From: Piscinibacter gummiphilus
GTDB lineage: Bacteria; Pseudomonadota; Gammaproteobacteria; Burkholderiales; Burkholderiaceae_C
DNA length: 64,000 bases
Reading direction: 5' to 3'
NCBI RefSeq assembly: GCF_032681285.1
Contig: NZ_CP136336.1
Location: 2,591,001-2,655,000, forward strand
The notes below the pieces were generated by a model. It made no database searches, was not told where the DNA came from, and saw nothing but the letters and a program-made list of their open reading frames with translations. This document shows positions 1-64,000 of this stretch, one piece after another. Position numbers and translations under genes: made by a program. Every line of letters starts with the position of its first letter. Positions within the stretch are counted from its first letter, which is position 1.

Positions 1-461
1 TCGTGCAGAAGCACGGCGAATCGCTGAGCCTCATCGGCTGGAGCCTGGGGGGCATCTACGCGCGCGAGATCGCCAAGGAGCTGCCCCAGCAAACACGCTG
101 CGTGATCACGCTCGGCACGCCCTTCAGCGGCCATCCGCGCGCCAACAACGCCTGGCGTCTGTACGAGTTCCTGAGCGGCCACAAGCTGAGCGAGGCCGAC
201 CCGCTGATCGACCAGGTGCGCCAGGCGCCGCCGGTGCCCACCACCTCGGTGTATTCGCGCACCGATGGGGTTGTGTCGTGGCGTTGCAGCCTGAACGAAG
301 CGTCGCCGCTGGCCGAGAACATCGGCATCCACGCCAGCCATTTCGGCCTCGGCATGAACCCTCTCGCGCTCTACGTGGTGGCCGATCGCCTCGCCCAGAA
401 GCCGGGCGCGTGGCATCCGTTCCAGGCGCGAGGGGCTGTCAAGTGGCTCTTCAAGAGCTGA
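1..461 (+). CDS. Alpha/beta hydrolase, C-terminal part (5' end outside window)
   Basis: The frame is open from the window edge, so only about the last 153 residues are visible. The nucleophile elbow GWSLGG lies about 12-17 residues into the visible part, which is the classic Ser-containing motif of alpha/beta-hydrolase esterases and lipases. A later SHFGL segment is a good candidate for the catalytic histidine loop. The middle part (GTPFSGHP, then SVYSRTDGVVSW) resembles PGAP1/lipase-like hydrolases that act on acyl esters. The substrate cannot be told. It ends 65 bp before the stop of the convergent LysR gene, with no obvious terminator between. The N-terminus, and any signal peptide, is out of view. 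Confidence 0.75.
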   Translation, partial: VQKHGESLSLIGWSLGGIYAREIAKELPQQTRCVITLGTPFSGHPRANNAWRLYEFLSGHKLSEADPLIDQVRQAPPVPTTSVYSRTDGVVSWRCSLNEASPLAENIGIHASHFGLGMNPLALYVVADRLAQKPGAWHPFQARGAVKWLFKS

Positions 462-526
462 CCGTTTCGCGGATCAGCAGCAACGGCGTTTGCCGGCAGC
501 GCCAAGGTCGCTCCCCTGAATAAGCC

Positions 527-1447
527 TCAGGCCGCAGCGAAGAACTCGCTGCGAGCCGCTTCTTTGATGGCTGCAACGCCGGGATGGGAAATGCGCCGCT
601 CGATCGAGATCGCGTAGAACTCTTCCACCAGATCGTCGGGTGCCCCGATCCTCTCGACCTCGAACTGGCGGGAGATTTCCTTGGCAAGCACGGCGGGCGC
701 CGCGAACACGCCCAGGCCTTCGCGGGCGAACGCCTTCATCAAGGCCGTGTCCTGGAACTCGGCTGCGATGGTGGGGGCAATGGCGTGCTGGCGCAACCAA
801 GCATCCAGTCGCGGGCGGAGTGCGGAGTCCGCGGCTGGAAGAAGCATTGGAAGCTGCTGGAGCGACTGAGGGAACTTCGCCCGGACCTGCCGCACGTTGG
901 TGCCGTGCTTCTGAAGCATCTTCTCGGACGCGAAGAAGGCGATGCCACTGCCGCCCAGCAGATGTGTGAACGCCTTGATGCCCAGGTTTCCGGGCAGGGG
1001 CACATCGGAGATCACCAGGTCGACCCGTCGCATGGCCAGCTCGGCCATCAATGCCGGCAACTTTCCTTCCGGGCATTGCAGTCGAGGAGTCGGCACCAGA
1101 CGCAGCGCTGGCTCGAGCACGTGGTACGCGATCAGCTTGGGGACTGAATCGACGAACCCGACCTTCAGCATCGGCGCACGCGGCGCCTCCTTGCCGCCGC
1201 GCAGTGCATCTTCCATCTCCTGCCCGAGGGTGAAGATCTCGTCGGCGTATTGCATGACCATGCGGCCCGCCTCGGTGGGCTCCACGTTGCGCCCGACCTT
1301 CTTCAGCAATGGCCGGCCCAGGCGTTCTTCCAGCAGGTTGATCTGGCCGCTGAGCGTCTGTGGCGAGAGGTGAAGCTCCTCGCTCGCTCTGAGCACACCA
1401 CCAGAGCGGACGACGGTCCAGAAGTAGTGCAGGTGCTTGTAGTTCAT
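527..1447 (-). CDS. nhaR: LysR-family transcriptional regulator, NhaR-like
   Basis: This 306-aa protein has the usual LysR length. An N-terminal winged helix-turn-helix spans about residues 1-60 (MNYKHLHYFWTVVRSGG, then a recognition helix around LSPQTLSGQINLLEERLG). A periplasmic-binding-protein-like effector domain follows from about residue 90. The opening NYKHLHYFW and the GRPLL..VGR.VEPTEAG stretch are typical of NhaR, the activator of the Na+/H+ antiporter gene nhaA, which responds to sodium and alkaline pH. No nhaA lies in the window. Instead the gene is divergent from a group ending in a TerC/Alx membrane protein, which suggests that group as a target (inference). The 96-bp divergent spacer would carry both promoters. 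Confidence 0.85.
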   Translation of the reverse strand: MNYKHLHYFWTVVRSGGVLRASEELHLSPQTLSGQINLLEERLGRPLLKKVGRNVEPTEAGRMVMQYADEIFTLGQEMEDALRGGKEAPRAPMLKVGFVDSVPKLIAYHVLEPALRLVPTPRLQCPEGKLPALMAELAMRRVDLVISDVPLPGNLGIKAFTHLLGGSGIAFFASEKMLQKHGTNVRQVRAKFPQSLQQLPMLLPAADSALRPRLDAWLRQHAIAPTIAAEFQDTALMKAFAREGLGVFAAPAVLAKEISRQFEVERIGAPDDLVEEFYAISIERRISHPGVAAIKEAARSEFFAAA

Positions 1448-1543
1448 GGACGATCCTCTTTTCTCGAATGGTTCGCTGGAAATTTCGATTATTCAGGACT
1501 GTCTTCGTTCCATAGAGTTGCGTTCAGCAACAAGGAGCGACTC

Positions 1544-1792
1544 ATGTACTGCCCCACATGCTCGACCACACGTCTCGTGCAGACCCAACGCCAGAAGGTG
1601 GAGGTCGACTACTGCCCGCACTGCCGCGGAATCTGGCTCGACCGCGGCGAACTCGAGAAGCTGCTCGACAAGGCCTCCGGTGCGCAGCACGCCGTGTTCG
1701 AGCCACCTGCCGACGGCAAGGGCGGCGGGTTCGACCGACATCTTGGCCGGCGCCAGCGCCGCAAAAGCTGGCTTTCCGAAATCCTCGACTGA
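1544..1792 (+). CDS. Small zinc-ribbon protein (TFIIB-type zinc finger)
   Basis: This 82-aa protein starts with MYCPTC and has a second CPHC about 22 residues later, giving a four-cysteine zinc ribbon. The following CRGIWLDRGELEKLL stretch is characteristic of the zf-TFIIB family of small bacterial proteins, whose function is unknown. The C-terminus is basic (GRRQRRK). The ATG at 1544 has an AAGGAG ribosome-binding site just upstream, which fixes the start. It is the first gene on the plus side of the divergent nhaR spacer and is followed 11 bp later by the TerB-like gene, so the two are probably co-transcribed. Confidence 0.8.
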   Translation: MYCPTCSTTRLVQTQRQKVEVDYCPHCRGIWLDRGELEKLLDKASGAQHAVFEPPADGKGGGFDRHLGRRQRRKSWLSEILD

Positions 1793-1803
1793 AAGGGGCG
1801 GAC

Positions 1804-2226
1804 ATGCGTCGATATCCCATCAATTCGCCTGAAGCGGCTGCGCGGGTGATCGCGATGACCCTGCTGGCCGATGGCACCGTCTCCAGGGGTGAACTCGGCT
1901 CGCTCACGAGCTCGGGGATGTACGAGCGCCTGGGCGTGGACCCCGATGTCATGCAGACGGTGCTCGTCGACCTCGCACGCGACCTCTATGAGTTCGGCGT
2001 GCCGGCCTGGGACCACACCGGTGGGCTCCATCCGATCGTGATCCGGAGCGTGCTCGACGATGTGACCGACCCGCAAGTGCGCGAGGAGATCTTCCAGGTC
2101 TGTCTCAGTGTCGCCGGGGCCGACACCCACTTGTCCGACGGTGAACAGGCGTTGCTGCATCTCGCGAGCTCGCAGTGGCGCCTGGCCGACCATCCTCATC
2201 AACCTGTCCAGAAAGGAACATCATGA
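1804..2226 (+). CDS. TerB-like helical protein
   Basis: This 140-aa protein is mostly helical, with two acidic segments of the form AD-G-(V/L)S-xGE (LLADGTVSRGEL near residue 20 and GADTHLSDGEQALL near residue 110). Paired acidic motifs separated by a helical core are typical of the tellurite-resistance TerB/DjlA-N fold, which may bind metal. The assignment is by pattern only. The start at 1804 has an AAAGGGGCG site upstream. The stop overlaps the next start as ATGA at 2223, indicating translational coupling. The gene lies between a zinc-ribbon gene and a TerC-family gene, which fits a stress or metal-related role. Confidence 0.55.
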   Translation: MRRYPINSPEAAARVIAMTLLADGTVSRGELGSLTSSGMYERLGVDPDVMQTVLVDLARDLYEFGVPAWDHTGGLHPIVIRSVLDDVTDPQVREEIFQVCLSVAGADTHLSDGEQALLHLASSQWRLADHPHQPVQKGTS

Positions 2227-2600
2227 AAGTCGATGTTCGAGGCGAGGGCCTGACGCCCGATCAGACCCACGCGGTTGCATCCACCGTGCGCACGACCTTT
2301 CGCGAGTTCGCTCAGCGCATCGCCTCCGTCCTGGTGGTGGTGTCGACTCAGGCGGAGAAGCGCCATGCGGCTCGCAACTGCGTGATCGAGGTGTACATGG
2401 CCGATGGTCATGTCGAGTACGTCCAAGAGCGCCAGCGGCGCCTGGGCTCTGCATTGCGGCGCGCCGTCCAGCGCGCGTGGAGGGCGGCTTGCACATGGCT
2501 CAAGCAGCAGCTGCCGGTACGCCCGGCTGCAACGCCCCCTCTGGCGATGGCCCCCGTTCCCGTGCTGTCATCCCGTGCGGCGCGTCCGGGCGATCGATGA
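2223..2600 (+). CDS. Ribosome-hibernation-like (HPF/RaiA-type) protein, putative
   Basis: This 125-aa protein opens with MKVDVRGEGL and contains a hydrophobic strand (ASVLVVVSTQ), a second strand (RNCVIEVYMADG) and a basic helix (LGSALRRAVQRAWRA). This beta-alpha-beta layout resembles the ribosome-binding HPF/RaiA (S30EA) domain, which dimerises or silences ribosomes under stress. The match is by arrangement, not a firm motif, and the C-terminal 30 residues (Pro/Ala/Arg) look unstructured. The ATG overlaps the TerB-like stop (ATGA) and follows AGAAAGGAAC. It is probably the third gene of the zinc-ribbon/TerB/TerC group. Confidence 0.5.
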   Translation: MKVDVRGEGLTPDQTHAVASTVRTTFREFAQRIASVLVVVSTQAEKRHAARNCVIEVYMADGHVEYVQERQRRLGSALRRAVQRAWRAACTWLKQQLPVRPAATPPLAMAPVPVLSSRAARPGDR

Positions 2601-2628
2601 GCCTGAATGAGACGAACCAGGATCTGAC

Positions 2629-3633
2629 GTGACCGATTTCCTCCAAGCGGACCTTCTCGGCCAAGCCGTGTGGCTGTGGCTGGCCTTCATCTCGATCGTC
2701 GCGGCCTTGCTCGCGTTCGACCTCGGCGTCCTGCACAAGGACGACCGGGAGATCGGCGTCAAGGAGAGCCTGTGGCTCTCCTGTGGCTACATCGCCGTGG
2801 CGGCGATCTTCGGCGCCTGGCTGTGGTGGCATCTCGGGCCGCAGCGGGGCATCGAGTACTTCACCGGCTACCTGATCGAGAAGTCGCTGTCGATGGACAA
2901 CGTGTTCGTCATCGCGATGATCTTCACCTTCTTCTCGATCCCGAGGCATTACCAGCACCGTGTGCTGTTCTGGGGCATCCTGGGCGTCGTCGTCTTGCGC
3001 GCGGTCATGATCGGCCTGGGCGTGGCGCTCATCAGCCAATTCGCCTGGGTCCTGTACATCTTCGGCGCGTTCCTGGTGCTCACGGGCATCAAGATGCTGT
3101 GGATGGCGGACCACGAGCCGAACCTGGAGAAGAACGTCGTGCTCACGTGGCTGCGCAAGGTGATGCGCGTGACGCCGCAGGCGAGAGGCAATGCGTTCTT
3201 CGTGCGCGAGCCCGATCCGGCGACTGGCAAGCCAGTCATGTGGGCAACGCCGCTGTTTCTCGCGTTGTGCATGGTGGAGTTCGTCGACCTCGTCTTCGCA
3301 GTGGACTCCGTGCCGGCGATCCTGGCGATCACCGACGACACGTTCATCGTCTACACGAGCAACATCTTCGCCATCCTGGGCTTGCGTGCGCTGTACTTCG
3401 CGCTGGCGGCCATGATTCACCGGTTCGCGTATCTCAAGTACGCCCTGGCCCTGGTGCTGATGTTCATCGGCAGCAAGATCTTCCTCGTCAACATCGTGGG
3501 CAAGATCCCCGCCGTCATCAGCCTCAGCGTGACGGCCACGCTGATCGCCGGTGGCGTCCTGGTGTCGCTGTACAAGACGCGAGGGCAGCCAGGTGCGAAG
3601 CCGCTTCGCAGCCTTCCGCGTGGCCAGTCCTGA
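2629..3633 (+). CDS. alx: TerC/Alx family integral membrane protein
   Basis: This 334-aa protein has about seven to nine predicted membrane helices and the TerC signatures FDLGVLHK near the N-terminus, SMDNVFVIAMIF and EFVDLVFAVDSVPAI. These carry the conserved acidic residues thought to handle metal ions. Alx-type members are alkali-induced or manganese-related exporters in Escherichia coli, while TerC itself is linked to tellurite resistance. A GTG start at 2629 is used, with CAGGAT upstream. The gene lies 28 bp after the HPF-like gene. Linkage to an NhaR-type regulator supports a pH or ion-stress role (inference). Naming it alx rather than terC rests on its length and on the absence of other ter genes. 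Confidence 0.85.
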   Translation: MTDFLQADLLGQAVWLWLAFISIVAALLAFDLGVLHKDDREIGVKESLWLSCGYIAVAAIFGAWLWWHLGPQRGIEYFTGYLIEKSLSMDNVFVIAMIFTFFSIPRHYQHRVLFWGILGVVVLRAVMIGLGVALISQFAWVLYIFGAFLVLTGIKMLWMADHEPNLEKNVVLTWLRKVMRVTPQARGNAFFVREPDPATGKPVMWATPLFLALCMVEFVDLVFAVDSVPAILAITDDTFIVYTSNIFAILGLRALYFALAAMIHRFAYLKYALALVLMFIGSKIFLVNIVGKIPAVISLSVTATLIAGGVLVSLYKTRGQPGAKPLRSLPRGQS

Positions 3634-3702
3634 TCGACGGTGTGTGTCCAATGACGGGCCGACGGATGGTCGGCTCGTCGCTTCAATTCAAAGGAGTGGT
3701 GA

Positions 3703-4095
3703 ATGACTGCAGCAATCTGGACCGTGTTTGCCGTCTTGCTGTCTCTGTGGACCGGCATCGTGTGGTTTGCGACCGCACTGATGCGGTGGTCATCTCAGGC
3801 GCTTGAGAGCGCCAGCGTGGGCGCGGTCGACTTGCCCGCGTGGATCGATCGGGCGCCAGCCTGGCTGACCGCCTGGATTCCCCCTGATGAGCTGCCACTC
3901 ATCGTGGCACACGTTCAGCAGGTGGCACAGTGGATCGAAGCATCGTTGCCTTGGGCCGGTGCGGCGGTTGGCTGGTTGACACCGATGGTCTGGGTGGGCT
4001 GGTTCGTGGTCGTTCTCGTGATGACGGTTGCTGCCTTCCTGCTGCACGTGATCGTTCGGCGTTCGAGAGCGCACATCCAGCCAAGCAGTGCGTGA
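3703..4095 (+). CDS. Small membrane protein of unknown function
   Basis: This 130-aa protein has an N-terminal hydrophobic helix (IWTVFAVLLSLWTGIVWFA, residues about 4-22) and a C-terminal one (WVGWFVVVLVMTVAAFLLHV, about 97-117). The region between contains Trp- and Pro-rich segments that could lie at the membrane surface. The end is basic (RRSRAH). The ATG at 3703 follows an AAGGAG site. It sits 69 bp after the TerC-like gene in the same direction and may belong to the same stress group. I do not recognise the family. Confidence 0.6.
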   Translation: MTAAIWTVFAVLLSLWTGIVWFATALMRWSSQALESASVGAVDLPAWIDRAPAWLTAWIPPDELPLIVAHVQQVAQWIEASLPWAGAAVGWLTPMVWVGWFVVVLVMTVAAFLLHVIVRRSRAHIQPSSA

Positions 4096-4200
4096 CGCAG
4101 CAACCCATGAAGACCACGCCGGGCGCAGCGGTATCCGCCCCGCGCCTGCCGTCCATCGCCTGATACGGTTCACAGTCGTCGCTTCCAAGGAGAGCCGCCT

Positions 4201-5595
<1,395 letters not shown>

Positions 5596-5650
5596 CGGAG
5601 CAGGCGGAACGGCGATTGCCGCATCCAGCTTTTCACGCATGGAGCACCGC

Positions 5651-5881
5651 ATGAACCGCAACACCGAATCAGCCGAACAGCGCATCGACGTGCAGCGCAG
5701 CGACGACCTGGCGCAATGGGCGCAAAAGCTCGACGCCTCTGAAGCGCAGATCAAGGAGGCCGTGCAGGCCGTCGGAAGCCGCGCCTCGGACGTGGAGGAA
5801 CACCTCAAGGGCAGCCGCAGCACCACCAATGCCGAACGCACGAAGCAGGCGCTGAAGCCCGGCTCCGAGCGGCCCCGCTGA
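5651..5881 (+). CDS. DUF3606 family small protein
   Basis: This 76-aa hydrophilic protein carries the DUF3606 pattern: a WAQKLDASEAQIKEAVQAVG helix pair followed by DVEEHLKG. DUF3606 proteins are short, often found near stress or regulatory genes, and have no established function. Two in-frame ATGs exist (5639 and 5651). The second is chosen because GGAG lies at a good distance before it and nothing suitable precedes the first. It is 55 bp downstream of fumC on the same strand. Confidence 0.7.
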   Translation: MNRNTESAEQRIDVQRSDDLAQWAQKLDASEAQIKEAVQAVGSRASDVEEHLKGSRSTTNAERTKQALKPGSERPR

Positions 5882-5930
5882 TCCTTTGCGAAAATGCGGG
5901 CCCTGCGCCACCGACGGCGCAGCCTCCCGC

Positions 5931-6926
5931 ATGGCTGCACACGAAACTTCTCCCTGGCGCTTGTCCGTCGCCCCGATGATGGACTGGACGGATCGGCATT
6001 GCCGCTACTTCCACCGCCTCATCACCCGCCACACCCGCCTGTACACCGAGATGGTGACCACCGGCGCACTGCTGCATGGCGACGTACCCCGCCACCTCGA
6101 TTTCAACCCCGAGGAGCACCCCGTCGCGCTGCAGCTGGGGGGCAGCGAGCCCGATGACCTCGCCAAGTGCGCGAAGCTCGCGCAGACCTGGGGCTACGAG
6201 GAGGTCAACCTCAACTGCGGCTGCCCGAGCGAGCGTGTGCAGCGTGGCGCCTTCGGCGCCTGCCTGATGAACGAGCCCCAGCTGGTGGCCGACTGCGTGA
6301 AGGCAATGCGCGATGCGGTCACGATCCCGGTGACGGTGAAGCACCGCATCGGCATCGACCAGAGCGAGAGCTACGGCTTCGTGAGCGACTTCATCGGCAC
6401 GGTGGCCGCGGCCGGGTGCGAGGTGTTCGTCGTGCATGCGCGCAACGCCTGGCTCAAGGGCCTCTCGCCGAAGGAGAACCGTGAGATTCCGCCGCTGCGC
6501 TACGAGGTCGTGCACCGGCTCAAGCGCGACTTCCCGTCGCTCACCATCGTGCTCAACGGCGGTCTCGAGACCCACGAGCAGATCGACGAGCAACTCGCGC
6601 ATCTCGACGGCGTGATGCTCGGGCGCGAGGCCTATCACAACCCCTGGCTCATGGCTGATTGGGACGAGCGCTACTTCGGCGCGGCGGCGCAGACGCTCAC
6701 CCGCAGCGAAGCGGAGGGGCGCATGGTGGCCTACATGAGCCGCCTGCAGGCGGCCGGGGTGCCGTGGTCACATGCGTCACGCCACATGCTCGGTTTGTGG
6801 AACGGCACGCCCGGCGCGCGCAAGTGGCGCCAGGTGTGGTCGGATCACAAGCTCAAGGGCGAAGCGCCAGAGCGTGTGTCAGACCTCGCGCACCGGCGCA
6901 GCGCGGCCGTCTCGGTCGCGGCCTGA
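5931..6926 (+). CDS. dusA: tRNA-dihydrouridine synthase A
   Basis: This 331-aa flavoprotein should reduce uridines 20/20a in the tRNA D-loop using FMN and NADPH. Family features are LSVAPMMDWTDRHCRYF at the start of the TIM barrel, NLNCGCPSERVQ with the active-site cysteine, KHRIGID and LNGGLETHEQ. DusA is usually about 330 aa and its signature MDWTD..HCR separates it from DusB/DusC. The ATG at 5931 removes a poorly supported upstream extension. The 3' end overlaps the convergent DMT transporter gene by 48 bp, so the two transcripts must read through each other's ends. Confidence 0.92.
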   Translation: MAAHETSPWRLSVAPMMDWTDRHCRYFHRLITRHTRLYTEMVTTGALLHGDVPRHLDFNPEEHPVALQLGGSEPDDLAKCAKLAQTWGYEEVNLNCGCPSERVQRGAFGACLMNEPQLVADCVKAMRDAVTIPVTVKHRIGIDQSESYGFVSDFIGTVAAAGCEVFVVHARNAWLKGLSPKENREIPPLRYEVVHRLKRDFPSLTIVLNGGLETHEQIDEQLAHLDGVMLGREAYHNPWLMADWDERYFGAAAQTLTRSEAEGRMVAYMSRLQAAGVPWSHASRHMLGLWNGTPGARKWRQVWSDHKLKGEAPERVSDLAHRRSAAVSVAA

Positions 6927-7823
6927 AGGCCAGGTCGCGAGCACCACGCCCACGAGGGCCAGCGCAAACGCGCCGACCTGCAGCCCGTCGAAACGCTCGC
7001 CGAGGAAGAGCACGCCCACGAGCGCCGTGCTCACCGGCAGGAACACGGTGAACACGCCGGCCGACGAGGCCTGCACATGCTTGAGCCCCGTCATCCACAG
7101 CCACACCGTGACCATGCTGGCCGCGAGCGAATAGAAGACGAGCAGCGTCCATGACGGCATGGCGACCGCGCTGAAGTCGAAGCGCCAGGCCTGCCAGACG
7201 CCGAAGGGCGTCACGAGCGCGAGGCCCCACAGGTTCACGAGGGCGCTGATGCGCTTGGCCGAGACCTTGCCGGTGAGCTTCTTGCCGATCACCACGTAGC
7301 TGGCCTCGCAAGCCACGGCGCAGAAGAGCAACGCGTTGCCGAGCAGCGAGGTGCTGCCGCCGCCTTCATGCTTGACCAGCGACACGAGCGCGATGCCACC
7401 CACAGCGCAGGCAATGCCACCTGCCACCTGCGCGGTGATGCGCTCGCGCAGGGCCACCCACGACATCAGCGCCACCATCGCCGGAATGGCCGCCATGATC
7501 ACGCCCGCCGCCAGCGCCGACGTCATCGACACACCGAAAAGCATGCACACCGAGAATAGGAAGTTGCCGAAGAAGGACTCGAAGAAGAGCAGGGTGCGGT
7601 CATGCCGGCTCAGCGGCGCCTCGTCGGGCGCGCGCCTGACCCAGGAGGCCATCGCGACGGCCGCGATGCCGAAGCGCAACCAGGCGAGCAGGAAGACCGG
7701 GAACACGATCACCAGCGTCTTCGACAGCGCGACATAGCTGCCCACGAGCGCCATCGAGCTGGCGAGGAAAAGGTAGGCGAGAACGGGAGGGCGGTGCGTC
7801 ATGAGGCCGCGATGATGCGGCAT
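6879..7823 (-). CDS. DMT-superfamily (EamA) transporter
   Basis: This protein of about 314 aa has ten predicted membrane helices in two EamA repeats, for example GSYVALSKTLVIVFPVFLLA early and STALVGVLFLGERFDGLQV near the end (the usual P..A...G...LGE motif). EamA proteins export amino acids or metabolites. The ATG at 7823 overlaps the aldehyde dehydrogenase stop (TGATG), implying coupling. A second ATG at 7802 (MTHRPP) is a plausible alternative. As the last gene of the putrescine array it may export a related amine or overflow product (inference only). The C-terminal tail is basic and overlaps dusA. Confidence 0.82.
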   Translation of the reverse strand: MPHHRGLMTHRPPVLAYLFLASSMALVGSYVALSKTLVIVFPVFLLAWLRFGIAAVAMASWVRRAPDEAPLSRHDRTLLFFESFFGNFLFSVCMLFGVSMTSALAAGVIMAAIPAMVALMSWVALRERITAQVAGGIACAVGGIALVSLVKHEGGGSTSLLGNALLFCAVACEASYVVIGKKLTGKVSAKRISALVNLWGLALVTPFGVWQAWRFDFSAVAMPSWTLLVFYSLAASMVTVWLWMTGLKHVQASSAGVFTVFLPVSTALVGVLFLGERFDGLQVGAFALALVGVVLATWPSGRDRDGRAAPVREV

Positions 7824-9319
7824 CAACCGTCGATGCGCAGCCAGGTGGTCTTGAGTTCGGTGTACTTGTCGAACGCATGCAGCGACTTGTCGCGCCCGTT
7901 GCCGCTCTGCTTGTAGCCGCCAAAGGGCACGGTGATGTCGTCTTCGTCGTACTGGTTCACGTGCACGGTGCCGGCACGCAGCGCCCGGGCCACGCGGTGC
8001 GCGCGGTTGAGGTTGCTGCTCCAGACGCTCGCTTGCAGGCCGTAGGTGGAGTCGTTGGCCATCGCGATGGCTTCTTCCTCGGTCTTGAAGCGGATGACCG
8101 AGAGCACCGGGCCGAAGATCTCGTCGCGGGCGATCCTCATGCCGTTGGCGACGCCGTCGAAGACCGTGGGCTGCACGTAGAAGCCGCCCGTCTCGGCACG
8201 GGCCCGCTCGCCGCCCGCGACGAGCTTCGCGCCTTCCTGGCGGCCGGCCTCTATGTAGCCGAGCACGGTCTTGAGCTGCGTGTCGTCGACGAGCGCGCCC
8301 ATTTCGGTCTTCGCATCAAGCGGGTCGGCCGGTTGGTGGGCGGGCGCGGTGGCGGCGACGACCTTCACGAAGTCGTCGGCAATGCTCTCGTGCACGAACA
8401 CGCGCGAGGGCGCGTTGCACGACTCGCCCTGGTTGAAGAACATGCTGCCGGCGACCGTCTTGGCGGCGCGCGCGAGGTCGTCGAAGTCGGGAAAGACGAC
8501 GAAGGCCGACTTGCCGCCGAGCTCGTTGTAGACGCGCTTGAGGTTGCTGCGGCCCGCGTACTCGAGCATCTTTCGGCCCACGCGCGTGGAGCCGGTGAAG
8601 CCGATGGCATCGACCTCCATGTGCAGCGCGAGGGCTTCGCCCGCCTCGTGGCCGTAGCCGGGCACGACGTTGAACACCCCCTCCGGCAAGCCCGCTTCGA
8701 TGGCCAGCTCGGCCAGCCGCAGTGCGGTGAGCGGCGATTTCTCGCTCGGCTTGAGCACCACCGAATTGCCCGCCGCGAGCGCCGGCCCGAGCTTCCAGGC
8801 GGCCATGATCATGGGGTAGTTCCAGGGCACGATGGTGCCGATCACGCCCATCGGCTCGCGCGTGATGAGGGCGAGCGAGTTGTGCGGCGTGGGCGCGATC
8901 TCGTCGTAGACCTTGTCGATGGCCTCGCCGTACCAGCCGATGCAGCGCACGGCGAGCGTCACGTCGACCGACAGGCTGTACTGGATGGGCTTGCCCATGT
9001 CGAGCGTCTCCAGCAGCGCGAGTTCTTCGCGGGCCGCGTGGATCTTCTCGGCGAAACGCATCAACACCTGCTTGCGCGCGGCCGGCGCCTGGCGGGCCCA
9101 GCGGCCATCGGCGAAGGCCTTGCGCGCGCTGGCGACGGCGTGGTCGACGTCGGCCTCGCGGCTGCGGGCGACCTGCGTCAGCGTGCGGCCGTCGATGGGT
9201 GAGATGCAGGCGAAGGTTTCGCCGTCGGCGGCGGCGATGCGCTGGCCATCGATGAACGCCCGGCCATCGAGCCGCACCTGGGCGGCACGGGCATGCCAGT
9301 CGGGCAGGGGGGTGTTCAT
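7823..9319 (-). CDS. puuC: Gamma-glutamyl-gamma-aminobutyraldehyde dehydrogenase (aldehyde dehydrogenase, PuuC type)
   Basis: This 498-aa NAD(P)-dependent aldehyde dehydrogenase has all catalytic elements: PWNYP for cofactor binding, GFTGSTRVG, ELGGKS with the general-base glutamate, and FNQGESCNAPSR with the catalytic cysteine at about residue 301. In the Puu route it oxidises gamma-glutamyl-gamma-aminobutyraldehyde to gamma-glutamyl-GABA. It can also take 4-aminobutyraldehyde made by a putrescine aminotransferase. The assignment to PuuC rests on overall similarity plus its place beside puuA, puuB, puuD and the putrescine transporter. It starts 21 bp after the porin stop and is coupled to the following DMT transporter. 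Confidence 0.88.
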   Translation of the reverse strand: MNTPLPDWHARAAQVRLDGRAFIDGQRIAAADGETFACISPIDGRTLTQVARSREADVDHAVASARKAFADGRWARQAPAARKQVLMRFAEKIHAAREELALLETLDMGKPIQYSLSVDVTLAVRCIGWYGEAIDKVYDEIAPTPHNSLALITREPMGVIGTIVPWNYPMIMAAWKLGPALAAGNSVVLKPSEKSPLTALRLAELAIEAGLPEGVFNVVPGYGHEAGEALALHMEVDAIGFTGSTRVGRKMLEYAGRSNLKRVYNELGGKSAFVVFPDFDDLARAAKTVAGSMFFNQGESCNAPSRVFVHESIADDFVKVVAATAPAHQPADPLDAKTEMGALVDDTQLKTVLGYIEAGRQEGAKLVAGGERARAETGGFYVQPTVFDGVANGMRIARDEIFGPVLSVIRFKTEEEAIAMANDSTYGLQASVWSSNLNRAHRVARALRAGTVHVNQYDEDDITVPFGGYKQSGNGRDKSLHAFDKYTELKTTWLRIDG

Positions 9320-9340
9320 CGGTCGACCTCGCCTTTCACT

Positions 9341-10720
9341 TCAGAAGCTCACAACGACACCGAGGCCGATCAGGTGGTTGGTCTTCTTGTAGCCGCCGTT
9401 CTTCGCATCGAGGAACACGGCTTCGGTGGCGCGGTCGAGACGGTACTCCGCCTTCAGCGTGGTGTTGAGGTTGAAGAGGTAGCCCACGCCGAGCGAGAGG
9501 GCAAATCGGTTCGCTCCGTTGCTGCAACCTTCGGTGGCGGGGAAAACCAAGCAGTCAAGTGTGCCATCCGGACCAATGCCGTTACGGTCGTCTGAGGTGG
9601 TGTAGCCGAGCAAGCCGCCGCCGTTCTTTCGATTGTTGAGATAGTCCATGCGCATGATGCCCTCGAAGCGAGGTGTGAACTTGTGCGCCACGAGGGTTGA
9701 GAGTCCCCACCATTGGGCATCGCGTAGGTCATTGGTCACCGGATCGACTGTGACGGCGGCATTGCGCTGCATACCGTAGGTAACCTGGGCCTGCGCCGTC
9801 CAGTCACCGCGGATGAAGTAGGCGTCGAACTCAAATAGATTCACTGTTGAGTCTCGTTGCGGAACTGGTTCACCGAGGATATCGACGACGTTCTCGGTGA
9901 GGTTGGCCGCCTTGCCATGCACGCCCGCAAAACCGAAGCCCTGGAACTCGCCGCGCGAGTAGTCCACGCGGTAGGCAAACACCGGCGAGCGCTCGCGCTG
10001 GTCGCGCGTGCTCTTGTTCATGTTGGCGATCACCGCCTTGTAGATCCACTTGCCGCGAGTGATGTCGAACCCGGCGCCGGTGTACGCGGTGGGCAGCGTG
10101 AAGTCGAAGAGCAGGTTGTGGGTGATCAGCTTGTTGAGCGTGGGCTGCAGGTACTCGTAGCCCGACCAGTCGGGGATCTGCCCAGCGATGAAACGCGTCT
10201 GCAGGTCACTCAGCGGGATCGAGACCGTGGCCTCGTGCACCGGCGAGTTGCCGTCAAACACCGAGCCCACGCCGCGGTTGGGCGCGAGCGTGAAGCGCCA
10301 CTTGGTGCCGCCTTCCAGTTCCTTCTGGAAGTCGAGGATGGCCATGCCGAAGTAGGAGTTGTCGTAGTTGTAGCCGCCGTCTTCCACCTTGTTCAGGAAC
10401 TGGAAGCCCGAACGCCGCTGCAGCTTGTTGTAGATGAAGCTCGGGTCCATCTGCCCGCTGATCTTGAGCAGTCTGAAGCCCATCGCTTCTTGCGAATCCT
10501 CCAGCGCCTCGGTCTTGATGGCGATGCGGTTGAAGTCGCGCTGCTGCTCCTCGGTCATGCCACCGGAGGCGGGTTTGGCCTCCGCGTCTTTCAGCTTCTT
10601 TTCCAGCGCGTCGACCTTCTCCTTGAGCGCACGCTGCTCTCGCCGCAACTCGTCGATGGACTGCGCCTGCACCGCAAGCGGGAAGGCGGCAAGCAAAGCC
10701 AGGGGCAGGATCTTCTTCAT
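9341..10720 (-). CDS. Outer-membrane porin-like protein (DUF3138-type)
   Basis: This 459-aa protein has a clean signal peptide (MKKILPLALLAAFPLAVQAQ, cleavage after AQA/QAQ). A heptad-type coiled coil follows (ELRREQRALKEKVDALEKKL, about residues 25-46), which would trimerise in the periplasm. The rest has alternating hydrophobic/polar strands ending in LGVVVSF, with a terminal Phe as expected for BAM-inserted beta barrels. The layout matches the Burkholderiales DUF3138 porin-like family (family name from memory). Placement between potI and puuC suggests it admits polyamines through the outer membrane (inference). GGAGAGAACC precedes the ATG. Confidence 0.75.
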   Translation of the reverse strand: MKKILPLALLAAFPLAVQAQSIDELRREQRALKEKVDALEKKLKDAEAKPASGGMTEEQQRDFNRIAIKTEALEDSQEAMGFRLLKISGQMDPSFIYNKLQRRSGFQFLNKVEDGGYNYDNSYFGMAILDFQKELEGGTKWRFTLAPNRGVGSVFDGNSPVHEATVSIPLSDLQTRFIAGQIPDWSGYEYLQPTLNKLITHNLLFDFTLPTAYTGAGFDITRGKWIYKAVIANMNKSTRDQRERSPVFAYRVDYSRGEFQGFGFAGVHGKAANLTENVVDILGEPVPQRDSTVNLFEFDAYFIRGDWTAQAQVTYGMQRNAAVTVDPVTNDLRDAQWWGLSTLVAHKFTPRFEGIMRMDYLNNRKNGGGLLGYTTSDDRNGIGPDGTLDCLVFPATEGCSNGANRFALSLGVGYLFNLNTTLKAEYRLDRATEAVFLDAKNGGYKKTNHLIGLGVVVSF

Positions 10721-10756
10721 TGGTTCTCTCCTAGTGGCTGCAGTGAGTTGTCGTCG

Positions 10757-11590
10757 TCAGGATCGGTAAGCTTCGGCCATCTCGCGCTGCCGCTGGCGTT
10801 CGCGGCGCGCGATCAAGAGGCTGGCGAATGCCACGCCGACGGCCACGAAGAGCACGATCAGCGTGGCCACGGCGTTGATGCTCGGGCTCAGGCCCAGGCG
10901 GGCGCGCGAGAAGATGACCTGCGGCATGGTGGTGGCACCCGGCCCCGAGAGGAAGGCGGAGACCACCACGTCGTCGAGCGAGAGCGTGAAGGTGAGCAGC
11001 CAGGCCGACAGCAGCGACTGCGCGATCATCGGCAGCGTCACCAGCATGAAGACCTGCGCGGGGCGAGCGCCGAGGTCCATGGCTGCTTCTTCGAGCTGCG
11101 GGTTGAGGTCTTGCAGACGGGCCTGGATCACGACCGTGGCGTAGGCCATGCCGAGCAGCATGTGGCCAAGCCAGATGGTGAGCATGCCGCGCTCGGGCAC
11201 GCCGATCAGGCGCTGCACCGAGACCAGCGTGAGCAGCAGCGACAAGCCGATGATGACCTCGGGCATCACCAGCGGCGCGCTCACCATGCCGGTGAAGAGC
11301 GTGCGGCCGAAGAAGCGCTTGTACTTGACGAGCGCAAAGGCCGCGAGCGTGCCCAGCACCACCGAGCCGCAGGCGGTGAAGAAGGCGATCTTGAGCGAGA
11401 GCCAGAAGCCGGCGAGCAGCTCGTGGTCGTCGGCCAACTGGGCGTACCAGTGCAGCGTGAAGCCGCGCCAGATGTTGGGGACGGGCGAGTCGTTGAACGA
11501 ATAGATGACGAGTGCCGCGATCGGCAGGTAGAGGAAGAGGTAGCCGGCAGAAAGCCACCCGCGCCCGAACCATTTCTGCATCCCGTTCAT
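10757..11590 (-). CDS. potI: Putrescine ABC transporter, inner-membrane permease PotI
   Basis: This 277-aa permease has six predicted membrane helices and the EAA loop of binding-protein-dependent transporters (LEEAAMDLGARPAQVFMLVTLP), which contacts the ATPase. It starts with an extended hydrophobic helix (GYLFLYLPIAALVIYSF). With PotH it should form the channel through which PotF-delivered putrescine passes. The start ATG overlaps the potH stop as ATGA (11587-11590), showing translational coupling. The closest family is PotI/PotC. Putrescine over spermidine is favoured by the catabolic neighbours and the PotF-type binding protein. Confidence 0.9.
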   Translation of the reverse strand: MNGMQKWFGRGWLSAGYLFLYLPIAALVIYSFNDSPVPNIWRGFTLHWYAQLADDHELLAGFWLSLKIAFFTACGSVVLGTLAAFALVKYKRFFGRTLFTGMVSAPLVMPEVIIGLSLLLTLVSVQRLIGVPERGMLTIWLGHMLLGMAYATVVIQARLQDLNPQLEEAAMDLGARPAQVFMLVTLPMIAQSLLSAWLLTFTLSLDDVVVSAFLSGPGATTMPQVIFSRARLGLSPSINAVATLIVLFVAVGVAFASLLIARRERQRQREMAEAYRS

Positions 11591-12528
11591 CGCCGCGCCT
11601 CCTGCGCCTCAGCCTGGTATTTGCTGAAGAGCGCCAGCGGCACGATGATGAGCAGCACCATCACCACGGCCACGGCTGAGGCCATCGGCCAGTCGTTGTT
11701 GCTGAACATCTCGTCCCACATCACGCGGCCGATCATGAGCGTCTGCGGGCCGCCGAGCAGCTCGGGCACCACGAGTTCGCCCACGCAGGGGATGAATACG
11801 AGCATGCTGCCGGCGATGATCCCGGCCTTCGAGAGCGGCACCGTCACCTTCCAGAACGCGACCCATGCGGTGGCCCCGAGGTCGGCTGCGGCCTCAAGCA
11901 GGCGCAGGTCCATCTTGGCGAGATTGGCGTAGAGCGGCAGCACCATGAAGGGCAGGTAGGTGTAGACCATGCCCAGCACGAGCGAGAACGGTGTATGCAG
12001 CAGGAGCCCGGGTGTCTGGATGATGCCGAGCGCGGCCAGCAGGTGGTCGAGCCCGAGGCCGGTGATGAGCTGGTGCGCCCAGCCGTGTTCGCTCAGCAGC
12101 CCCTTCCAGGCGTAGACGCGCAGCAGCAGCGAGGTCCAGAAGGGCAGCATCACGAGCATCAGCAAGGCGGGCTGCAAGGTGGCCCTGGCCCGGGCCATGA
12201 AGTACGCGAAGGGATAGCCGATGACGAGGCACAGCAGCGTGGCCACGCCGGCGTATTTGAGGCTCGCGAGGTAGGTCTTGAAGTAGAGATCGTCTTCGGC
12301 AATGAAGAGGTAGTTGCGCAGCTGGATGGCGAACTGCAAGCTGCCGTCCTTGAAGGTGATGAGGTCCTTGAAGTGGACGGCCTCCATCTCCGAGACGCTG
12401 ATCTTCATGACCACCAGGAAGGGCAGCAGGAAGAAGGTCAGCAGCCACAGATAGGGCGCGCCGATCACCGCGCTGCGGCCCCGTGTGGCCGCATGGGCCA
12501 GTGCCTGCAGGCGCGTGGCGAGCTTCAT
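11587..12528 (-). CDS. potH: Putrescine ABC transporter, inner-membrane permease PotH
   Basis: This 313-aa permease has six membrane helices and an EAA motif (LLEAAADLGATAWVAFWKVT). The N-terminal helix YLWLLTFFLLPFLVVMKIS and the following ISVSEMEAV are typical of PotH/PotB. The ATG at 12528 is chosen because it overlaps the potG stop as ATGA. The longer frame from 12570 would run into potG. It pairs with PotI to form the transmembrane pore. Confidence 0.9.
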   Translation of the reverse strand: MKLATRLQALAHAATRGRSAVIGAPYLWLLTFFLLPFLVVMKISVSEMEAVHFKDLITFKDGSLQFAIQLRNYLFIAEDDLYFKTYLASLKYAGVATLLCLVIGYPFAYFMARARATLQPALLMLVMLPFWTSLLLRVYAWKGLLSEHGWAHQLITGLGLDHLLAALGIIQTPGLLLHTPFSLVLGMVYTYLPFMVLPLYANLAKMDLRLLEAAADLGATAWVAFWKVTVPLSKAGIIAGSMLVFIPCVGELVVPELLGGPQTLMIGRVMWDEMFSNNDWPMASAVAVVMVLLIIVPLALFSKYQAEAQEARR

Positions 12529-13613
12529 GCGGTGAGCACCACTTGGGCGGTGGGCGACCAGTGCGCCCACACGCTGTCACCCCGCGCGATGGGCAGGTCG
12601 CAGTGGCGCTCGGTGTTGCTCTCGCTGACCTTGAGCTGCTTCCCGTTCGCGAGGAGCAGGTGGTAGACGGTGAAGCTGCCGAAGTACGACATGTCTTTCA
12701 CCGTGCCCTGCAGCTGGTTGTGCGGGCCGTGGGGGCCGGCGGGCGGCGTGGCGTCGAGCCGGATCTTCTCGGGCCGCAGCGCCACCGTGACGGGCATGCC
12801 CACCGTGCCCGTGATGCCGTGGCCGACGTAGTGGGTGCAGCCCTCGCAGGTGATGACCACGTGGTCGGGCTCGTCGACGGTGAGCGTGCCGTCCATCAGG
12901 TTCACGTTGCCGATGAAGTCGGCCACGAAACGGGTGGCCGGTGTTTCGTACACCTCTTCCGGCGCACCGACCTGCAGCAGGCGGCCTTCGCTCATCACGC
13001 CGATGCGGGTGGCCATGGTCATGGCCTCTTCCTGGTCGTGCGTGACCATCACGCAGGTCGCGCCCACGTTGTGGATGATGTTGACGAGCTCGATCTGGGT
13101 TTCTTCGCGCAGCTTCTTGTCGAGCGCGCCGAGGGGCTCGTCGAGCAGCAGCAACTGCGGCTTCTTGGCGAGGCTGCGGGCGAGCGCCACCCGCTGCTGC
13201 TGGCCGCCCGAGAGCTGGTGCGGCTTGCGCTTCGCGTACTTGCCGAGCTGTACGAGCTTGAGCATGTCTTCGACCTGCGCGGCGATCTGGTCTTTCGGCA
13301 AACCGTCGCGCTTCAGGCCGAAGGCGATGTTGTCCCACACGGTGAGGTGCGGGAAGAGCGCATAGCTCTGGAACATCATGTTCAAGGGCCGCTCGTAGGG
13401 CGCGAGGCCGGCGAGGTCTTGGCCGTTGAGCACGATCCTGCCGGTGGTCGGCGTCTCGAAGCCCGCGAGCATGCGCAAGAGCGTGGTCTTGCCACAGCCC
13501 GAGGAGCCAAGCAGCGCGAAGATCTCGCCTTTTTCGATGTCGAGGCTGACGTCGTTGACGGCCTTGACGCCGTCAAAGTCCTTCACCACCTGCTCGATCT
13601 GCAGGAAAGCCAT
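12525..13613 (-). CDS. potG: Putrescine ABC transporter, ATP-binding subunit PotG
   Basis: This 362-aa ABC ATPase has Walker [10 protein letters not shown] (about residues 38-46), Q-loop [12 protein letters not shown], signature [14 protein letters not shown], Walker [13 protein letters not shown] and the H-loop [11 protein letters not shown]-terminal TOBE-type regulatory domain (about 290-362, including [10 protein letters not shown]) is usual for polyamine and other CUT1-like importers. The start MAFLQIEQ at 13613 fits the family. An upstream in-frame extension overlaps potF in another frame and is discarded. The gene lies 17 bp after potF and is coupled to potH. Confidence 0.93.
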
Positions 13614-13630
13614 GCGGGCCTCCGAAGGAA

Positions 13631-14743
13631 TCAGAGGCCGGTCTTGAACGAGGTGTAGGTGCGCGTCATCAGGCGCCGCAGATCGTTGGCGATCGCGTCG
13701 GGCGCCGACATCTTCTTCATCTCGGACTCGGGCGGGAACACCGTCGGGTTGTTGGCCACCTCGGGCTTGATGAACTTCTTCGATTCCTTGTTGGGGTTGG
13801 CGTAGAACACCTTGTTGGTGAGCGACGCATGCACCTCGGGCTTCAAGATGTAGTTGATGAACTTGTGCGCGTTGCCGGGGTGGGCCGCGTCGTTCGGGAT
13901 CACCATCACGTCGAAGAAGAGCAGGCCGCCGGTCTTGGGCAACAGGGCTTCGACCTTCTGGCCGGTCTTGCCGTCGATGGCGCGCTGGCGGGCGATGTTG
14001 ATGTCGCCCGACCACCCGAGCGCCAGGCAGATCGAGCCACTGGCCATGTCGTTGATGTAGCCCGACGAGCTGAAGAGCGTCACGTAGGGGCGGATGGTCT
14101 TGAGCAGGTTGGCGGCGGCCTGATAGTCGGCGGTGTTCTTGCTATAGGCGGGCTTGCCCAGGTAGTAGAGCGCGGCGGGCACCACTTCGGTGGGCGAGTC
14201 GAGGAATGACACGCCGCAGCTCTTGAGCTTGCTGATGTACTCGGGCTTGAAGACGAGATCCCAGGCGTTGTCGGGCATCGGGGTGCTGCCGAGGGCGGCC
14301 TTCACCTTGTCGACGTTGATGCCCACCGTGGTGTAGCCCCACAGCCAGTTGACCATGTACTGGTTGCCCGGGTCGAGCTTGGCGAGTTGCGCCTGCACGT
14401 CGGCGTCGAGGTTCTTGTAGTTGGGGATCAGGCTGCGGTCGATCTTGCGCAAGAGGCCACCGTCGATCTGCAGCTTGGCCCAGTGGGAAGAGGGCACGAC
14501 GATGTCGTAGCCGGTCTTGCCGGCCACCAGCTTGGCGTGGACGATCTCGTTGTTGTCGAAGTTGTCGTAGCGGACCTTGATGCCGGTCTCTTTTTCGAAG
14601 TTGCGAAGCGTGTCTTCGGCGATGTAGTCGGACCAGTTGTAGATGTTGAGGATCTTCTCTTCCTCCTGTGCGTTGGCGGCCGTGCCCCAGATCAGGGCCG
14701 TTGCCGCCATCACTGCACCCACCACACCTGCCAATCGCTTCAT
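13631..14743 (-). CDS. potF: Periplasmic putrescine-binding protein PotF
   Basis: This 370-aa solute-binding protein has a signal peptide (MKRLAGVVGAVMAATALIWG, cut near ANAQ). The PotF/PotD hallmark LNIYNWSDYIAEDTL opens the mature domain, followed by FEKETGIKV, GYDIVVPSS and GYTTVGINVDKV. It should capture putrescine in the periplasm and hand it to PotHI. Its AAGGAGAG site is strong. A 99-bp gap separates it from the upstream aminotransferase, enough for its own promoter, although no clear hexamers stand out. PotF is favoured over PotD by the adjacent putrescine catabolic genes. Confidence 0.92.
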   Translation of the reverse strand: MKRLAGVVGAVMAATALIWGTAANAQEEEKILNIYNWSDYIAEDTLRNFEKETGIKVRYDNFDNNEIVHAKLVAGKTGYDIVVPSSHWAKLQIDGGLLRKIDRSLIPNYKNLDADVQAQLAKLDPGNQYMVNWLWGYTTVGINVDKVKAALGSTPMPDNAWDLVFKPEYISKLKSCGVSFLDSPTEVVPAALYYLGKPAYSKNTADYQAAANLLKTIRPYVTLFSSSGYINDMASGSICLALGWSGDINIARQRAIDGKTGQKVEALLPKTGGLLFFDVMVIPNDAAHPGNAHKFINYILKPEVHASLTNKVFYANPNKESKKFIKPEVANNPTVFPPESEMKKMSAPDAIANDLRRLMTRTYTSFKTGL

Positions 14744-14842
14744 CGCTCTCTCCTTGATGTTGGGATTCTTCGCTGCGCGAGTCTAGGCAGCGCGCCGACA
14801 GGGGGCTCTAGAGGCAAACCCCGTGCCATGTTTGGGACTCTG

Positions 14843-16219
14843 TCACCACCAGCCGCGCTGCTTCAACTCCTGTTGCGTCAGATCAAGACACTTGCGGATC
14901 AGCACGGCCATCTCGTCGATCTGCGCCTTGGTCATCACGAGCGGCGGCGCGACGATCATGCGGTCACCGACGGCGCGCATGATGAGCCCGTTGCCGAAGC
15001 AGTGCGCGCGGCAGACCATGCCCACTTCGAGCTTGCCGTCGAACATCTCGCCCGAGGCCTTGTCTTTCACGAGCTGCAGTGCGCCCATCATTCCGCAGGT
15101 CTGCACTTCGCCCACGAGCGGGTGCTCGGCGAGCGCGGCGAACGTCTCGGCGAGGTAGGGCCCGATCTCGGTGCGCACACGCTCGACCAAGCCCTCGCGC
15201 TGGATGAGCTTGATGTTGGCGATGCCCACCGCGCAGGCCACCGGGTGGCCCGAGTAGGTGTAGCCGTGGGCGAACTCGCCACCTTCCTCGATGAGCACCT
15301 TGGCCACACGCTCGCCGACCATCACGCCACCGAGCGGGATGTAGCCCGAGGTCACGCCCTTGGCGAACGTCATGAGGTCGGGCCTGTAGCCGAAGGTCTC
15401 GCAGCCGAACCACTGGCCGGTGCGGCCGAAGCCGCAGATGACCTCGTCGGACACGAGCAGGATGCCGTGCCTGTCACAGATGCGCTGGATCTCGGGCCAG
15501 TAGGTGGCCGGCGGCACGATCACGCCCCCGGCGCCTTGCACGGGCTCGCCGATGAAGGCGGCGACCTTGTCGGCACCGATCTCCAGGATCTTCTGCTCCA
15601 GCGCCCGCGCCGCCTTCAGGCCGAACTCGTCGCGGCTGAGTCTCCGGTCGCTCTCGTACCAGAACGGCTGCTCGATGTGCACGATGCCGGGGATGGGCAG
15701 GCCGCCTTGCTCGTGCATGCCGCTCATGCCGCCCAGTGAGGCACCGGCCATCGTGGAGCCGTGGTACGCGTTGTGGCGGCTGATGATGACGCTGCGCTCC
15801 GGCTGGCCCTTCAGGTCCCAGTAGCGGCGGACCATGCGCACGATGGTGTCGTTGCCCTCGGAGCCCGAGCCGCTGAAGAACACATGCTTGAACTGCGGCG
15901 GCGTCACCTGTGCGAGGAGCTCTGCGAGCTCGATCGCGGGCGGCGTGGTGGTCTGGAAGAAGGAGTTGTAGAAGGGCAGGGTTTCGAGCTGCTTCGTGGC
16001 GGCATCGATCAGCTCGCGGCGGCCGTAGCCGACGTTCACGCACCACAAGCCGCTCATCGCGTCGAGGAGCTTGTGGCCCTCGCTGTCCCAGAGGTAGATG
16101 TTGTCGGCGCGCGTGATGATGCGCGAGCCCTTGCCGGCCAGTGACTTGAAGTCGGTGAACGGGTGGAGATGGTGCGAGGCGTCGGCGGCCTGCCAGTCTT
16201 TGGTGGTTCTGGTGTTCAT
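14843..16219 (-). CDS. spuC: Putrescine-pyruvate aminotransferase (SpuC-type class III aminotransferase)
   Basis: This 458-aa PLP enzyme has the class III pattern: SGLWCVNVGYGR, FFSGSGSEGNDT, HNAYHGST, SDEVICGFGRTG and the PLP lysine in TFAKGVTSGY at about residue 287. It closely fits the Pseudomonas SpuC family, which transfers the amino group of putrescine (and other diamines) to pyruvate, giving 4-aminobutyraldehyde. It lies 10 bp after puuA, so both the glutamylation route and the direct transamination route are encoded in one transcription unit. Other omega-aminotransferase substrates cannot be excluded. Confidence 0.85.
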   Translation of the reverse strand: MNTRTTKDWQAADASHHLHPFTDFKSLAGKGSRIITRADNIYLWDSEGHKLLDAMSGLWCVNVGYGRRELIDAATKQLETLPFYNSFFQTTTPPAIELAELLAQVTPPQFKHVFFSGSGSEGNDTIVRMVRRYWDLKGQPERSVIISRHNAYHGSTMAGASLGGMSGMHEQGGLPIPGIVHIEQPFWYESDRRLSRDEFGLKAARALEQKILEIGADKVAAFIGEPVQGAGGVIVPPATYWPEIQRICDRHGILLVSDEVICGFGRTGQWFGCETFGYRPDLMTFAKGVTSGYIPLGGVMVGERVAKVLIEEGGEFAHGYTYSGHPVACAVGIANIKLIQREGLVERVRTEIGPYLAETFAALAEHPLVGEVQTCGMMGALQLVKDKASGEMFDGKLEVGMVCRAHCFGNGLIMRAVGDRMIVAPPLVMTKAQIDEMAVLIRKCLDLTQQELKQRGWW

Positions 16220-16229
16220 GGGCGGTGCC

Positions 16230-17597
16230 TCAGACGTGCAGCAGCAGGTGTTCGCGTTCCCACGGCGAGATCACCTTCATGAACTCGTCGTGCTCGATCT
16301 CCTTGATCTCGGAATAGACCGTGATGAACTCCTTGCCGAGCACGTCGTGCAGGTCTTTCTCGTCGCTGAGCCAGCCGAGCGCTTCGGAAAGCGAACGCGG
16401 CAACTGGTATTCGGAGAGATAGGCGTCGCCCTTGCATTCGGGCGAGGGCTCGATGCGGTTCTTCATGCCGAGGTAGCCGCAGGCGAGCGTGGCGGCCAGC
16501 GCCACATACGGGTTGGCATCGGCGCCGATCACGCGGTTTTCGATGCGGCGCGCCGAGGGCGTGGCCACTGGTGAGCGGATGCCGACCGTGCGGTTGTCGG
16601 TGCCCCACTGGATGTTGATCGGCGCCGACATCGAGCGGGCGAGCCGCCGATACGAGTTGACGTAGGGCGCGAAGAGCGCCATCGCCGCCGGCGTGTATTT
16701 CTGCAGGCCGCCGATGTACCAGTAGAACTCCTTGCTGGGCGTGCCGTCTGGGTTGCTGAAGATGTTCTGCCCGCTGCCGGAGTGCACCACGCTCTGGTGC
16801 ACGTGCATCGCGCTGCCCGGCTCGTTGGCCATCGGCTTGGCCATGAAGGTGGCATACATCTCGTGGCGCAGCGCCGTCTCGCGGATGGTGCGCTTGAAGA
16901 AAAACACTTCATCGGCCAGGCCCAGCGGGTGGTCGTGGAAGAAGTTGATCTCCATCTGCCCGGCGCCCACTTCATGGATCAGCGTGTCGACGTTGAGCTC
17001 CATCTGCTCGCAGTACGCGTAGATGTCTTCGAACAGCGGGTCGAACTCGTTCACCGCGTCGATGGAATAGGCCTGGCGCGAGGTCTCGGCCCGGCCACTG
17101 CGGCCCTTGGGCGGGCGCAGCGGGGTGTTGGGGTCGGAGTTGCGCTCGACGAGGTAGAACTCGAGCTCGGGCGCCACGACCGGGTTCCAGCCCTCGGCCG
17201 CGTAGAGGTCGCAGATGCGGCGCAGCACCGAGCGCGGCGCGTAGGGAATCATGTTGCCGTCGCGGTCGAAGCAGTCGTGGATCACCTGTGCGGTCGGGTC
17301 CACCGCCCAGGGCACGATGCGCACCGTGCTCGGGTCGGGTCGCAGGTGCATGTCGCGGTCGGTCGCGTGGATGACGTCGTAGTACGGGCCTTCGTCCGGG
17401 AACTCACCCGTGACGCCGATGGCCACGATGGCCTCGGGCAGCCGCATGCCGCGGTCTTCGGTGAATTTCTCTCGCGGCAGGATCTTGCCGCGCGCCACGC
17501 CGGTGAGGTCGGGCACGAGGCACTCGATCTCGGTCACGCGGCGGTCGTTGAGCCACTGTTCGAGGTCGCTGAAGCTGAAGTTGTTCTTGTCCACCAT
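16230..17597 (-). CDS. puuA: Gamma-glutamylputrescine synthetase (glutamine synthetase family)
   Basis: This 455-aa member of the glutamine synthetase fold has ECLVPDLTGVARGKIL in the beta-grasp domain, EVGAGQMEINF for metal and glutamate binding, MHVHQSV for ATP, and IRSPVATPSARRIENR. Length and the early WLNDRRVTEIECLVPD fit PuuA/GlnA-like enzymes rather than housekeeping GlnA (about 470 aa, with an adenylylation loop I do not see). It joins glutamate to putrescine using ATP, the first step of the Puu pathway. Immediate neighbours puuD and spuC support this. An AGGTGATC site precedes the ATG. Confidence 0.9.
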   Translation of the reverse strand: MVDKNNFSFSDLEQWLNDRRVTEIECLVPDLTGVARGKILPREKFTEDRGMRLPEAIVAIGVTGEFPDEGPYYDVIHATDRDMHLRPDPSTVRIVPWAVDPTAQVIHDCFDRDGNMIPYAPRSVLRRICDLYAAEGWNPVVAPELEFYLVERNSDPNTPLRPPKGRSGRAETSRQAYSIDAVNEFDPLFEDIYAYCEQMELNVDTLIHEVGAGQMEINFFHDHPLGLADEVFFFKRTIRETALRHEMYATFMAKPMANEPGSAMHVHQSVVHSGSGQNIFSNPDGTPSKEFYWYIGGLQKYTPAAMALFAPYVNSYRRLARSMSAPINIQWGTDNRTVGIRSPVATPSARRIENRVIGADANPYVALAATLACGYLGMKNRIEPSPECKGDAYLSEYQLPRSLSEALGWLSDEKDLHDVLGKEFITVYSEIKEIEHDEFMKVISPWEREHLLLHV

Positions 17598-17660
17598 CTG
17601 ATCACCTGTGTAGTCGTTGAATCGTGTAGCGGCGGTCCGGCGCTGGCCGGAGCAAGACAG

Positions 17661-18452
17661 CTAGCGATCCGGATCAGGTTGCCGATGACGGTCGCGGTAG
17701 GCGCGGCAGGCGTCGCCGAAGGCGGTGAACAGTCGAACGGAGATGGGGTTGCTGGCGGCCTTCCACTCGGGGTGCCACTGCACGCAGAGGTTGAAGCCCG
17801 GCGCGTTGGCCATCGAGAAGGCTTCGACCAGCCCGTCGGGCGCTCGAGCCTCGACGCGCAGGCCGGGGGCGAGTTGTTTCACGCCCTGGCCGTGCGCGGT
17901 GTTGACCTGGAACTCGCGTGTGCCGACGACGGCCTCGAGCGTGCCGCCGGCTTCGACGAGCACCTCGTGCGCGAAGTCGTATTGCTCCTCGGGTGTCTTG
18001 TCGGTGATGCCGCGGTGGTCTCGCTGGCCGGGCACTTCCTGCACGGCCTGGTAGAGGCTGCCGCCGAGCGCGACGTTGGCCTCCTGGAAACCACGGCAGA
18101 TGGCGAAGAGCGGGATGCCCCGGGCCAGCGCGCGCGGGATCATCGGCAGCGTCCAGGCGTCGCGGTCCTGGTCGAGCGGGAGGCTCGGGTCGTACACGTC
18201 TTCGCCGAAGTGGCTGGGGTGCACGTTCGACGGTGAGCCGGTGAGCAGCACGCCATCGGCATGGTCGAGCAGCTCGTCGAGCTCGTCGGATTGAACGAAG
18301 GGCACGATCAAGGGCAGGCAGCCGGCGAGCCGGATCGCGTCGATGTATTTCTTGCCAGCGATGTGGAAGGGATGTTCGCCCACCATGCGGTTGCAGGCGG
18401 GAACCAGGACCGCAGGCTTGCGGGCTGGCGCGGAAGCGGGAAGGGCGCTCAT
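17661..18452 (-). CDS. puuD: Gamma-glutamyl-gamma-aminobutyrate hydrolase (class I glutamine amidotransferase-like)
   Basis: This 263-aa protein carries the class I amidotransferase triad: the nucleophile in FAICRGFQE and the His-Glu in QWHPEW near the C-terminus. The GSPSNVHPSHF and VLLTGSPS segments are typical of PuuD. It releases GABA and glutamate from gamma-glutamyl-GABA. The start at MSALPAS (18452) is chosen. The longer in-frame extension runs into puuB and has no ribosome-binding site. A 124-bp upstream gap carries a GCAAAC-A-GTTTGC palindrome. Confidence 0.92.
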   Translation of the reverse strand: MSALPASAPARKPAVLVPACNRMVGEHPFHIAGKKYIDAIRLAGCLPLIVPFVQSDELDELLDHADGVLLTGSPSNVHPSHFGEDVYDPSLPLDQDRDAWTLPMIPRALARGIPLFAICRGFQEANVALGGSLYQAVQEVPGQRDHRGITDKTPEEQYDFAHEVLVEAGGTLEAVVGTREFQVNTAHGQGVKQLAPGLRVEARAPDGLVEAFSMANAPGFNLCVQWHPEWKAASNPISVRLFTAFGDACRAYRDRHRQPDPDR

Positions 18453-18514
18453 TGGGCTTGCTGCATGCCGGTTCTTGGCCGGTTTGCACTGGGCTTGCTG
18501 TTGACCATGTGGTT

Positions 18515-18527
18515 GCAAACAGTTTGC
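18515..18527. promoter_or_regulatory. GCAAAC-A-GTTTGC palindrome upstream of puuD
   Basis: A 13-bp palindrome sits in the 124-bp gap before puuD, 63 bp from its start. Another GTTTGC half-site occurs at 18482-18487. On the minus strand TTGACT lies just upstream of it, which could be a -35 box with the palindrome near -10. This suggests an internal operator controlling puuD-puuA and the genes after. Confidence 0.45.
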
Positions 18528-18576
18528 CCGGCTGCGGCGCGAAGTCAACAGCCAGATGCCCGCGGCATGGGCTTCG

Positions 18577-19872
18577 TCACAACAGATCGCGCAGCCGGTA
18601 GTACGCCATGCCGAGCACGAGCGCGGGCGTGCGCAGCAGGCGGCCTCCGGGGAAGGGGCGATGCTTGAGCCGCGCGTAGACATCGAAACGCTCGGCTTGC
18701 CCCGCGATGGCTTCGGCGACGAGCCTGCCTGCCAGCCCGGTGAGGGCCACGCCGTGTCCCGAGAAGCCTTGCAGGTAGTACACGTTGGGGTGCAGGCGCC
18801 CGAAATCGGGCGCACGGTTCATCGTGATGTCGACGAAGCCGCCCCATGCATGGGCGACGCGTGCGTTCGCGAGCTGCGGAAAGGTCTGCGCCATGCGCCG
18901 CTGCATGCTGGCGGCCAGGTTGGCCGGCGTGGCGGTGCTGTAGCTCACGCGGCCGCCATAGAGCATGCGGTGGTCGGCGGTCGGGCGGAAGTAGTCGAGC
19001 ACGAAATTCGTGTCGCAAACAGCCGAGCGGCTGGGGATGAGGCGCTGGAGCAGGGCGGGGTCGAGCGGCTCGGAGGCAATGATGTAGGTACCGACCGGCA
19101 TGATGCGGTCGGCCAAGGCGGGTGCGAGGCCCTGCAGGTAGACATTGCCGGCGAGCAGCACGTGCGCGGCGTGCACATCGCCGTGCGGTGTGTGCAGGCG
19201 CACGGTCGAGCCGGGCGTGATGGCGGTGACGGGTGTGCCTTCATGGATCTGCACGCCCAGCTCGCGCGCGGCGCGGGCCAGGCCCAGCGTGTACTTGAGC
19301 GGATTCAGGTGGCCGGAGCGTGGGTCGTGATAACCGCTGTGAAAGCACGGGCTGTCGATCCAGCGGGAGATCTCGGCTGGTGCGATCCACGTCGTGTCAT
19401 ACCCGTGGCGGCGCTGCATCTGTTCGAGCCAGTCCTGCAGGGCCCGCCCTTTGCGCGCACTGACGGCGAGACTCAGATAGCCGGGCTGCCACTCGCACTC
19501 GATGCCGAAGCGGGCGCTGCGCTGCGCGATCAGGTCCAGTGCTTCGAGCGTTGTGTTCCACACCATGCGGGCGTCGGCGTCGCCGAGCTGCGCTTCGATG
19601 GTGGACAGGTCGCAGGCGAGCCCCGCGATGGCTTGGCCGCCGTTGCGGCCCGAAGCACCCGTGCCCACCTGGCGCGCTTCGAGCACCGCCACGCGGTAAC
19701 CCCGGTCGGCCAGCTCGATGGCGGCCGACAGCCCCGCAAGTCCGGCGCCGACGATGGCCACGTCGCACGCGAGATCGCCCTGCAGCGGGGGCTGTGGCGT
19801 CGGGCGCGCGGCCGTCGCGTCGTAGTACGAATCGCGGGCCAGCGCCTGGTCGGTGGCGAGAAAACCCACCAC
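18577..19872 (-). CDS. puuB: Gamma-glutamylputrescine oxidoreductase (FAD-dependent, PuuB)
   Basis: This 431-aa FAD enzyme of the DAO/GlyOx family has the dinucleotide motif VAIVGAGLAGLSAAIELADR (about residues 39-58), VLEARQVGTGASGRNGG and a C-terminal YLQGFSGHGVALTGLAGRL FAD-closing segment. PuuB oxidises gamma-glutamylputrescine to gamma-glutamyl-gamma-aminobutyraldehyde, releasing ammonia and hydrogen peroxide. It lies 7 bp after the omega-aminotransferase stop, so those two genes are clearly co-transcribed. The early YYDATA is typical of the PuuB/OrdL group. Confidence 0.9.
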   Translation of the reverse strand: MVGFLATDQALARDSYYDATAARPTPQPPLQGDLACDVAIVGAGLAGLSAAIELADRGYRVAVLEARQVGTGASGRNGGQAIAGLACDLSTIEAQLGDADARMVWNTTLEALDLIAQRSARFGIECEWQPGYLSLAVSARKGRALQDWLEQMQRRHGYDTTWIAPAEISRWIDSPCFHSGYHDPRSGHLNPLKYTLGLARAARELGVQIHEGTPVTAITPGSTVRLHTPHGDVHAAHVLLAGNVYLQGLAPALADRIMPVGTYIIASEPLDPALLQRLIPSRSAVCDTNFVLDYFRPTADHRMLYGGRVSYSTATPANLAASMQRRMAQTFPQLANARVAHAWGGFVDITMNRAPDFGRLHPNVYYLQGFSGHGVALTGLAGRLVAEAIAGQAERFDVYARLKHRPFPGGRLLRTPALVLGMAYYRLRDLL

Positions 19873-19879
19873 GAGAGCG

Positions 19880-21184
19880 TCAGGCGGCGCGCTTCAAGGC
19901 ATCGGAGATCGTGCCGATGATCTGGTCGATGTGCTGGTTTTCGATGATGAGCGGCGGCGAGAGGGCGATCGTGTCGCCGGTGGTGCGGATCAGCACGCCC
20001 TTTTCCCAGCAGTCGAGGAAGACCGAGAACGCGCGCTTGCCCGGCTGCCCGTCGATCGGCTTGAGTTCGATGCCGCCGACGAGGCCGATGTTGCGAACGT
20101 CGATCACGTTCGGGTGGTCGCGCAGCGAATGCACTACGTTCTCGAAGGTGGCGGCCATCTTCGCGCCACGGGTCAGCAGGCCTTCATCGGCGTAGGTGTC
20201 GAGCGTGCCGAGTGCGGCGGCGCAGGCGAGTGGGTGGCCCGAGTAGGTGTAGCCGTGGAAGAACTCGATCAGGTGCTCCGGGCCGGTCATGAACGCGTCG
20301 TGGATCTTCTGGCTCGCGAACACGGCGCCCATCGGCACGCAGCCGTTGGTCAGGCCCTTGGCAACCGTCATCAGGTCGGGCGTCACGCCGAAATGCGTGG
20401 CGGCGAAGGGCGAGCCGAGTCGGCCGAAGCCGGTGATGACCTCGTCGAAGATCAGGAGGATGCCGTGCTTGTCGCAGATGGCGCGCAGGCGCTCCAGGTA
20501 GCCCTTGGGCGGGATCAGCACGCCAGTCGAGCCCGCGACCGGCTCGACGATCACGGCGGCGATGGTCGAGGCGTCGTGCAGCGCGACGAGGCGCTCCAGG
20601 TCGTCGGCCAGGTCGGCGCCGTGCTCGGGCTGGCCGCGGGTGAAGAGGTTGCGGGTGTCGTGCGTGTGGCGGATGTGGTCGACGCCCGCGAGCATTGCGC
20701 CAAACATCTTGCGGTTGGCGACCATGCCGCCCACCGAGATGCCGCCGAAGTTGACCCCGTGGTAACCGCGCTCGCGGCCGATGAGGCGGGTGCGCTGCCC
20801 TTCGCCGCGCACTCGGTGGTAGGCGAGGGCGATCTTGAGCGCGGTGTCGACCGACTCGGATCCCGAATTCGTATAGAAGACCTTGCTGAGGCCGGGCGGC
20901 GTGAGCTTCACCAGGCGCTCGGCCAACTCGAACTGCTTGGGGTGGCCCATGTTGAAGGGCGGGGCGAAGTCCATTTCGGCGGCCTGTGCGCGGATCGCCT
21001 CCACGATCTTCGGCCGCGCATGCCCCGCGTTTACGCACCAGAGGCCAGCCACGCCGTCGAGCACCTTGCGGCCTTCGGGGGTCCAGAAATGCATGCCTTC
21101 GGCGCGGGAGATGAGGCGCGGTGCTTGCTTGAACTGCCGGTTGGCAGTGAAGGGCATCCAGTAGGCGTCGAGCTGGTCGTTCAT
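19880..21184 (-). CDS. Omega-amino acid:pyruvate aminotransferase (class III)
   Basis: This 434-aa PLP enzyme opens with YWMPFTANRQFK, the signature of beta-alanine/omega-amino-acid:pyruvate transaminases. FYTNSGSESVDTALK, HGVNFGGISVGG, FDEVITGFGR and the PLP lysine in TVAKGLTNG (about residue 276) follow. It is the first gene of the minus-strand array. No PuuE/GabT-type GABA transaminase is visible, so this enzyme may convert the GABA made by PuuD to succinate semialdehyde (inference). Beta-alanine, made from spermidine or propanediamine, is the other likely substrate. GAGGAGTGC precedes the start. Confidence 0.85.
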   Translation of the reverse strand: MNDQLDAYWMPFTANRQFKQAPRLISRAEGMHFWTPEGRKVLDGVAGLWCVNAGHARPKIVEAIRAQAAEMDFAPPFNMGHPKQFELAERLVKLTPPGLSKVFYTNSGSESVDTALKIALAYHRVRGEGQRTRLIGRERGYHGVNFGGISVGGMVANRKMFGAMLAGVDHIRHTHDTRNLFTRGQPEHGADLADDLERLVALHDASTIAAVIVEPVAGSTGVLIPPKGYLERLRAICDKHGILLIFDEVITGFGRLGSPFAATHFGVTPDLMTVAKGLTNGCVPMGAVFASQKIHDAFMTGPEHLIEFFHGYTYSGHPLACAAALGTLDTYADEGLLTRGAKMAATFENVVHSLRDHPNVIDVRNIGLVGGIELKPIDGQPGKRAFSVFLDCWEKGVLIRTTGDTIALSPPLIIENQHIDQIIGTISDALKRAA

Positions 21185-21378
21185 CTTTGCACTCCTCAGA
21201 GGGTGTGATTTATGGGTTGAATCAAATGGCCGTGGAACGGAGGGTTTGCGAATGAGCGGCGAGCCATCGTCGGGTGATCGTACGACTGCCGCGTTGTGCC
21301 GTCAGGCGGGCCGAGGATTCCACGTTGAGCACGATCAGTGTTGTCGCCGCTTTTCCACATCGAGGAATTGGCGTTTCA

Positions 21379-21426
21379 CGATATGAGAGCCTGCGTTGTT
21401 GCGCCGCCGCAATTTCTCTCATATCG
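21379..21426. repeat. Perfect 11-bp inverted repeat with 26-bp spacer
   Basis: The arms CGATATGAGAG (21379-21389) and CTCTCATATCG (21416-21426) are exact reverse complements. The arm centres are 37 bp apart, roughly three and a half helical turns. Neither arm is itself a palindrome. It could be a pair of opposed binding sites for a regulator of aceA or of the divergent array, or an RNA hairpin if transcribed. Confidence 0.7.
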
Positions 21427-21492
21427 GAAGAAATGATTTCGTATACAGAAACAAATGCGCTAACTTGTTGATTTAATTCACTTCGACGGCGT

Positions 21493-21515
21493 GTCTTATA
21501 TAAGACATAAGTCTT
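21493..21515. promoter_or_regulatory. Triple alternating half-site operator upstream of aceA
   Basis: The sequence reads GTCTT-ATAT-AAGAC-ATAA-GTCTT, three half-sites in alternating orientation with 4-bp spacers. The first two form a perfect 14-bp palindrome (21493-21506). Its centre could double as a -10 region (TATAAG at 21499, with a weak TTCACT 16 bp upstream). The end lies 78 bp before the aceA ATG. This looks like a regulator binding site that controls isocitrate lyase. The protein that binds is not identifiable here. Confidence 0.6.
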
Positions 21516-21592
21516 CCCCTTCTCGCGTTGCGCCGCTATCCTTCTTGCAGTTTTCCGACGCGTTCGTTTTCTCTCAACCTCTGGAGTTCGTC

Positions 21593-22909
21593 ATGACCAG
21601 TCAGACCCGTGAGCAACAAATTGCCGCCCTTGAAAAGGATTGGGCCACCAACCCGCGCTGGAAGGGCGTGAAGCGCGGCTATTCCGCCGCCGACGTCGTG
21701 CGCCTGCGCGGCAGCCTGCAGCCTGAGTACACGCTGGCCAAGCGCGGCGCTGAAGTGCTGTGGGACAAGGTCAATGGCAGCGCCAAGAAGGGCTACGTGA
21801 ACGCGTTCGGCGCCATTACCGCCGGCCAAGCCATGCAGCAGGCCAAGGCTGGCCTCGAGGCCGTGTACCTGTCGGGCTGGCAAGTCGCCGCCGACGGCAA
21901 CACCTCGGAAACCATGTACCCCGACCAGTCGCTGTACGCCTACGACTCGGTGCCGACCATGGTTCGCCGCATCAACAACACCTTCAAGCGTGCCGACGAG
22001 ATCCAGTGGTCGCGCGGCATCGGCCCGGGCCACAAGGAGTTCATCGACTACTTCCTGCCCATCGTGGCTGACGCGGAAGCCGGCTTCGGCGGCGTGCTGA
22101 ACGCCTTCGAACTGATGAAGAACATGATCGCCGCGGGCGCTGCCGGCGTGCACTTCGAAGACCAGCTGGCCGCCGTGAAGAAGTGCGGCCACATGGGTGG
22201 CAAGGTGCTCGTGCCGACGCAAGAAGCCTGCGAGAAGCTGATCGCTGCCCGCTTCGCCGCTGACGTCATGGGCGTGCCGACCATCGTGCTGGCCCGCACC
22301 GACGCTGAAGCTGCGAACCTGATCACGAGCGACCACGACGCCAACGACAAGCCCTTCCTGACCGGCGAGCGCACGCAAGAAGGCTTCTACCGCGTGAAGA
22401 ACGGCCTCGAGCAGGCCATCAGCCGCGGTGTTGCCTACGCGCCGTACGCCGACCTCGTGTGGTGCGAAACCGGCACGCCGGACATCGGCTTCGCCCGTGA
22501 ATTCGCCCAAGCCGTGCACGCCAAGTGCCCGGGCAAGCTGCTGTCGTACAACTGCTCGCCGTCGTTCAACTGGAAGAAGAACCTCGACGACAAGGCCATC
22601 GCCGAGTTCCAGCAGAAGCTGTCGGACCTGGGCTACAAGTACCAGTTCATCACCCTGGCTGGCATCCACATCAACTGGTACAACACGTTCCAGTTCGCCC
22701 ACGCCTATGCCCGCGGCGAAGGCATGAAGCACTACACGGAAATGGTGCAGGAGCCCGAATTCGCAGCTCGCGAGCGCGGCTACACCTTCGTGTCGCACCA
22801 GCAGGAAGTGGGCGCCGGTTACTTCGACGACGTGACCACCGTGATCCAGGGCGGTTCGTCCTCGGTCAAGGCGCTGACCGGCTCGACGGAAGAAGAGCAG
22901 TTCCACTGA
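21593..22909 (+). CDS. aceA: Isocitrate lyase
   Basis: This 438-aa enzyme splits isocitrate into glyoxylate and succinate, the first step of the glyoxylate shunt needed for growth on acetate, fatty acids and other two-carbon sources. The catalytic KKCGHMGGK motif is present with the cysteine at about residue 198. Other family marks are [17 protein letters not shown]-like VHFEDQ and [12 protein letters not shown]. Length matches the short bacterial isocitrate lyases. The ATG at 21593 has CTGGAG upstream and discards an unneeded N-terminal extension. Codon use looks strongly biased, as expected for a highly expressed gene. A strong intrinsic terminator follows. No malate synthase is in the window. 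Confidence 0.97.
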
Positions 22910-22957
22910 TCTTCTTCAACTCAGCTCTTCGATGAGCTGTTGATGTAGTGGGTTGAG

Positions 22958-22989
22958 GCCCGAGAGTCTTTTGGCTCTCGGGCTTTTTT
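22958..22989 (+). terminator. Rho-independent terminator of aceA
   Basis: A perfect 9-bp stem (GCCCGAGAG at 22958-22966, CTCTCGGGC at 22975-22983) with an 8-nt loop is followed directly by six T residues. The T-tract exists only in the plus direction, so it ends aceA transcripts and not those of the convergent dehydrogenase. A smaller hairpin (CAGCTC/GAGCTG, 22922-22939) precedes it. Confidence 0.93.
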
Positions 22990-22995
22990 CTTGGG

Positions 22996-24144
22996 CTACA
23001 TCGACGCGGCGATGATCTCGCGGTACTCGCCCTCCGTGGCCACGCGCGGGTTGGTCTTGTGGCAGTGATCCTTCATCGCGCCTTCGATGATGCGGTCGAA
23101 GAGGTCTTCGCCGACACCCATCGCGCGCAGGCCGGACGGCAGGCCCAGCCGGCGGTTCAGATCGCGCAGCGCTTCGGCCAGCTCCGTGCCCTTCGAGTCG
23201 CACGAGCCGATGCCGATGGCGTGCGCCATGCGTTGCAGCCGCTGCTCCTTCTGGATCGACCCGGCCGCCGCGTTGAACTTCACCACCTCGGGCAGGAACA
23301 TCGCGTTGAGCGTGCCGTGATGCAGCTTCGGGTTGGCTCCGCCCAGGCTGTGGCTGAGCGAATGCACCGCGCCGAGACCTTTCTGGAAGGCCATCGCGCC
23401 TTGCATGCTGGCGCTCATCATGTTCCAGCGGGCCTCGCGGTCGGCGCCGTTTTCAGTCGCACGCACGATGTGCTTCCATCCGCGCTCCAGGCCGTCGAGC
23501 GAGATCCCGTCGGCGGGTGGGTTCACGGCCGGGGCCATGAAGGTTTCCATGCAGTGGGCGATGGCGTCCATGCCGGTGGCGGCGGTGAGCAGCGGGGGCA
23601 GGCCCATCGTCAGTTCGGGGTCGCAGATCGCGGTCTTGGGCAGCAGGTGCCAGCTGTGGAAGCCGAGCTTGCGGCCGTCGTCGACGATCACGATGGCGCC
23701 TCGTGCGACTTCGCTGCCGGTGCCGGCCGTGGTGGGCACGGCGATCACGGGGGCGACGGCCTCGGTGATCTTGGGACTGCCGCCTTCGATGGTGGCGTAG
23801 GTCTTCAGCGGGCCGGGGTGCGTGGCGGCGATGGCAACGCCCTTCGCGAGATCGATGCTCGACCCGCCGCCGACCGCGATGAGGCCATCGCAGCCTTCGC
23901 GCTTGTAGATCTCGACGGCCGCACGCACCGCCGCTTCGGTGGGGTTGAACGGCGTCTGGTCGAACACCGCATGCGAAACCTTGCCGAGCGCAGCCAGGGC
24001 CTTGTCGAGCACGCCGGCCGCGCGGATGCCGGGGTCGGTGACGACCAGGGGCTTCTTCATGCCGGTGCGTTCGCACTCCTGCGGCAGCAGGCTCACGGTG
24101 CCGAAGTCGAGCTGGATCTGGGTCAGGTAGTAGATGAAGGCCAT
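22996..24144 (-). CDS. Iron-containing alcohol dehydrogenase, 4-hydroxybutyrate dehydrogenase-like
   Basis: This 382-aa group III dehydrogenase has VGGGSSIDLAKG for NAD(P) binding, PTTAGTGSEVARGAI, and metal ligands in TGMDAIAHCMET, HSLSHSLGG and LHHGTLNA. The N-terminus (MAFIYYLTQIQLDFG) and overall sequence resemble the Ralstonia eutropha 4-hydroxybutyrate dehydrogenase as I remember it. That enzyme interconverts 4-hydroxybutyrate and succinate semialdehyde. The call would link it to the GABA branch of the neighbouring putrescine pathway. Other short-chain diols or hydroxy acids remain possible. It is convergent with aceA and divergent from the esterase gene. Confidence 0.75.
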   Translation of the reverse strand: MAFIYYLTQIQLDFGTVSLLPQECERTGMKKPLVVTDPGIRAAGVLDKALAALGKVSHAVFDQTPFNPTEAAVRAAVEIYKREGCDGLIAVGGGSSIDLAKGVAIAATHPGPLKTYATIEGGSPKITEAVAPVIAVPTTAGTGSEVARGAIVIVDDGRKLGFHSWHLLPKTAICDPELTMGLPPLLTAATGMDAIAHCMETFMAPAVNPPADGISLDGLERGWKHIVRATENGADREARWNMMSASMQGAMAFQKGLGAVHSLSHSLGGANPKLHHGTLNAMFLPEVVKFNAAAGSIQKEQRLQRMAHAIGIGSCDSKGTELAEALRDLNRRLGLPSGLRAMGVGEDLFDRIIEGAMKDHCHKTNPRVATEGEYREIIAASM

Positions 24145-24175
24145 GTTGGAACTGCTGACGCGAGAGGAGGGGAGC

Positions 24176-24193
24176 GGCCAGTATGCTCTGGCC
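24176..24193. repeat. Short dyad in the divergent dehydrogenase/esterase spacer
   Basis: GGCCAG (24176-24181) and CTGGCC (24188-24193) are perfect 6-bp arms around a 6-nt spacer in the 89-bp divergent region. It may be an operator shared by both genes. The evidence is only the symmetry and position. Confidence 0.35.
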
Positions 24194-24233
24194 CTCCGCC
24201 CGGCTCCATCGGGTCATCCCATAAAGCTCACGC

Positions 24234-25172
24234 GTGAGTCGCCATCTCCTGACCCCCTCCATGCGCAGCCTGCTCGAGCGCATTCACCGCGCCGGCGTGC
24301 CGCCTCTCTATTCGCTGCCGGTGCGCGAGGCGCGAAAGGCCTACACGTTGCGCTCGGAAGTGCTCGACCTGCCGCGCGCGCCGCTCGCGCGTGTCGAAGA
24401 CATCACCATCCCCGCAGCCGATGGCACCCCGCTCGCCGCGCGCCTGTATGCGCCCTCCAGCGCCGTGTTGCCCGTGATGCTCTACACGCACGGGGGCGGC
24501 TTCACCATCGGCAACCTCGAAACGCATGACAGCCTGTGCCGCCAGCTCGTGCTGCGCAGCGGCGTCGCGGTGGTGGCGCTGCATTACCGGCTCGCGCCCG
24601 AACACCGTTTCCCCGTTGCGGTGGAAGACAGCTGGTCGGCCATGACCTGGCTGGCGCGACACGGCGCCACGCTCGGGCTCGACGGCACCCGCCTCGCCGT
24701 GGGCGGCGACAGCGCCGGTGGCACGCTCGCCGCCGTGTCGGCCCTGCATGCCCGCGACATTGGCCTGCCACTCGCCCTGCAGCTGCTCATCACCCCCGGC
24801 ACCACCGCGCATCAAGACACCGCCTCGCACGAGCAGTTCGAAAGCGGCTTCCTGCTCGAAGGCGAGGGCATCGCCTGGTTCTTCAACCACTACATCGACC
24901 GCGCCCACCGCGACGACTGGCGCTTCGCGCCGCTCAACGCCGACGATGCCGAAGGCGTGGCGCCGGCCTGCATCATCCTTGCCGAGTGCGACCCGCTGGT
25001 CGACGAAGGCATCGCCTACGCCGACAAGCTGCGTGCCGCGGGCGTGCCGGTCGAGCTCGAGCTCTACCGCGGCGTGACGCACGACTTCATCAAAATGGGG
25101 CGGGCGCTGCCCGAGGCGATCGCCGCACTCGACGCCGCCGCCCTGGCTCTCAAGAAAGCGCTAGCACCATGA
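24234..25172 (+). CDS. Alpha/beta hydrolase, hormone-sensitive-lipase family esterase
   Basis: This 312-aa protein has the HSL-family oxyanion motif HGGGF (in YTHGGGFTIG), the nucleophile motif GDSAGG, an AECDPLVDEG segment carrying the catalytic aspartate and a GVTHDFI segment carrying the histidine. These enzymes hydrolyse short to medium acyl esters. No signal peptide is seen, so it should be cytoplasmic. It starts with GTG at 24234 and no good ribosome-binding site. The ATG at 24261 (MRSLLERIH) is an alternative. Its stop overlaps the next start as ATGA, so esterase and thioesterase-acetyltransferase are made together. Confidence 0.88.
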   Translation: MSRHLLTPSMRSLLERIHRAGVPPLYSLPVREARKAYTLRSEVLDLPRAPLARVEDITIPAADGTPLAARLYAPSSAVLPVMLYTHGGGFTIGNLETHDSLCRQLVLRSGVAVVALHYRLAPEHRFPVAVEDSWSAMTWLARHGATLGLDGTRLAVGGDSAGGTLAAVSALHARDIGLPLALQLLITPGTTAHQDTASHEQFESGFLLEGEGIAWFFNHYIDRAHRDDWRFAPLNADDAEGVAPACIILAECDPLVDEGIAYADKLRAAGVPVELELYRGVTHDFIKMGRALPEAIAALDAAALALKKALAP

Positions 25173-26032
25173 AAAGAAACGAGTTCCGCTTTGCCGAACG
25201 CCTGCGTGTGCGCTGGGCCGAGGTCGACATGCAGAAGATCGTCTTCAACGGCCACTACCTGATGTACTTCGACACGGCCGTGGGCAGCTACTGGCGCGCA
25301 CTGGCGATGCCCTACACCGAGACCATGGAGTACCTGGGCGGTGATCTCTTCGTGCGCAAGTCGACCCTCGAGTACATGGGCTCGGCGCGCTATGACGACG
25401 TGCTCGACGTCGGCGTGCGTTGCGCGCGCATCGGCAATTCGTCGCTGATCTTCCAGTGCGCAGTCTTCCGCAACGACCAGGCGCTCGTCACGGGCGAGCT
25501 GGTCTATGTGTTTGCCGACCCGGCCACGCAGACCTCCAAGCCGGTGCCGCAGGAGCTGCGTGAAGTGCTGCAAGGCTTCGAAGCCGGCAAGGCGATGGTC
25601 GATGTGCGGGTGGGAGGCTGGAGCGAGCTGGGCAAGGACGCACGCCAGATCCGCACCGCCGTCTTCATCGAAGAGCAGGGCATCCCGAAAGACATGGAGT
25701 GGGACGAGGCGGACCCCGACCCGGGCTGCGTGCACGCCGTGGCCTACAACCGGTTCGGCCAGCCGCTGGCCACCGGGCGTCTGCTGGAGCATGTGCCGGG
25801 CGTCGCCAAGATCGGCCGCATGGCGGTGTCACAGACGATGCGGGGCAGCGGCGTCGGCCAGTCGGTGCTGGAAGCGCTGATGAAAGCTGCCCGCGAACAG
25901 GGCTACCGCGAAGCGGTGCTGCATGCGCAGATGTCGGCCGCGGCCTTCTACACGCGGGCAGGCTTCGTCACGCGCGGGGCGATGTTTGAAGAGGTCGGGA
26001 TTCCGCACATCGAAATGGTGCGGACCCTCTGA
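25169..26032 (+). CDS. Fusion of a YbgC/FadM-type acyl-CoA thioesterase and a GNAT acetyltransferase
   Basis: This 287-aa protein has two domains. Residues about 1-135 form a 4HBT hotdog: RVRWAEVDMQKIVFNGHY contains the aspartate equivalent to the YbgC catalytic residue, followed by YFDTAVGSYWRAL. Residues about 145-287 form an ElaA-like GNAT fold, with IRTAVFIEEQGIP, the acetyl-CoA loop RGSGVGQSVLEAL and AAAFYTRAGFVTRG. There is no stop or frame change between, so this is one polypeptide. The thioesterase may release a small acyl group while the GNAT part acetylates an unknown amine (inference). It overlaps the upstream esterase by 4 bp and ends back to back with the NRDE gene at a shared TGATCA. 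Confidence 0.85.
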   Translation: MKRNEFRFAERLRVRWAEVDMQKIVFNGHYLMYFDTAVGSYWRALAMPYTETMEYLGGDLFVRKSTLEYMGSARYDDVLDVGVRCARIGNSSLIFQCAVFRNDQALVTGELVYVFADPATQTSKPVPQELREVLQGFEAGKAMVDVRVGGWSELGKDARQIRTAVFIEEQGIPKDMEWDEADPDPGCVHAVAYNRFGQPLATGRLLEHVPGVAKIGRMAVSQTMRGSGVGQSVLEALMKAAREQGYREAVLHAQMSAAAFYTRAGFVTRGAMFEEVGIPHIEMVRTL

Positions 26033-26989
26033 TCAGACGCTCGGCGCTGGCGCCCGGCGCCGCCGCGAGCCTTCCGGCTTGAGCAGGCTGCGCACACGGG
26101 TCTTGCGGGCCGGCTCGGCCGTCGTCTCTTCGCTTTCGGTCACCACGCCCTGCGCCGCGGGCACCTCCGAGGCCTCTTCGGTGTAGCGCGGCGGCCAGTC
26201 CTTGAGCGACGAGCGGCGCAGGAGCGCCATGCCGCCGGTCGGGCTGTAGGTGCGCTCCAGCACGTGCGTGACGAGGCGCTTGTTGACGCGCTCGGTGATG
26301 ACGAGCGTGGTGCTGCGGGTGCCGTAGGCGCCATCGGGCGTGCGGATGAAGGCCGGCGACAGCGCTTTCTCCAGTTCGTGCGGCACGCCGGTCATGGGCA
26401 GCTGCTCATCGGGCGCGGGGGTGCGGTCGTTCATCGCGTCGAACAACTCCACGGCGAGCATGTCGAGCGACTCGGCGCCATCGACGGACTCGCGCACCCG
26501 CTCCTTGAGCTGCGTGACCTTGGGCCAGGGGGTGTCAAGCGATGCGTTCGACAAGCCGTAGAGCCCGCGCTCCAGCCGCATTGGATTGGAGTCCTGGCTC
26601 GAGGCGAAGAAACACTCGCCGCGGCGGAAGTCGGCCGCCACGAGGTTGAAGCCGTTGTAGCCCGACAGCGCCGTGTGCATCCAGAAGCGGTCGGCGCTCA
26701 GGTCGCCGTTGAGCCAGCGGGTGACGATGCTGCCGCGCGACGGTGCATTCGGGTCGCGATTGGCCGGGTCGCGCACGTTGGTGATGAGGGCGAGCCGGCC
26801 CTTGGCCGTGAGGCCGAGCCAGGTGCCGCCGGCTTCGAGGTCGCGGCCCCCGAGGATGTCGGGCTGGCCTGCGCCGGGCGACCACCACGCCAGGCGTGCG
26901 GCCGGGCGTTGGAAAAACTCATCGCGGTTTGCCGCGATCACGAGCGGGAAGCGCCGCGATTGGTCGAGCGCGATGGCGACTAGGCACAT
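26033..26989 (-). CDS. NRDE/TANGO2 family protein
   Basis: This 318-aa protein begins MCLVAIALDQ and has the defining NRDE motif (IAANRDEFFQRPA, about residues 19-31), then GGRDLEAGGTWLGLT and TNVRDPANRDP. An N-terminal Cys and this pattern place it in the TANGO2 family of Ntn-hydrolase-like proteins. Human TANGO2 is linked to heme and lipid metabolism, but the bacterial role is unclear. A C-terminal basic tail (about residues 285-318) looks disordered. It overlaps the DUF4936 gene by 10 bp and shares its end with the thioesterase-GNAT gene on the other strand. Confidence 0.85.
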   Translation of the reverse strand: MCLVAIALDQSRRFPLVIAANRDEFFQRPAARLAWWSPGAGQPDILGGRDLEAGGTWLGLTAKGRLALITNVRDPANRDPNAPSRGSIVTRWLNGDLSADRFWMHTALSGYNGFNLVAADFRRGECFFASSQDSNPMRLERGLYGLSNASLDTPWPKVTQLKERVRESVDGAESLDMLAVELFDAMNDRTPAPDEQLPMTGVPHELEKALSPAFIRTPDGAYGTRSTTLVITERVNKRLVTHVLERTYSPTGGMALLRRSSLKDWPPRYTEEASEVPAAQGVVTESEETTAEPARKTRVRSLLKPEGSRRRRAPAPSV

Positions 26990-27267
26990 GCGTCGAACTC
27001 CTCGGTGTGGCGTGGGCCTTCGATCCAGGGCGCGAGGGCCAGGGCGGCGCTTTCGATCGCACCTTGCAGTGCGCTGTCGATGCCGTCAGGGGAGGAGTAG
27101 GTTTCCATCCAGGTGTGCAGTCCATCTGCCGCTTGTGGGCGGCGCAGCAGCCGGGCTTGCAAACCGGGGTGGCGTGCGCGCAACTCGGTCTGCATGCGCG
27201 ACACCTGGGCGTGCAAGACGCTGGCGTTCTCTTGTGTCGCTCGATAGTAGATGAACAACTCGCGCAC
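26980..27267 (-). CDS. DUF4936 family protein
   Basis: This 95-aa protein starts RELFIYYRATQENA and has the DUF4936 pattern: a first strand ELFIYY, an LRRP segment mid-protein and WMETY followed by a C-terminal helix ending in EEFDACA. It looks like a small ferredoxin-like fold of unknown function, common in Burkholderiales. The GTG at 27267 is chosen because the in-frame extension upstream is Arg/Cys-rich and poor. Its end overlaps the NRDE start. Confidence 0.75.
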   Translation of the reverse strand: MRELFIYYRATQENASVLHAQVSRMQTELRARHPGLQARLLRRPQAADGLHTWMETYSSPDGIDSALQGAIESAALALAPWIEGPRHTEEFDACA

Positions 27268-27325
27268 GATCCGCCTCCGCCGAGCAGCGCCGTGAACTGT
27301 TGCCGCGCTGGCGCAGCGCGTTGTG

Positions 27326-28246
27326 TCAGGCCGTTTCGGCCGACGGCAACAAGTACGGCAATTCCTCACGAATCAGGGCCGGCCCGTCGGCCGCACCCGC
27401 GTGCACCGTGCCGCCGTCCAGCGCCGCAAGCTTGAGCTCGACAAGCGCCAGCCGGGACGCCGCGTTCACCACCAGACCGGCCGGCTGCGACGGGTCGGCG
27501 TCGTGGAAAACCTCCTGCCCGGCCTTCAGCTCGGCCGGGCCGCTGAAGAGGAAACTGCGCCGCTTGATCGTGCCGCGGTACTGGCTGCGCGCGACCACCT
27601 CCTGGCCCGGGTAGCAGCCTTTCTGGAAGTCCACGCCTCCCAGCACTTCGTAGTTGAGCATCTGAGGCACGAACTGGTCGACGGTGGCGGCTTCGATGCG
27701 GGCCACGCCGCTCTTCACTTCGCCCAGGCGCCATGCGGCCTCGTCGAGCGTCGGGAGCGCAGGGGAGGGCACGTCGAGCGGCGCGGCCCACAAATAGCGG
27801 CGTGCGCCCTCCACATCGGGCAGGCGCACGACGTCGGCGCCACCGTGCACGCTCTTGCCCCACACCTGCGTGGGCGCGGCCGCGCCGAGGAAGGCGTCGG
27901 CCGAGGGGCCGGCAAGGCCGAGCAGGCGCCACTGGCCCGAGGCATCGCTCAGCTTGCACTTGGCTCGCAGCACGAACATCGACAGGCGCTTCTGCGTGGT
28001 GGCCAGCAGGTCGGCGCTGCAGGCGAGCAGGATGTCGTCGGCGCTGCGCTTCCAGCCGATGAAGCTTGCGAGCAGTCGGCCCTTGGCGGAGCAGTAGCCG
28101 GCCAGGCGCGCTTCGGCGGTGCCGAGCTGCGAGAAGTCGTTGGTGAGCTGGCCGTGCAGGAAGCTTGCGGCGTCGTCGCCTTGCGCGCGGATCAGGCCCC
28201 AGTGCGGCAGCGGCGCCGCGCCGTCCAGTGAGAGAGAGGTCGTCAT
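27326..28246 (-). CDS. ygfZ: YgfZ/GcvT-domain folate-binding protein (iron-sulfur cluster assembly factor)
   Basis: This 306-aa protein has the YgfZ hallmark KGCYPGQEVVARSQYRG near residue 230, where the cysteine is needed for function. The early DDAASFLHGQLTNDF and SAKGRLLA also fit. YgfZ uses folate to support assembly or repair of certain Fe-S enzymes such as the MiaB-type tRNA-modifying enzyme. The ATG at 28246 has AGAGAGAGG-type purines upstream. A longer in-frame extension overlaps the divergent mltG and is rejected. It is divergent from mltG with 87 bp between. Confidence 0.92.
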   Translation of the reverse strand: MTTSLSLDGAAPLPHWGLIRAQGDDAASFLHGQLTNDFSQLGTAEARLAGYCSAKGRLLASFIGWKRSADDILLACSADLLATTQKRLSMFVLRAKCKLSDASGQWRLLGLAGPSADAFLGAAAPTQVWGKSVHGGADVVRLPDVEGARRYLWAAPLDVPSPALPTLDEAAWRLGEVKSGVARIEAATVDQFVPQMLNYEVLGGVDFQKGCYPGQEVVARSQYRGTIKRRSFLFSGPAELKAGQEVFHDADPSQPAGLVVNAASRLALVELKLAALDGGTVHAGAADGPALIREELPYLLPSAETA

Positions 28247-28333
28247 GCGGCGATTATCATCAGCCGCCATGATCCCAGTGCTTGTAGGTGTGATGTCGGG
28301 TGTGATGCGCCACGACGGCGGAGCGGGCCGCTC

Positions 28334-29338
28334 GTGAGATTCCTGAAGCGACTTTTCTGGCTGCTGGTGCTCGTGCTGCTGCTGGCCGCGGGTGCCGTGG
28401 CAGGTGCGGCCTATTGGTGGCTCGAGCAACCGCTGCCGCTGGCCAACCCGTCGATCGAAGTCTCCATCGAGCCCAAGACCTCGCCACGCGAGGCGGCCCA
28501 GGCCTGGGTGCAGGCCGGCGTGCAGACCGATGCGCGGCTGCTTTACGAATGGTTTCGCTGGTCGGGCCAGGCGCGCAAGATCCGCGCGGGCAGCTACCAG
28601 GTCGGCACCGGCGTCACGCCGCGCACGCTGCTCGACAAGATGGTCAAGGGCGACGAGGTCATGGCCACCGTCCGCCTGATCGAAGGCTGGACCTTCCGCC
28701 AGTTCCGCGCCGAGCTGGCCAAGGCGCCCGACCTCAAGCAGACCACCGCCGCGATGACCGAAGCCGAGCTGATGGCCGCCATCGGCTCGCCCGACCTGCG
28801 CGCCGAGGGCCGCTTCTACCCCGACACCTACGCGTTCAGCAAGGGCGCAAGCGACCTCGCCGTGCTCAAGCGCGCCCACCGCGCCATGCAGCGCCAGCTC
28901 GACGCCGCCTGGGCCGAGCGCAGTGCCGACACGCCGCTCAAGAGCCCCGACGATCTGCTCAAGCTCGCCTCCATCGTCGAGAAGGAGACCGGCGCGGCGA
29001 AAGACCGCGGGCTCGTTGCCGGTGTGTTCATCAACCGCCTGCGCATCGGCATGCCGCTGCAGACCGATCCGACCGTCATCTACGGCCTGGGCGAGCGCTT
29101 CGACGGCAACCTCCGCAAGGTCGACCTGCTGACCGACGGCCCGTACAACACCTACACCCGCGGCGGCCTGCCGCCCACGCCGATCTCGATGCCGGGGCGT
29201 GCCTCGCTGCTCGCCACCGTGCGGCCCGACAAGACGAAGGCGCTGTACTTCGTCGCCAAGGGTGACGGCTCCAGCCACTTCAGCGAGTCGCTCACCGAGC
29301 ACAATCGTGCGGTGAACCAGTACCAGCTCAAGCGATGA
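28334..29338 (+). CDS. mltG: Endolytic peptidoglycan transglycosylase MltG
   Basis: This 334-aa protein has an N-terminal membrane anchor ([19 protein letters not shown], about residues 8-26), a LysM-like segment ([17 protein letters not shown]) and the YceG catalytic domain with ASIVEKETG (catalytic Glu), [20 protein letters not shown] and [14 protein letters not shown]. It cuts nascent glycan strands at the inner membrane and sets their length. The GTG start at 28334 is used. The stop overlaps tmk as ATGA. The mltG-tmk-holB-pilZ-tatD order is typical of gamma- and betaproteobacteria. A pabC gene often found before it is absent. Confidence 0.94.
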
Positions 29339-29946
29339 CCCGGCGCTTCATCACCTTCGAGGGCATCGACGGCGCCGGCAAGTCCACGCACATCGAGGCG
29401 CTCGCCGAGCGCCTGCGTCAGCGCGGCGGTGAAGTGGTGATGACGCGCGAGCCCGGCGGCACCGCGCTCGCCGAGAAGCTGCGCGAGCTGGTGCTGCATG
29501 CGCCGATGGACGCGCTCACCGAGGCGCTGCTCGTCTTCGCCGCGCGGCGCGACCACCTCCAGCAGGTGATCGCCCCCGCGCTCGCCAGAGGCGCCACCGT
29601 GCTCTGCGACCGTTTCACCGACGCCACCTTTGCCTACCAGGGCGCCGGCCGCGGCTTCGACACCGGAGTGCTCGGCGCGCTCGAAACCTGGGTGCAGCAG
29701 GGCCTGCAACCCGACCTCACGATCTGGTTCGACCTGCCGGCCGAGACCGCAGCCGAGCGGCGTGCCGCTGCGCGTACCCCAGACCGCTTCGAGCAACTCG
29801 ACACCGCCTTCTTCAACCGGGTGCGCTCAGGCTATGCCACCCGCTTCGAGCAATCGCCGGAGCGCTTTGCCCGCATCGACGCCTCGCTGCCGCGCGAGCA
29901 GGTGTGGGCGCAGGTGGTCGACCACCTGGAGCGACGCGGGTGGTAG
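29335..29946 (+). CDS. tmk: Thymidylate kinase
   Basis: This 203-aa enzyme has the P-loop [12 protein letters not shown] (about residues 8-19), the CDRFTDAT segment with the DR pair for dTMP binding, and a lid region with Arg residues (RTPDRFEQ). It phosphorylates dTMP to dTDP, an essential step in DNA precursor supply. The ATG overlaps the mltG stop by 4 bp, and its own stop overlaps the holB GTG start by 7 bp, so the operon is tightly coupled. Confidence 0.96.
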
Positions 29947-30977
29947 GCGCCGACGGCCAATTGCCGCTGCCCTGGCTCGGCAAGCCCTTGCAGGACGCGC
30001 TGCGCACCCAGCGCGGCCACGCGCTGCTGGTGCACGGGGCGCAGGGCACCGGGCAGTACGAGCTGTCGCTGTGCCTGGCGCAGGCCTGGCTGTGCGAAGG
30101 CGAGGGCGCACAAATGCCCTGCGGCACCTGCGCCAGCTGCCACCTCGTGCAGGCGCGTTCGCACCCCGACCTGCTGGTGCTGGTGCCCGAGGCCTTGCGC
30201 GAGTCGCTCGGCTGGGGCGGGGCGGACGATGGCGACGACGAGAAGTCGTCGAAGGCCAAGCCCAGCAAGGAGATCAAGGTCGAAGCCGTGCGTACGGCCG
30301 TGAGCTTCGCGCAGAGCACATCGGCACGGGGCCAGGGCAAGGTGGTGGTGATCCACCCCGCCGAGCGCATGAACGCCATCTCGGCCAACACGCTGCTCAA
30401 GACGCTGGAAGAGCCGCCCGGCGTTGCCCGCTTCGTGCTCAGCTGCGGGGCGCCCGACGCACTCCTGCCCACCATCCGCAGCCGCTGCCAGGCCGTGGCC
30501 CTGGGTCTTCCGCCCGCCGACGTCGCCAGCGGCTGGCTGGCCCAGCACAAGGTGGCGCAGCCCGAGGTGATGCTCGCGGCGGCCGGCGGCCAGCCGCTCG
30601 AAGCGCTGGCCTGGGTGCAGGACGGCATCGACGCGGTGAGCTGGACGCGCTTTCCCAAGCAGGTGGCCGGTGGCGAAGCCGCACCCGTGGCCGGCTGGCC
30701 GCTGCCGCTGCTGATCGAGGCGCTGCAGAAGCTCTGCCACGACGCCATGTGCGTGGCGAGCGGTGCACCGCCGCGCTACTTCCCGCCGGCCGCGCTGCCC
30801 GCCGGCGCCACCTTGCCGGCCCTTGCGGCCTGGTCGAAGGCGCTGCGCGACGCGCAACGCCACGCCGAGCATCCGTGGAATATGCCCGTGATGGCCGAGT
30901 CACTCGTGCTGCAGGCCGCGCAGGCACTGAAGTCCCCCTTGGCGGCGAAACCTCCTTCGGTACACTCGGCCAGATGA
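29940..30977 (+). CDS. holB: DNA polymerase III delta' subunit
   Basis: This 345-aa AAA+ clamp-loader subunit has a degenerate P-loop ([10 protein letters not shown]), a zinc module with closely spaced cysteines ([12 protein letters not shown]), a Walker B-like [10 protein letters not shown] and the SRC-like sensor RSRCQAV. The delta' subunit does not hydrolyse ATP, so the altered P-loop is expected. An acidic/lysine linker ([16 protein letters not shown], about residues 95-110) is an insertion relative to the compact E. coli protein. A GTG start at 29940 overlapping tmk is the best choice. The stop overlaps pilZ as ATGA. Confidence 0.9.
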
Positions 30978-31366
30978 GCGAAGCGCCTTCAGCCCCCGTT
31001 CGAACCGCCGGCAACGCCCCAGCCGGCGCGCGCCCCAGCGTCATCCAGCTGGTGTTCCGCGAGAAGGGCGCGCTCTACGCCGCCTACATCCCGCTCTTCA
31101 CCGACGGTGGCCTCTTCGTACCGACCACACGCGAGTACAAGCTCGGCGAAGACATCTACCTCCTGCTCTCTCTGCCCGACGACCCGCAGCGCTACCCGGT
31201 GGCCGGCAAGGTCGCCTGGATCACGCCGGTCAACGCGTCCGGCGGCCGCACGCAGGGCGTGGGCGTGCGCTTTCCGTCCGACGACAAGACGCGCGTGCTG
31301 AAGATCAAGATCGAGGAAATCCTCGGCACCTCGATCCAGTCGGCCAAGCCCACGCAGACCATCTGA
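30974..31366 (+). CDS. pilZ: PilZ domain protein (type IV pilus assembly)
   Basis: This 130-aa protein with a PilZ fold is positioned exactly as in the pseudomonad holB-pilZ-tatD order. The core YIPLFTDGGLFVPTTREY, VYLL-type strand IYLLLSLPDD, GKVAWITP and GVGVRFPSDD fits the type IV pilus PilZ, which lacks the usual N-terminal RxxxR c-di-GMP-binding motif. Here no RxxxR is seen either, consistent with a non-binding PilZ that works with PilB and FimX-like partners. The first 20 residues are flexible (Pro/Ala). The start overlaps holB by 4 bp. Confidence 0.88.
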   Translation: MSEAPSAPVRTAGNAPAGARPSVIQLVFREKGALYAAYIPLFTDGGLFVPTTREYKLGEDIYLLLSLPDDPQRYPVAGKVAWITPVNASGGRTQGVGVRFPSDDKTRVLKIKIEEILGTSIQSAKPTQTI

Positions 31367-31394
31367 CGTTTCACGCCGGCCCGACAATGGGCAG

Positions 31395-32183
31395 ATGTAC
31401 GTCGATTCCCACTGCCACCTCAGCTTCCCCGAGCTGAAAGAAAAGCTCCCCGAGATCCGCGCCGCGATGGCCGCCGCACAGGTCGACCGCGCCCTGTGCA
31501 TCTGCACCACGCTCGAAGAATTCGACGACGTGCACGCGCTCGCGATGGCCTACGACAACTTCTGGGCCACCGCCGGCGTGCACCCCGACACCGAAGGCCT
31601 GCGCGAGCCTTCGCTCGACGATCTGCTGGCCCTTGCCGCAAAACCGCGCGTGATCGGCATCGGCGAGACCGGCCTCGACTACTACCGCTTGAATGGCCGC
31701 AGCGTCGCCGACATGGAGTGGCAGCGCGAACGCTTCCGCACCCACATCCGCGCTTCCAAGCAGACCGGCCTGCCGCTCGTCATCCACACGCGCAGCGCCT
31801 CCGACGACACCATCGCCATCCTCAAGGAGGAGGGCGGAAACCACGGCGTCTTCCACTGCTTCACCGAAACGATGGACGTGGCCCGCGCCGCGCTCGACCT
31901 CGGCTTCTACGTCTCGTTCTCCGGCATCCTCACCTTCAAGAACGCAGCCGACCTGCGCGAGGTTGCGCGCTTCGTGCCCATCGAGCGCTGCCTGATCGAG
32001 ACCGACAGCCCCTACCTCGCGCCGGTGCCGCACCGTGGGAAGACCAACAACCCGTCGTTCGTGCCCTTCGTGGCCAAGCTGATCGGCGAACTCAAGGGGC
32101 TCACCCCCGAGGCGGTGGGCGAACACACGAGCCGCAACTTCGAGCGGCTTTTTCTGCAAGCGAACGTCACCTCGGGCGCGTGA
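31395..32183 (+). CDS. tatD: TatD family metal-dependent deoxyribonuclease
   Basis: This 262-aa protein opens MYVDSHCHLSF, the HxH metal site. GIGETGLDYY carries the metal-binding Glu, VIHTRSA and HGVFHCFTE supply histidines, and LIETDSPYLAP supplies the last aspartate. These are all TatD landmarks. The family removes 3' nucleotides from DNA and may act in repair or D-aminoacyl-tRNA deacylation. It lies 28 bp after pilZ and ends the mltG operon. The following intergenic region holds a perfect dyad. Confidence 0.92.
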   Translation: MYVDSHCHLSFPELKEKLPEIRAAMAAAQVDRALCICTTLEEFDDVHALAMAYDNFWATAGVHPDTEGLREPSLDDLLALAAKPRVIGIGETGLDYYRLNGRSVADMEWQRERFRTHIRASKQTGLPLVIHTRSASDDTIAILKEEGGNHGVFHCFTETMDVARAALDLGFYVSFSGILTFKNAADLREVARFVPIERCLIETDSPYLAPVPHRGKTNNPSFVPFVAKLIGELKGLTPEAVGEHTSRNFERLFLQANVTSGA

Positions 32184-32276
32184 AATAAGCACGACGGGGT
32201 TTGCGAGCGATCCGGCCGCAAGCCCTTGTCCGCACAGCGTTTTCGCGCATTCCCAGGCGTCGCTTCGACCCCGCCG

Positions 32277-32296
32277 CCCTGACAGGCTTGTCAGGG
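32277..32296. promoter_or_regulatory. Perfect 8-bp dyad between tatD and the 67-aa gene
   Basis: CCCTGACA (32277-32284) and TGTCAGGG (32289-32296) are exact inverted repeats with a 4-bp spacer. No T-run follows on either side, so it is a poor intrinsic terminator. It may be an operator for the small gene 98 bp downstream or a transcript-end hairpin for tatD. Confidence 0.5.
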
Positions 32297-32393
32297 AAAT
32301 TCCGACCCGCGGTCTGGTGGCGACCTGACTTTCTGCACTCACCCCTTGAGGCCTACATTGGCTCCACTGTCATCGCATTACCTGGAGCACAAC

Positions 32394-32597
32394 ATGGCGA
32401 CCCCCGAAATCCTGTCGAACCCGTTTGCCCTGATGATGAATCCCGCCGAAGTGCTGGAAGCCGTGGCCCGATCCACCCGTCTCGATCACCTGCAGCGCCG
32501 CATCTGCCGCCCGCTCGACAAGCCGGTGATCGCGAAGAAGGAGTTCTCGATGGACGACTACGACGTCGCCATCGACAACGAACTCGAAACCGACTGA
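32394..32597 (+). CDS. Small conserved-looking protein, unknown function
   Basis: This 67-aa protein opens MATPEILSNPFALMMNPAEV with a following helix (LEAVARSTRLDHLQRRIC) and an acidic tail (MDDYDVAIDNELETD). Coding is supported by a good GGAG site 9 bp before the ATG, a charge pattern fit for a soluble protein, and a transcription unit set off by dyads on both sides. It is small enough to be a regulator or adaptor. I do not recognise the family. It lies just before the glycogen/trehalose cluster but is separated from glgB by 250 bp of structured DNA. Confidence 0.6.
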   Translation: MATPEILSNPFALMMNPAEVLEAVARSTRLDHLQRRICRPLDKPVIAKKEFSMDDYDVAIDNELETD

Positions 32598-32847
32598 GAC
32601 CGAATCCCGTTTGAGCTGCTGCGGGTCCTGGCCCGCAGCGCCCCCGGCGCCGCCAGCAGTACCGCGGCGCCGGACCTTCCTCCCTCCGGCGCCCTGAGCG
32701 CGCCGCAGCAGGCACAGCCCTTGCCCATGAAGACTCTCGACGTGAGGGCTTCATGCACCACAGGCAAGGCGCGACACCCAATCCCCCTCCATCAGCGGTA
32801 AGGCATGCCGTCAAAGCTGCCTCGGCGACGCACGGCTTTGCCTGCCC
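32598..32847 (+). promoter_or_regulatory. Structured leader region upstream of glgB (three consecutive stem-loops)
   Basis: No credible gene is present. Three perfect or nested dyads occur in order. The first is GCTGCGGG/CCCGCAGC (32618-32639, 6-nt loop). The second is GGCGCCGGA/TCCGGCGCC (32666-32674 and 32685-32693). The third is a nested pair, CCTTGCC/GGCAAGG (32719-32725 and 32763-32769), enclosing CATGAAG/CTTCATG (32726-32732 and 32749-32755). The first may end the small-gene transcript. The others look like a folded 5' leader for the glycogen/trehalose operon. No known riboswitch class is recognised. Confidence 0.55.
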
Positions 32848-34785
32848 ATGCGCCTGCGGGGGCGCCGCGTGATGGCCGCTGCAACGCTCGGCGACCACGA
32901 CGTCTACCTGTTCCGGGAGGGCACCCACGCCCGCCTGTACGACAAGCTCGGCGGCCGGCTCGACGGCGACGGCGCGCGCTTCGCCGTCTGGGCGCCGAAT
33001 GCGGCCGAGGTCTCCGTCATCGGCGACTGGAACGGCTGGGACCGCAGCATCGACTTCCTCCACCTGCGCCCTGACAGCAGCGGCATCTGGGAGGGCCGGG
33101 TGCCCGCTGCGCGCCACGGCCAGGCCTACAAGTTCCACATCGTCTCGCGCCACGGCGGCTACCGTGTCGACAAGGCCGACCCGTATGCGCTCGTCTCGGA
33201 GCTGCCGCCGGCCACCGCCTCGCGCCTGTGGTCGCTCGACCACGACTGGCAAGACGCCGAATGGATGGCCACCCGTGCCGCCAAAAACGCCCTCGACGCG
33301 CCCGTCAGCATCTACGAGCTGCACCTCGGCTCCTGGCGCCGGCCCGACCCGACGGCGCCGACGCCGTTCTACAACTACCGCGAACTCGCGCACCTCGTGG
33401 CCGACCACGTGAGCGAACTCGGCTTCACCCACGTGGAGCTGATGCCGGTCACCGAGCACCCGTTCTACGGCTCCTGGGGCTACCAGACCACCGGCTACTT
33501 CGCCCCCACCGCGCGTTACGGCACGCCGCAGGATTTCATGTACTTCGTGGACCACCTGCACCAGCGCGGCATTGGCGTGATCCTCGACTGGGTGCCGTCG
33601 CATTTCCCGACCGACGAGCACGGCCTGCAGTACTTCGATGGCACGCACCTCTACGAGCACGCCGACCCGAGGCAGGGCTTCCACCCCGAGTGGAACTCGA
33701 GCATCTTCAACTACGGCCGCAACGAGGTGAGGAGCTTCCTGCTCTCGTCGGCGATGTTCTGGCTCGACCAGTACCACCTCGATGGCCTGCGCGTCGACGC
33801 CGTGGCCTCGATGCTCTACCTCGACTACGCGCGCAAGGCCGGCGAATGGGTGCCCAACGACAACGGCGGGCGCGAGAACTTCGAGGCCATCACCTTCCTG
33901 CGCACGCTCAACGAAGCGGTCTACCGCGAACACCCCGACACGATGAGCGTGGCCGAGGAATCCACCGCCTGGCCGCAGGTCTCGCGGCCCACCTCGGCGG
34001 GTGGCCTCGGCTTCGGCATGAAATGGAACATGGGCTGGATGCACGACACGCTCGCGTTCTTCAAGCTCGACCCCATCCACCGCAAGTACCACCACGGCCA
34101 GCTGACCTTCTCGCTGGTCTACGCCTTCCACGAGAACTTCGTGCTGCCGCTCTCGCACGACGAGGTGGTCTACGGCAAGGGCTCGCTGATCAACAAGATG
34201 CCCGGCGACACCTGGCAGCAGTTCGCCAACCTGCGAGCGCTCTACGGCTACATGTGGACGCACCCGGGCAAGAAGCTGCTCTTCATGGGCGGCGAATTCG
34301 GCCAGCGCCGCGAGTGGACGCACGAAGGCCAGCTCGAATGGTTCGTCACGCAGCAGCCGGAACATGGGGGCCTGATGCGCTACGTGCGCGACCTCAACCG
34401 CCTGCTGCGCGAGCATCCGGCGCTGTACGAGGTCGACTTCTCGCATGAGGGCTTCGAGTGGGCGGTGTCCGATGACGCCGGTGCCAGCGTGCTCGCCTTC
34501 CTGCGCAAGCCGAAGGGGAGGGGCGCCACGCTGCTCGTCGTCTGCAACCTAACGCCGCTGCCGCGCCAGCGCTACCGCATCGGCGTGCCACTGCCGGGCC
34601 ACTGGCGAGAAGTGCTCAACAGCGACGCTGCCGACTACGGCGGCTCGGGCTGGGGCAACCTCGGCGGCGTTGACGCGCAGACCATCCCGTGGCACGGCCG
34701 GCCCTGCTCGGTGAGCCTGACCTTGCCGCCTTTGTCCACCCTCGTGCTGCAGCTGGATGCCCATGGCCCGCGCGAAACTGACTGA
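32848..34785 (+). CDS. glgB: 1,4-alpha-glucan branching enzyme
   Basis: This 645-aa GH13 enzyme makes the alpha-1,6 branches of glycogen. A CBM48 domain with GDWNGWD comes first (about residues 50-130). The catalytic barrel includes YELHLGSWRR, DWVPSHFPTD, DGLRVDAVASMLYLDY (nucleophile Asp), SVAEESTAWP (acid/base Glu) and LPLSHDEVVYGKGSL. It lacks the extra N1 domain of E. coli GlgB, as in shorter GlgB forms. The start is uncertain: ATG 32848 or ATG 32872 (MAAATLGDHDVYLF), the latter closer to related proteins. It overlaps glgE by about 29 bp, opening the operon. Confidence 0.95.
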   Translation: MRLRGRRVMAAATLGDHDVYLFREGTHARLYDKLGGRLDGDGARFAVWAPNAAEVSVIGDWNGWDRSIDFLHLRPDSSGIWEGRVPAARHGQAYKFHIVSRHGGYRVDKADPYALVSELPPATASRLWSLDHDWQDAEWMATRAAKNALDAPVSIYELHLGSWRRPDPTAPTPFYNYRELAHLVADHVSELGFTHVELMPVTEHPFYGSWGYQTTGYFAPTARYGTPQDFMYFVDHLHQRGIGVILDWVPSHFPTDEHGLQYFDGTHLYEHADPRQGFHPEWNSSIFNYGRNEVRSFLLSSAMFWLDQYHLDGLRVDAVASMLYLDYARKAGEWVPNDNGGRENFEAITFLRTLNEAVYREHPDTMSVAEESTAWPQVSRPTSAGGLGFGMKWNMGWMHDTLAFFKLDPIHRKYHHGQLTFSLVYAFHENFVLPLSHDEVVYGKGSLINKMPGDTWQQFANLRALYGYMWTHPGKKLLFMGGEFGQRREWTHEGQLEWFVTQQPEHGGLMRYVRDLNRLLREHPALYEVDFSHEGFEWAVSDDAGASVLAFLRKPKGRGATLLVVCNLTPLPRQRYRIGVPLPGHWREVLNSDAADYGGSGWGNLGGVDAQTIPWHGRPCSVSLTLPPLSTLVLQLDAHGPRETD

Positions 34786-36802
34786 GGCGCCGGAAGGCAT
34801 GCCGCCCGATGGCCGCGTGCGTGCGGTCATCGATGCGGTGCTGCCTTGTGTCGACGGTGGCCGCTTCCCGGCGAAGTGCATCGCCGGCCAGCCTTTCCAC
34901 GTGACCGTGCACGCCTTCACCGATGGCCACGACGCCCTGCGCGTGATGCTGCTGTGGCACCAGGAGGGCCATGCGGTGCAGGAAGTGGAGATGACGCTCA
35001 AGTGGAACGACGAGTGGCATGCGAGCTTCACGCCCTCGGTGCCGGGCCGCTACAACTACGAGGCGGTGGCCTGGGTCGACCACTTCCGCTCGTGGCGCAC
35101 CGAGCTCGCGCGGCGTGTGGACGCCGACGACATCCGCATCGCCGCACTCGTGGGCGCCGAGCTGGTCGATCAGGCGGCCGCGCGCGTGAATCTCTCGAAT
35201 GGCGAAGACCGCGAGGCGCTGCTGCGCTTCTCGGCCGCGCTCAAGAAGCCGGCAAACGAGCCGCATGAGGTCGAGGCGCTGAAGGCCCTGGCGCTCGACC
35301 CGCTGCAGGCCGCGCTGGTCGACCGCTACCCCGATCGCTCGCTGGGCGTGTCGTCCGGCAAGGTGCTGCCGCTGGTGGCCGACCGCGAGCGCGCCGGCTT
35401 CAGCGCCTGGTACGAACTCTTCCCCCGCTCGACGGCAATGGAAGCGGGCGTGCATGGGCGCTTCACTGATGTGGAAAGGCAGCTGCCCCGCATCGCCGAG
35501 ATGGGCTTCGACGTCGTCTACTTCCCGCCCATCCACCCCATCGGCCGCGACAAGCGCAAGGGCAAGAACAACGCACTCACCACCGAGCCGGGCGACGTGG
35601 GCAGCCCGTGGGCCATCGGCGCGGCCGAAGGCGGGCACAAGAGCATCCTGCCGGCGCTCGGCACGCCGGAAGACTTCCGCCGCCTGGTGAAGCGTGCCAG
35701 CGAGCTGGGCCTCGAGATCGCGCTCGACATCGCGATGCAGTGCGCCCCCGATCACCCTTACGTGAAGCAGCACCCGCAGTGGTTCCGCTGGCGGCCCGAC
35801 GGCACGGTGCAGTACGCCGAGAACCCGCCCAAGAAGTACCAGGACATCTACCCCTTCAACTTCGAGACCGAAGACTGGCAGGCGCTGTGGCTCGAACTGA
35901 AGAGCATCTTCGACCACTGGATCGGCGAGGGCGTGCGCATCTTCCGCGTCGACAACCCGCACACCAAGGCCTTCGCGTTCTGGGAGTGGTGCATCGGCGA
36001 GATCCGCAAGCAGCACCCCGATGTGCTCTTCCTCGCCGAGGCCTTCACCCGGCCGAAGGTGATGCACCGGCTGGCGAAGCTCGGCTACAACCAGTCGTAC
36101 ACCTACTTCACCTGGCGCAACACCGCCGAAGAGCTTACCGAGTACTTCACCGAGCTCAGCCAAGGCCCGGGCCGCCACTACTTCCGCCCCAACGCCTGGC
36201 CCAACACGCCCGACATCCTCTCCGAGCACCTGCACGGCCAGGGCCGCCCGGCGTTTGCGATGCGGCTCGTGCTCGCCGCCACGCTGAGCGCGAACTACGG
36301 CGTCTACGGCCCGGCCTACGAGCTGATGGAGAACACCCCGCGCAGCGCCGGCAGCGAGGAGTACCTGCACTCCGAGAAGTACCAGTTGCGCCACTGGGAA
36401 CTGAACCGCCCCGACACCCTGCAGCCGCTGATGACGCGTCTCAACGCCATCCGCCGCGAGAACCGCGCCTTGCAAAGCAACGCCGGCCTGGAGTTCTTCA
36501 CCACCGACAACGAGCAGCTCCTCGCCTACGCCAAGCGCACCCACGACGGCGAGAACCTCATCCTGTGTGTCGTCAACCTCGACGTGCGTTACCCGCAATC
36601 CGGCTGGGTCGAACTCGACCCCACCTGGCTCGGCCTCGCGCAGCCCGGTGATGCCTTCGAACTCGACGACCTGCTCAACCAGCAGAGCTTCATCTGGCGC
36701 GGTGCCCGCAACTTCGTAATCCTGCAGCCCGGCCAGGCCCATGTGATGCGGCTGCGCCGCGGCGTGCGCAACGAGCGTGACTCGGAGTCGTTTCAACGAT
36801 GA
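34757..36802 (+). CDS. glgE: Alpha-1,4-glucan:maltose-1-phosphate maltosyltransferase
   Basis: This 681-aa GH13_3 enzyme extends alpha-1,4-glucans with maltose from maltose-1-phosphate. The N-terminal domain (about 1-200) has [17 protein letters not shown]. Then come [32 protein letters not shown] (a GlgE signature), FRVDNPHTK with the nucleophile Asp and [12 protein letters not shown] with the acid Glu. Length matches Mycobacterium and Streptomyces GlgE. Start ATG 34757 or 34763 lies inside the glgB end. The stop overlaps treS as ATGA. Together with the treS-maltokinase fusion it forms the complete trehalose-to-glucan (GlgE) pathway. Confidence 0.95.
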
Positions 36803-39800
36803 ACGCGCCGCACACACCCCACCTGCGTGCCGCTGAGAAAGGGCCGACCACGCCGGTCACCAATGCCGCGCTCTGGTACCAGGACGCCGTCATCTACCAG
36901 CTCAACGTCAAGGCGTTCGTCGACAGCAACGGCGACGGCGTGGGCGACTTCCAGGGCGTGACCTCGCGGCTCGACTACGTGAAGGACCTGGGCGTCAACA
37001 CCATCTGGCTGATGCCGTTCTACCCGTCGCCGCTGAAGGATGACGGCTACGACATCGCCGACTACCTCGACGTCAACCCGCAGTACGGCACGCTCGACGA
37101 CTTCAAGCAGATGCTCGACGAGGCGCACAAGCGCGACTTGAAGGTCATCACCGAGCTCGTCATCAACCACACGAGCGACCAGCACCCGTGGTTCCAGGCT
37201 GCGCGCAAGGCACCGCCCGGCTCGCCCGAGCGTGACTTCTACGTCTGGAGCGACACCGACGACAAGTACCGCGGCACCCGCATCATCTTCACCGACACCG
37301 AAACGTCGAACTGGACCTGGGACCCGGTCGCCAAGGCCTACTTCTGGCACCGCTTCTTCAGCCACCAGCCCGATCTCAACTTCGACAACCCGCGGGTGCT
37401 CGAGGCCATCTTCAAGGTGATGCGCTTCTGGCTCGACATGGGGGTCGATGGTTTCCGGCTCGATGCGATTCCCTACCTGATCGAGCGCGAAGGCACCAAC
37501 AACGAGAACCTGCCCGAGACGCACGCGATCATCAAGCAGCTGCGGGCGGCCATCGACGCCAACTACCCGAATCGCTTCCTCCTCGCCGAGGCCAACCAGT
37601 GGCCCGAAGACGTGCGCGAGTATTTCGGCGAGGGCGACGAGTGCCACATGGCCTACCACTTCCCGCTGATGCCGCGCATGTACATGGCCATCGCGCAGGA
37701 AGACCGCTACCCGCTCACCGAGATCATGGCGCAGACGCCCGAGATCCCGCAGAGCTGCCAGTGGGCCATCTTCCTGCGCAACCACGACGAGCTCACGCTC
37801 GAGATGGTGACGAGCAAGGAGCGCGACTACATGTACGGCACCTACGCGGCCGACCCACGCGCGCGAATCAACCTCGGCATCAGAAGGCGCCTCGCGCCGC
37901 TGATGGACAACGACATCGACCGCATCAAGCTGATGAACAGCCTGCTGCTGTCGATGCGCGGCTCGCCCATCGTCTATTACGGCGACGAGATCGGCATGGG
38001 CGACAACATCTTCATCGGCGACCGCAACGGCGTGCGCACCCCGATGCAGTGGAGCCCCGACCGCAACGCCGGCTTCTCGCGCGCCGACCCGCAGCGGCTC
38101 TACCTGCCGCCGATCATGGATGCGATCTACGGCTACGAGGCGGTCAACGTCGAGTCGCAACTGCGCGACCCGTCTTCTCTCCTGCACTGGATGCGCCGCA
38201 TGCTCGCGGTGCGCGGCACGAGTCGCGCCTTTGGCCGCGGCGAACTGCTCTTCCTCAAGCCGGGCAACCGCAAGGTGCTCGCGTACCTGCGCACCTTCGA
38301 AGATGAGGTGATCCTCTGCGTGGCCAACATGGCCCGCTCGGCGCAGCCGGCCGAGCTCGACCTCTCGGCCTTCAAGGGCCGCGTGCCCGTCGAGCTGCTC
38401 GGCCGCACCGCCTTCCCGCCCATCGGCGACCTGCCGTACATGCTCACGCTGCCCAAGCACGGCTTCTACTGGTTCGAGCTCAGCACCGATGCGGTCGAGC
38501 CGAGCTGGCACCAGCCCATGCTGCCCGCCGAAGACCGGCCGGTGCTGGTGCTCTTCGACGGCTGGAACAGCATCTTCCGCGACCAGGTGGTGCCGTGGCG
38601 CATCGGCCTGGCGGTGAAGACACGTGCCCAGTTCGAGACCGACACGCTGCCGCGCCACATCGAGCAGCAGCGCTGGTATGGCGCCAAGGGCACGGCCTTG
38701 CAGCGCGCGCGACTCGTCGACCACGCGGTGTGGGGCGATGCCGAGCGCGACGCGCTGGGGCGCTCCGACGGCTGGCTGCTGCCGCTGCTCGAACTCGATG
38801 GCCCCGCCGAGACTTCGACCTACTTCGTGCCGCTGTCGCTCGCCTGGGAAGACGCCAACCAGGAAGGCGACGAAGAGCGCTACCGGATGCTCGGCACCGC
38901 TGCGATTGCCCGAGTGCGCCAGCAGGCGGCCGTGGGCGTGATGGGCGACGCCTTTGCCGACGAGCGCTTCTGCCGCGCCGTGGTCGCGGCCATGGGCCAG
39001 CGCCGCGAACTGCGCACCGCCAACGGCACGCTGCGCTTCCTGCCGACCACCGCCTACACCGAACTCGCCGGTGCCGACTTCTACAAGCTGCCCGTCGGCC
39101 GCCCGCAGGCCGCGAGCAGCAACACCATCGTCACCTTCGGCGAGCGGCTCTTCCTCAAGGGTTACCGCCGTGTGCGGCCCGGCGTGAATCCGGAGTTCGA
39201 GGTCGGGCGCTTCCTCACCGAGGTGGCCAACTTCCCGCACTGCGTGCCGGTCGTCGGCGTGATCGAGTACCGCGGCACCGACGGCGGCCTTATGACGCTC
39301 GGCCTGCTGCAGGCCTATGTGTCGAACCAGGGCGATGGCTGGGCCTACACGCTCGCATACCTGCAGCGTGCGCTCGACATGCAACGCACCCATGGCGCGG
39401 GGCCCGAAGGCTGGTCGGGCGCGCAAGAAGCCCACGGCGCCTACCTCGCGCTTGCCGAGACCCTGGGCCGGCGCACCGGCGAGCTGCACGTGGCCTTCAC
39501 CACGCCCAACGCCGACCCGGCCTTCAAGCCCGAGCCGCTCACCGGGAGTGACGTGGTGGCCTGGCGCGACAAGACGCTGGCCGAGGCGCGGCAGACCTTC
39601 GCGATGCTCGAGCGCGCGCTGCCCCAGCTCGAAGGCGCGACACTGGCCGACGCGAATACCGTGCTGGCCGCACAGCGCAGCCTGCTCGACCTCATCTCGC
39701 AGGCCGCCGCACCCATCGGCCGGGCACTCAAGACGCGCATCCACGGCGACTACCACCTCGCCCAGGTGCTGCTGGTGCGCAACGACTTCGTGGTCATCGA

Positions 39801-40179
39801 CTTCGAAGGCGAACCCGGCCGCAGCTTCGACGAACGCCGCGCCCGCCAGTCGCCGCTGCGCGACGTGGCCGGCATGCTGCGCTCGTTCAGCTACGCCCGT
39901 GCCGGCGGGCTGCGCAGCATCACCGCGTCGGCCGACGAGATGGCGCAGCTGGTGCCGTTCGCGGCGCAGTGGGAGTCGGCCGCGCGTTCCGCCTTCCTTC
40001 GCGGCTACACGGCGGCGGTGCAGGGTGGGGCGCTCTATGAATCCTTCGACTCGCAACGCGGCCTGCTCGCGCTCTTCGAGCTGGAGAAGGCGCTGTACGA
40101 GCTGCGCTACGAACTCAACAACCGGCCCGACTGGGTGGGGATCCCGCTGGCGGGAATCCTGGGGCTCATGCCCCGCTGA
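36799..40179 (+). CDS. treS: Trehalose synthase-maltokinase fusion (TreS-Mak)
   Basis: This 1126-aa bifunctional protein has two parts. Residues about 25-570 are trehalose synthase (GH13_16): [34 protein letters not shown] with the nucleophile Asp, [12 protein letters not shown] with the acid Glu, and [11 protein letters not shown]. It interconverts trehalose and maltose. Residues about 590-1126 are maltokinase (Pep2/Mak): [10 protein letters not shown], then the kinase-like [12 protein letters not shown] and [13 protein letters not shown] metal and catalytic segments. It phosphorylates maltose to the maltose-1-phosphate used by GlgE. TreS-Mak fusions are known in many proteobacteria. Overlap with glgE is 4 bp, keeping donor synthesis and use coupled. 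Confidence 0.95.
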
Positions 40180-40208
40180 TGCCTGACGCACCGGACGGAG
40201 AAACGACC

Positions 40209-40901
40209 ATGGACCGAGTCGACGTGATGCTGGAGCCCGTGCGGGCCTTCCTCGTGCAGGTGGGAGCCTTCCTGCCCAGCCTGGCAGTGGCGATCGTGGT
40301 GCTGCTGGTGGGCTTCCTGCTCGCCAAGGCCGCGCGCTTCGCGGTGCAGCGCGGCCTGCGTGCGATCAACTTCCACATCGTCACCGAGCGCTCGGGGATG
40401 GATGGCTTTCTCCAGCGCGGCGGGACGCAGGCCGACACCGCCGCGGTGCTGGCCGCGCTCGTCTACTGGCTCGTGATCTTCGCGGCGCTCGTGATCGCCT
40501 TCAACGGCATGGGCCTCGCGCACGTGACCGACCTCTTGAGCAAGGTGATGCTCTTCCTGCCCAAGGTGATCGTGGCGGTGCTGATCATCGCCTTCGGCGC
40601 CTACTTCGCGCGCTTCGTCTCCAACGCCGTCGTCACCTACTGCCGCGGCGTGGGCATCCGCGATGCGCAGGCGCTGGGCGTGCTCGCGCGCTACGCCATC
40701 CTCGTCTTCGTCGTGATGATCGCCTTCGATCAGCTCGACATCGGTGGCCACATCATCAGTTGGGCCTTCCTCATCGTGCTCGGCGGCCTCGTGCTCGCGC
40801 TGGCCCTGGCCTTCGGGCTGGGCGGCCAGGGCTGGGCCGCCGCCCACCTCGAACGCTGGTGGCCCGCGCCCAAGGCCGACGACCGCGACGACCTTCCCTA
40901 A
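40209..40901 (+). CDS. MscS-like transmembrane-helix protein (small-conductance channel related)
   Basis: This 230-aa membrane protein has about five helices: LPSLAVAIVVLLVGFLLAKA (residues about 22-41), a pair near 85-102 and 115-140, and a Gly/Ala/Leu-rich final helix (FLIVLGGLVLALALAFGLGG). The VVLLVGFLLAKAARF and FGAYFARFVSNAV repeats match the conserved TM-helix repeat of MscS-family channels. No C-terminal cytoplasmic beta domain follows, so it is a short, possibly truncated-type member. ATG 40209 is used, with ACGGAG upstream, and it lies 29 bp after treS-mak. Its presence inside a trehalose/glycogen operon suggests a link to turgor or osmolyte release (inference). Confidence 0.75.
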   Translation: MDRVDVMLEPVRAFLVQVGAFLPSLAVAIVVLLVGFLLAKAARFAVQRGLRAINFHIVTERSGMDGFLQRGGTQADTAAVLAALVYWLVIFAALVIAFNGMGLAHVTDLLSKVMLFLPKVIVAVLIIAFGAYFARFVSNAVVTYCRGVGIRDAQALGVLARYAILVFVVMIAFDQLDIGGHIISWAFLIVLGGLVLALALAFGLGGQGWAAAHLERWWPAPKADDRDDLP

Positions 40902-40916
40902 GGAGAACCAGAACCC

Positions 40917-43061
40917 ATGGCCCGCGACATGCCCATCACCACCGTCTGGCCGGGCCGGCCGTATCCGCGAGGCGCCACGTGGGACGGCGAAGGCGTGAAC
41001 TTCGCTCTCTACTCCCAGCACGCCGAGAAGGTCGAGCTCGTCTTCTTCGACGAGCGCGGCCGCCGCGAGCGCCAGCGGGTGAGCTTGCGCGAGCGCACCG
41101 ACAACGTCTGGCACTGCTACCTGCCGCAGGCGCGGCCCGGCATGGCCTACGGCTACGTGGTGCACGGCCCCTACAAGCCTGAAGAAGGGCATCGCTTCAA
41201 CCCGCACAAGCTGGTGGCCGACCCCTACGCGCAAGACTTCGTCGGCAAGCTGCGCTGGAGCGATGCGCTCTACGGCTACACCGTCGGCCACCGGCGCGCC
41301 GACCTGTCGTTCGACCGCCGCGAGAGCGCGGCCTACATGCCCAAGTGCCGCATCGTCGACCCGGCCTTCACCTGGGACGGCGACCGCCATCCCCAGGTGC
41401 CCTGGAGCGACACGGTGATCTACGAGACCCACGTGCGCGGCTTCACCATGCGCCACCCCGGCGTGCCCGAGCAGCTGCGTGGCACCTATGCCGGCCTGGC
41501 CAGCGAAGCCTCCATCGACCACCTGCGCCGCCTGGGCGTCACCAGCGTTGAGCTGCTGCCCATCCACTCGTACCTGAACGACCGCCACCTCGACGAGAAA
41601 GGCATGCAGAATTACTGGGGCTACAACAGCTTCGGCTTCTTCGCGCCGGAGCCACGCTATGCCTTCAGCGGCGACCCGGTGCGCGAGTTCAAGAGCATGG
41701 TCAAGGCGCTGCACAGCGCCGGCATCGAGGTGATCCTCGACGTGGTCTACAACCACACCTGCGAGGGCAACCACCTCGGCCCCACGGTCAGCCTGCGCGG
41801 CATCGACAACGCCGTCTACTACGTGCCCGCCGACGACCCGCGCTACTGCGGCGACTACACCGGCTGCGGCAACTCGCTCAACGTGCAGCACCCGCGCGTG
41901 CTGCAGCTGGTGATGGACTCGCTGCGCCACTGGGTGGAAGAGATGCACGTCGACGGCTTCCGCTTCGACCTCGCCACCACGCTCGCACGCGAGAACGGCC
42001 ACGTGGCCCACCGCGGCGCCTTCCTCGCCGCCGTGCGGCAGGACCCGGTGCTCTCGCGCGTGAAGCTCATCGCCGAACCGTGGGACCTGGGCGAAGACGG
42101 CTACCAGGTCGGCCGCTTCCCGCCCGGCTGGGCCGAGTGGAATGACAAGTACCGCGACGGCATGCGCAGCTACTGGAAGGGTGACGGCGGCGTGATCGGC
42201 GAGTTCGCCAAGCGCCTCACCGGCTCGTCCGACCTCTACGGCTATGCGCGCCGCCGCCCCACGGCCAGCGTCAACTTCATCGCCGCGCACGATGGCTTCA
42301 CGCTCAACGACGTGGTCTCCTACAACGACAAGCACAACGAGGCCAACGGCGAAGACAACCGCGACGGCCACAACCACAACCTGTCGTGGAACTGCGGCGT
42401 CGAAGGCCCGACGGACGACCCCGAGGTGCTCGCCCTGCGCGAGCGCCAGAAGCGCAACCTGCTGGCCACGCTCTTCCTCTCCCAAGGCGTGCCCATGCTG
42501 CTGGCGGGCGACGAGATGGGCCGCACGCAAGGCGGCAACAACAACGCCTACGCGCAAGACAACGAGATGAACTGGCTCGACTGGGAGATGACGCCCGAGC
42601 GCGAGGCGCTGCTCGGCTTCACCCGCAAGCTCACGGCGCTCCGGCGCGACCACCCGGCCTTCCGCCGGCGCGACTTCTTTGGCGGGCACGAAGTGGGCGA
42701 GGGATTGAAAGATCTGGTGTGGCTGCGCCCCGATGGCGAGGAGATGACCGAAGCCGAATGGGCCACCGACTTTGCGCGCTGCCTGGGCATGTACCTCCCC
42801 GGCATCGCGCTCACCGGCGACGACCGGCGTGGCCAGCCGCTCTTCGACGACGACTTCCTGCTGCTCTTCAACGCTCATCACGAAGACATGGACTTCCGCA
42901 TTCCGCCGATTGGCAGCGCGGCGTGGCAGGTGGCGATCGACACCTCGGTGGCATCGGGCACGCCCGAGGCCGCCGCACTCGCCCCCGGCGACACCTACAC
43001 GATGAAGTGCCGCGCCATGGCCGTCTTCACGCGGCCCGCGCACGGGCGGGAGGCCTCATGA
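40917..43061 (+). CDS. glgX: Glycogen debranching enzyme (isoamylase type)
   Basis: This 714-aa GH13_11 enzyme hydrolyses alpha-1,6 branches of limit dextrin. The N-terminal CBM48 has YPRGATWDGEGVNFALYS. The catalytic part has DTVIYETHVRGFT, DVVYNHTCEGN, HVDGFRFDLATTL with the nucleophile Asp and LIAEPWDLGEDGYQVG with the acid Glu. The NWNCG-type SWNCGVEGPTDDP and MLLAGDEMGRTQGGNNNAY loops are GlgX/TreX hallmarks. It frees linear maltodextrins for TreY. A strong TAAGGAGAA site precedes the ATG. The stop overlaps treZ by 4 bp. Confidence 0.95.
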   Translation: MARDMPITTVWPGRPYPRGATWDGEGVNFALYSQHAEKVELVFFDERGRRERQRVSLRERTDNVWHCYLPQARPGMAYGYVVHGPYKPEEGHRFNPHKLVADPYAQDFVGKLRWSDALYGYTVGHRRADLSFDRRESAAYMPKCRIVDPAFTWDGDRHPQVPWSDTVIYETHVRGFTMRHPGVPEQLRGTYAGLASEASIDHLRRLGVTSVELLPIHSYLNDRHLDEKGMQNYWGYNSFGFFAPEPRYAFSGDPVREFKSMVKALHSAGIEVILDVVYNHTCEGNHLGPTVSLRGIDNAVYYVPADDPRYCGDYTGCGNSLNVQHPRVLQLVMDSLRHWVEEMHVDGFRFDLATTLARENGHVAHRGAFLAAVRQDPVLSRVKLIAEPWDLGEDGYQVGRFPPGWAEWNDKYRDGMRSYWKGDGGVIGEFAKRLTGSSDLYGYARRRPTASVNFIAAHDGFTLNDVVSYNDKHNEANGEDNRDGHNHNLSWNCGVEGPTDDPEVLALRERQKRNLLATLFLSQGVPMLLAGDEMGRTQGGNNNAYAQDNEMNWLDWEMTPEREALLGFTRKLTALRRDHPAFRRRDFFGGHEVGEGLKDLVWLRPDGEEMTEAEWATDFARCLGMYLPGIALTGDDRRGQPLFDDDFLLLFNAHHEDMDFRIPPIGSAAWQVAIDTSVASGTPEAAALAPGDTYTMKCRAMAVFTRPAHGREAS

Positions 43062-44908
43062 GCCTGCACCGCATGCCGTTCGGCGCCACGCTGCGCGACG
43101 ACGGCCGCACCGATTTCCGCTTCTGGGCACCGGCCGCGCACGCGGTGGCGCTCGTGTTGGGCGACGGCCGTCGCGTGCCGATGCAGACGCGCCCGAACGG
43201 CTGGCACGAAGCCCTCGGCGTGGACGCACCTGCCGGCAGCCGCTACCGCTACGACGTGGGCAACGGCCTGCTCGTGCCCGACCCGGCCTCGCGCCACAAC
43301 CCCGACGACGTGCATGGCGCGAGCTGTGTGATCGACCCGCGCGCCTACCGCTGGCGCGATGCCGGCTGGCGCGGCCGGCCGTGGCACGAGGCGGTGGTCT
43401 ACGAGATGCACGTGGGCACCTTCACCCACGAAGGGACTTTCAAGGCCGCCGCGGTGCGCCTGCACGAACTCGCACAACTCGGCATCACCGCCATCGAACT
43501 GATGCCGGTGGCCGACTTCCCCGGCCAGCGGGGCTGGGGCTACGACGGCGTGCTGCCGTTCGCCCCCGATGCCGCCTACGGCACGCCCGACGCGCTCAAG
43601 GCCTTCGTCGACGCGGCCCACAGCCTGGGCCTCATGGTGCTGCTCGACGTGGTCTACAACCACTTCGGCCCGGAGGGCAACTACCTCCACGCCTACTGCC
43701 CGAGTTTCTTCAACGAGGCCAGGCACACGCCCTGGGGCGCAGCAATCAACTTCGACGGCCCGGGCAGCGAGACCGTGCGCGACTTCTTCCGCCACAACGC
43801 GCTGTACTGGGTGGAGGAGTTCCACTTCGACGGCCTGCGGCTCGACGCGGTGCACGCCATCCACGACAGCTCGCCGCTGCACATCGCCAGCGAGATCGGC
43901 CAGTCGCTGCGCAGCTTCGCCGGCACCCCCGGCGTGGACCGGCAGGTGCACCTGGTGCTCGAGAACGACGCCAACCAGGCCAGCATCCTGCAGCGCGCCG
44001 ACGACGGCCAGCCGCTCTACGCCACGGCGCAGTGGAACGACGACCTGCACCACGCCGCCCACGTGCTCCTGACCGGCGAGACCGACGGCTACTACGGCGA
44101 CTATGCCGACGGCCCCATCGGCCGCTTCGCCCGTGCGCTCGCACAAGGCTTCATCTACCAGGGCCAGCCTTCCGCGCACCGCGGCAACGTGCCACACGGC
44201 GAGCCGAGCGGCCACCTCCCACCGAGCGCGTTTGTCTCCTTCGTGCAGAACCACGACCAGATCGGCAACCGCGCGCTGGGTGACCGGCTGTCGAACCTCG
44301 CCAACCCCGACCGGCTCGATGCCGTCTACGTCTGCCTGCTGCTGTCGCCGCACGTGCCCATGCTCTTCATGGGCGAGGAATTCGCCGCGTCCACGCCGTT
44401 CCTCTATTTCTGCGACTTCGGCCCCGAGCTGGCGCAAGCGGTGTCGGACGGGCGCCGCAACGAGTTCGCCCGCTTCGCCGCGTTTGCCGACCCCTCGGCG
44501 CGGGCGCGCATTCCCGACCCCAATGACGAGACCACCTTCCGCATGTCCAAGCTGCGCTGGGACGAGCGCGACCAGGGCGCCCACGGCGTGCGCCTCGCCC
44601 TCATGCGCCAGCTGCTCGCCGTGCGGCGCGAGCTGCTCATGCCGCACATCGACCCGCGCCTGGGCGATGGTCGCTACCGATTCGACGGCGGGCTGCTGCA
44701 CGTCGACTGGCCGCTCGCCGACGGCGCGCGCTGGCACCTCGTCGCCAACCTGACCGACACCGAGCTGGTCGGCATCGCAGCGCCCGAAGGGCGGGTGGTG
44801 CACCGCCAGCACATCGACGACGCCGGGCGCTGGAAACCCGGGTCAGTGCTCGTGGTGATGGAGGTGGAGACGGAGGCAGCGATGGAGGCCGAGGTGAACC
44901 ATGGATGA
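43058..44908 (+). CDS. treZ: Malto-oligosyltrehalose trehalohydrolase
   Basis: This 616-aa GH13_10 enzyme releases trehalose from maltooligosyl-trehalose made by TreY. Landmarks are FRFWAPAAHAVALVL, VYEMHVGTFTHEGTF, DVVYNHFGPEGNYL, DGLRLDAVHAIHD with the nucleophile Asp, LVLENDANQ with the acid Glu, and FVQNHDQIGNRALGDRL. A C-terminal acidic tail (about residues 600-616) is short. Overlap with glgX is ATGA, and the 3' end overlaps the malQ-treY start by 8 bp, so the three products are probably made in fixed proportion. Confidence 0.95.
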   Translation: MSLHRMPFGATLRDDGRTDFRFWAPAAHAVALVLGDGRRVPMQTRPNGWHEALGVDAPAGSRYRYDVGNGLLVPDPASRHNPDDVHGASCVIDPRAYRWRDAGWRGRPWHEAVVYEMHVGTFTHEGTFKAAAVRLHELAQLGITAIELMPVADFPGQRGWGYDGVLPFAPDAAYGTPDALKAFVDAAHSLGLMVLLDVVYNHFGPEGNYLHAYCPSFFNEARHTPWGAAINFDGPGSETVRDFFRHNALYWVEEFHFDGLRLDAVHAIHDSSPLHIASEIGQSLRSFAGTPGVDRQVHLVLENDANQASILQRADDGQPLYATAQWNDDLHHAAHVLLTGETDGYYGDYADGPIGRFARALAQGFIYQGQPSAHRGNVPHGEPSGHLPPSAFVSFVQNHDQIGNRALGDRLSNLANPDRLDAVYVCLLLSPHVPMLFMGEEFAASTPFLYFCDFGPELAQAVSDGRRNEFARFAAFADPSARARIPDPNDETTFRMSKLRWDERDQGAHGVRLALMRQLLAVRRELLMPHIDPRLGDGRYRFDGGLLHVDWPLADGARWHLVANLTDTELVGIAAPEGRVVHRQHIDDAGRWKPGSVLVVMEVETEAAMEAEVNHG

Positions 44909-47900
44909 TCACCGCCAGGCCGTGGCGCGCTTGTGCGCCGAGCACGGCGTGCTCACCGAGTACCACGACGTGTGGGGCCACCGGCACGAGGCCTCGACCG
45001 AAGCCCTGGTGAAGTTGCTGGCCGAGCTGGGCGTCGACGCCAGCAGCGCCGACGCCGCCGCGGTGGCCGAGCGCGAAGCCCGGGCCGCGCGCGAGCGGGA
45101 GGTGGTGCCGCCCCTGGTGGCGCTCACCGCGGGCAGCAGCGACTGGTCGGTGCCGGTGCGCCTGCCCAAGCCCATGCGCTCGCTGCAGTGGACGCTGATC
45201 GAAGAGGGCGGCCAGGAGCACGCGGGCGAGACGCCGGTCGACGGTGAATCGCGGGACATCCAGCTGCGCATCGCGCGGCCCTTGCCCATGGGCTACCACC
45301 ACCTGCGCCTGGATGGTCTGGGCGAGGTGGTGCAGCTCGTCTCGGCACCAGCCCATTGCTACCAGCCCCCAGCGCTCGCGGACCTGACCGATGCCGACGC
45401 CCCCGGCGCGAGCCGTGGCAACCGCACCTGGGGTCCGGCCGTGCAGCTCTACGCGTTGCGCTCCGAGCGAAACTGGGGCATCGGCGATTTCGGTGACCTC
45501 GCCACCGTCATCGAGCAGTGGAGCCGGCATGGCGCCGGCATCGTCGGCGTGAACCCGCTGCACGCGATGTTCAGCCACAACCCGCTGCACACGAGCCCCT
45601 ACAGCCCATCGTCGAGGCTGCAGCTCAACACGCTCTACCTCGACGTGGAGGCACTGCCCGACCTGCAGGAGTGCGAGCCGGCGCGGCAGTGGATGGCCTC
45701 GCCCGAGGTGCAGTCGCGCCGGGCGGCGCTGCGCGCCGCGCCGAGCGTCGACTACGAGGGCGTGGACCGGCTCAAGACGGAGCTTCTGCGCAAGCTCTAC
45801 CGCAGCTTCCGCCGCCGGCATCTCGCCACGGGCAGCAGCCGCGCCACCGAGTTCCGCCGCTTCCAGGCGGCGCGCTCGCCCGAGCTGCGGCTGCACGCGA
45901 GCTTCGAGGCGCTGCAAGCGCACTTCCACGCGCAAGACAGCCTGGTCTGGGGCTGGCCAGTGTGGCCCGAGGCCTACCGTCAGCCCGGGTCGCCCGAGGT
46001 GCAGCGCTTCATCGCCGAGCATGAAGACGAGGTCGAGTTCCACGAATACCTGCAGTGGCAGGCCGATCTGCAGCTCGCGCGTCTGTCGCGCCGCTGCCGC
46101 GAGCGGGGCATGGCGGTGGGGCTGTACCTCGACCTCGCGGTGTCGGTCGACCGGGCCGGCTCCGATACCTGGGGCCACCAGTCGGCATACGCGAGCGGCG
46201 CCACGGTGGGGGCGCCACCCGACGAAGTCAACCCGAACGGGCAGGGCTGGGGCCTGCCACCGCTCAGGCCCGATGGGCTCAAGCGCGACGTGCGCCTCTT
46301 CGTTGCCACGCTGCGCGCCGCCATGCGCCACGCGGGCGCAGTGCGCATCGACCATGTGATGGGCCTGATGCGCCTGTACTGGATCCCGCCCGGCGCCTCG
46401 GCGCGCGACGGCAGCTACGTGCTGTACCCGCTGCAGGCGCTGCTGGCCATCGTGGCGCTGGAGAGCGAGCGCAACCGCTGCATGGTGATCGGCGAAGACC
46501 TCGGCACCGTGGCCGACGAGATGCGCTCGGCCATGCAGCGGCGCGAGCTGCTGTCGTACCGGCTGCTGTACTTCGAACGCGAGCACGGCGGGGGCTTCAA
46601 GGCGCCCGAGGCGTACCCGCGCAAGTCGCTCGTGGCGGTGAGCACGCATGACCTCGCAACGCTCGCCGGCTGGTGGCGTGGGCACGACCTCGAGGTGCGG
46701 CAGTCGCTCAAGCTCTTCCCCACGCCGCAGATGCACGAGCGGCAGCGCGAGGAGCGTGCCCACGACCGGCTGCGCCTGCTCAACGTGCTGCAGCAGCGCG
46801 GCCTGCTGCCGGCCGAAGGTCACATCGACGCGAGCGGCACGCAGCCCATCGCGCCTGCCGTCTCGGAAGCGGTGCACGCCTATGTGGCCAGCACCCCGGC
46901 GCAGCTGATGATGGTGCAGCTGGAAGACGCGCTTGGCGTGCCCGACCAGGCCAACCTGCCGGGCACGGTCGACGAGCACCCGAACTGGCGGCGCAAGCTG
47001 CCGCTCGGGCTCGAAGCCATGGCGCACAACCCGCGTGTCTCGGCGCTGTGCGCGCGGCTCGCGTCGATCCGCCCATCGCCTGCGCGCACGGCGGCGGCGC
47101 GGCCGCAGGGCAGGGCGGTGGCCGTGATTCCGCGCGCCACCTACCGGCTGCAGCTGCACAAGGACTTCAGCTTCGACGACGCCGTGGCTGCGCTGCCCTA
47201 TCTGGAGCGCCTGGGCGTGAGCCACCTCTACTGCTCGCCGATCTGGCGCGCGCGGCCGGGCAGCCTGCACGGCTACGACGTGGTGGCGCACGACGAGATC
47301 AACCCCGAGCTGGGCGGGCGCGATGGTTTCGAGCGCTTCGCCAACGCCGCGCGCGAGCGTGGCATGGGCCTGATCCTCGACATGGTGCCCAACCACATGG
47401 GCGTGCTCGGCGCCGAGAACCCCTGGTGGACCGACGTGCTCGAGAACGGCCAGGGCTCGGCCTTCGCCCGCCATTTCGACATCGACTGGCATCCCGTCAA
47501 CGCCGATCTCGAAGGCAAGGTCCTGCTGCCCGTGCTGGGTGAGCACTACGGCGACGTGCTGGCTGGCGGCCAGCTGAAGCTCGCCTTCGAGCTCGACCGC
47601 GGCCGCCTGGTGCTGCGCTACTTCGACCACTGCTTCCCGCTCGCCCTGCGCAGCTACGAGCTGCTGCTCACGCATGCCGCCCAGCGCCTGGGCGACGGCC
47701 ATGCGCGAGCGCAGGTCGAGGGCCTGGCCGACTCGTTCGCGGCACTGCCTGCACGCATGGGCTTCGACGCCACCGTGGCCCGCACGCGCGAGGAGCTGAA
47801 ATCGCGCTTCGCCGAGCTGGCCCAGGGCCACGCCGAAGTGGCCGCGGCGGTCGACGCGGCGCTCGCGGCCATCAACGCCGAGGCGAGCCGCGACACGCTG

Positions 47901-49985
47901 CACGCCCTGCACGAGGGCCAGCACTACCGCCTGGCCTACTGGCGCGTGGCGGCCGACGAGATCAACTACCGCCGGTTCTTCGACATCAACGACCTCGCCG
48001 CGCTGCGCATGGAAGAGCCCGCCGTCTTCGAGGCCACCCACTCGATGGCGCTCGACCTCGCGGCGCAAGGCGTGGTCGACGGCCTGCGCATCGACCACCC
48101 CGACGGCTTGCACGACCCGGCGCGCTACTTCGCGCAGCTGCAGCAGGGCTACGCCGAGCGTGCCGGCCTCGCGCTGCCCGCGCCGGCGGAGGGCGAGCGG
48201 CCGGCCCGGCCGCTCTACGTGGTGGCCGAGAAGATCGCTGCCCCTCACGAAGACGTGCCGGAAGAGTGGGCCATCCACGGCACGACCGGCTACCGTTTCG
48301 CGATGGTGGTCAACGGCGTGCTCGTCGACGGCGGCGCCGCCGAGCGCTTCGACCGCATCTGGCAGCGCTTCAGCGGCGAGCGCGAGCCCTTCGCCGAGCT
48401 CGTGTACCGCGGCAAGCGCAGCGTGGCGCGCATTGCGCTCGCCTCCGAGCTGACCGTGCTCGCCACTGCGCTCATGCGCATCGCGCGCGCCGACCGCCGC
48501 ACCCGCGACTACACCTTCAACGCGCTGCGCGATGCGCTGGCCGAGGTGGCGGCGTGCATGCCGGTCTACCGCACCTACATCCTGGGTCGCGCTTCCGCAC
48601 AGGACATCCGCTTCCTCGACTGGGCCATCGCCCACGCCCGCAAGCGCAGCGAGGCACCCGACCGCTCGGTGTTCGACTTCGTCGGCCGCGTGCTGCGCGG
48701 GCAGGGGCCCGACGGTGCGCCGCTGCCGCCCGAGCATGCGGCGTGGCAGTTCGCGGCGCGCTTCCAGCAGTTCTGCGCGCCGGTCGCAGCCAAGGGCGTG
48801 GAAGACACCGCCTTCTACCAGTACCACCGGCTGGTGTCGCAAAACGAGGTGGGCGGCGACCCGGGCCCCTTCGGCATGACGGTGCGTGCCTTCCACGGTG
48901 CCAGCGGCGACCGCGCGGCGCGCTGGCCGCACACCATCCTCGCCACCTCGACGCACGACAACAAGCGCTCGGAAGACGTGCGCAACCGGCTCAACGTGCT
49001 CTCGGAAATGCCGGCCGCGTGGCGGCTCGGCCTGGCGCGCTGGCGCCGGCTCGCGCGCCTGTACAAGACCGAGGTCAATGGCGAGGCCGCACCTTCGCCC
49101 GCCGACGAATACCTGCTCTACCAGACCGTGCTCGGCACGCTGCCCGCGGAAGGGCTCGACGAGCAGTCGCTCGGCGACTACCGCGAGCGCATCGTGCAGT
49201 ACATGCTGAAGGCCGCCCGCGAGGCCAAGCGGCACACGAGCTGGACCACACCCGATGAGGCCTACGAAAACGCGCTCACCGCCTTCGTGCGCAGCCTGCT
49301 GGCGCGTGTCTCGCCCAACCCGCTGCTGGGCGACCTGCAGGCCAACGCCACGGCGCTCGCGTGGTTCGGCGCGCTCAACAGCCTGTCGATGGTGCTGATG
49401 AAGTTCAGCTCGCCTGGTGTGCCCGATGTCTACCAGGGCAACGAGTTGCTCGACCTGAGCCTCGTCGACCCCGACAACCGCCGCCCGGTCGACTTCGCCC
49501 TGCGTGAGCGGCACCTGGCTGCACTGGAGGCGCTGCAGGGCTCGCCCGGCCTTTCAGAACGTCTGCGCGAGCTGGCCGCGCACCCCTTCGACGGACGAGC
49601 CAAGCTGTGGCTCACCTGGCGCTTGCTGCAGCTGCGCGCCGAACGGGAGGCCCTCTTTCGCGATGGGCGCTACGTGCCCCTCGCGGTGACCGGCGCCCGG
49701 CAGGAGCACCTCGTGGCCTACGCCCGCGAGCATGGCAACGAGGTGCTGGTGGTGCTGGCCGCGCGGCTCTTCTCGCGCTTGCAGCCCGAGCCCGGCGCAC
49801 TGCCGCTCGGCGAAGCGGTGTGGGGCGACACCGCCGTCGACCTCACGCCGGTGGCACCAGCCGGTGTGCCCTTGAATGCCACCGATGCGCTCACCGGGCG
49901 CCCGTTCGATCTCTCGCTTCGCCCGCTGCCCGTGGCACGGGCGTTCGCGAGCTTCCCGGCCGTCGCCCTGCGTTTCACCAAGTGA
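44901..49985 (+). CDS. 4-alpha-glucanotransferase / malto-oligosyltrehalose synthase fusion (MalQ-TreY)
   Basis: This single 1694-aa frame holds two enzymes. Residues about 1-735 are MalQ (GH77): NWGIGDFGDL, SPYSPSSRLQLN, VRIDHVMGLMRLYW with the nucleophile Asp, VIGEDLGTVAD with the acid Glu and STHDLATLAGWW. Residues about 745-1694 are TreY (GH13_26): PRATYRLQLHKDFSFDDA, HLYCSPIWRARPGS, LDMVPNHMGV, VDGLRIDHPDGLHDP, YVVAEKIAAPHE and ATSTHDNKRSEDVRNRL. A short Ala/Arg/Pro linker near residue 735-745 joins them. MalQ lengthens or redistributes maltodextrins, TreY isomerises their reducing end into a trehalose unit. It follows treZ with an 8-bp overlap. Confidence 0.93.
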   Translation: MDDHRQAVARLCAEHGVLTEYHDVWGHRHEASTEALVKLLAELGVDASSADAAAVAEREARAAREREVVPPLVALTAGSSDWSVPVRLPKPMRSLQWTLIEEGGQEHAGETPVDGESRDIQLRIARPLPMGYHHLRLDGLGEVVQLVSAPAHCYQPPALADLTDADAPGASRGNRTWGPAVQLYALRSERNWGIGDFGDLATVIEQWSRHGAGIVGVNPLHAMFSHNPLHTSPYSPSSRLQLNTLYLDVEALPDLQECEPARQWMASPEVQSRRAALRAAPSVDYEGVDRLKTELLRKLYRSFRRRHLATGSSRATEFRRFQAARSPELRLHASFEALQAHFHAQDSLVWGWPVWPEAYRQPGSPEVQRFIAEHEDEVEFHEYLQWQADLQLARLSRRCRERGMAVGLYLDLAVSVDRAGSDTWGHQSAYASGATVGAPPDEVNPNGQGWGLPPLRPDGLKRDVRLFVATLRAAMRHAGAVRIDHVMGLMRLYWIPPGASARDGSYVLYPLQALLAIVALESERNRCMVIGEDLGTVADEMRSAMQRRELLSYRLLYFEREHGGGFKAPEAYPRKSLVAVSTHDLATLAGWWRGHDLEVRQSLKLFPTPQMHERQREERAHDRLRLLNVLQQRGLLPAEGHIDASGTQPIAPAVSEAVHAYVASTPAQLMMVQLEDALGVPDQANLPGTVDEHPNWRRKLPLGLEAMAHNPRVSALCARLASIRPSPARTAAARPQGRAVAVIPRATYRLQLHKDFSFDDAVAALPYLERLGVSHLYCSPIWRARPGSLHGYDVVAHDEINPELGGRDGFERFANAARERGMGLILDMVPNHMGVLGAENPWWTDVLENGQGSAFARHFDIDWHPVNADLEGKVLLPVLGEHYGDVLAGGQLKLAFELDRGRLVLRYFDHCFPLALRSYELLLTHAAQRLGDGHARAQVEGLADSFAALPARMGFDATVARTREELKSRFAELAQGHAEVAAAVDAALAAINAEASRDTLHALHEGQHYRLAYWRVAADEINYRRFFDINDLAALRMEEPAVFEATHSMALDLAAQGVVDGLRIDHPDGLHDPARYFAQLQQGYAERAGLALPAPAEGERPARPLYVVAEKIAAPHEDVPEEWAIHGTTGYRFAMVVNGVLVDGGAAERFDRIWQRFSGEREPFAELVYRGKRSVARIALASELTVLATALMRIARADRRTRDYTFNALRDALAEVAACMPVYRTYILGRASAQDIRFLDWAIAHARKRSEAPDRSVFDFVGRVLRGQGPDGAPLPPEHAAWQFAARFQQFCAPVAAKGVEDTAFYQYHRLVSQNEVGGDPGPFGMTVRAFHGASGDRAARWPHTILATSTHDNKRSEDVRNRLNVLSEMPAAWRLGLARWRRLARLYKTEVNGEAAPSPADEYLLYQTVLGTLPAEGLDEQSLGDYRERIVQYMLKAAREAKRHTSWTTPDEAYENALTAFVRSLLARVSPNPLLGDLQANATALAWFGALNSLSMVLMKFSSPGVPDVYQGNELLDLSLVDPDNRRPVDFALRERHLAALEALQGSPGLSERLRELAAHPFDGRAKLWLTWRLLQLRAEREALFRDGRYVPLAVTGARQEHLVAYAREHGNEVLVVLAARLFSRLQPEPGALPLGEAVWGDTAVDLTPVAPAGVPLNATDALTGRPFDLSLRPLPVARAFASFPAVALRFTK

Positions 49986-50396
<411 letters not shown>

Positions 50397-50405
50397 CACC
50401 CCTGC

Positions 50406-50430
50406 GTGACATCGGTCACGCCGATGTCAC
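50406..50430. promoter_or_regulatory. Perfect 10-bp inverted repeat between the two glucan blocks
   Basis: GTGACATCGG (50406-50415) and CCGATGTCAC (50421-50430) are exact inverted repeats with a 5-nt spacer. The element starts 9 bp after the stop of the 103-aa gene and 88 bp before the glycosidase start. There is no T-run, so it is either a Rho-dependent-type end structure or an operator for the glycosidase-glgC-glgA unit. Confidence 0.55.
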
Positions 50431-50517
50431 CGTTTACGCGACGTAACGCCGGCACGTCGGCAGCAGGGCGGCGTCGCTCCCTACACTGCCCCGCATCGTC
50501 TGGATGCAAGGCAGTTC

Positions 50518-51732
50518 ATGAGCAACCACCACGACACCGCGCTGTTGGCCCGCACCTTCTCACACCACGGCACCGACCACGCCACCACGCTGGTCGAGGA
50601 ATGCAGCGCGCGGTCGCTGCAGTTGCTGCGCGACAACCTCACGCCCCAGGGCATCCTCGCCGCGAGCCGCACCGAAGCGGCCGAGGCCCGCAGCTACACC
50701 CGCATCTTCGGCCGCGACGCTGCCATCTGCGTGCTGGCGATGGCCGGCACCGGCGACGAGGCGCTCGAAAACGGGGCCATCGCGAGCATCGAGTCGCTCG
50801 CGCTGCTGCAGGCGCCCAACGGGCAGATCCCGAAATACGTCGACCCCGAAGGTCGCGATGCCGACTTCTGGTACCTGGGCTGCATCGACGCCACGCTCTG
50901 GTGGCTGATCGCCATCGACCACGTGCGCCGCCACAGCCGCATCGGCGGGCTCGACCAGCGCTGGGGCCCGCAGATCGATCGGGCCTTGCACTGGCTGCTG
51001 GCCCAGGAGCACCAGCGCTTCTTCCTTTTGCAGCAAAACGAGGCCAGCGACTGGGCCGACATCATGCCCCGCTCGGGCTTCGTGCTCTACACCAACGCCC
51101 TCTGGTACCGGGTGAAGCTGCTCTACGAACTGCCCAACCTGGAGCAGACGCACTACCACTTCAACCACCTCTTCCACCCGTTCAAGAAAGACCTGCCCGA
51201 GTACCGACGCGGCCGCCTGCTGGGCCACTATGCCCGCCGCGGCCTGCGCGACCCCGGGCTGTACCTGAGCTTCGTGAACCTGTCGTTCGCGGGCGAGGAG
51301 GGCGACGTGTTCGGCAACCTGCTGGCCGTGCTCTACGGCCTGGCCGACGAATCGATGGCGCGCGAGATCATCCAGACCTTCACCGAGGCGCGGGCCTCGG
51401 AGCCGTACCCGATCCGCGTGGTCACGCACCCGATCACCCCCGACGACGAGCTGTGGCGCCAGTACATGAACCGCCACCAGCAGAACCAGCCCCACCAGTA
51501 CCACAACGGCGGCATCTGGCCCTTCGTCGGCGGCTATTGGGCGATGGCCCTGGCGCAGCTCGGCAAGAAAGACGCGGCCCGCCACGAGCTGAGCAAGCTG
51601 GCCCAGGTGTTGGCGCTCGACGACTGGCGTTTCACGGAGTGGTTCCACGGCCGTACGCTCATGCCCATGGGAATGGCGGGGCAGAGCTGGAATGCGGCTA
51701 CGTTCTTGTTGGCGCAAAAAGCCCTCGCCTGA
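50518..51732 (+). CDS. GH100-like / amylo-alpha-1,6-glucosidase-like glycoside hydrolase
   Basis: This 404-aa protein looks like an (alpha/alpha)6-barrel glycosidase. Recognisable segments are [59 protein letters not shown] (candidate catalytic acid in the DWAD) and [13 protein letters not shown]. These fit the alkaline/neutral invertase family GH100 and the related C-terminal domain of archaeal-type debranching enzymes. The substrate could be sucrose or short alpha-glucans; the glgC-glgA neighbours favour a glucan or glucoside. There is no signal peptide, so it should be cytoplasmic. It lies 73 bp before glgC. Exact specificity is unknown. Confidence 0.75.
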
Positions 51733-51781
51733 GCGCCGGCAAATCCTCCCGGAGGCTACGGCACGCGGTTTGCCCCTGTTC

Positions 51782-51791
51782 CGTCATGACG
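51782..51791. promoter_or_regulatory. CGTCATGACG palindrome just upstream of glgC
   Basis: A perfect 10-bp palindrome is flanked by CTGTTC (51776-51781) and GAACAG (51796-51801), giving a dyad that ends 4 bp before the glgC ATG. It overlaps the expected ribosome-binding site, and the visible site (GAGAACAG) is weak. This could hide or expose the glgC start in the mRNA, or bind a protein. The evidence is symmetry and position only. Confidence 0.35.
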
Positions 51792-51805
51792 ACGAGAACA
51801 GACCT

Positions 51806-53032
51806 ATGAAAAACTCCGCCGACAGCGTGCTGGCTTTCGTGATGGCAGGGGGCGAGGGCACGCGGCTGCACGACCTGACGGCCCATCGCTGCAAGCCCGC
51901 GGTGCCCTTCAACGGCAAGCACCGCATCGTCGATTTCGTGTTGAGCAACCTGGTCAACAGCGAGATCTACTCGATCTACTTGCTGGTGCAGTACAAGTCG
52001 CAGGCGCTGATCGAGCACGTGCGGCAAAGCTGGCAACTGGCGCGCTTTCTTCCCGATCACTTCATCACCGTCGTGCCGCCGCAGATGCGCAACGGCCCGG
52101 AGTGGTTCCAGGGCACGGCCGATTCGGTCTACCAGAACCTCCACCTGATGGAGACCTTCAAGCCCGACATCGTGGCCGTCTTCGGCGCCGACCACATCTA
52201 CCGCATGGACGTGCGGCAGATGATCGCCCACCACAAGGCCAACAACGCCGACGTGACGGTGGCCACGCTGCCGGTGCCGCGCGAGCAGAGCCCGAGCTTC
52301 GGCATCGTCGAGACCGACGACAACCTGCGCATCACCGACTTCCAGGAGAAGCCGCAGACCTGCCGCCCCATGCCGGGCAGCAAGACCCACGCACTCGCCT
52401 CGATGGGCAACTACATCTTCAACGCCGACGTGCTGATGAAGGAACTGCAGACCGCGCACGACAAGGGCGAGAGCGACTTCGGCAAGCACATCCTCCCGCG
52501 CCTGATGAAGACGCACAAGCTGATGGCCTACGACTTCGCGACCAATGTCGTGCCGGGGGTGGCCGACTACGAAGAGCAGGCCTACTGGCGCGACGTGGGC
52601 ACGATCGACGCCTACTTCTCGGCGCACTTCGACACCCTGGGCGCCACGCCGCGCTTCAAGATGACCAACCCGGAGTGGCCCATCTATGCCAGCGCCGACC
52701 AGTCGGAGTCGGCCAAGATCGAATGCGGCGTCATCCGCCGCTCGGTGCTCGGCTCGGGCTGCGTCGTCAACGACGCGCACCTCGACCACGTGATGCTGCG
52801 CCGGGCCGTCAGCGTGCAACCCGATGCCGTGCTCGACCACTGCATCGTGATGGACCGCAACGTGATCGGCCGCGGCGCCAAGCTGCGCAACGCCATCGTC
52901 GACCTCGACAACTTCATCCCGCCCGGCGAGAGCATCGGCTACGACCTCGAGCGCGACCGCCAACGCTTCCACGTGAGCGAGAACGGCGTCGTCGTCGTGC
53001 CGCGCGGCCACTTCCCCGCAGCGCATGCATGA
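51806..53032 (+). CDS. glgC: Glucose-1-phosphate adenylyltransferase (ADP-glucose pyrophosphorylase)
   Basis: This 408-aa enzyme makes ADP-glucose, the committed donor of classical glycogen synthesis. The N-terminal nucleotidyltransferase has [20 protein letters not shown] (with catalytic Arg/Lys), FRIVDF-type [21 protein letters not shown] and [11 protein letters not shown] left-handed beta-helix follows from about residue 290 ([13 protein letters not shown] and [13 protein letters not shown]). It is normally controlled by fructose-1,6-bisphosphate or AMP; those sites cannot be judged here. The start [16 protein letters not shown] fits the family. Its stop overlaps glgA as ATGA. Confidence 0.96.
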
Positions 53033-54489
53033 GCGCGCGTGCTGCACTGAAGGTTCTCTTCGTCACTCCTGAATGCGCTCCGTGGGTCAAGACCGGCGGC
53101 CTCGGTGACGTGAGCGCGGCGCTGCCCGCCGCACTGGCCGAACTCGGCCACGACGTGCGGGTGTTGATGCCGGCCTACCGCTCGCTCGCGCAACTGGCGA
53201 AGGAAGGCACGCAGCGCCTCACGCTCCCCGCCGAAGGCGTGTGGCCTGCGGCTGACCTCGTGCGGGTGAATGCGGAAGGCTTCAGCCTATGGCTGCTCGA
53301 CTGCCCGGCGCTCTTCGGCCTGCCCGGGGGCCCCTATGGCGACGAGCAGGGCGTGGACCACGCGAGCAACGCCGAACGTTTCGGCCTGCTGAGCCATGTG
53401 GCCGCGCGCATTGCCTCGGGGGCGTCACCCTGGGCCGACTGGCAGGCCGACGCGCTGCACGCCAACGACTGGCCCACGGGCCTCGCCGCCGCCTACCTGA
53501 GCCGCATGCCCGCACCGCGCGCCCGCAGCCTCTTCACCATCCACAACCTCGCGTTCCAGGGCAACTTCCCGCTCGACCGGCGCGCTGCGCTCGACCTGCC
53601 CGACGAGTGGATGCAGGTCGAAGGCGAGGGCCTCCTGCACTGGGACCGCATCTCGATGATGAAGGCGGCGCTGCGCCACGCCGACGTCATCACCACCGTG
53701 AGCCCGACCTACGCCCGTGAGATCCAGCAGGAGGCCCTCGGCTTCGGCATGGACGGCATGCTGCGAGCACGCAGCGCCAGCCTGCACGGCATCCTCAACG
53801 GCATCGACACCCGTGCGTGGAACCCGGTGAGCGACACGCTGATCCCGGCGCGCTACGGCGCGGGCTGCCTCGACGACAAGGCGGCCAACAAGCGCGCGCT
53901 GCAGGCCGAACTCGGGCTGTCGGTGAAGTCGCGCACGCCGCTCTTTGGCGTGGTGAGCCGCCTGACCGACCAGAAGGGCATCGACCTCATCCTCGACAAC
54001 CTGATGTGGCTCCTCAAGCAGGGCACGCAGCTCGTCGTGCTCGGCAGCGGCGAGCCGCGCTACGAGCAGCGCCTGAACGAGGTGGCGGCCGAGTTCCCGG
54101 CGAGCGTGGCGGTGCGCACCGGCTTCGACGAGCGGCTGGCCCACACTATCGAGGCGGGCGCCGATGTGTTTCTGATGCCCTCGCGCTTCGAACCCTGCGG
54201 GCTCAACCAGATGTACAGCCAGGCCTACGGCACCTTGCCGGTCGTGCGCGCCACGGGAGGTCTTGCCGACTCGGTGCGAGACGCGTCGGAGCCCGACGGC
54301 ACCGGCTTCGTCTTCCAGGAAGACAGCGCCCAGGCCCTGCGCGAGACCCTGGTGCGCGTGCTGCGCCTGTACCAGCAGCCCGCCCTCTGGCGCGGCGTGC
54401 AGCAGCGCGCGATGGCACAGCCTTTCGGCTGGCTGCAGAGTGCGCAACGTTACGCGGCGCTGTATCGCCAGCGCACGCCCGTGGGTTGA
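53029..54489 (+). CDS. glgA: Glycogen synthase (ADP-glucose-dependent, GT5)
   Basis: This 486-aa GT5 enzyme transfers glucose from ADP-glucose to the non-reducing end of alpha-1,4-glucan. The acceptor/donor loop [13 protein letters not shown] appears near residue 20. [51 protein letters not shown] and [18 protein letters not shown] are family marks, the last carrying the catalytic Glu. The start overlaps glgC by 4 bp. With glgB at the cluster's far end the classical route is complete. Confidence 0.96.
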
Positions 54490-54578
54490 GTGCCGACCAT
54501 TGGGCGCTGGAGGTCCGGGGAACTACGAGGAGTCGGCCCGTGGTGGCACCGTAGCAAACGATCCGGGGACTCAGAAAG

Positions 54579-55136
54579 ATGGGCCCTTTTCAACGGGTCA
54601 TTCTGATGAGCCTTCGCGTCAACCTTTTCGCTCATTCGCGCCGAGTGGTTCTCACGGCGTTCATTGCGTTTGCGGCCGCCGGTCTTCCAGCCTGTGGCGG
54701 CGGCGACGGAGGCACTGGTGGCGAGGGAAGCGTGACCGACTCGCCCATCGGATCAATCACGCCTTCGGGCGAATTCGGCACACTGACGATTTCGGGTACG
54801 GGAACGTCTATCTTCGGCACCACGGTGGCGACACGTTCGCGCGCCACCGCGTCGTCGCCTGACATTTCGCTCACCACGTGGCAAGACACGCCAATGACGT
54901 CACCGGCCATTTACCCGGCACGCATCGTGGCTCTGGGGCAAAGCGACGGATCGGTCACTGTCAACGTGGTCTACATCGCCAGCCCGCAGTCCATCCCGGG
55001 GTTTTGGGTTGCCTTTGACCCTCCGGCTGGTTCCGTGTTGGTCTCGTCGACCGGCGTGACGTTCGTCAACCTCGTGGTGCTGGATGAAGGTACGTCAGAG
55101 ACGTCGCTCACGCTGAACGGCACGCTGCGCTTCTAA
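54579..55136 (+). CDS. Putative lipoprotein, unknown function
   Basis: This protein of about 185 aa has a lipoprotein signal: basic residues, a hydrophobic stretch (VVLTAFIAFAAAG) and lipobox LPAC followed by a Gly-rich spacer (GGGDGGTGGEG). Lipidation would anchor it in a membrane. The rest is Ser/Thr-rich with alternating beta-type strands and no recognised domain. Start is uncertain: ATG 54579 has AGAAAG upstream, while ATG 54606 gives a more usual signal length. Its stop overlaps the convergent recQ stop by a few bases. It follows glgA by 89 bp but is functionally unlinked as far as can be seen. Confidence 0.6.
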   Translation: MGPFQRVILMSLRVNLFAHSRRVVLTAFIAFAAAGLPACGGGDGGTGGEGSVTDSPIGSITPSGEFGTLTISGTGTSIFGTTVATRSRATASSPDISLTTWQDTPMTSPAIYPARIVALGQSDGSVTVNVVYIASPQSIPGFWVAFDPPAGSVLVSSTGVTFVNLVVLDEGTSETSLTLNGTLRF

Positions 55137-56662
55137 CCCAGCGTTGCCGCCGCAACGACGGAGCCGGTTGACCCCGCTGCCTCGGCCTGCTGGCTGGCCT
55201 GGTGCCTGGCCAGTCGCAGGCAGCTGTCGCAATTGCCGCAATCTTCGCGTGGTGCGTCGCCTTCCAGGTGCTCCAGCAGCGCACGCCAGCGGCAATGGCC
55301 GCTCTGCGCGTAGGCGACCATCTGTTCGAGCTTGACGCGATCGGCCTCGCGCCGGCCCTGGTACTCGTCGGCCAGGCGGTGCAAGGTCTTGGTGTCCAGT
55401 GTGTCCTTCAGCAGGCGAAGGTGGCCCGTGGCATCGGCGCCGACGATGCGCAGGCGGCGCAGCAGGCTCACCGCCACCTGCAGCTTGGTGCGCGGGATGC
55501 CAAGGCGTTCCACCAACTGCGAGAGCGACTGGCCCGGCTCGCGCAGCAATGCCGCGTAGAGCGCGTCGAGCTCATCCAGCCCGGGGTAGCGGCCGGCCAT
55601 GAAGAACTGCTGCACGGCCTTGTCGCGCTGGAGGAAGAGCAGGGTGCAGGTGGCGGGTGAGCCATCGCGCCCGGCGCGGCCCGACTCCTGGTAGTAGGCG
55701 TCGAGCCCCGAGGGCATCTGCCAGTGCAGCACGAAGCGGGTGTCGGGCTTGTCGATGCCGAGGCCGAAGGCGTTGGTGGCGACCATCACCCGCGTTTTGC
55801 CTTCCATGAAGGCGTCCTGCGCAGCGCGGCGCTCGTCGGCCTTGCGCTTGCCGTGGTAGAGCGCCACCGATTCGCGCGCGAGCAGCAGCGCCTCATAGAC
55901 CGCCTCGGCCGCCTTGACGGTGGCGCAGTAGACGATGCCCGTGCCTTCCAGGCTGGCCAGCAGCGCCTGCAGTCGCTCGAGCTTGTGCGTGTCGTCGGTG
56001 ACGAGTTCGACGGTGTAGTGCAGGTTGGGCCGGTAGGCCCCGGTGTTCACGACGCCCGCCGTGGGAATGCCCAGCTGCTGGCGGATGTCTTGCGTCACCT
56101 GCTCGGTCGCCGTCGCCGTGAGCGCGAGCAGCGTGGGTTGGCCGAGCGCCTTGGCCGCGTCGGCGATCTCGAGAAAGGCAGGGCGGAAGTCGTGACCCCA
56201 CTGTGAGATGCAGTGGGCTTCGTCGACCACCAGCAGCCCGATCGGGTGCTGCTGGAGCTGCTCGCGGAAGCCGGGCTGCGCCAGTTGCTCGGGTGTGGTG
56301 AAGACGATGCGCGCCGAGCCGTCCGCCACGGCGGCCAGGGCCTCGCGGCTCTCGGCGCCGTCGAGTGCGCTGTTGATCTGCACCGCCGCCACGCCTTGCT
56401 CCACGAGCTTGTCGCACTGGTCCTTCATCAGCGCGATCAGCGGCGACACGACCACCGTGCGCCCTTCGATCAGCAGCGCCGGCAGTTGGTAGCACAGCGA
56501 CTTGCCAGCGCCGGTGGGCATCACGGCCAGCGTGTGCTGGCCGGCGAGCACACGCTCGATGACGGCCTGCTGGCCCTCGCGCAGGCGGGCGATGCCGAAG
56601 ACCGATTTCAGCGTGCGCGCGAGCCGGCGCGCCGGCGCAGGCTGCTGTGTGCGGCGCGCCAC
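55133..56662 (-). CDS. recQ: RecQ-family ATP-dependent DNA helicase (short form)
   Basis: This 509-aa superfamily 2 helicase has FGIARLREGQQAVI, Walker A MPTGAGKSLCYQLPAL, VVDEAHCISQWGHDFRP (DEAH plus the RecQ aromatic loop), ATATEQVTQDI, ATNAFGLGIDKPD and QESGRAGRDG. C-terminal cysteines in HCRWRALLEHL...CGNCDSCL form the RecQ zinc module. No HRDC domain is present, so it is shorter than E. coli RecQ (about 610 aa). Start is uncertain. GTG 56662 sits 2 bp after the upstream gene's stop, whereas an upstream ATG would overlap that gene. Confidence 0.9.
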   Translation of the reverse strand: MARRTQQPAPARRLARTLKSVFGIARLREGQQAVIERVLAGQHTLAVMPTGAGKSLCYQLPALLIEGRTVVVSPLIALMKDQCDKLVEQGVAAVQINSALDGAESREALAAVADGSARIVFTTPEQLAQPGFREQLQQHPIGLLVVDEAHCISQWGHDFRPAFLEIADAAKALGQPTLLALTATATEQVTQDIRQQLGIPTAGVVNTGAYRPNLHYTVELVTDDTHKLERLQALLASLEGTGIVYCATVKAAEAVYEALLLARESVALYHGKRKADERRAAQDAFMEGKTRVMVATNAFGLGIDKPDTRFVLHWQMPSGLDAYYQESGRAGRDGSPATCTLLFLQRDKAVQQFFMAGRYPGLDELDALYAALLREPGQSLSQLVERLGIPRTKLQVAVSLLRRLRIVGADATGHLRLLKDTLDTKTLHRLADEYQGRREADRVKLEQMVAYAQSGHCRWRALLEHLEGDAPREDCGNCDSCLRLARHQASQQAEAAGSTGSVVAAATLG

Positions 56663-56663
56663 G

Positions 56664-57050
56664 TCAGTGGCGCAGGTCGTCGGATGCGTCTTCGTCGCCG
56701 GCTTCGCCCAGCTCGGGCTCGTCGGCCACCAGCTCGTCGACCTCCAGCCGGTCGGCATCGTCCAGCGCGTCGGCGGTGCGGATCACCCGGTCGGGCAGGA
56801 TGTCGTCGCCGTCACGCGGCTCGGAGCCGGCTGCCGCGGCGCGCTCGCCGGTGCCGCGGGCATCGGTGTCGCTGTCGAGTTCGGCCGGCACGGCGCCGGT
56901 ACCGCCGTCGTCGGCGTCGGTGGCGAGGGTGCGTTCGCCCTGCACGTCGCTGCCAGAGTCGGAGCTGTCGCTCGGGCCCAGCAGGTCGGCGCCGGTGCCG
57001 CGGGGTCGTTGTGGGGCGGCGCTGCCGCCCAGGATGCTGCTCGTTGCCAT
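56664..57050 (-). CDS. Acidic low-complexity protein, unknown function
   Basis: This 128-aa protein is very acidic (Asp/Glu throughout, for example DLLGPSDSSDSGSDVQGE, then a run of DD and DE pairs near the C-terminus). It is rich in Gly/Ala/Ser and probably disordered, with no hydrophobic core. It ends 2 bp before the recQ start and may be co-transcribed with it. Support for coding comes from consistent charge, the absence of stops over 387 bp, and a similar pattern I recall in other Burkholderiales proteins; the last point is unverified. Confidence 0.5.
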   Translation of the reverse strand: MATSSILGGSAAPQRPRGTGADLLGPSDSSDSGSDVQGERTLATDADDGGTGAVPAELDSDTDARGTGERAAAAGSEPRDGDDILPDRVIRTADALDDADRLEVDELVADEPELGEAGDEDASDDLRH

Positions 57051-57249
57051 GTCGATGTCCTCGATGCGCTGGGTTCAGCGATGAGGCGACTTTCCCGCGC
57101 CACGCGGCCGGGGGCCATCGGAGCACAGGGCAAGTGCGTGTCGGGGATGTCCCACGTGGGCCGGGCTTGCGCGAACCCGTGTGAACGGTGCGCGAAGCTT
57201 CGGAACGTCACTTGCCAGCCGACAAGCATTGCCACTGAAGGAGTCGCTC

Positions 57250-57477
57250 ATGGATCTCAGCATCGATGAAATCTACGCCCGCCTCACGCGCGGCGTGGGC
57301 CGCGAGCTGGTCAACGATGACAACGTATTCGCCCTCATCGAGCGCGCCGAGCGCGACCGCCACGCCATCCTCGCGACCGAGCTGCGCGAGTGGCAGGCGC
57401 CGTGCAGCTCGGTGCAGCAGGTGCCCAGCACCATCGCCCCCACGCGGGGCTTCAACCGGGAGAACGTGAAGCATTGA
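57250..57477 (+). CDS. Small conserved-looking protein, unknown function
   Basis: This 75-aa soluble protein opens MDLSIDEIYARLTRGVGREL, with a helix-rich first half and a C-terminal Pro/Thr-containing tail (STIAPTRGFNRENVKH). The ATG at 57250 follows GAAGGAG at good spacing. It precedes the flavodoxin-like gene by 43 bp and may share its transcript. No family is recognised. Confidence 0.5.
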   Translation: MDLSIDEIYARLTRGVGRELVNDDNVFALIERAERDRHAILATELREWQAPCSSVQQVPSTIAPTRGFNRENVKH

Positions 57478-57520
57478 GCCAGCGCAAGGTGGGCTCGCCC
57501 GTGCGCTGCAAGCATGGCGC

Positions 57521-58105
57521 ATGGGCAAACGAATCCTCATCCTGCAGGGCCACCCCGACGCGCACGCGCGCCACTTCTGCCACGCGCTGGCCGAGGCCTA
57601 TGCCGACGCCGCACGCAGCGCGGGCCACACCGTCGAGACCTGCGAGATCGCCCAGATCGATTTCCCCCTCTTGCGCAGCAAGGCCGAGTGGGACGACGGG
57701 CCGACACCCGAAAGCCTGAAGCCGGTGCAGGAGGCCATCCTGCGGGCCGAACACCTGGTGCTCTTCTTCCCGCTGTGGTTGGGCGGCATGCCGGCTTTGC
57801 TGAAAGGTTTTCTGGAGCAAGTGGCGCGCCCGGGATTCGCGCTGTCGAAGATGGACGGGCAGGGCTTCCCGAAGAAGCTGCTCGCCGGCCGCTCGGCGCG
57901 GCTCGTGGTCACGATGGGCATGCCCGCGTTGGCCTACCGCTTCGTCTTCCGCGCGCACAGCCTCAAGGCACTGGAAAGAAACATCCTCGGTTTCGTGGGC
58001 ATTGCGCCCATCCACGAGACGCTGATCGGCATGATCGAAGGTGACGCGAAGCATCGCGAACGCTGGCTGGTGAAGCTCGGGCGGCTGGGCGCCCGGGGAG
58101 ACTGA
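57521..58105 (+). CDS. NAD(P)H-dependent oxidoreductase, flavodoxin-like (KefF/NQO1 family)
   Basis: This 194-aa protein has the flavodoxin_2 fold. KRILILQGHPDAHARHFCHALA is the FMN phosphate loop, FFPLWLGGMPALLKGFLEQV the typical quinone-reductase segment, and VTMGMPALAYRFVF follows. It should reduce quinones or similar acceptors with NAD(P)H, limiting redox cycling. KefF-like proteins regulate potassium efflux but no KefC is nearby, so general quinone reductase is preferred. The ATG at 57521 is the only good choice in frame. Confidence 0.8.
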   Translation: MGKRILILQGHPDAHARHFCHALAEAYADAARSAGHTVETCEIAQIDFPLLRSKAEWDDGPTPESLKPVQEAILRAEHLVLFFPLWLGGMPALLKGFLEQVARPGFALSKMDGQGFPKKLLAGRSARLVVTMGMPALAYRFVFRAHSLKALERNILGFVGIAPIHETLIGMIEGDAKHRERWLVKLGRLGARGD

Positions 58106-58175
58106 AGGCCTCTGTTCATCCGGAACGTTGCCGACCGGCCGTGATCCCAGGCTGTCCGACGTACAGGAGACCGAC

Positions 58176-58427
58176 ATGGACTACAAGCTGCATCTGCTCG
58201 ACTCGTTTGCCGCACGCGGCGCCGACGGCCAGACGTACAAGGTCTGCGCATACGAGCACCTCGTGCAAGACCGCTCCTTGCCCACCGATGGGCAGGAGCG
58301 CTGGGAGCCGAACGGCCAGGTCGAGTACCGGCTGGCCGGAGGAGAAAGCGTCGAGGAACTGCCCGACGGCAGCCTGCGCCTGCGCCACTCGCAGCTGACG
58401 CTCACGCCGGTCGGCCTGCGGCACTGA
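58176..58427 (+). CDS. Small soluble protein, unknown function
   Basis: This 83-aa protein has alternating short strands (MDYKLHLLDSF, YKVCAYEHLVQD, VEYRLAGGESVEELPDG, LRLRHSQLTLTPVG), suggesting a small beta-rich fold. A CAGGAGA site precedes the ATG. It lies 70 bp after the flavoprotein gene and is convergent with the sensor kinase, with only 27 bp between their stops. No family is recognised. Confidence 0.55.
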   Translation: MDYKLHLLDSFAARGADGQTYKVCAYEHLVQDRSLPTDGQERWEPNGQVEYRLAGGESVEELPDGSLRLRHSQLTLTPVGLRH

Positions 58428-58454
58428 CGAATGGACGGCCGCACGCGGTGGCGG

Positions 58455-60272
58455 CTATTCGTCCGAGTTCTGCTCCAGGGTCAGGCGCATGGTCGTGCCT
58501 TGTGCCCCGTTGCGCTCCAGTGTGGCCGTACCGCCGTGAAGTTGCATCACGCGCCGCACGATGTACAGGCCAAGCCCCTGACGGCGGCCCCCGAGGTGGT
58601 GCCGCTTGCGCCCCCCGCGATCGAATAGCCGCGGCAACATCTCTGCGTCGATGCCGGGGCCGCTGTCGATCACGTCGAAGATGACCGCGAGCGGGTCGTC
58701 CGAATCGGTGATCCGAACGACGACCTCCGAGTTGGGCGGGCTGAACTTGAGTGCATTGGAGAGCAGGTTGCGCAAGGCCAGGCGCAAGAGGTTGGGTTCG
58801 CCGGTGGCAGTGCGCGTGCCGCTCAAGCGCTCGATCCGCACACGCGGGGCCTCGCTGGTGGCCATGTCCGCGATGGCCATCGCGACCAGCGCATCGATGT
58901 CGAAGTCGACACGACGGATTTGCTTGTCGCCCACCAGTTGCGCTGCGACGGCCAGGGTGTTGTCGATGCTTGCGAGTACCTCGCTGAGCACGCCGTTGGC
59001 ACGTGACAGCGGAGCGCGAATTTCTGGAGACACGCTGTTCTGGAGCACTCCGTTCGCCTGCTGGAGTGCGGCCGACGCGTTGTTGAGCGGCTGTCGTACT
59101 TCGTGCGCCAGCACGTCCAGCATCTCGCCGCGCTGCGCGAGCTGGTCGAGCGCGTCCTGCCGTGCCTCCTCGACCTCGGTAAAGGACTTCGACACCTCGT
59201 GGCGAGCGGAGGCCAGAGCCTCCTCGATCTCCCGAACCTCCTTGATGCCGGCGACGGGAGCTCGCCCCGGCGCGCCGCTCACGTGCCAGTCGACCACGCG
59301 GCGCAGCTGACGACCGATCGAGCGCGCGGTGTAGATCGCTGCGGCGATGCCCAGCAAGGCGCACAGAGCCCCACCGAGCAGAATGGTCGCCACTGAGTTG
59401 CGGACCTGCGCTTCGAGCGCGGCGGCCGGATGGCCGATGACAACGTACCAGCCCGAGCCAGGAACGGGCGCACCATTGGCCACGGTGGCAATGCCATCCT
59501 TGGTGATGGCCCGAAACGGCCCCTTGCCTTCGCGCAGGCTTTGCAAGAGACCGGGCGTGGAAGGTTGCCCCACGTACCGTTCGGCGTCGCGCGAGCGCGC
59601 GATGATGATGCCTCTCTGGTCGATGATCGCCGCAACGCCGTCGGCAAGCCACTCGACCTCATTGAAGCGGTTGCCGATGGCGTTGAGGCGGATGATGGCG
59701 CGCAACGCGAAGACGCCGGCCGGGCCCATGTCGATGCGCCGCGCCACACCAACGACCGGCTGCTGACTGACGGCACCCACGACGAGCGGCGACACGACGC
59801 GATCGGCCCGTCCTTCAAACAGCGGTACCAGCATCTCATTGACGTTGGAAGGGGGGAGCTCGGCGCCGAATGGCCGCCATGTGTTGAAGACCTGCCGCCC
59901 CGATCGGTCGCTCAGGCTGATCGACGCCAGGCGCGGGTCCGACTTGGTCAGCCGCAGCGCAAGCTCGTAGGTCGCCTTCATGTCACCCTGGCGTGCGTTG
60001 TCCGTCAGCGCCAGGGTGTCCAGTGCGATGAGCACGCCATCGAGCTCGTGGCCGATGGCGGCCGCGGTCGTGGCAGCGCGTCGTTCCATCATGGCGAGTT
60101 CCCGCTCCTGGCGCTGCGCGATCTCGCGGTACACCATGAAGGCCGAGAACGCCATCATGGGGATCAGCGCGAGAAGGCAAACCCCTGCCACCCAGGTCGT
60201 CAGACTCGTGCCGGATCGGGCCGCGCCTAAACCTGAGCCTGAGCCGCGCTCGGTGCGCACCTCTCCTGGCAT
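58455..60272 (-). CDS. Membrane sensor histidine kinase with extracytoplasmic sensor
   Basis: This 605-aa protein has a first membrane helix (WVAGVCLLALIPMMAFSAF, about residues 27-45). A large periplasmic domain (about 46-300) follows with dCache/PAS-like segments such as AIIDQRGIIIARSRDAERYVG and GWYVVIGHP. A second helix comes near 305-325 (ATILLGGALCALLGIAAAIY). The kinase core has the H-box VLAHEVRQPLNN with phospho-accepting His about 390, N-box LSNALKFSPPNS, G1 IDSGPGID and G2 RRQGLGLYIV. It should autophosphorylate in response to a small ligand and pass phosphate to the adjacent response regulator. It begins 3 bp after that gene's stop. Confidence 0.92.
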   Translation of the reverse strand: MPGEVRTERGSGSGLGAARSGTSLTTWVAGVCLLALIPMMAFSAFMVYREIAQRQERELAMMERRAATTAAAIGHELDGVLIALDTLALTDNARQGDMKATYELALRLTKSDPRLASISLSDRSGRQVFNTWRPFGAELPPSNVNEMLVPLFEGRADRVVSPLVVGAVSQQPVVGVARRIDMGPAGVFALRAIIRLNAIGNRFNEVEWLADGVAAIIDQRGIIIARSRDAERYVGQPSTPGLLQSLREGKGPFRAITKDGIATVANGAPVPGSGWYVVIGHPAAALEAQVRNSVATILLGGALCALLGIAAAIYTARSIGRQLRRVVDWHVSGAPGRAPVAGIKEVREIEEALASARHEVSKSFTEVEEARQDALDQLAQRGEMLDVLAHEVRQPLNNASAALQQANGVLQNSVSPEIRAPLSRANGVLSEVLASIDNTLAVAAQLVGDKQIRRVDFDIDALVAMAIADMATSEAPRVRIERLSGTRTATGEPNLLRLALRNLLSNALKFSPPNSEVVVRITDSDDPLAVIFDVIDSGPGIDAEMLPRLFDRGGRKRHHLGGRRQGLGLYIVRRVMQLHGGTATLERNGAQGTTMRLTLEQNSDE

Positions 60273-60275
60273 CGC

Positions 60276-60959
60276 TCAGATGGCCTTCAGCGAGGCCTTG
60301 AAGACATAGCCCACGCCGGACTTCGTCTGCAAGGGGACCGTGACCGGCGTGGCCCGCTCGATGCGGCGGCGCAGCCTGAACACGGTTCCACTGACGCCGT
60401 CGGCGCTTGGGTCCTCGGGGCGTCCCAGACGCTGGCGAATGGAATCGCGCGGCACCACCTCACCGCTGGCTTCGAGAAAGCACTCCATCACGACCACGTC
60501 GGCCGCACTCAGCTCGACACGTGCGCCATCCGGCGCGATCAGCTGGCCCGCCCGGCGATCGAGCCGCCAGGCGTTCTGCGACTGGTCCGATGCCGAGGCA
60601 CGCCGATGCACTGCCTTGACCGCCACCACCACCTGTTCGAACTGCACCGGCTTGGAGAGGTACATGTCGGCGCCGGCGTTGACGGCCTGCTCGAAGACGT
60701 CCGACGCGACGCGGCCCGACACCACCAGCACGCTTGCGTTGGTGCGCCTGCGCAGGATGTCGATCAGCGCGATGCCGTCGACGCCTGGCAGCATCAGGTC
60801 GACCACATAGAAGCCAAACCCGAAGGCATCGCGATGGGCGAGCAACTCGTTGCTGTCGCCGAAGACATCGACCTTCACGCCCAGGGCCTGCAGGTGGCCC
60901 GTGAGGGCCTGCGCGTAGTCGTGGTCGTCGTCGATGAGGGCGAGGGTCTTGGGCAGCAC
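60276..60959 (-). CDS. Response regulator, OmpR-type winged helix
   Basis: This 227-aa protein has a receiver domain (residues about 5-120) with DDD near the N-terminus, phospho-acceptor Asp 54 in YVVDLMLPGVDG and the Lys in YLSKPVQFEQV. A C-terminal winged-helix DNA-binding domain follows (WRLDRRAGQLIAPDG, LSAADVVVMECFL, FRLRRRIERA, GVGYVFKASL). It is cognate to the adjacent kinase and the promoter-proximal gene of the pair. The divergent 184-bp spacer to the chemotaxis gene has a 7-bp dyad that could be its own target (inference). Confidence 0.93.
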   Translation of the reverse strand: MLPKTLALIDDDHDYAQALTGHLQALGVKVDVFGDSNELLAHRDAFGFGFYVVDLMLPGVDGIALIDILRRRTNASVLVVSGRVASDVFEQAVNAGADMYLSKPVQFEQVVVAVKAVHRRASASDQSQNAWRLDRRAGQLIAPDGARVELSAADVVVMECFLEASGEVVPRDSIRQRLGRPEDPSADGVSGTVFRLRRRIERATPVTVPLQTKSGVGYVFKASLKAI

Positions 60960-61024
60960 GGCGTCAGGGCGGCGGAATGAAGGCGGGACGGAAGGACTCC
61001 GCCCGATTCGAGCATGGCAATCGT

Positions 61025-61049
61025 CAGGTCAATGTCAACAAATGACCTG
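61025..61049. promoter_or_regulatory. CAGGTCA/TGACCTG dyad in the divergent response-regulator/MCP spacer
   Basis: CAGGTCA (61025-61031) and TGACCTG (61043-61049) are perfect inverted arms with an 11-bp spacer. It lies about 65 bp upstream of the response-regulator start and upstream of the MCP promoter, a suitable position for a regulator of either gene. A second, smaller dyad GCGAA-TATT-TTCGC follows at 61075-61088. Confidence 0.5.
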
Positions 61050-61088
61050 CCAATTCGTGCTTTATTCGTCACCCGCGAATATTTTCGC

Positions 61089-61116
61089 TAAAGCCCGGGA
61101 ATCTTCGTGCCGATGA
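61089..61116 (+). promoter_or_regulatory. Candidate sigma-28 (FliA) promoter of the MCP gene
   Basis: TAAAGCCC (61089-61096) and GCCGATGA (61109-61116) resemble the flagellar sigma-28 consensus TAAAGTTT-N11-GCCGATAA, with 12 instead of 11 bp between the boxes. The predicted start falls some 20-25 bp before the MCP start codon. Chemotaxis receptor genes are classic sigma-28 targets, which supports the call. Confidence 0.55.
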
Positions 61117-61143
61117 CGCGGGAGTCTCGATTGCGACCTTGTG

Positions 61144-63126
61144 ATGCCCCCCATGACAACTCCCGTGACGCACACGGCGCCTGCACAAGAGCAGAGCATC
61201 GCCCCCGGCTTCTTCAAGTTCCACGGGCCTTGGGCCCCAGGCGTGAGGCTCTTCCGCCGGCTCAGCTTCCAGGCGAAGGCGGCGTTGGTGTCCATCGGGT
61301 TCCTGTTGCCCCTGCTGATGCTGCTCGGGGCCTATCTAAAGAACGTACAGGACTCCATCGACTTCACCACGCGCGAACGGGCCGGACTGACGTTGCTGGC
61401 CAAGATCGAACCGTGGCTGATCGAGGTCCAGAAGCAGCGGCGGCTGGTTTTGTCGGGGATGAGCCCGAAGGTCGACGTTGCCGCGATCGACGCGACGCTG
61501 CGGTCGGTGCAGGTGGCGATCGCCGGTCGGCCCGAAGGTGTCGACGTGACCGGCGCGCTGGCGGACGTATTGAAAGTCCATGCGTCGGTGGCCGATGCAG
61601 TCGCCGCAGGTGCTGACGCGCGCAGAGGCGGCGTGCCGATTCAGGCCTATGTGGATGCAGTGCGCGCGATGCGCCAGACGGTGCTAGACCGCTCGGGCCT
61701 CGCCCTCGACCCGGAGCAGGCCACCTATTACCTGATGCTCGTGTCGACCACGGTCGTATCAGATGTCATCGAATCGGTGTCGCGCAGCCGCGGCCTGGCC
61801 GGTGCCGCCGAGCCGGACGGCAGCAACGCACAACAGCTCCGCGAACTCTACGGGGTATGGCACAGCGGAGAGCAGCAATTGCACTCGACCCGTGACGCCC
61901 TCGACCGCGCGCAGCAGGCCGAGGCTTCGCTTGCGTCTCGTGTGCCGCACACACAGGCGCTCGGCGCTGCCAGGACCTTCTTCGACCAGAGCCGCGCCGC
62001 GTGGTTCGGGCCTGGCTTCCGGCCCGACGTACAGGCACTGAATGGCCCTGGCCAGGTGGCGGTGGACGAACTGCGCGCCTTGTCCGCCAAGGGGCTCGCG
62101 GTGCTCGACGACCTGCTCGACCATCGGATCGCAGAGGCACAGCGCTTGCGCAATCTCACGCTGATGGGAACCTTCGTCTCGCTCGCGGCGGTGGGGTATC
62201 TCTTCTACTGCTTCTACCTCGTGATGAACGGGGGACTTCGCGAAGTCGAGCGCCACCTCCTGGCCATGACGCAGGGCGACCTCACGACCACGCCGCAGCC
62301 CTGGGGTCGCGACGAGGCGGCTGCACTGATGTTGACCCTGTCGGATATGCAGACTGCCCTGCGTGCCATCGTCTCGGAGGTTCGCACGACGGCCAACGGG
62401 CTCGTCTTCGCCAGCAACGAGATTTCGAGCGCCTCGATGGACCTGAGCCACCGCAGCGAACAGGCCGCCGCGAATCTGGAGGAATCGGCCTCGGCGATGG
62501 AACAGATCTCGGTCACCGTGTCGAACACCGCGCAGTCCACTGAGTCCGCGAGCCAGCTCGCAGCCGACAACGCCAAGGTGGCGTCTGTGGGCGGGCAGAC
62601 CATTTCGGAGGTCATTGACACCATGTCTGGCGTTCAGGCGGCATCGGGCCGGATCGCCGACATCATCGGCGTGATCGATGGCATTGCTTTTCAGACGAAC
62701 ATCCTGGCGCTCAACGCGGCGGTAGAAGCTGCGCGTGCTGGCGAGCAGGGTCGGGGCTTCGCGGTGGTGGCCAGCGAGGTGCGCGCCCTGGCGCAGCGCT
62801 CGGCCAATGCGGCCAAGGAGATCAAGACCCTGATCACCGAAAGCGTGGAGCGGGTGGACAGCGGCAGCCGCATCGTCGCGCAGGCCGGCCAACAGATGGG
62901 CCAGCTCGTGGCGACCGCCGACCGCATGAAGTCGCTCATGGTCGATGTGCTGTCGGGCACCACCGAGCAGAGCTCAGGCGTGCGCCTGGTGAGCGACGCG
63001 CTGCAGACCCTCGACCAGCAGACGCAGCAGAATGCCGCGCTCGTCGAGCAGACCGCTTCGGCAGCGAGTAGCCTGCACTCGCAGGCCAATGCACTCGCGA
63101 CGAGCGTGGCGCGCTTTCGCCTCTGA
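61144..63126 (+). CDS. Methyl-accepting chemotaxis protein
   Basis: This protein of about 660 aa has a first membrane helix ([20 protein letters not shown]), a periplasmic ligand domain of about 270 residues and a second helix ([20 protein letters not shown]). A HAMP domain and the MCP signalling domain (about 400-660) follow, with the conserved hairpin tip [20 protein letters not shown]. Methylation helices such as [16 protein letters not shown] are present. It would signal to CheA/CheW, which are not in the window. No C-terminal CheR-binding pentapeptide (NWETF type) is seen. The start is one of GTG 61141, ATG 61144 or ATG 61153. Confidence 0.93.
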
Positions 63127-63156
63127 GCGGGGTCGACATCCACCAGGAGCAGCGGC

Positions 63157-64000
63157 ATGCTCAAGAGAATCGCGACCGAGCAGCTGAAGGTCGGCATGTA
63201 CGTCCACGAGTTCTGCGGCTCGTGGATGGACCACCCTTTCTGGCGCGCGAAGTTCGCTCTCTCGGACGAGGCCGACCTGCGGCGTATCCACTCGAGCAGC
63301 ATCCGGGAAGTCTGGATCAACACCGCGAAAGGCCTCGATGTGGAGGGTGGGGTGAGCGCAGCCCATGCCAGGGCGGAGGTGGAGCGTGAACTCGAGTTCG
63401 CCGCCTCGCAACCGATGGTGTGGTTGCAGAACCCTTCGTCCCTCGTCGAGGAGATCCACCGCGCAAAGGCCATCTGCAGGAAGTCGAAGGCGGCGGTGAC
63501 GTCGCTTTTTTCCGAAGCTCGGCTGGGCAAGGCGCTCGATGTCGACGAGTGCCTGCCCCTGGTGGAGGAGATCTCGGACTCGGTGCTGCGCAACCCCGCG
63601 GCGCTCATCAGCGTGGCGCGGCTGAAAAGCCGGGACGAATACACCTACATGCACTCGGTGGCGGTGTGTGCGCTGATGGTGGCGCTCGGGCGCAATCTCG
63701 GGCTCGACGCCGAGCTGTTGCGCGAGGCGGGGCTTGCCGGAATGCTGCATGACGTCGGCAAGACGCAGGTTCCGCTGTCGGTGCTCAACAAGCCGGGCAA
63801 GCTCACCGATGAGGAGTTCGGCTTGATGAAGAGCCACCCGGAGCGCGGCCACGAGCTTCTGGGGCACACGAAGATCCTCCCCGCGACGGTGCTCGACGTC
63901 TGCCTGCACCACCACGAACGGGTCGACGGCGGCGGGTATCCGCACCGGCTCAAGGGCGACCAGATTTCACTGCTCGCCAAGATGGGCGCCGTGTGCGACG
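63157..64000 (+). CDS. HD-GYP domain protein, likely c-di-GMP phosphodiesterase (3' end outside window)
   Basis: The 281 visible residues hold an N-terminal DUF3391-type domain (MLKRIATEQLKVGMYVHEF, about 1-90) and the start of an HD-GYP domain. HD-GYP marks are HSVAVCALMVALGR, AGMLHDVGKTQVP with the HD metal pair, and HHHERVDGGGYP with the GYP loop. HD-GYP enzymes hydrolyse cyclic-di-GMP to GMP, promoting motility. It starts 30 bp after the MCP gene, with CAGGAGC upstream, and probably shares its transcript, linking chemotaxis and c-di-GMP. The reading frame continues past the window. Confidence 0.9.
   Translation, partial: MLKRIATEQLKVGMYVHEFCGSWMDHPFWRAKFALSDEADLRRIHSSSIREVWINTAKGLDVEGGVSAAHARAEVERELEFAASQPMVWLQNPSSLVEEIHRAKAICRKSKAAVTSLFSEARLGKALDVDECLPLVEEISDSVLRNPAALISVARLKSRDEYTYMHSVAVCALMVALGRNLGLDAELLREAGLAGMLHDVGKTQVPLSVLNKPGKLTDEEFGLMKSHPERGHELLGHTKILPATVLDVCLHHHERVDGGGYPHRLKGDQISLLAKMGAVCD

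Follow-up and report, generated by a model that had tools for sequence, protein, structure and literature searches.

A combined glycogen-trehalose gene cluster in a genome without a detectable glycogen phosphorylase, and a GH100-like protein that accompanies GlgE

How could stored glucan be used by a bacterium that encodes, side by side, the enzymes for building it and for converting it into trehalose, but possesses no recognisable glycogen phosphorylase (GlgP)? This question is raised by eleven genes located on the plus strand at positions 32848-54489 of a 64,000-nucleotide stretch of DNA (the window) from a Rhizobacter-like member of the Burkholderiales. A glucan-trehalose cycle has already been described in Pseudomonas aeruginosa, where a potential futile cycle was noted; according to the available part of that report, its authors propose that debranching needs GlgP, and that this need acts as a brake that keeps branched glucan from the futile cycle (PMC8084333). 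The brake idea becomes testable in a strain from nature that has the complete cycle but no GlgP; such a strain also draws attention to a putative hydrolase that may belong to the pathway.

The gene content of the window suggests a combined glycogen-trehalose locus that probably works without glycogen phosphorylase, a GH100-like protein being the most likely extra hydrolase. This reading draws on the identities of the genes, on profile matches that are absent from the genome, on the association of the GH100-like protein with GlgE and on a conserved gene order. The genes follow the order glgB-glgE-treS/mak-membrane protein-glgX-treZ-malQ/treY-103 aa-GH100-like-glgC-glgA (Table 1). Profile matches confirmed the identities given in the original prediction with the exception of an MscS label, and those of GlgB, GlgE, TreS-Mak, GlgX, TreZ, MalQ-TreY, GlgC and GlgA are firm. 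In these searches the gene set of the GlgE pathway is complete (TreS, maltokinase, GlgE and GlgB), as are the synthesis set of the classical pathway (GlgC, GT5 GlgA and GlgB) and the TreX/GlgX-TreY-TreZ route (debranching enzyme, TreY and TreZ). The claim that both glucan-building routes are encoded together with a glucan-to-trehalose route is supported.

Table 1. Genes of the glycogen-trehalose cluster, with positions in the window.
Gene or product	Position	Strand	Evidence and remarks
glgB, glycogen branching enzyme	32848..34785	+	PRK05402 960 bits, cut-off 741; CBM48 and alpha-amylase C domains
glgE, maltose-1-phosphate maltosyltransferase	34757..36802	+	PF11896 (GlgE_dom_N_S) 2.5e-44 and PF21702 (GLGE_C) 2.7e-21, both above cut-off
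treS-mak fusion, trehalose synthase and maltokinase	36799..40179	+	TIGR02456 955 bits, cut-off 678; TIGR02457 443 bits, cut-off 375
Small membrane protein, MscS-type transmembrane helix motif	40179..40901	+	PF05552 only, two stretches
glgX, glycogen debranching enzyme	40917..43061	+	TIGR02100 1050 bits, cut-off 641
treZ, maltooligosyltrehalose trehalohydrolase; start inferred	43073..44908	+	TIGR02402 709 bits, cut-off 539
malQ-treY fusion, 4-alpha-glucanotransferase and maltooligosyltrehalose synthase	44901..49985	+	PRK14507 2228 bits, cut-off 2148
103-aa protein	50085..50396	+	No Pfam match; copies only in genus loci examined
GH100/GDE_C-like (alpha/alpha)6 hydrolase, 404 aa	50518..51732	+	PF12899 and PF06202 matches
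glgC, ADP-glucose pyrophosphorylase; start uncertain, maybe near 51806	51692..53032	+	PRK00844 subfamily 551 bits, cut-off 458
glgA, GT5 glycogen synthase	53029..54489	+	PRK00654.1-2 566 bits, cut-off 459

Several neighbouring genes overlap, by 29 bp (GlgB/GlgE), 4 bp (GlgE/TreS-Mak), 1 bp (TreS-Mak/membrane protein), 8 bp (TreZ/MalQ-TreY) and 4 bp (GlgC/GlgA), as calculated from the coordinates. The 41-bp overlap between the GH100-like gene and glgC is conditional on a GlgC start at 51692. This start is uncertain because the alignment with the relative G001 and the PRK00844 profile match begin at residues 39 and 42, respectively, whereas the alignments with G003 and G009 begin at residues 7-9. 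GlgC also scored slightly below the cut-off of the equivalog TIGR02091 (416 versus 425 bits). The open frame of treZ extends upstream to 42386, the ATG at 43073 being its most likely start.

The protein encoded at 40179..40901 had been called MscS-like. It matched PF05552, a conserved transmembrane helix, and none of its Pfam matches to E 0.001 was an MscS pore or channel domain; since only a transmembrane motif was found, the channel label is unsupported. Its gene adjoins TreS-Mak in 4/4 GlgE-positive members of the genus and is present in 20 of the 80 GH100-like loci that were fetched from other genomes (see below). The 103-aa protein has copies of 72-83% identity in G001, G003 and G009 and none in the other loci searched; in its 117-aa form, this small ORF is flanked by gaps of 57 and 121 nt. 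Upstream of the cluster are tatD and a 68-aa open frame, and downstream is recQ on the opposite strand. Between 32100 and 51800, no sigma-70-like site was found (1.1 expected) and terminators were not in excess (8 found, 7.1 expected), while an Rfam search of 31300-55200 gave no match at gathering scores.

The host genome is 99.77% complete. The lack of glycogen phosphorylase, originally noticed in the window, extends to the whole genome: a profile search for glycogen/maltodextrin phosphorylase (PF00343) gave 0 matches in it, the same search being positive in 38 genomes of a set of 80 that consists of this genome (G000) and 79 relatives. Matches to GH37 trehalase (PF01204), GH65 (PF03632) and GH15 (PF00723) were also absent from the genome, these profiles being positive in 3, 4 and 9 of 14 control genomes, respectively. 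Since no GlgP, GH65, GH37 or GH15 was found, glucose units must exit as trehalose or via hydrolysis. The original prediction named glgP/otsAB elsewhere, together with separate promoters of unrelated expression, as contrary evidence, and half of this applies: OtsA (C1:2874487-2875893) and the adjacent OtsB are encoded at about 2.874-2.877 Mb, ~230 kb downstream of the cluster, so that trehalose does not depend on glucan.

The genome also encodes GH13 proteins outside the cluster. Two of them are located near MalE, MalF and MalK, in a maltose-import region; there are also a TreS-like protein, whose score does not reach the cut-off, and a second TreZ. One of the two maltose-region proteins is probably an alpha-glucosidase (its best NCBIfam name, below cut-off, is 'beta-galactosidase BglA'), and the other contains an alpha-amylase domain. 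With these extra GH13 proteins, hydrolytic release of glucose is possible in principle. It had been proposed that stored glucan may leave mainly as trehalose; this is not established, since MalQ, the two maltose-region GH13 proteins and possibly the GH100-like enzyme could free glucose.

If enzyme roles are assigned after the work on P. aeruginosa (PMC8084333, available part), the activities and fluxes would be as follows. Alpha-1,4-glucan would be made from ADP-glucose by GlgC and GlgA and branched by GlgB. GlgX would free short chains, which MalQ would re-shuffle, and linear chains would be converted into trehalose by TreY (fused to MalQ) and TreZ. OtsAB, encoded outside the cluster, would provide a second entry to trehalose. 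TreS-Mak would turn trehalose into maltose 1-phosphate at the expense of ATP, and GlgE would return the maltose 1-phosphate to glucan. Possible substrates from which the GH100-like enzyme might release glucose are maltose, trehalose and the outer chains of the glucan.

Since the glucan-trehalose cycle is known from P. aeruginosa, the core of the cluster can be considered a new arrangement of known parts. In the available part of the report on strain PAO1, this bacterium shares with the window GlgA, TreY, TreZ, MalQ, GlgX, TreS/Pep2, GlgE and GlgB, and both glucan routes meet via trehalose (PMC8084333). However, PAO1 is described there as lacking glgC and otsAB, with the genes in two predicted operons and glgP as an orphan, whereas here a single block includes glgC and the GH100-like gene, MalQ and TreY are fused, glgP gave no match and otsAB is encoded elsewhere. 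The mycobacterial GlgE pathway, as far as it is covered in the available part of PMC11046441, also leads from trehalose to glucan through TreS, maltokinase, GlgE and GlgB, and OtsA-OtsB are present as well; there, however, GlgM (GT4) makes maltose 1-phosphate, whereas the GlgA found here is of the GT5 type. A third likeness is with glycogen breakdown in archaea. According to the same source (section 3.4.4), some archaeal strains lack GlgP, genes for amylo-1,6-glucosidase (GH133) are widespread, and a Sulfolobus mutant accumulates excess glycogen. The archaeal enzyme belongs to GH133, whereas the 404-aa protein of the window is nearest to GH100 by sequence and fold. Phosphorylase-free glycogen systems may already have been reported in bacteria. 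To the known cycle this adds three points: no phosphorylase match in the entire genome with the cycle complete, an either-or pattern among members of the genus, and a GH100-like protein linked to GlgE.

In this GH100-like protein, the match to PF12899 (GH100; 53.6 bits, cut-off 23.6) is limited to residues 265-402, and the match to PF06202 (GDE_C) covers residues 64-396. Its nearest solved relatives are invertases in both sequence and fold searches, the best matches being InvA and InvB of Anabaena, which are GH100 alkaline/neutral invertases, and its E374 motif aligns with a glutamate of InvA. However, identity to these enzymes is about 20% and the significant sequence match is confined to the C-terminal part. 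The structure model has low confidence at the proposed catalytic loop (residues 174-186). Invertases split sucrose, and this disaccharide is a possible substrate because the nearest solved relatives act on it. InvA and InvB are sucrose-splitting enzymes, whereas the GH100-like gene tracks GlgE. Within the library searched, no paper was found on GH100 together with GlgE and none on GlgE in Variovorax.

Within the set of 80 genomes, GlgE (PF11896) is present in ten, including the host. The GH100-like protein was found at E < 1e-100 in seven, all of them GlgE-positive, an association with a Fisher p of 4e-8 that is uncorrected for kinship (weak matches in G021 and G073, E about 1e-4, were left uncounted). 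The three remaining GlgE-positive genomes (G026, G057 and G077) do not carry it. Strong matches to GT5 GlgA occur in 37/80 genomes, weak ones in G034 and G049 being uncounted. A GlgP match accompanies GlgA in 31 of these 37, although in six (G057, G058, G059, G062, G063 and G073) it is partial and divergent, with E about 1e-15 to 1e-22. The six GlgA-positive genomes without GlgP are G000, G001, G003, G009, G026 and G068. GlgE was detected in 5/6 of these GlgP-less genomes versus 4/31 of the GlgP-positive ones (Fisher p 0.0016), the p value becoming 0.07 when a single GlgE-positive genus member is retained.

The eleven genomes of the genus show how the two states are distributed among close relatives. 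Four (G000, G001, G003 and G009) have GlgE and the GH100-like protein and no GlgP, three (G002, G005 and G008) have GlgP without GlgE, and four lack GlgE, GlgP and GT5 GlgA, G004 and G007 among the latter being 87% and 91% complete. Thus, of the seven glycogen-capable genomes, four carry the GlgE cluster, three carry a classical locus and none carries both. The genus holds two different glycogen systems, never together among the genomes seen, and this permits a direct comparison of them. The classical locus has the order glgA-glgC-glgP-glgB-glgX in the three GlgP-positive genomes, and its GlgA and GlgC are 45-46% and 41% identical, respectively, to those of the window. All eleven genes of the cluster are found in identical order in the 3/3 other GlgE-positive members (G001, G003 and G009). 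In G009, TreS-Mak and MalQ-TreY align piecewise in different frames, and their genes may be broken or misread. The order is also partly kept in other families, so that the grouping exceeds chance. The GH100-like gene also follows TreY in G027 and G052. GlgC occupies another place in G052, G057 and G073.

When species genomes were scanned with an alignment of the GH100-like protein, 334 relatives came up, and the 80 best of them were fetched; counts of conserved motifs in the fetched proteins are biased because one motif was part of the fetching patterns. In the fetched stretches of these best 80 of 334, GlgE is encoded at 18 loci and TreS-Mak at 23, and 51/80 loci contain no other cluster gene. 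Around the stand-alone loci (n=50, L075 omitted; 7 kb each side), no neighbour family occurs in more than 12/50, gene-overlapping frames aside. The GlgE and GlgP states cover 49 genomes from the first 50 loci (all but L053; the remaining 30/80 loci are L090-L119), and the gene arrangements at these 49 were sorted by hand from the locus table; 27/49 are Variovorax by title, in a sample made up of carrier genomes only. GlgE is present in 48/49 carriers, the exception being a 2.8 Mb draft (G114). GlgP was found in 33/49, by a partial profile match only in G092 and G098, and no cluster gene lies near the GH100-like gene in 28/49 (within at most 10 kb on either side, contig ends truncating some of the stretches). 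Since the protein is found with GlgP and away from cluster genes, it need not serve glucan breakdown.

The position of the gene was compared with the presence of GlgP. Among the 49 carriers, GlgP is missing in 11/12 in which the gene lies co-directionally behind GlgE/TreS-Mak versus 5/37 others. With seven rows added (the window, G001, G003, G009, G027, G052 and G073), the values for the enlarged set of 56 are 15/18 versus 5/38, G027, G052 and L068 being co-directional and having GlgP nonetheless. A tree of the 56 proteins contains seven changes of GlgP state, at least five of them forced by supported branches. When kinship is allowed for, supported branches leave only 4 or 5 independent contrasts between position and GlgP loss, for which the sign test gives a non-significant result (median p 0.5). 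A role as a general substitute for GlgP was rejected on the grounds of these GlgP-positive carriers and of the position link, which is non-significant after kinship.

The GH100-like protein, which is almost restricted to GlgE-positive genomes, can be regarded as a candidate for a further enzyme in the GlgE/trehalose network. A broader proposal is put forward tentatively, with clearly less than even confidence: the GH100/GDE_C-like hydrolase would be an unrecognised regular member of this network in the Burkholderiales, located, for example in the Rhizobacter and Aquabacterium lineages, within a GlgE cluster of genomes without GlgP; in Rhizobacter, one cluster would have replaced the classical, phosphorylase-based glg locus, glucan being used by hydrolysis and trehalose release rather than by phosphorolysis.

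Other explanations account for parts of these observations. The cluster could simply combine the two operons known from P. aeruginosa and add glgC; the loss of GlgP would then be incidental, GlgX and MalQ would turn over branched glucan, and the GH100-like protein would be an unrelated invertase or glucosidase. In P. aeruginosa these enzymes are indeed encoded in two predicted operons, glgP being an orphan gene. The available part of that report also indicates that GlgX alone, which prefers chains of four glucoses, releases mostly such chains from rabbit liver glycogen, that MalQ can feed maltose to TreS/Pep2, and that MalQ is able to bypass TreY/TreZ/TreS (PMC8084333). The invertases as nearest solved structures and the 28/49 carriers without a neighbouring cluster gene also agree with this explanation. 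However, an unrelated invertase is not expected to track GlgE, and the GH100-like gene occurs with GlgE in 55/56 carriers (7/7 plus 48/49, two sets that may overlap), although shared ancestry may account for part of this; we therefore regard the merged arrangement as rather doubtful.

It is unlikely that the GH100-like enzyme replaces GlgP by trimming outer chains and so enabling debranching by GlgX, in the manner of the GlgP-less archaea with amylo-1,6-glucosidase. The 33/49 carriers that possess GlgP, the co-directional rows G027, G052 and L068 that also do, the non-significant sign test with its 4 or 5 contrasts, and G026, which is GlgE-positive and GlgP-negative and yet lacks the gene, all argue against such a replacement. 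They outweigh the GDE_C match, the window genome and its three kin with the gene inside the cluster and no GlgP, the 11/12 versus 5/37 difference, and the archaeal precedent, in which amylo-1,6-glucosidase is thought to be involved (PMC11046441, available part of section 3.4.4). A mainly one-way trehalose store, supplied by OtsAB and TreYZ and packed into glucan by GlgE, with branched glucan as a near dead end without GlgP, would agree with the presence of OtsAB and the absence of GlgP in the genome. The GlgX preference for four-glucose chains and the proposed GlgP dependence of debranching in P. aeruginosa also fit it (PMC8084333, available part), but GlgX, MalQ-TreY and TreZ are retained in the cluster within the genus, which argues for glucan use; such a store is improbable. 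The combined locus working without phosphorylase is the reading that we prefer.

With respect to mobile elements, no viral contig with a homologue of the GH100-like protein was found, and plasmid records contain relatives of MalQ-TreY at about 36-43% identity, among the 20 matches listed.

TreS-Mak is accompanied by a small PF05552 membrane protein in 20 of the 80 fetched loci (the best 80 of 334 relatives' stretches around the GH100-like gene), some of these 20 being devoid of TreY/TreZ inside the fetched stretch. Three same-genus genomes (loci L151, L152 and L153) carry a classical glgA-glgC/glgP-glgB-glgX locus in place of the GlgE cluster. In G009, a same-genus genome that possesses the cluster (L025 and L026), the TreS-Mak and MalQ-TreY alignments are split into pieces of differing frames, which, judged from the sequence, may reflect either a sequencing error or a true breakage.

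Small proteins encoded in the cluster (window positions)
Feature	Position	Strand	Remark
Small PF05552 membrane protein	40179-40901	+	
103-aa protein	50085-50396	+	Seen in genus loci only

Outside the cluster, the genome that holds the window encodes a second TreZ (L155:2986-4968), which has a hybrid histidine kinase as its neighbour. Among the GH13 proteins listed for this genome, none was recognised as a further TreY. Another locus (L157:2561-4261) encodes a TreS-like protein without maltokinase, which scores below the TreS cut-off and also matches the sucrose-hydrolase C-terminal domain.

The family search returned no match for the 103-aa protein. The sole frame separating tatD from glgB is a 68-aa open frame (32394-32600) that begins MATPEILSNP.
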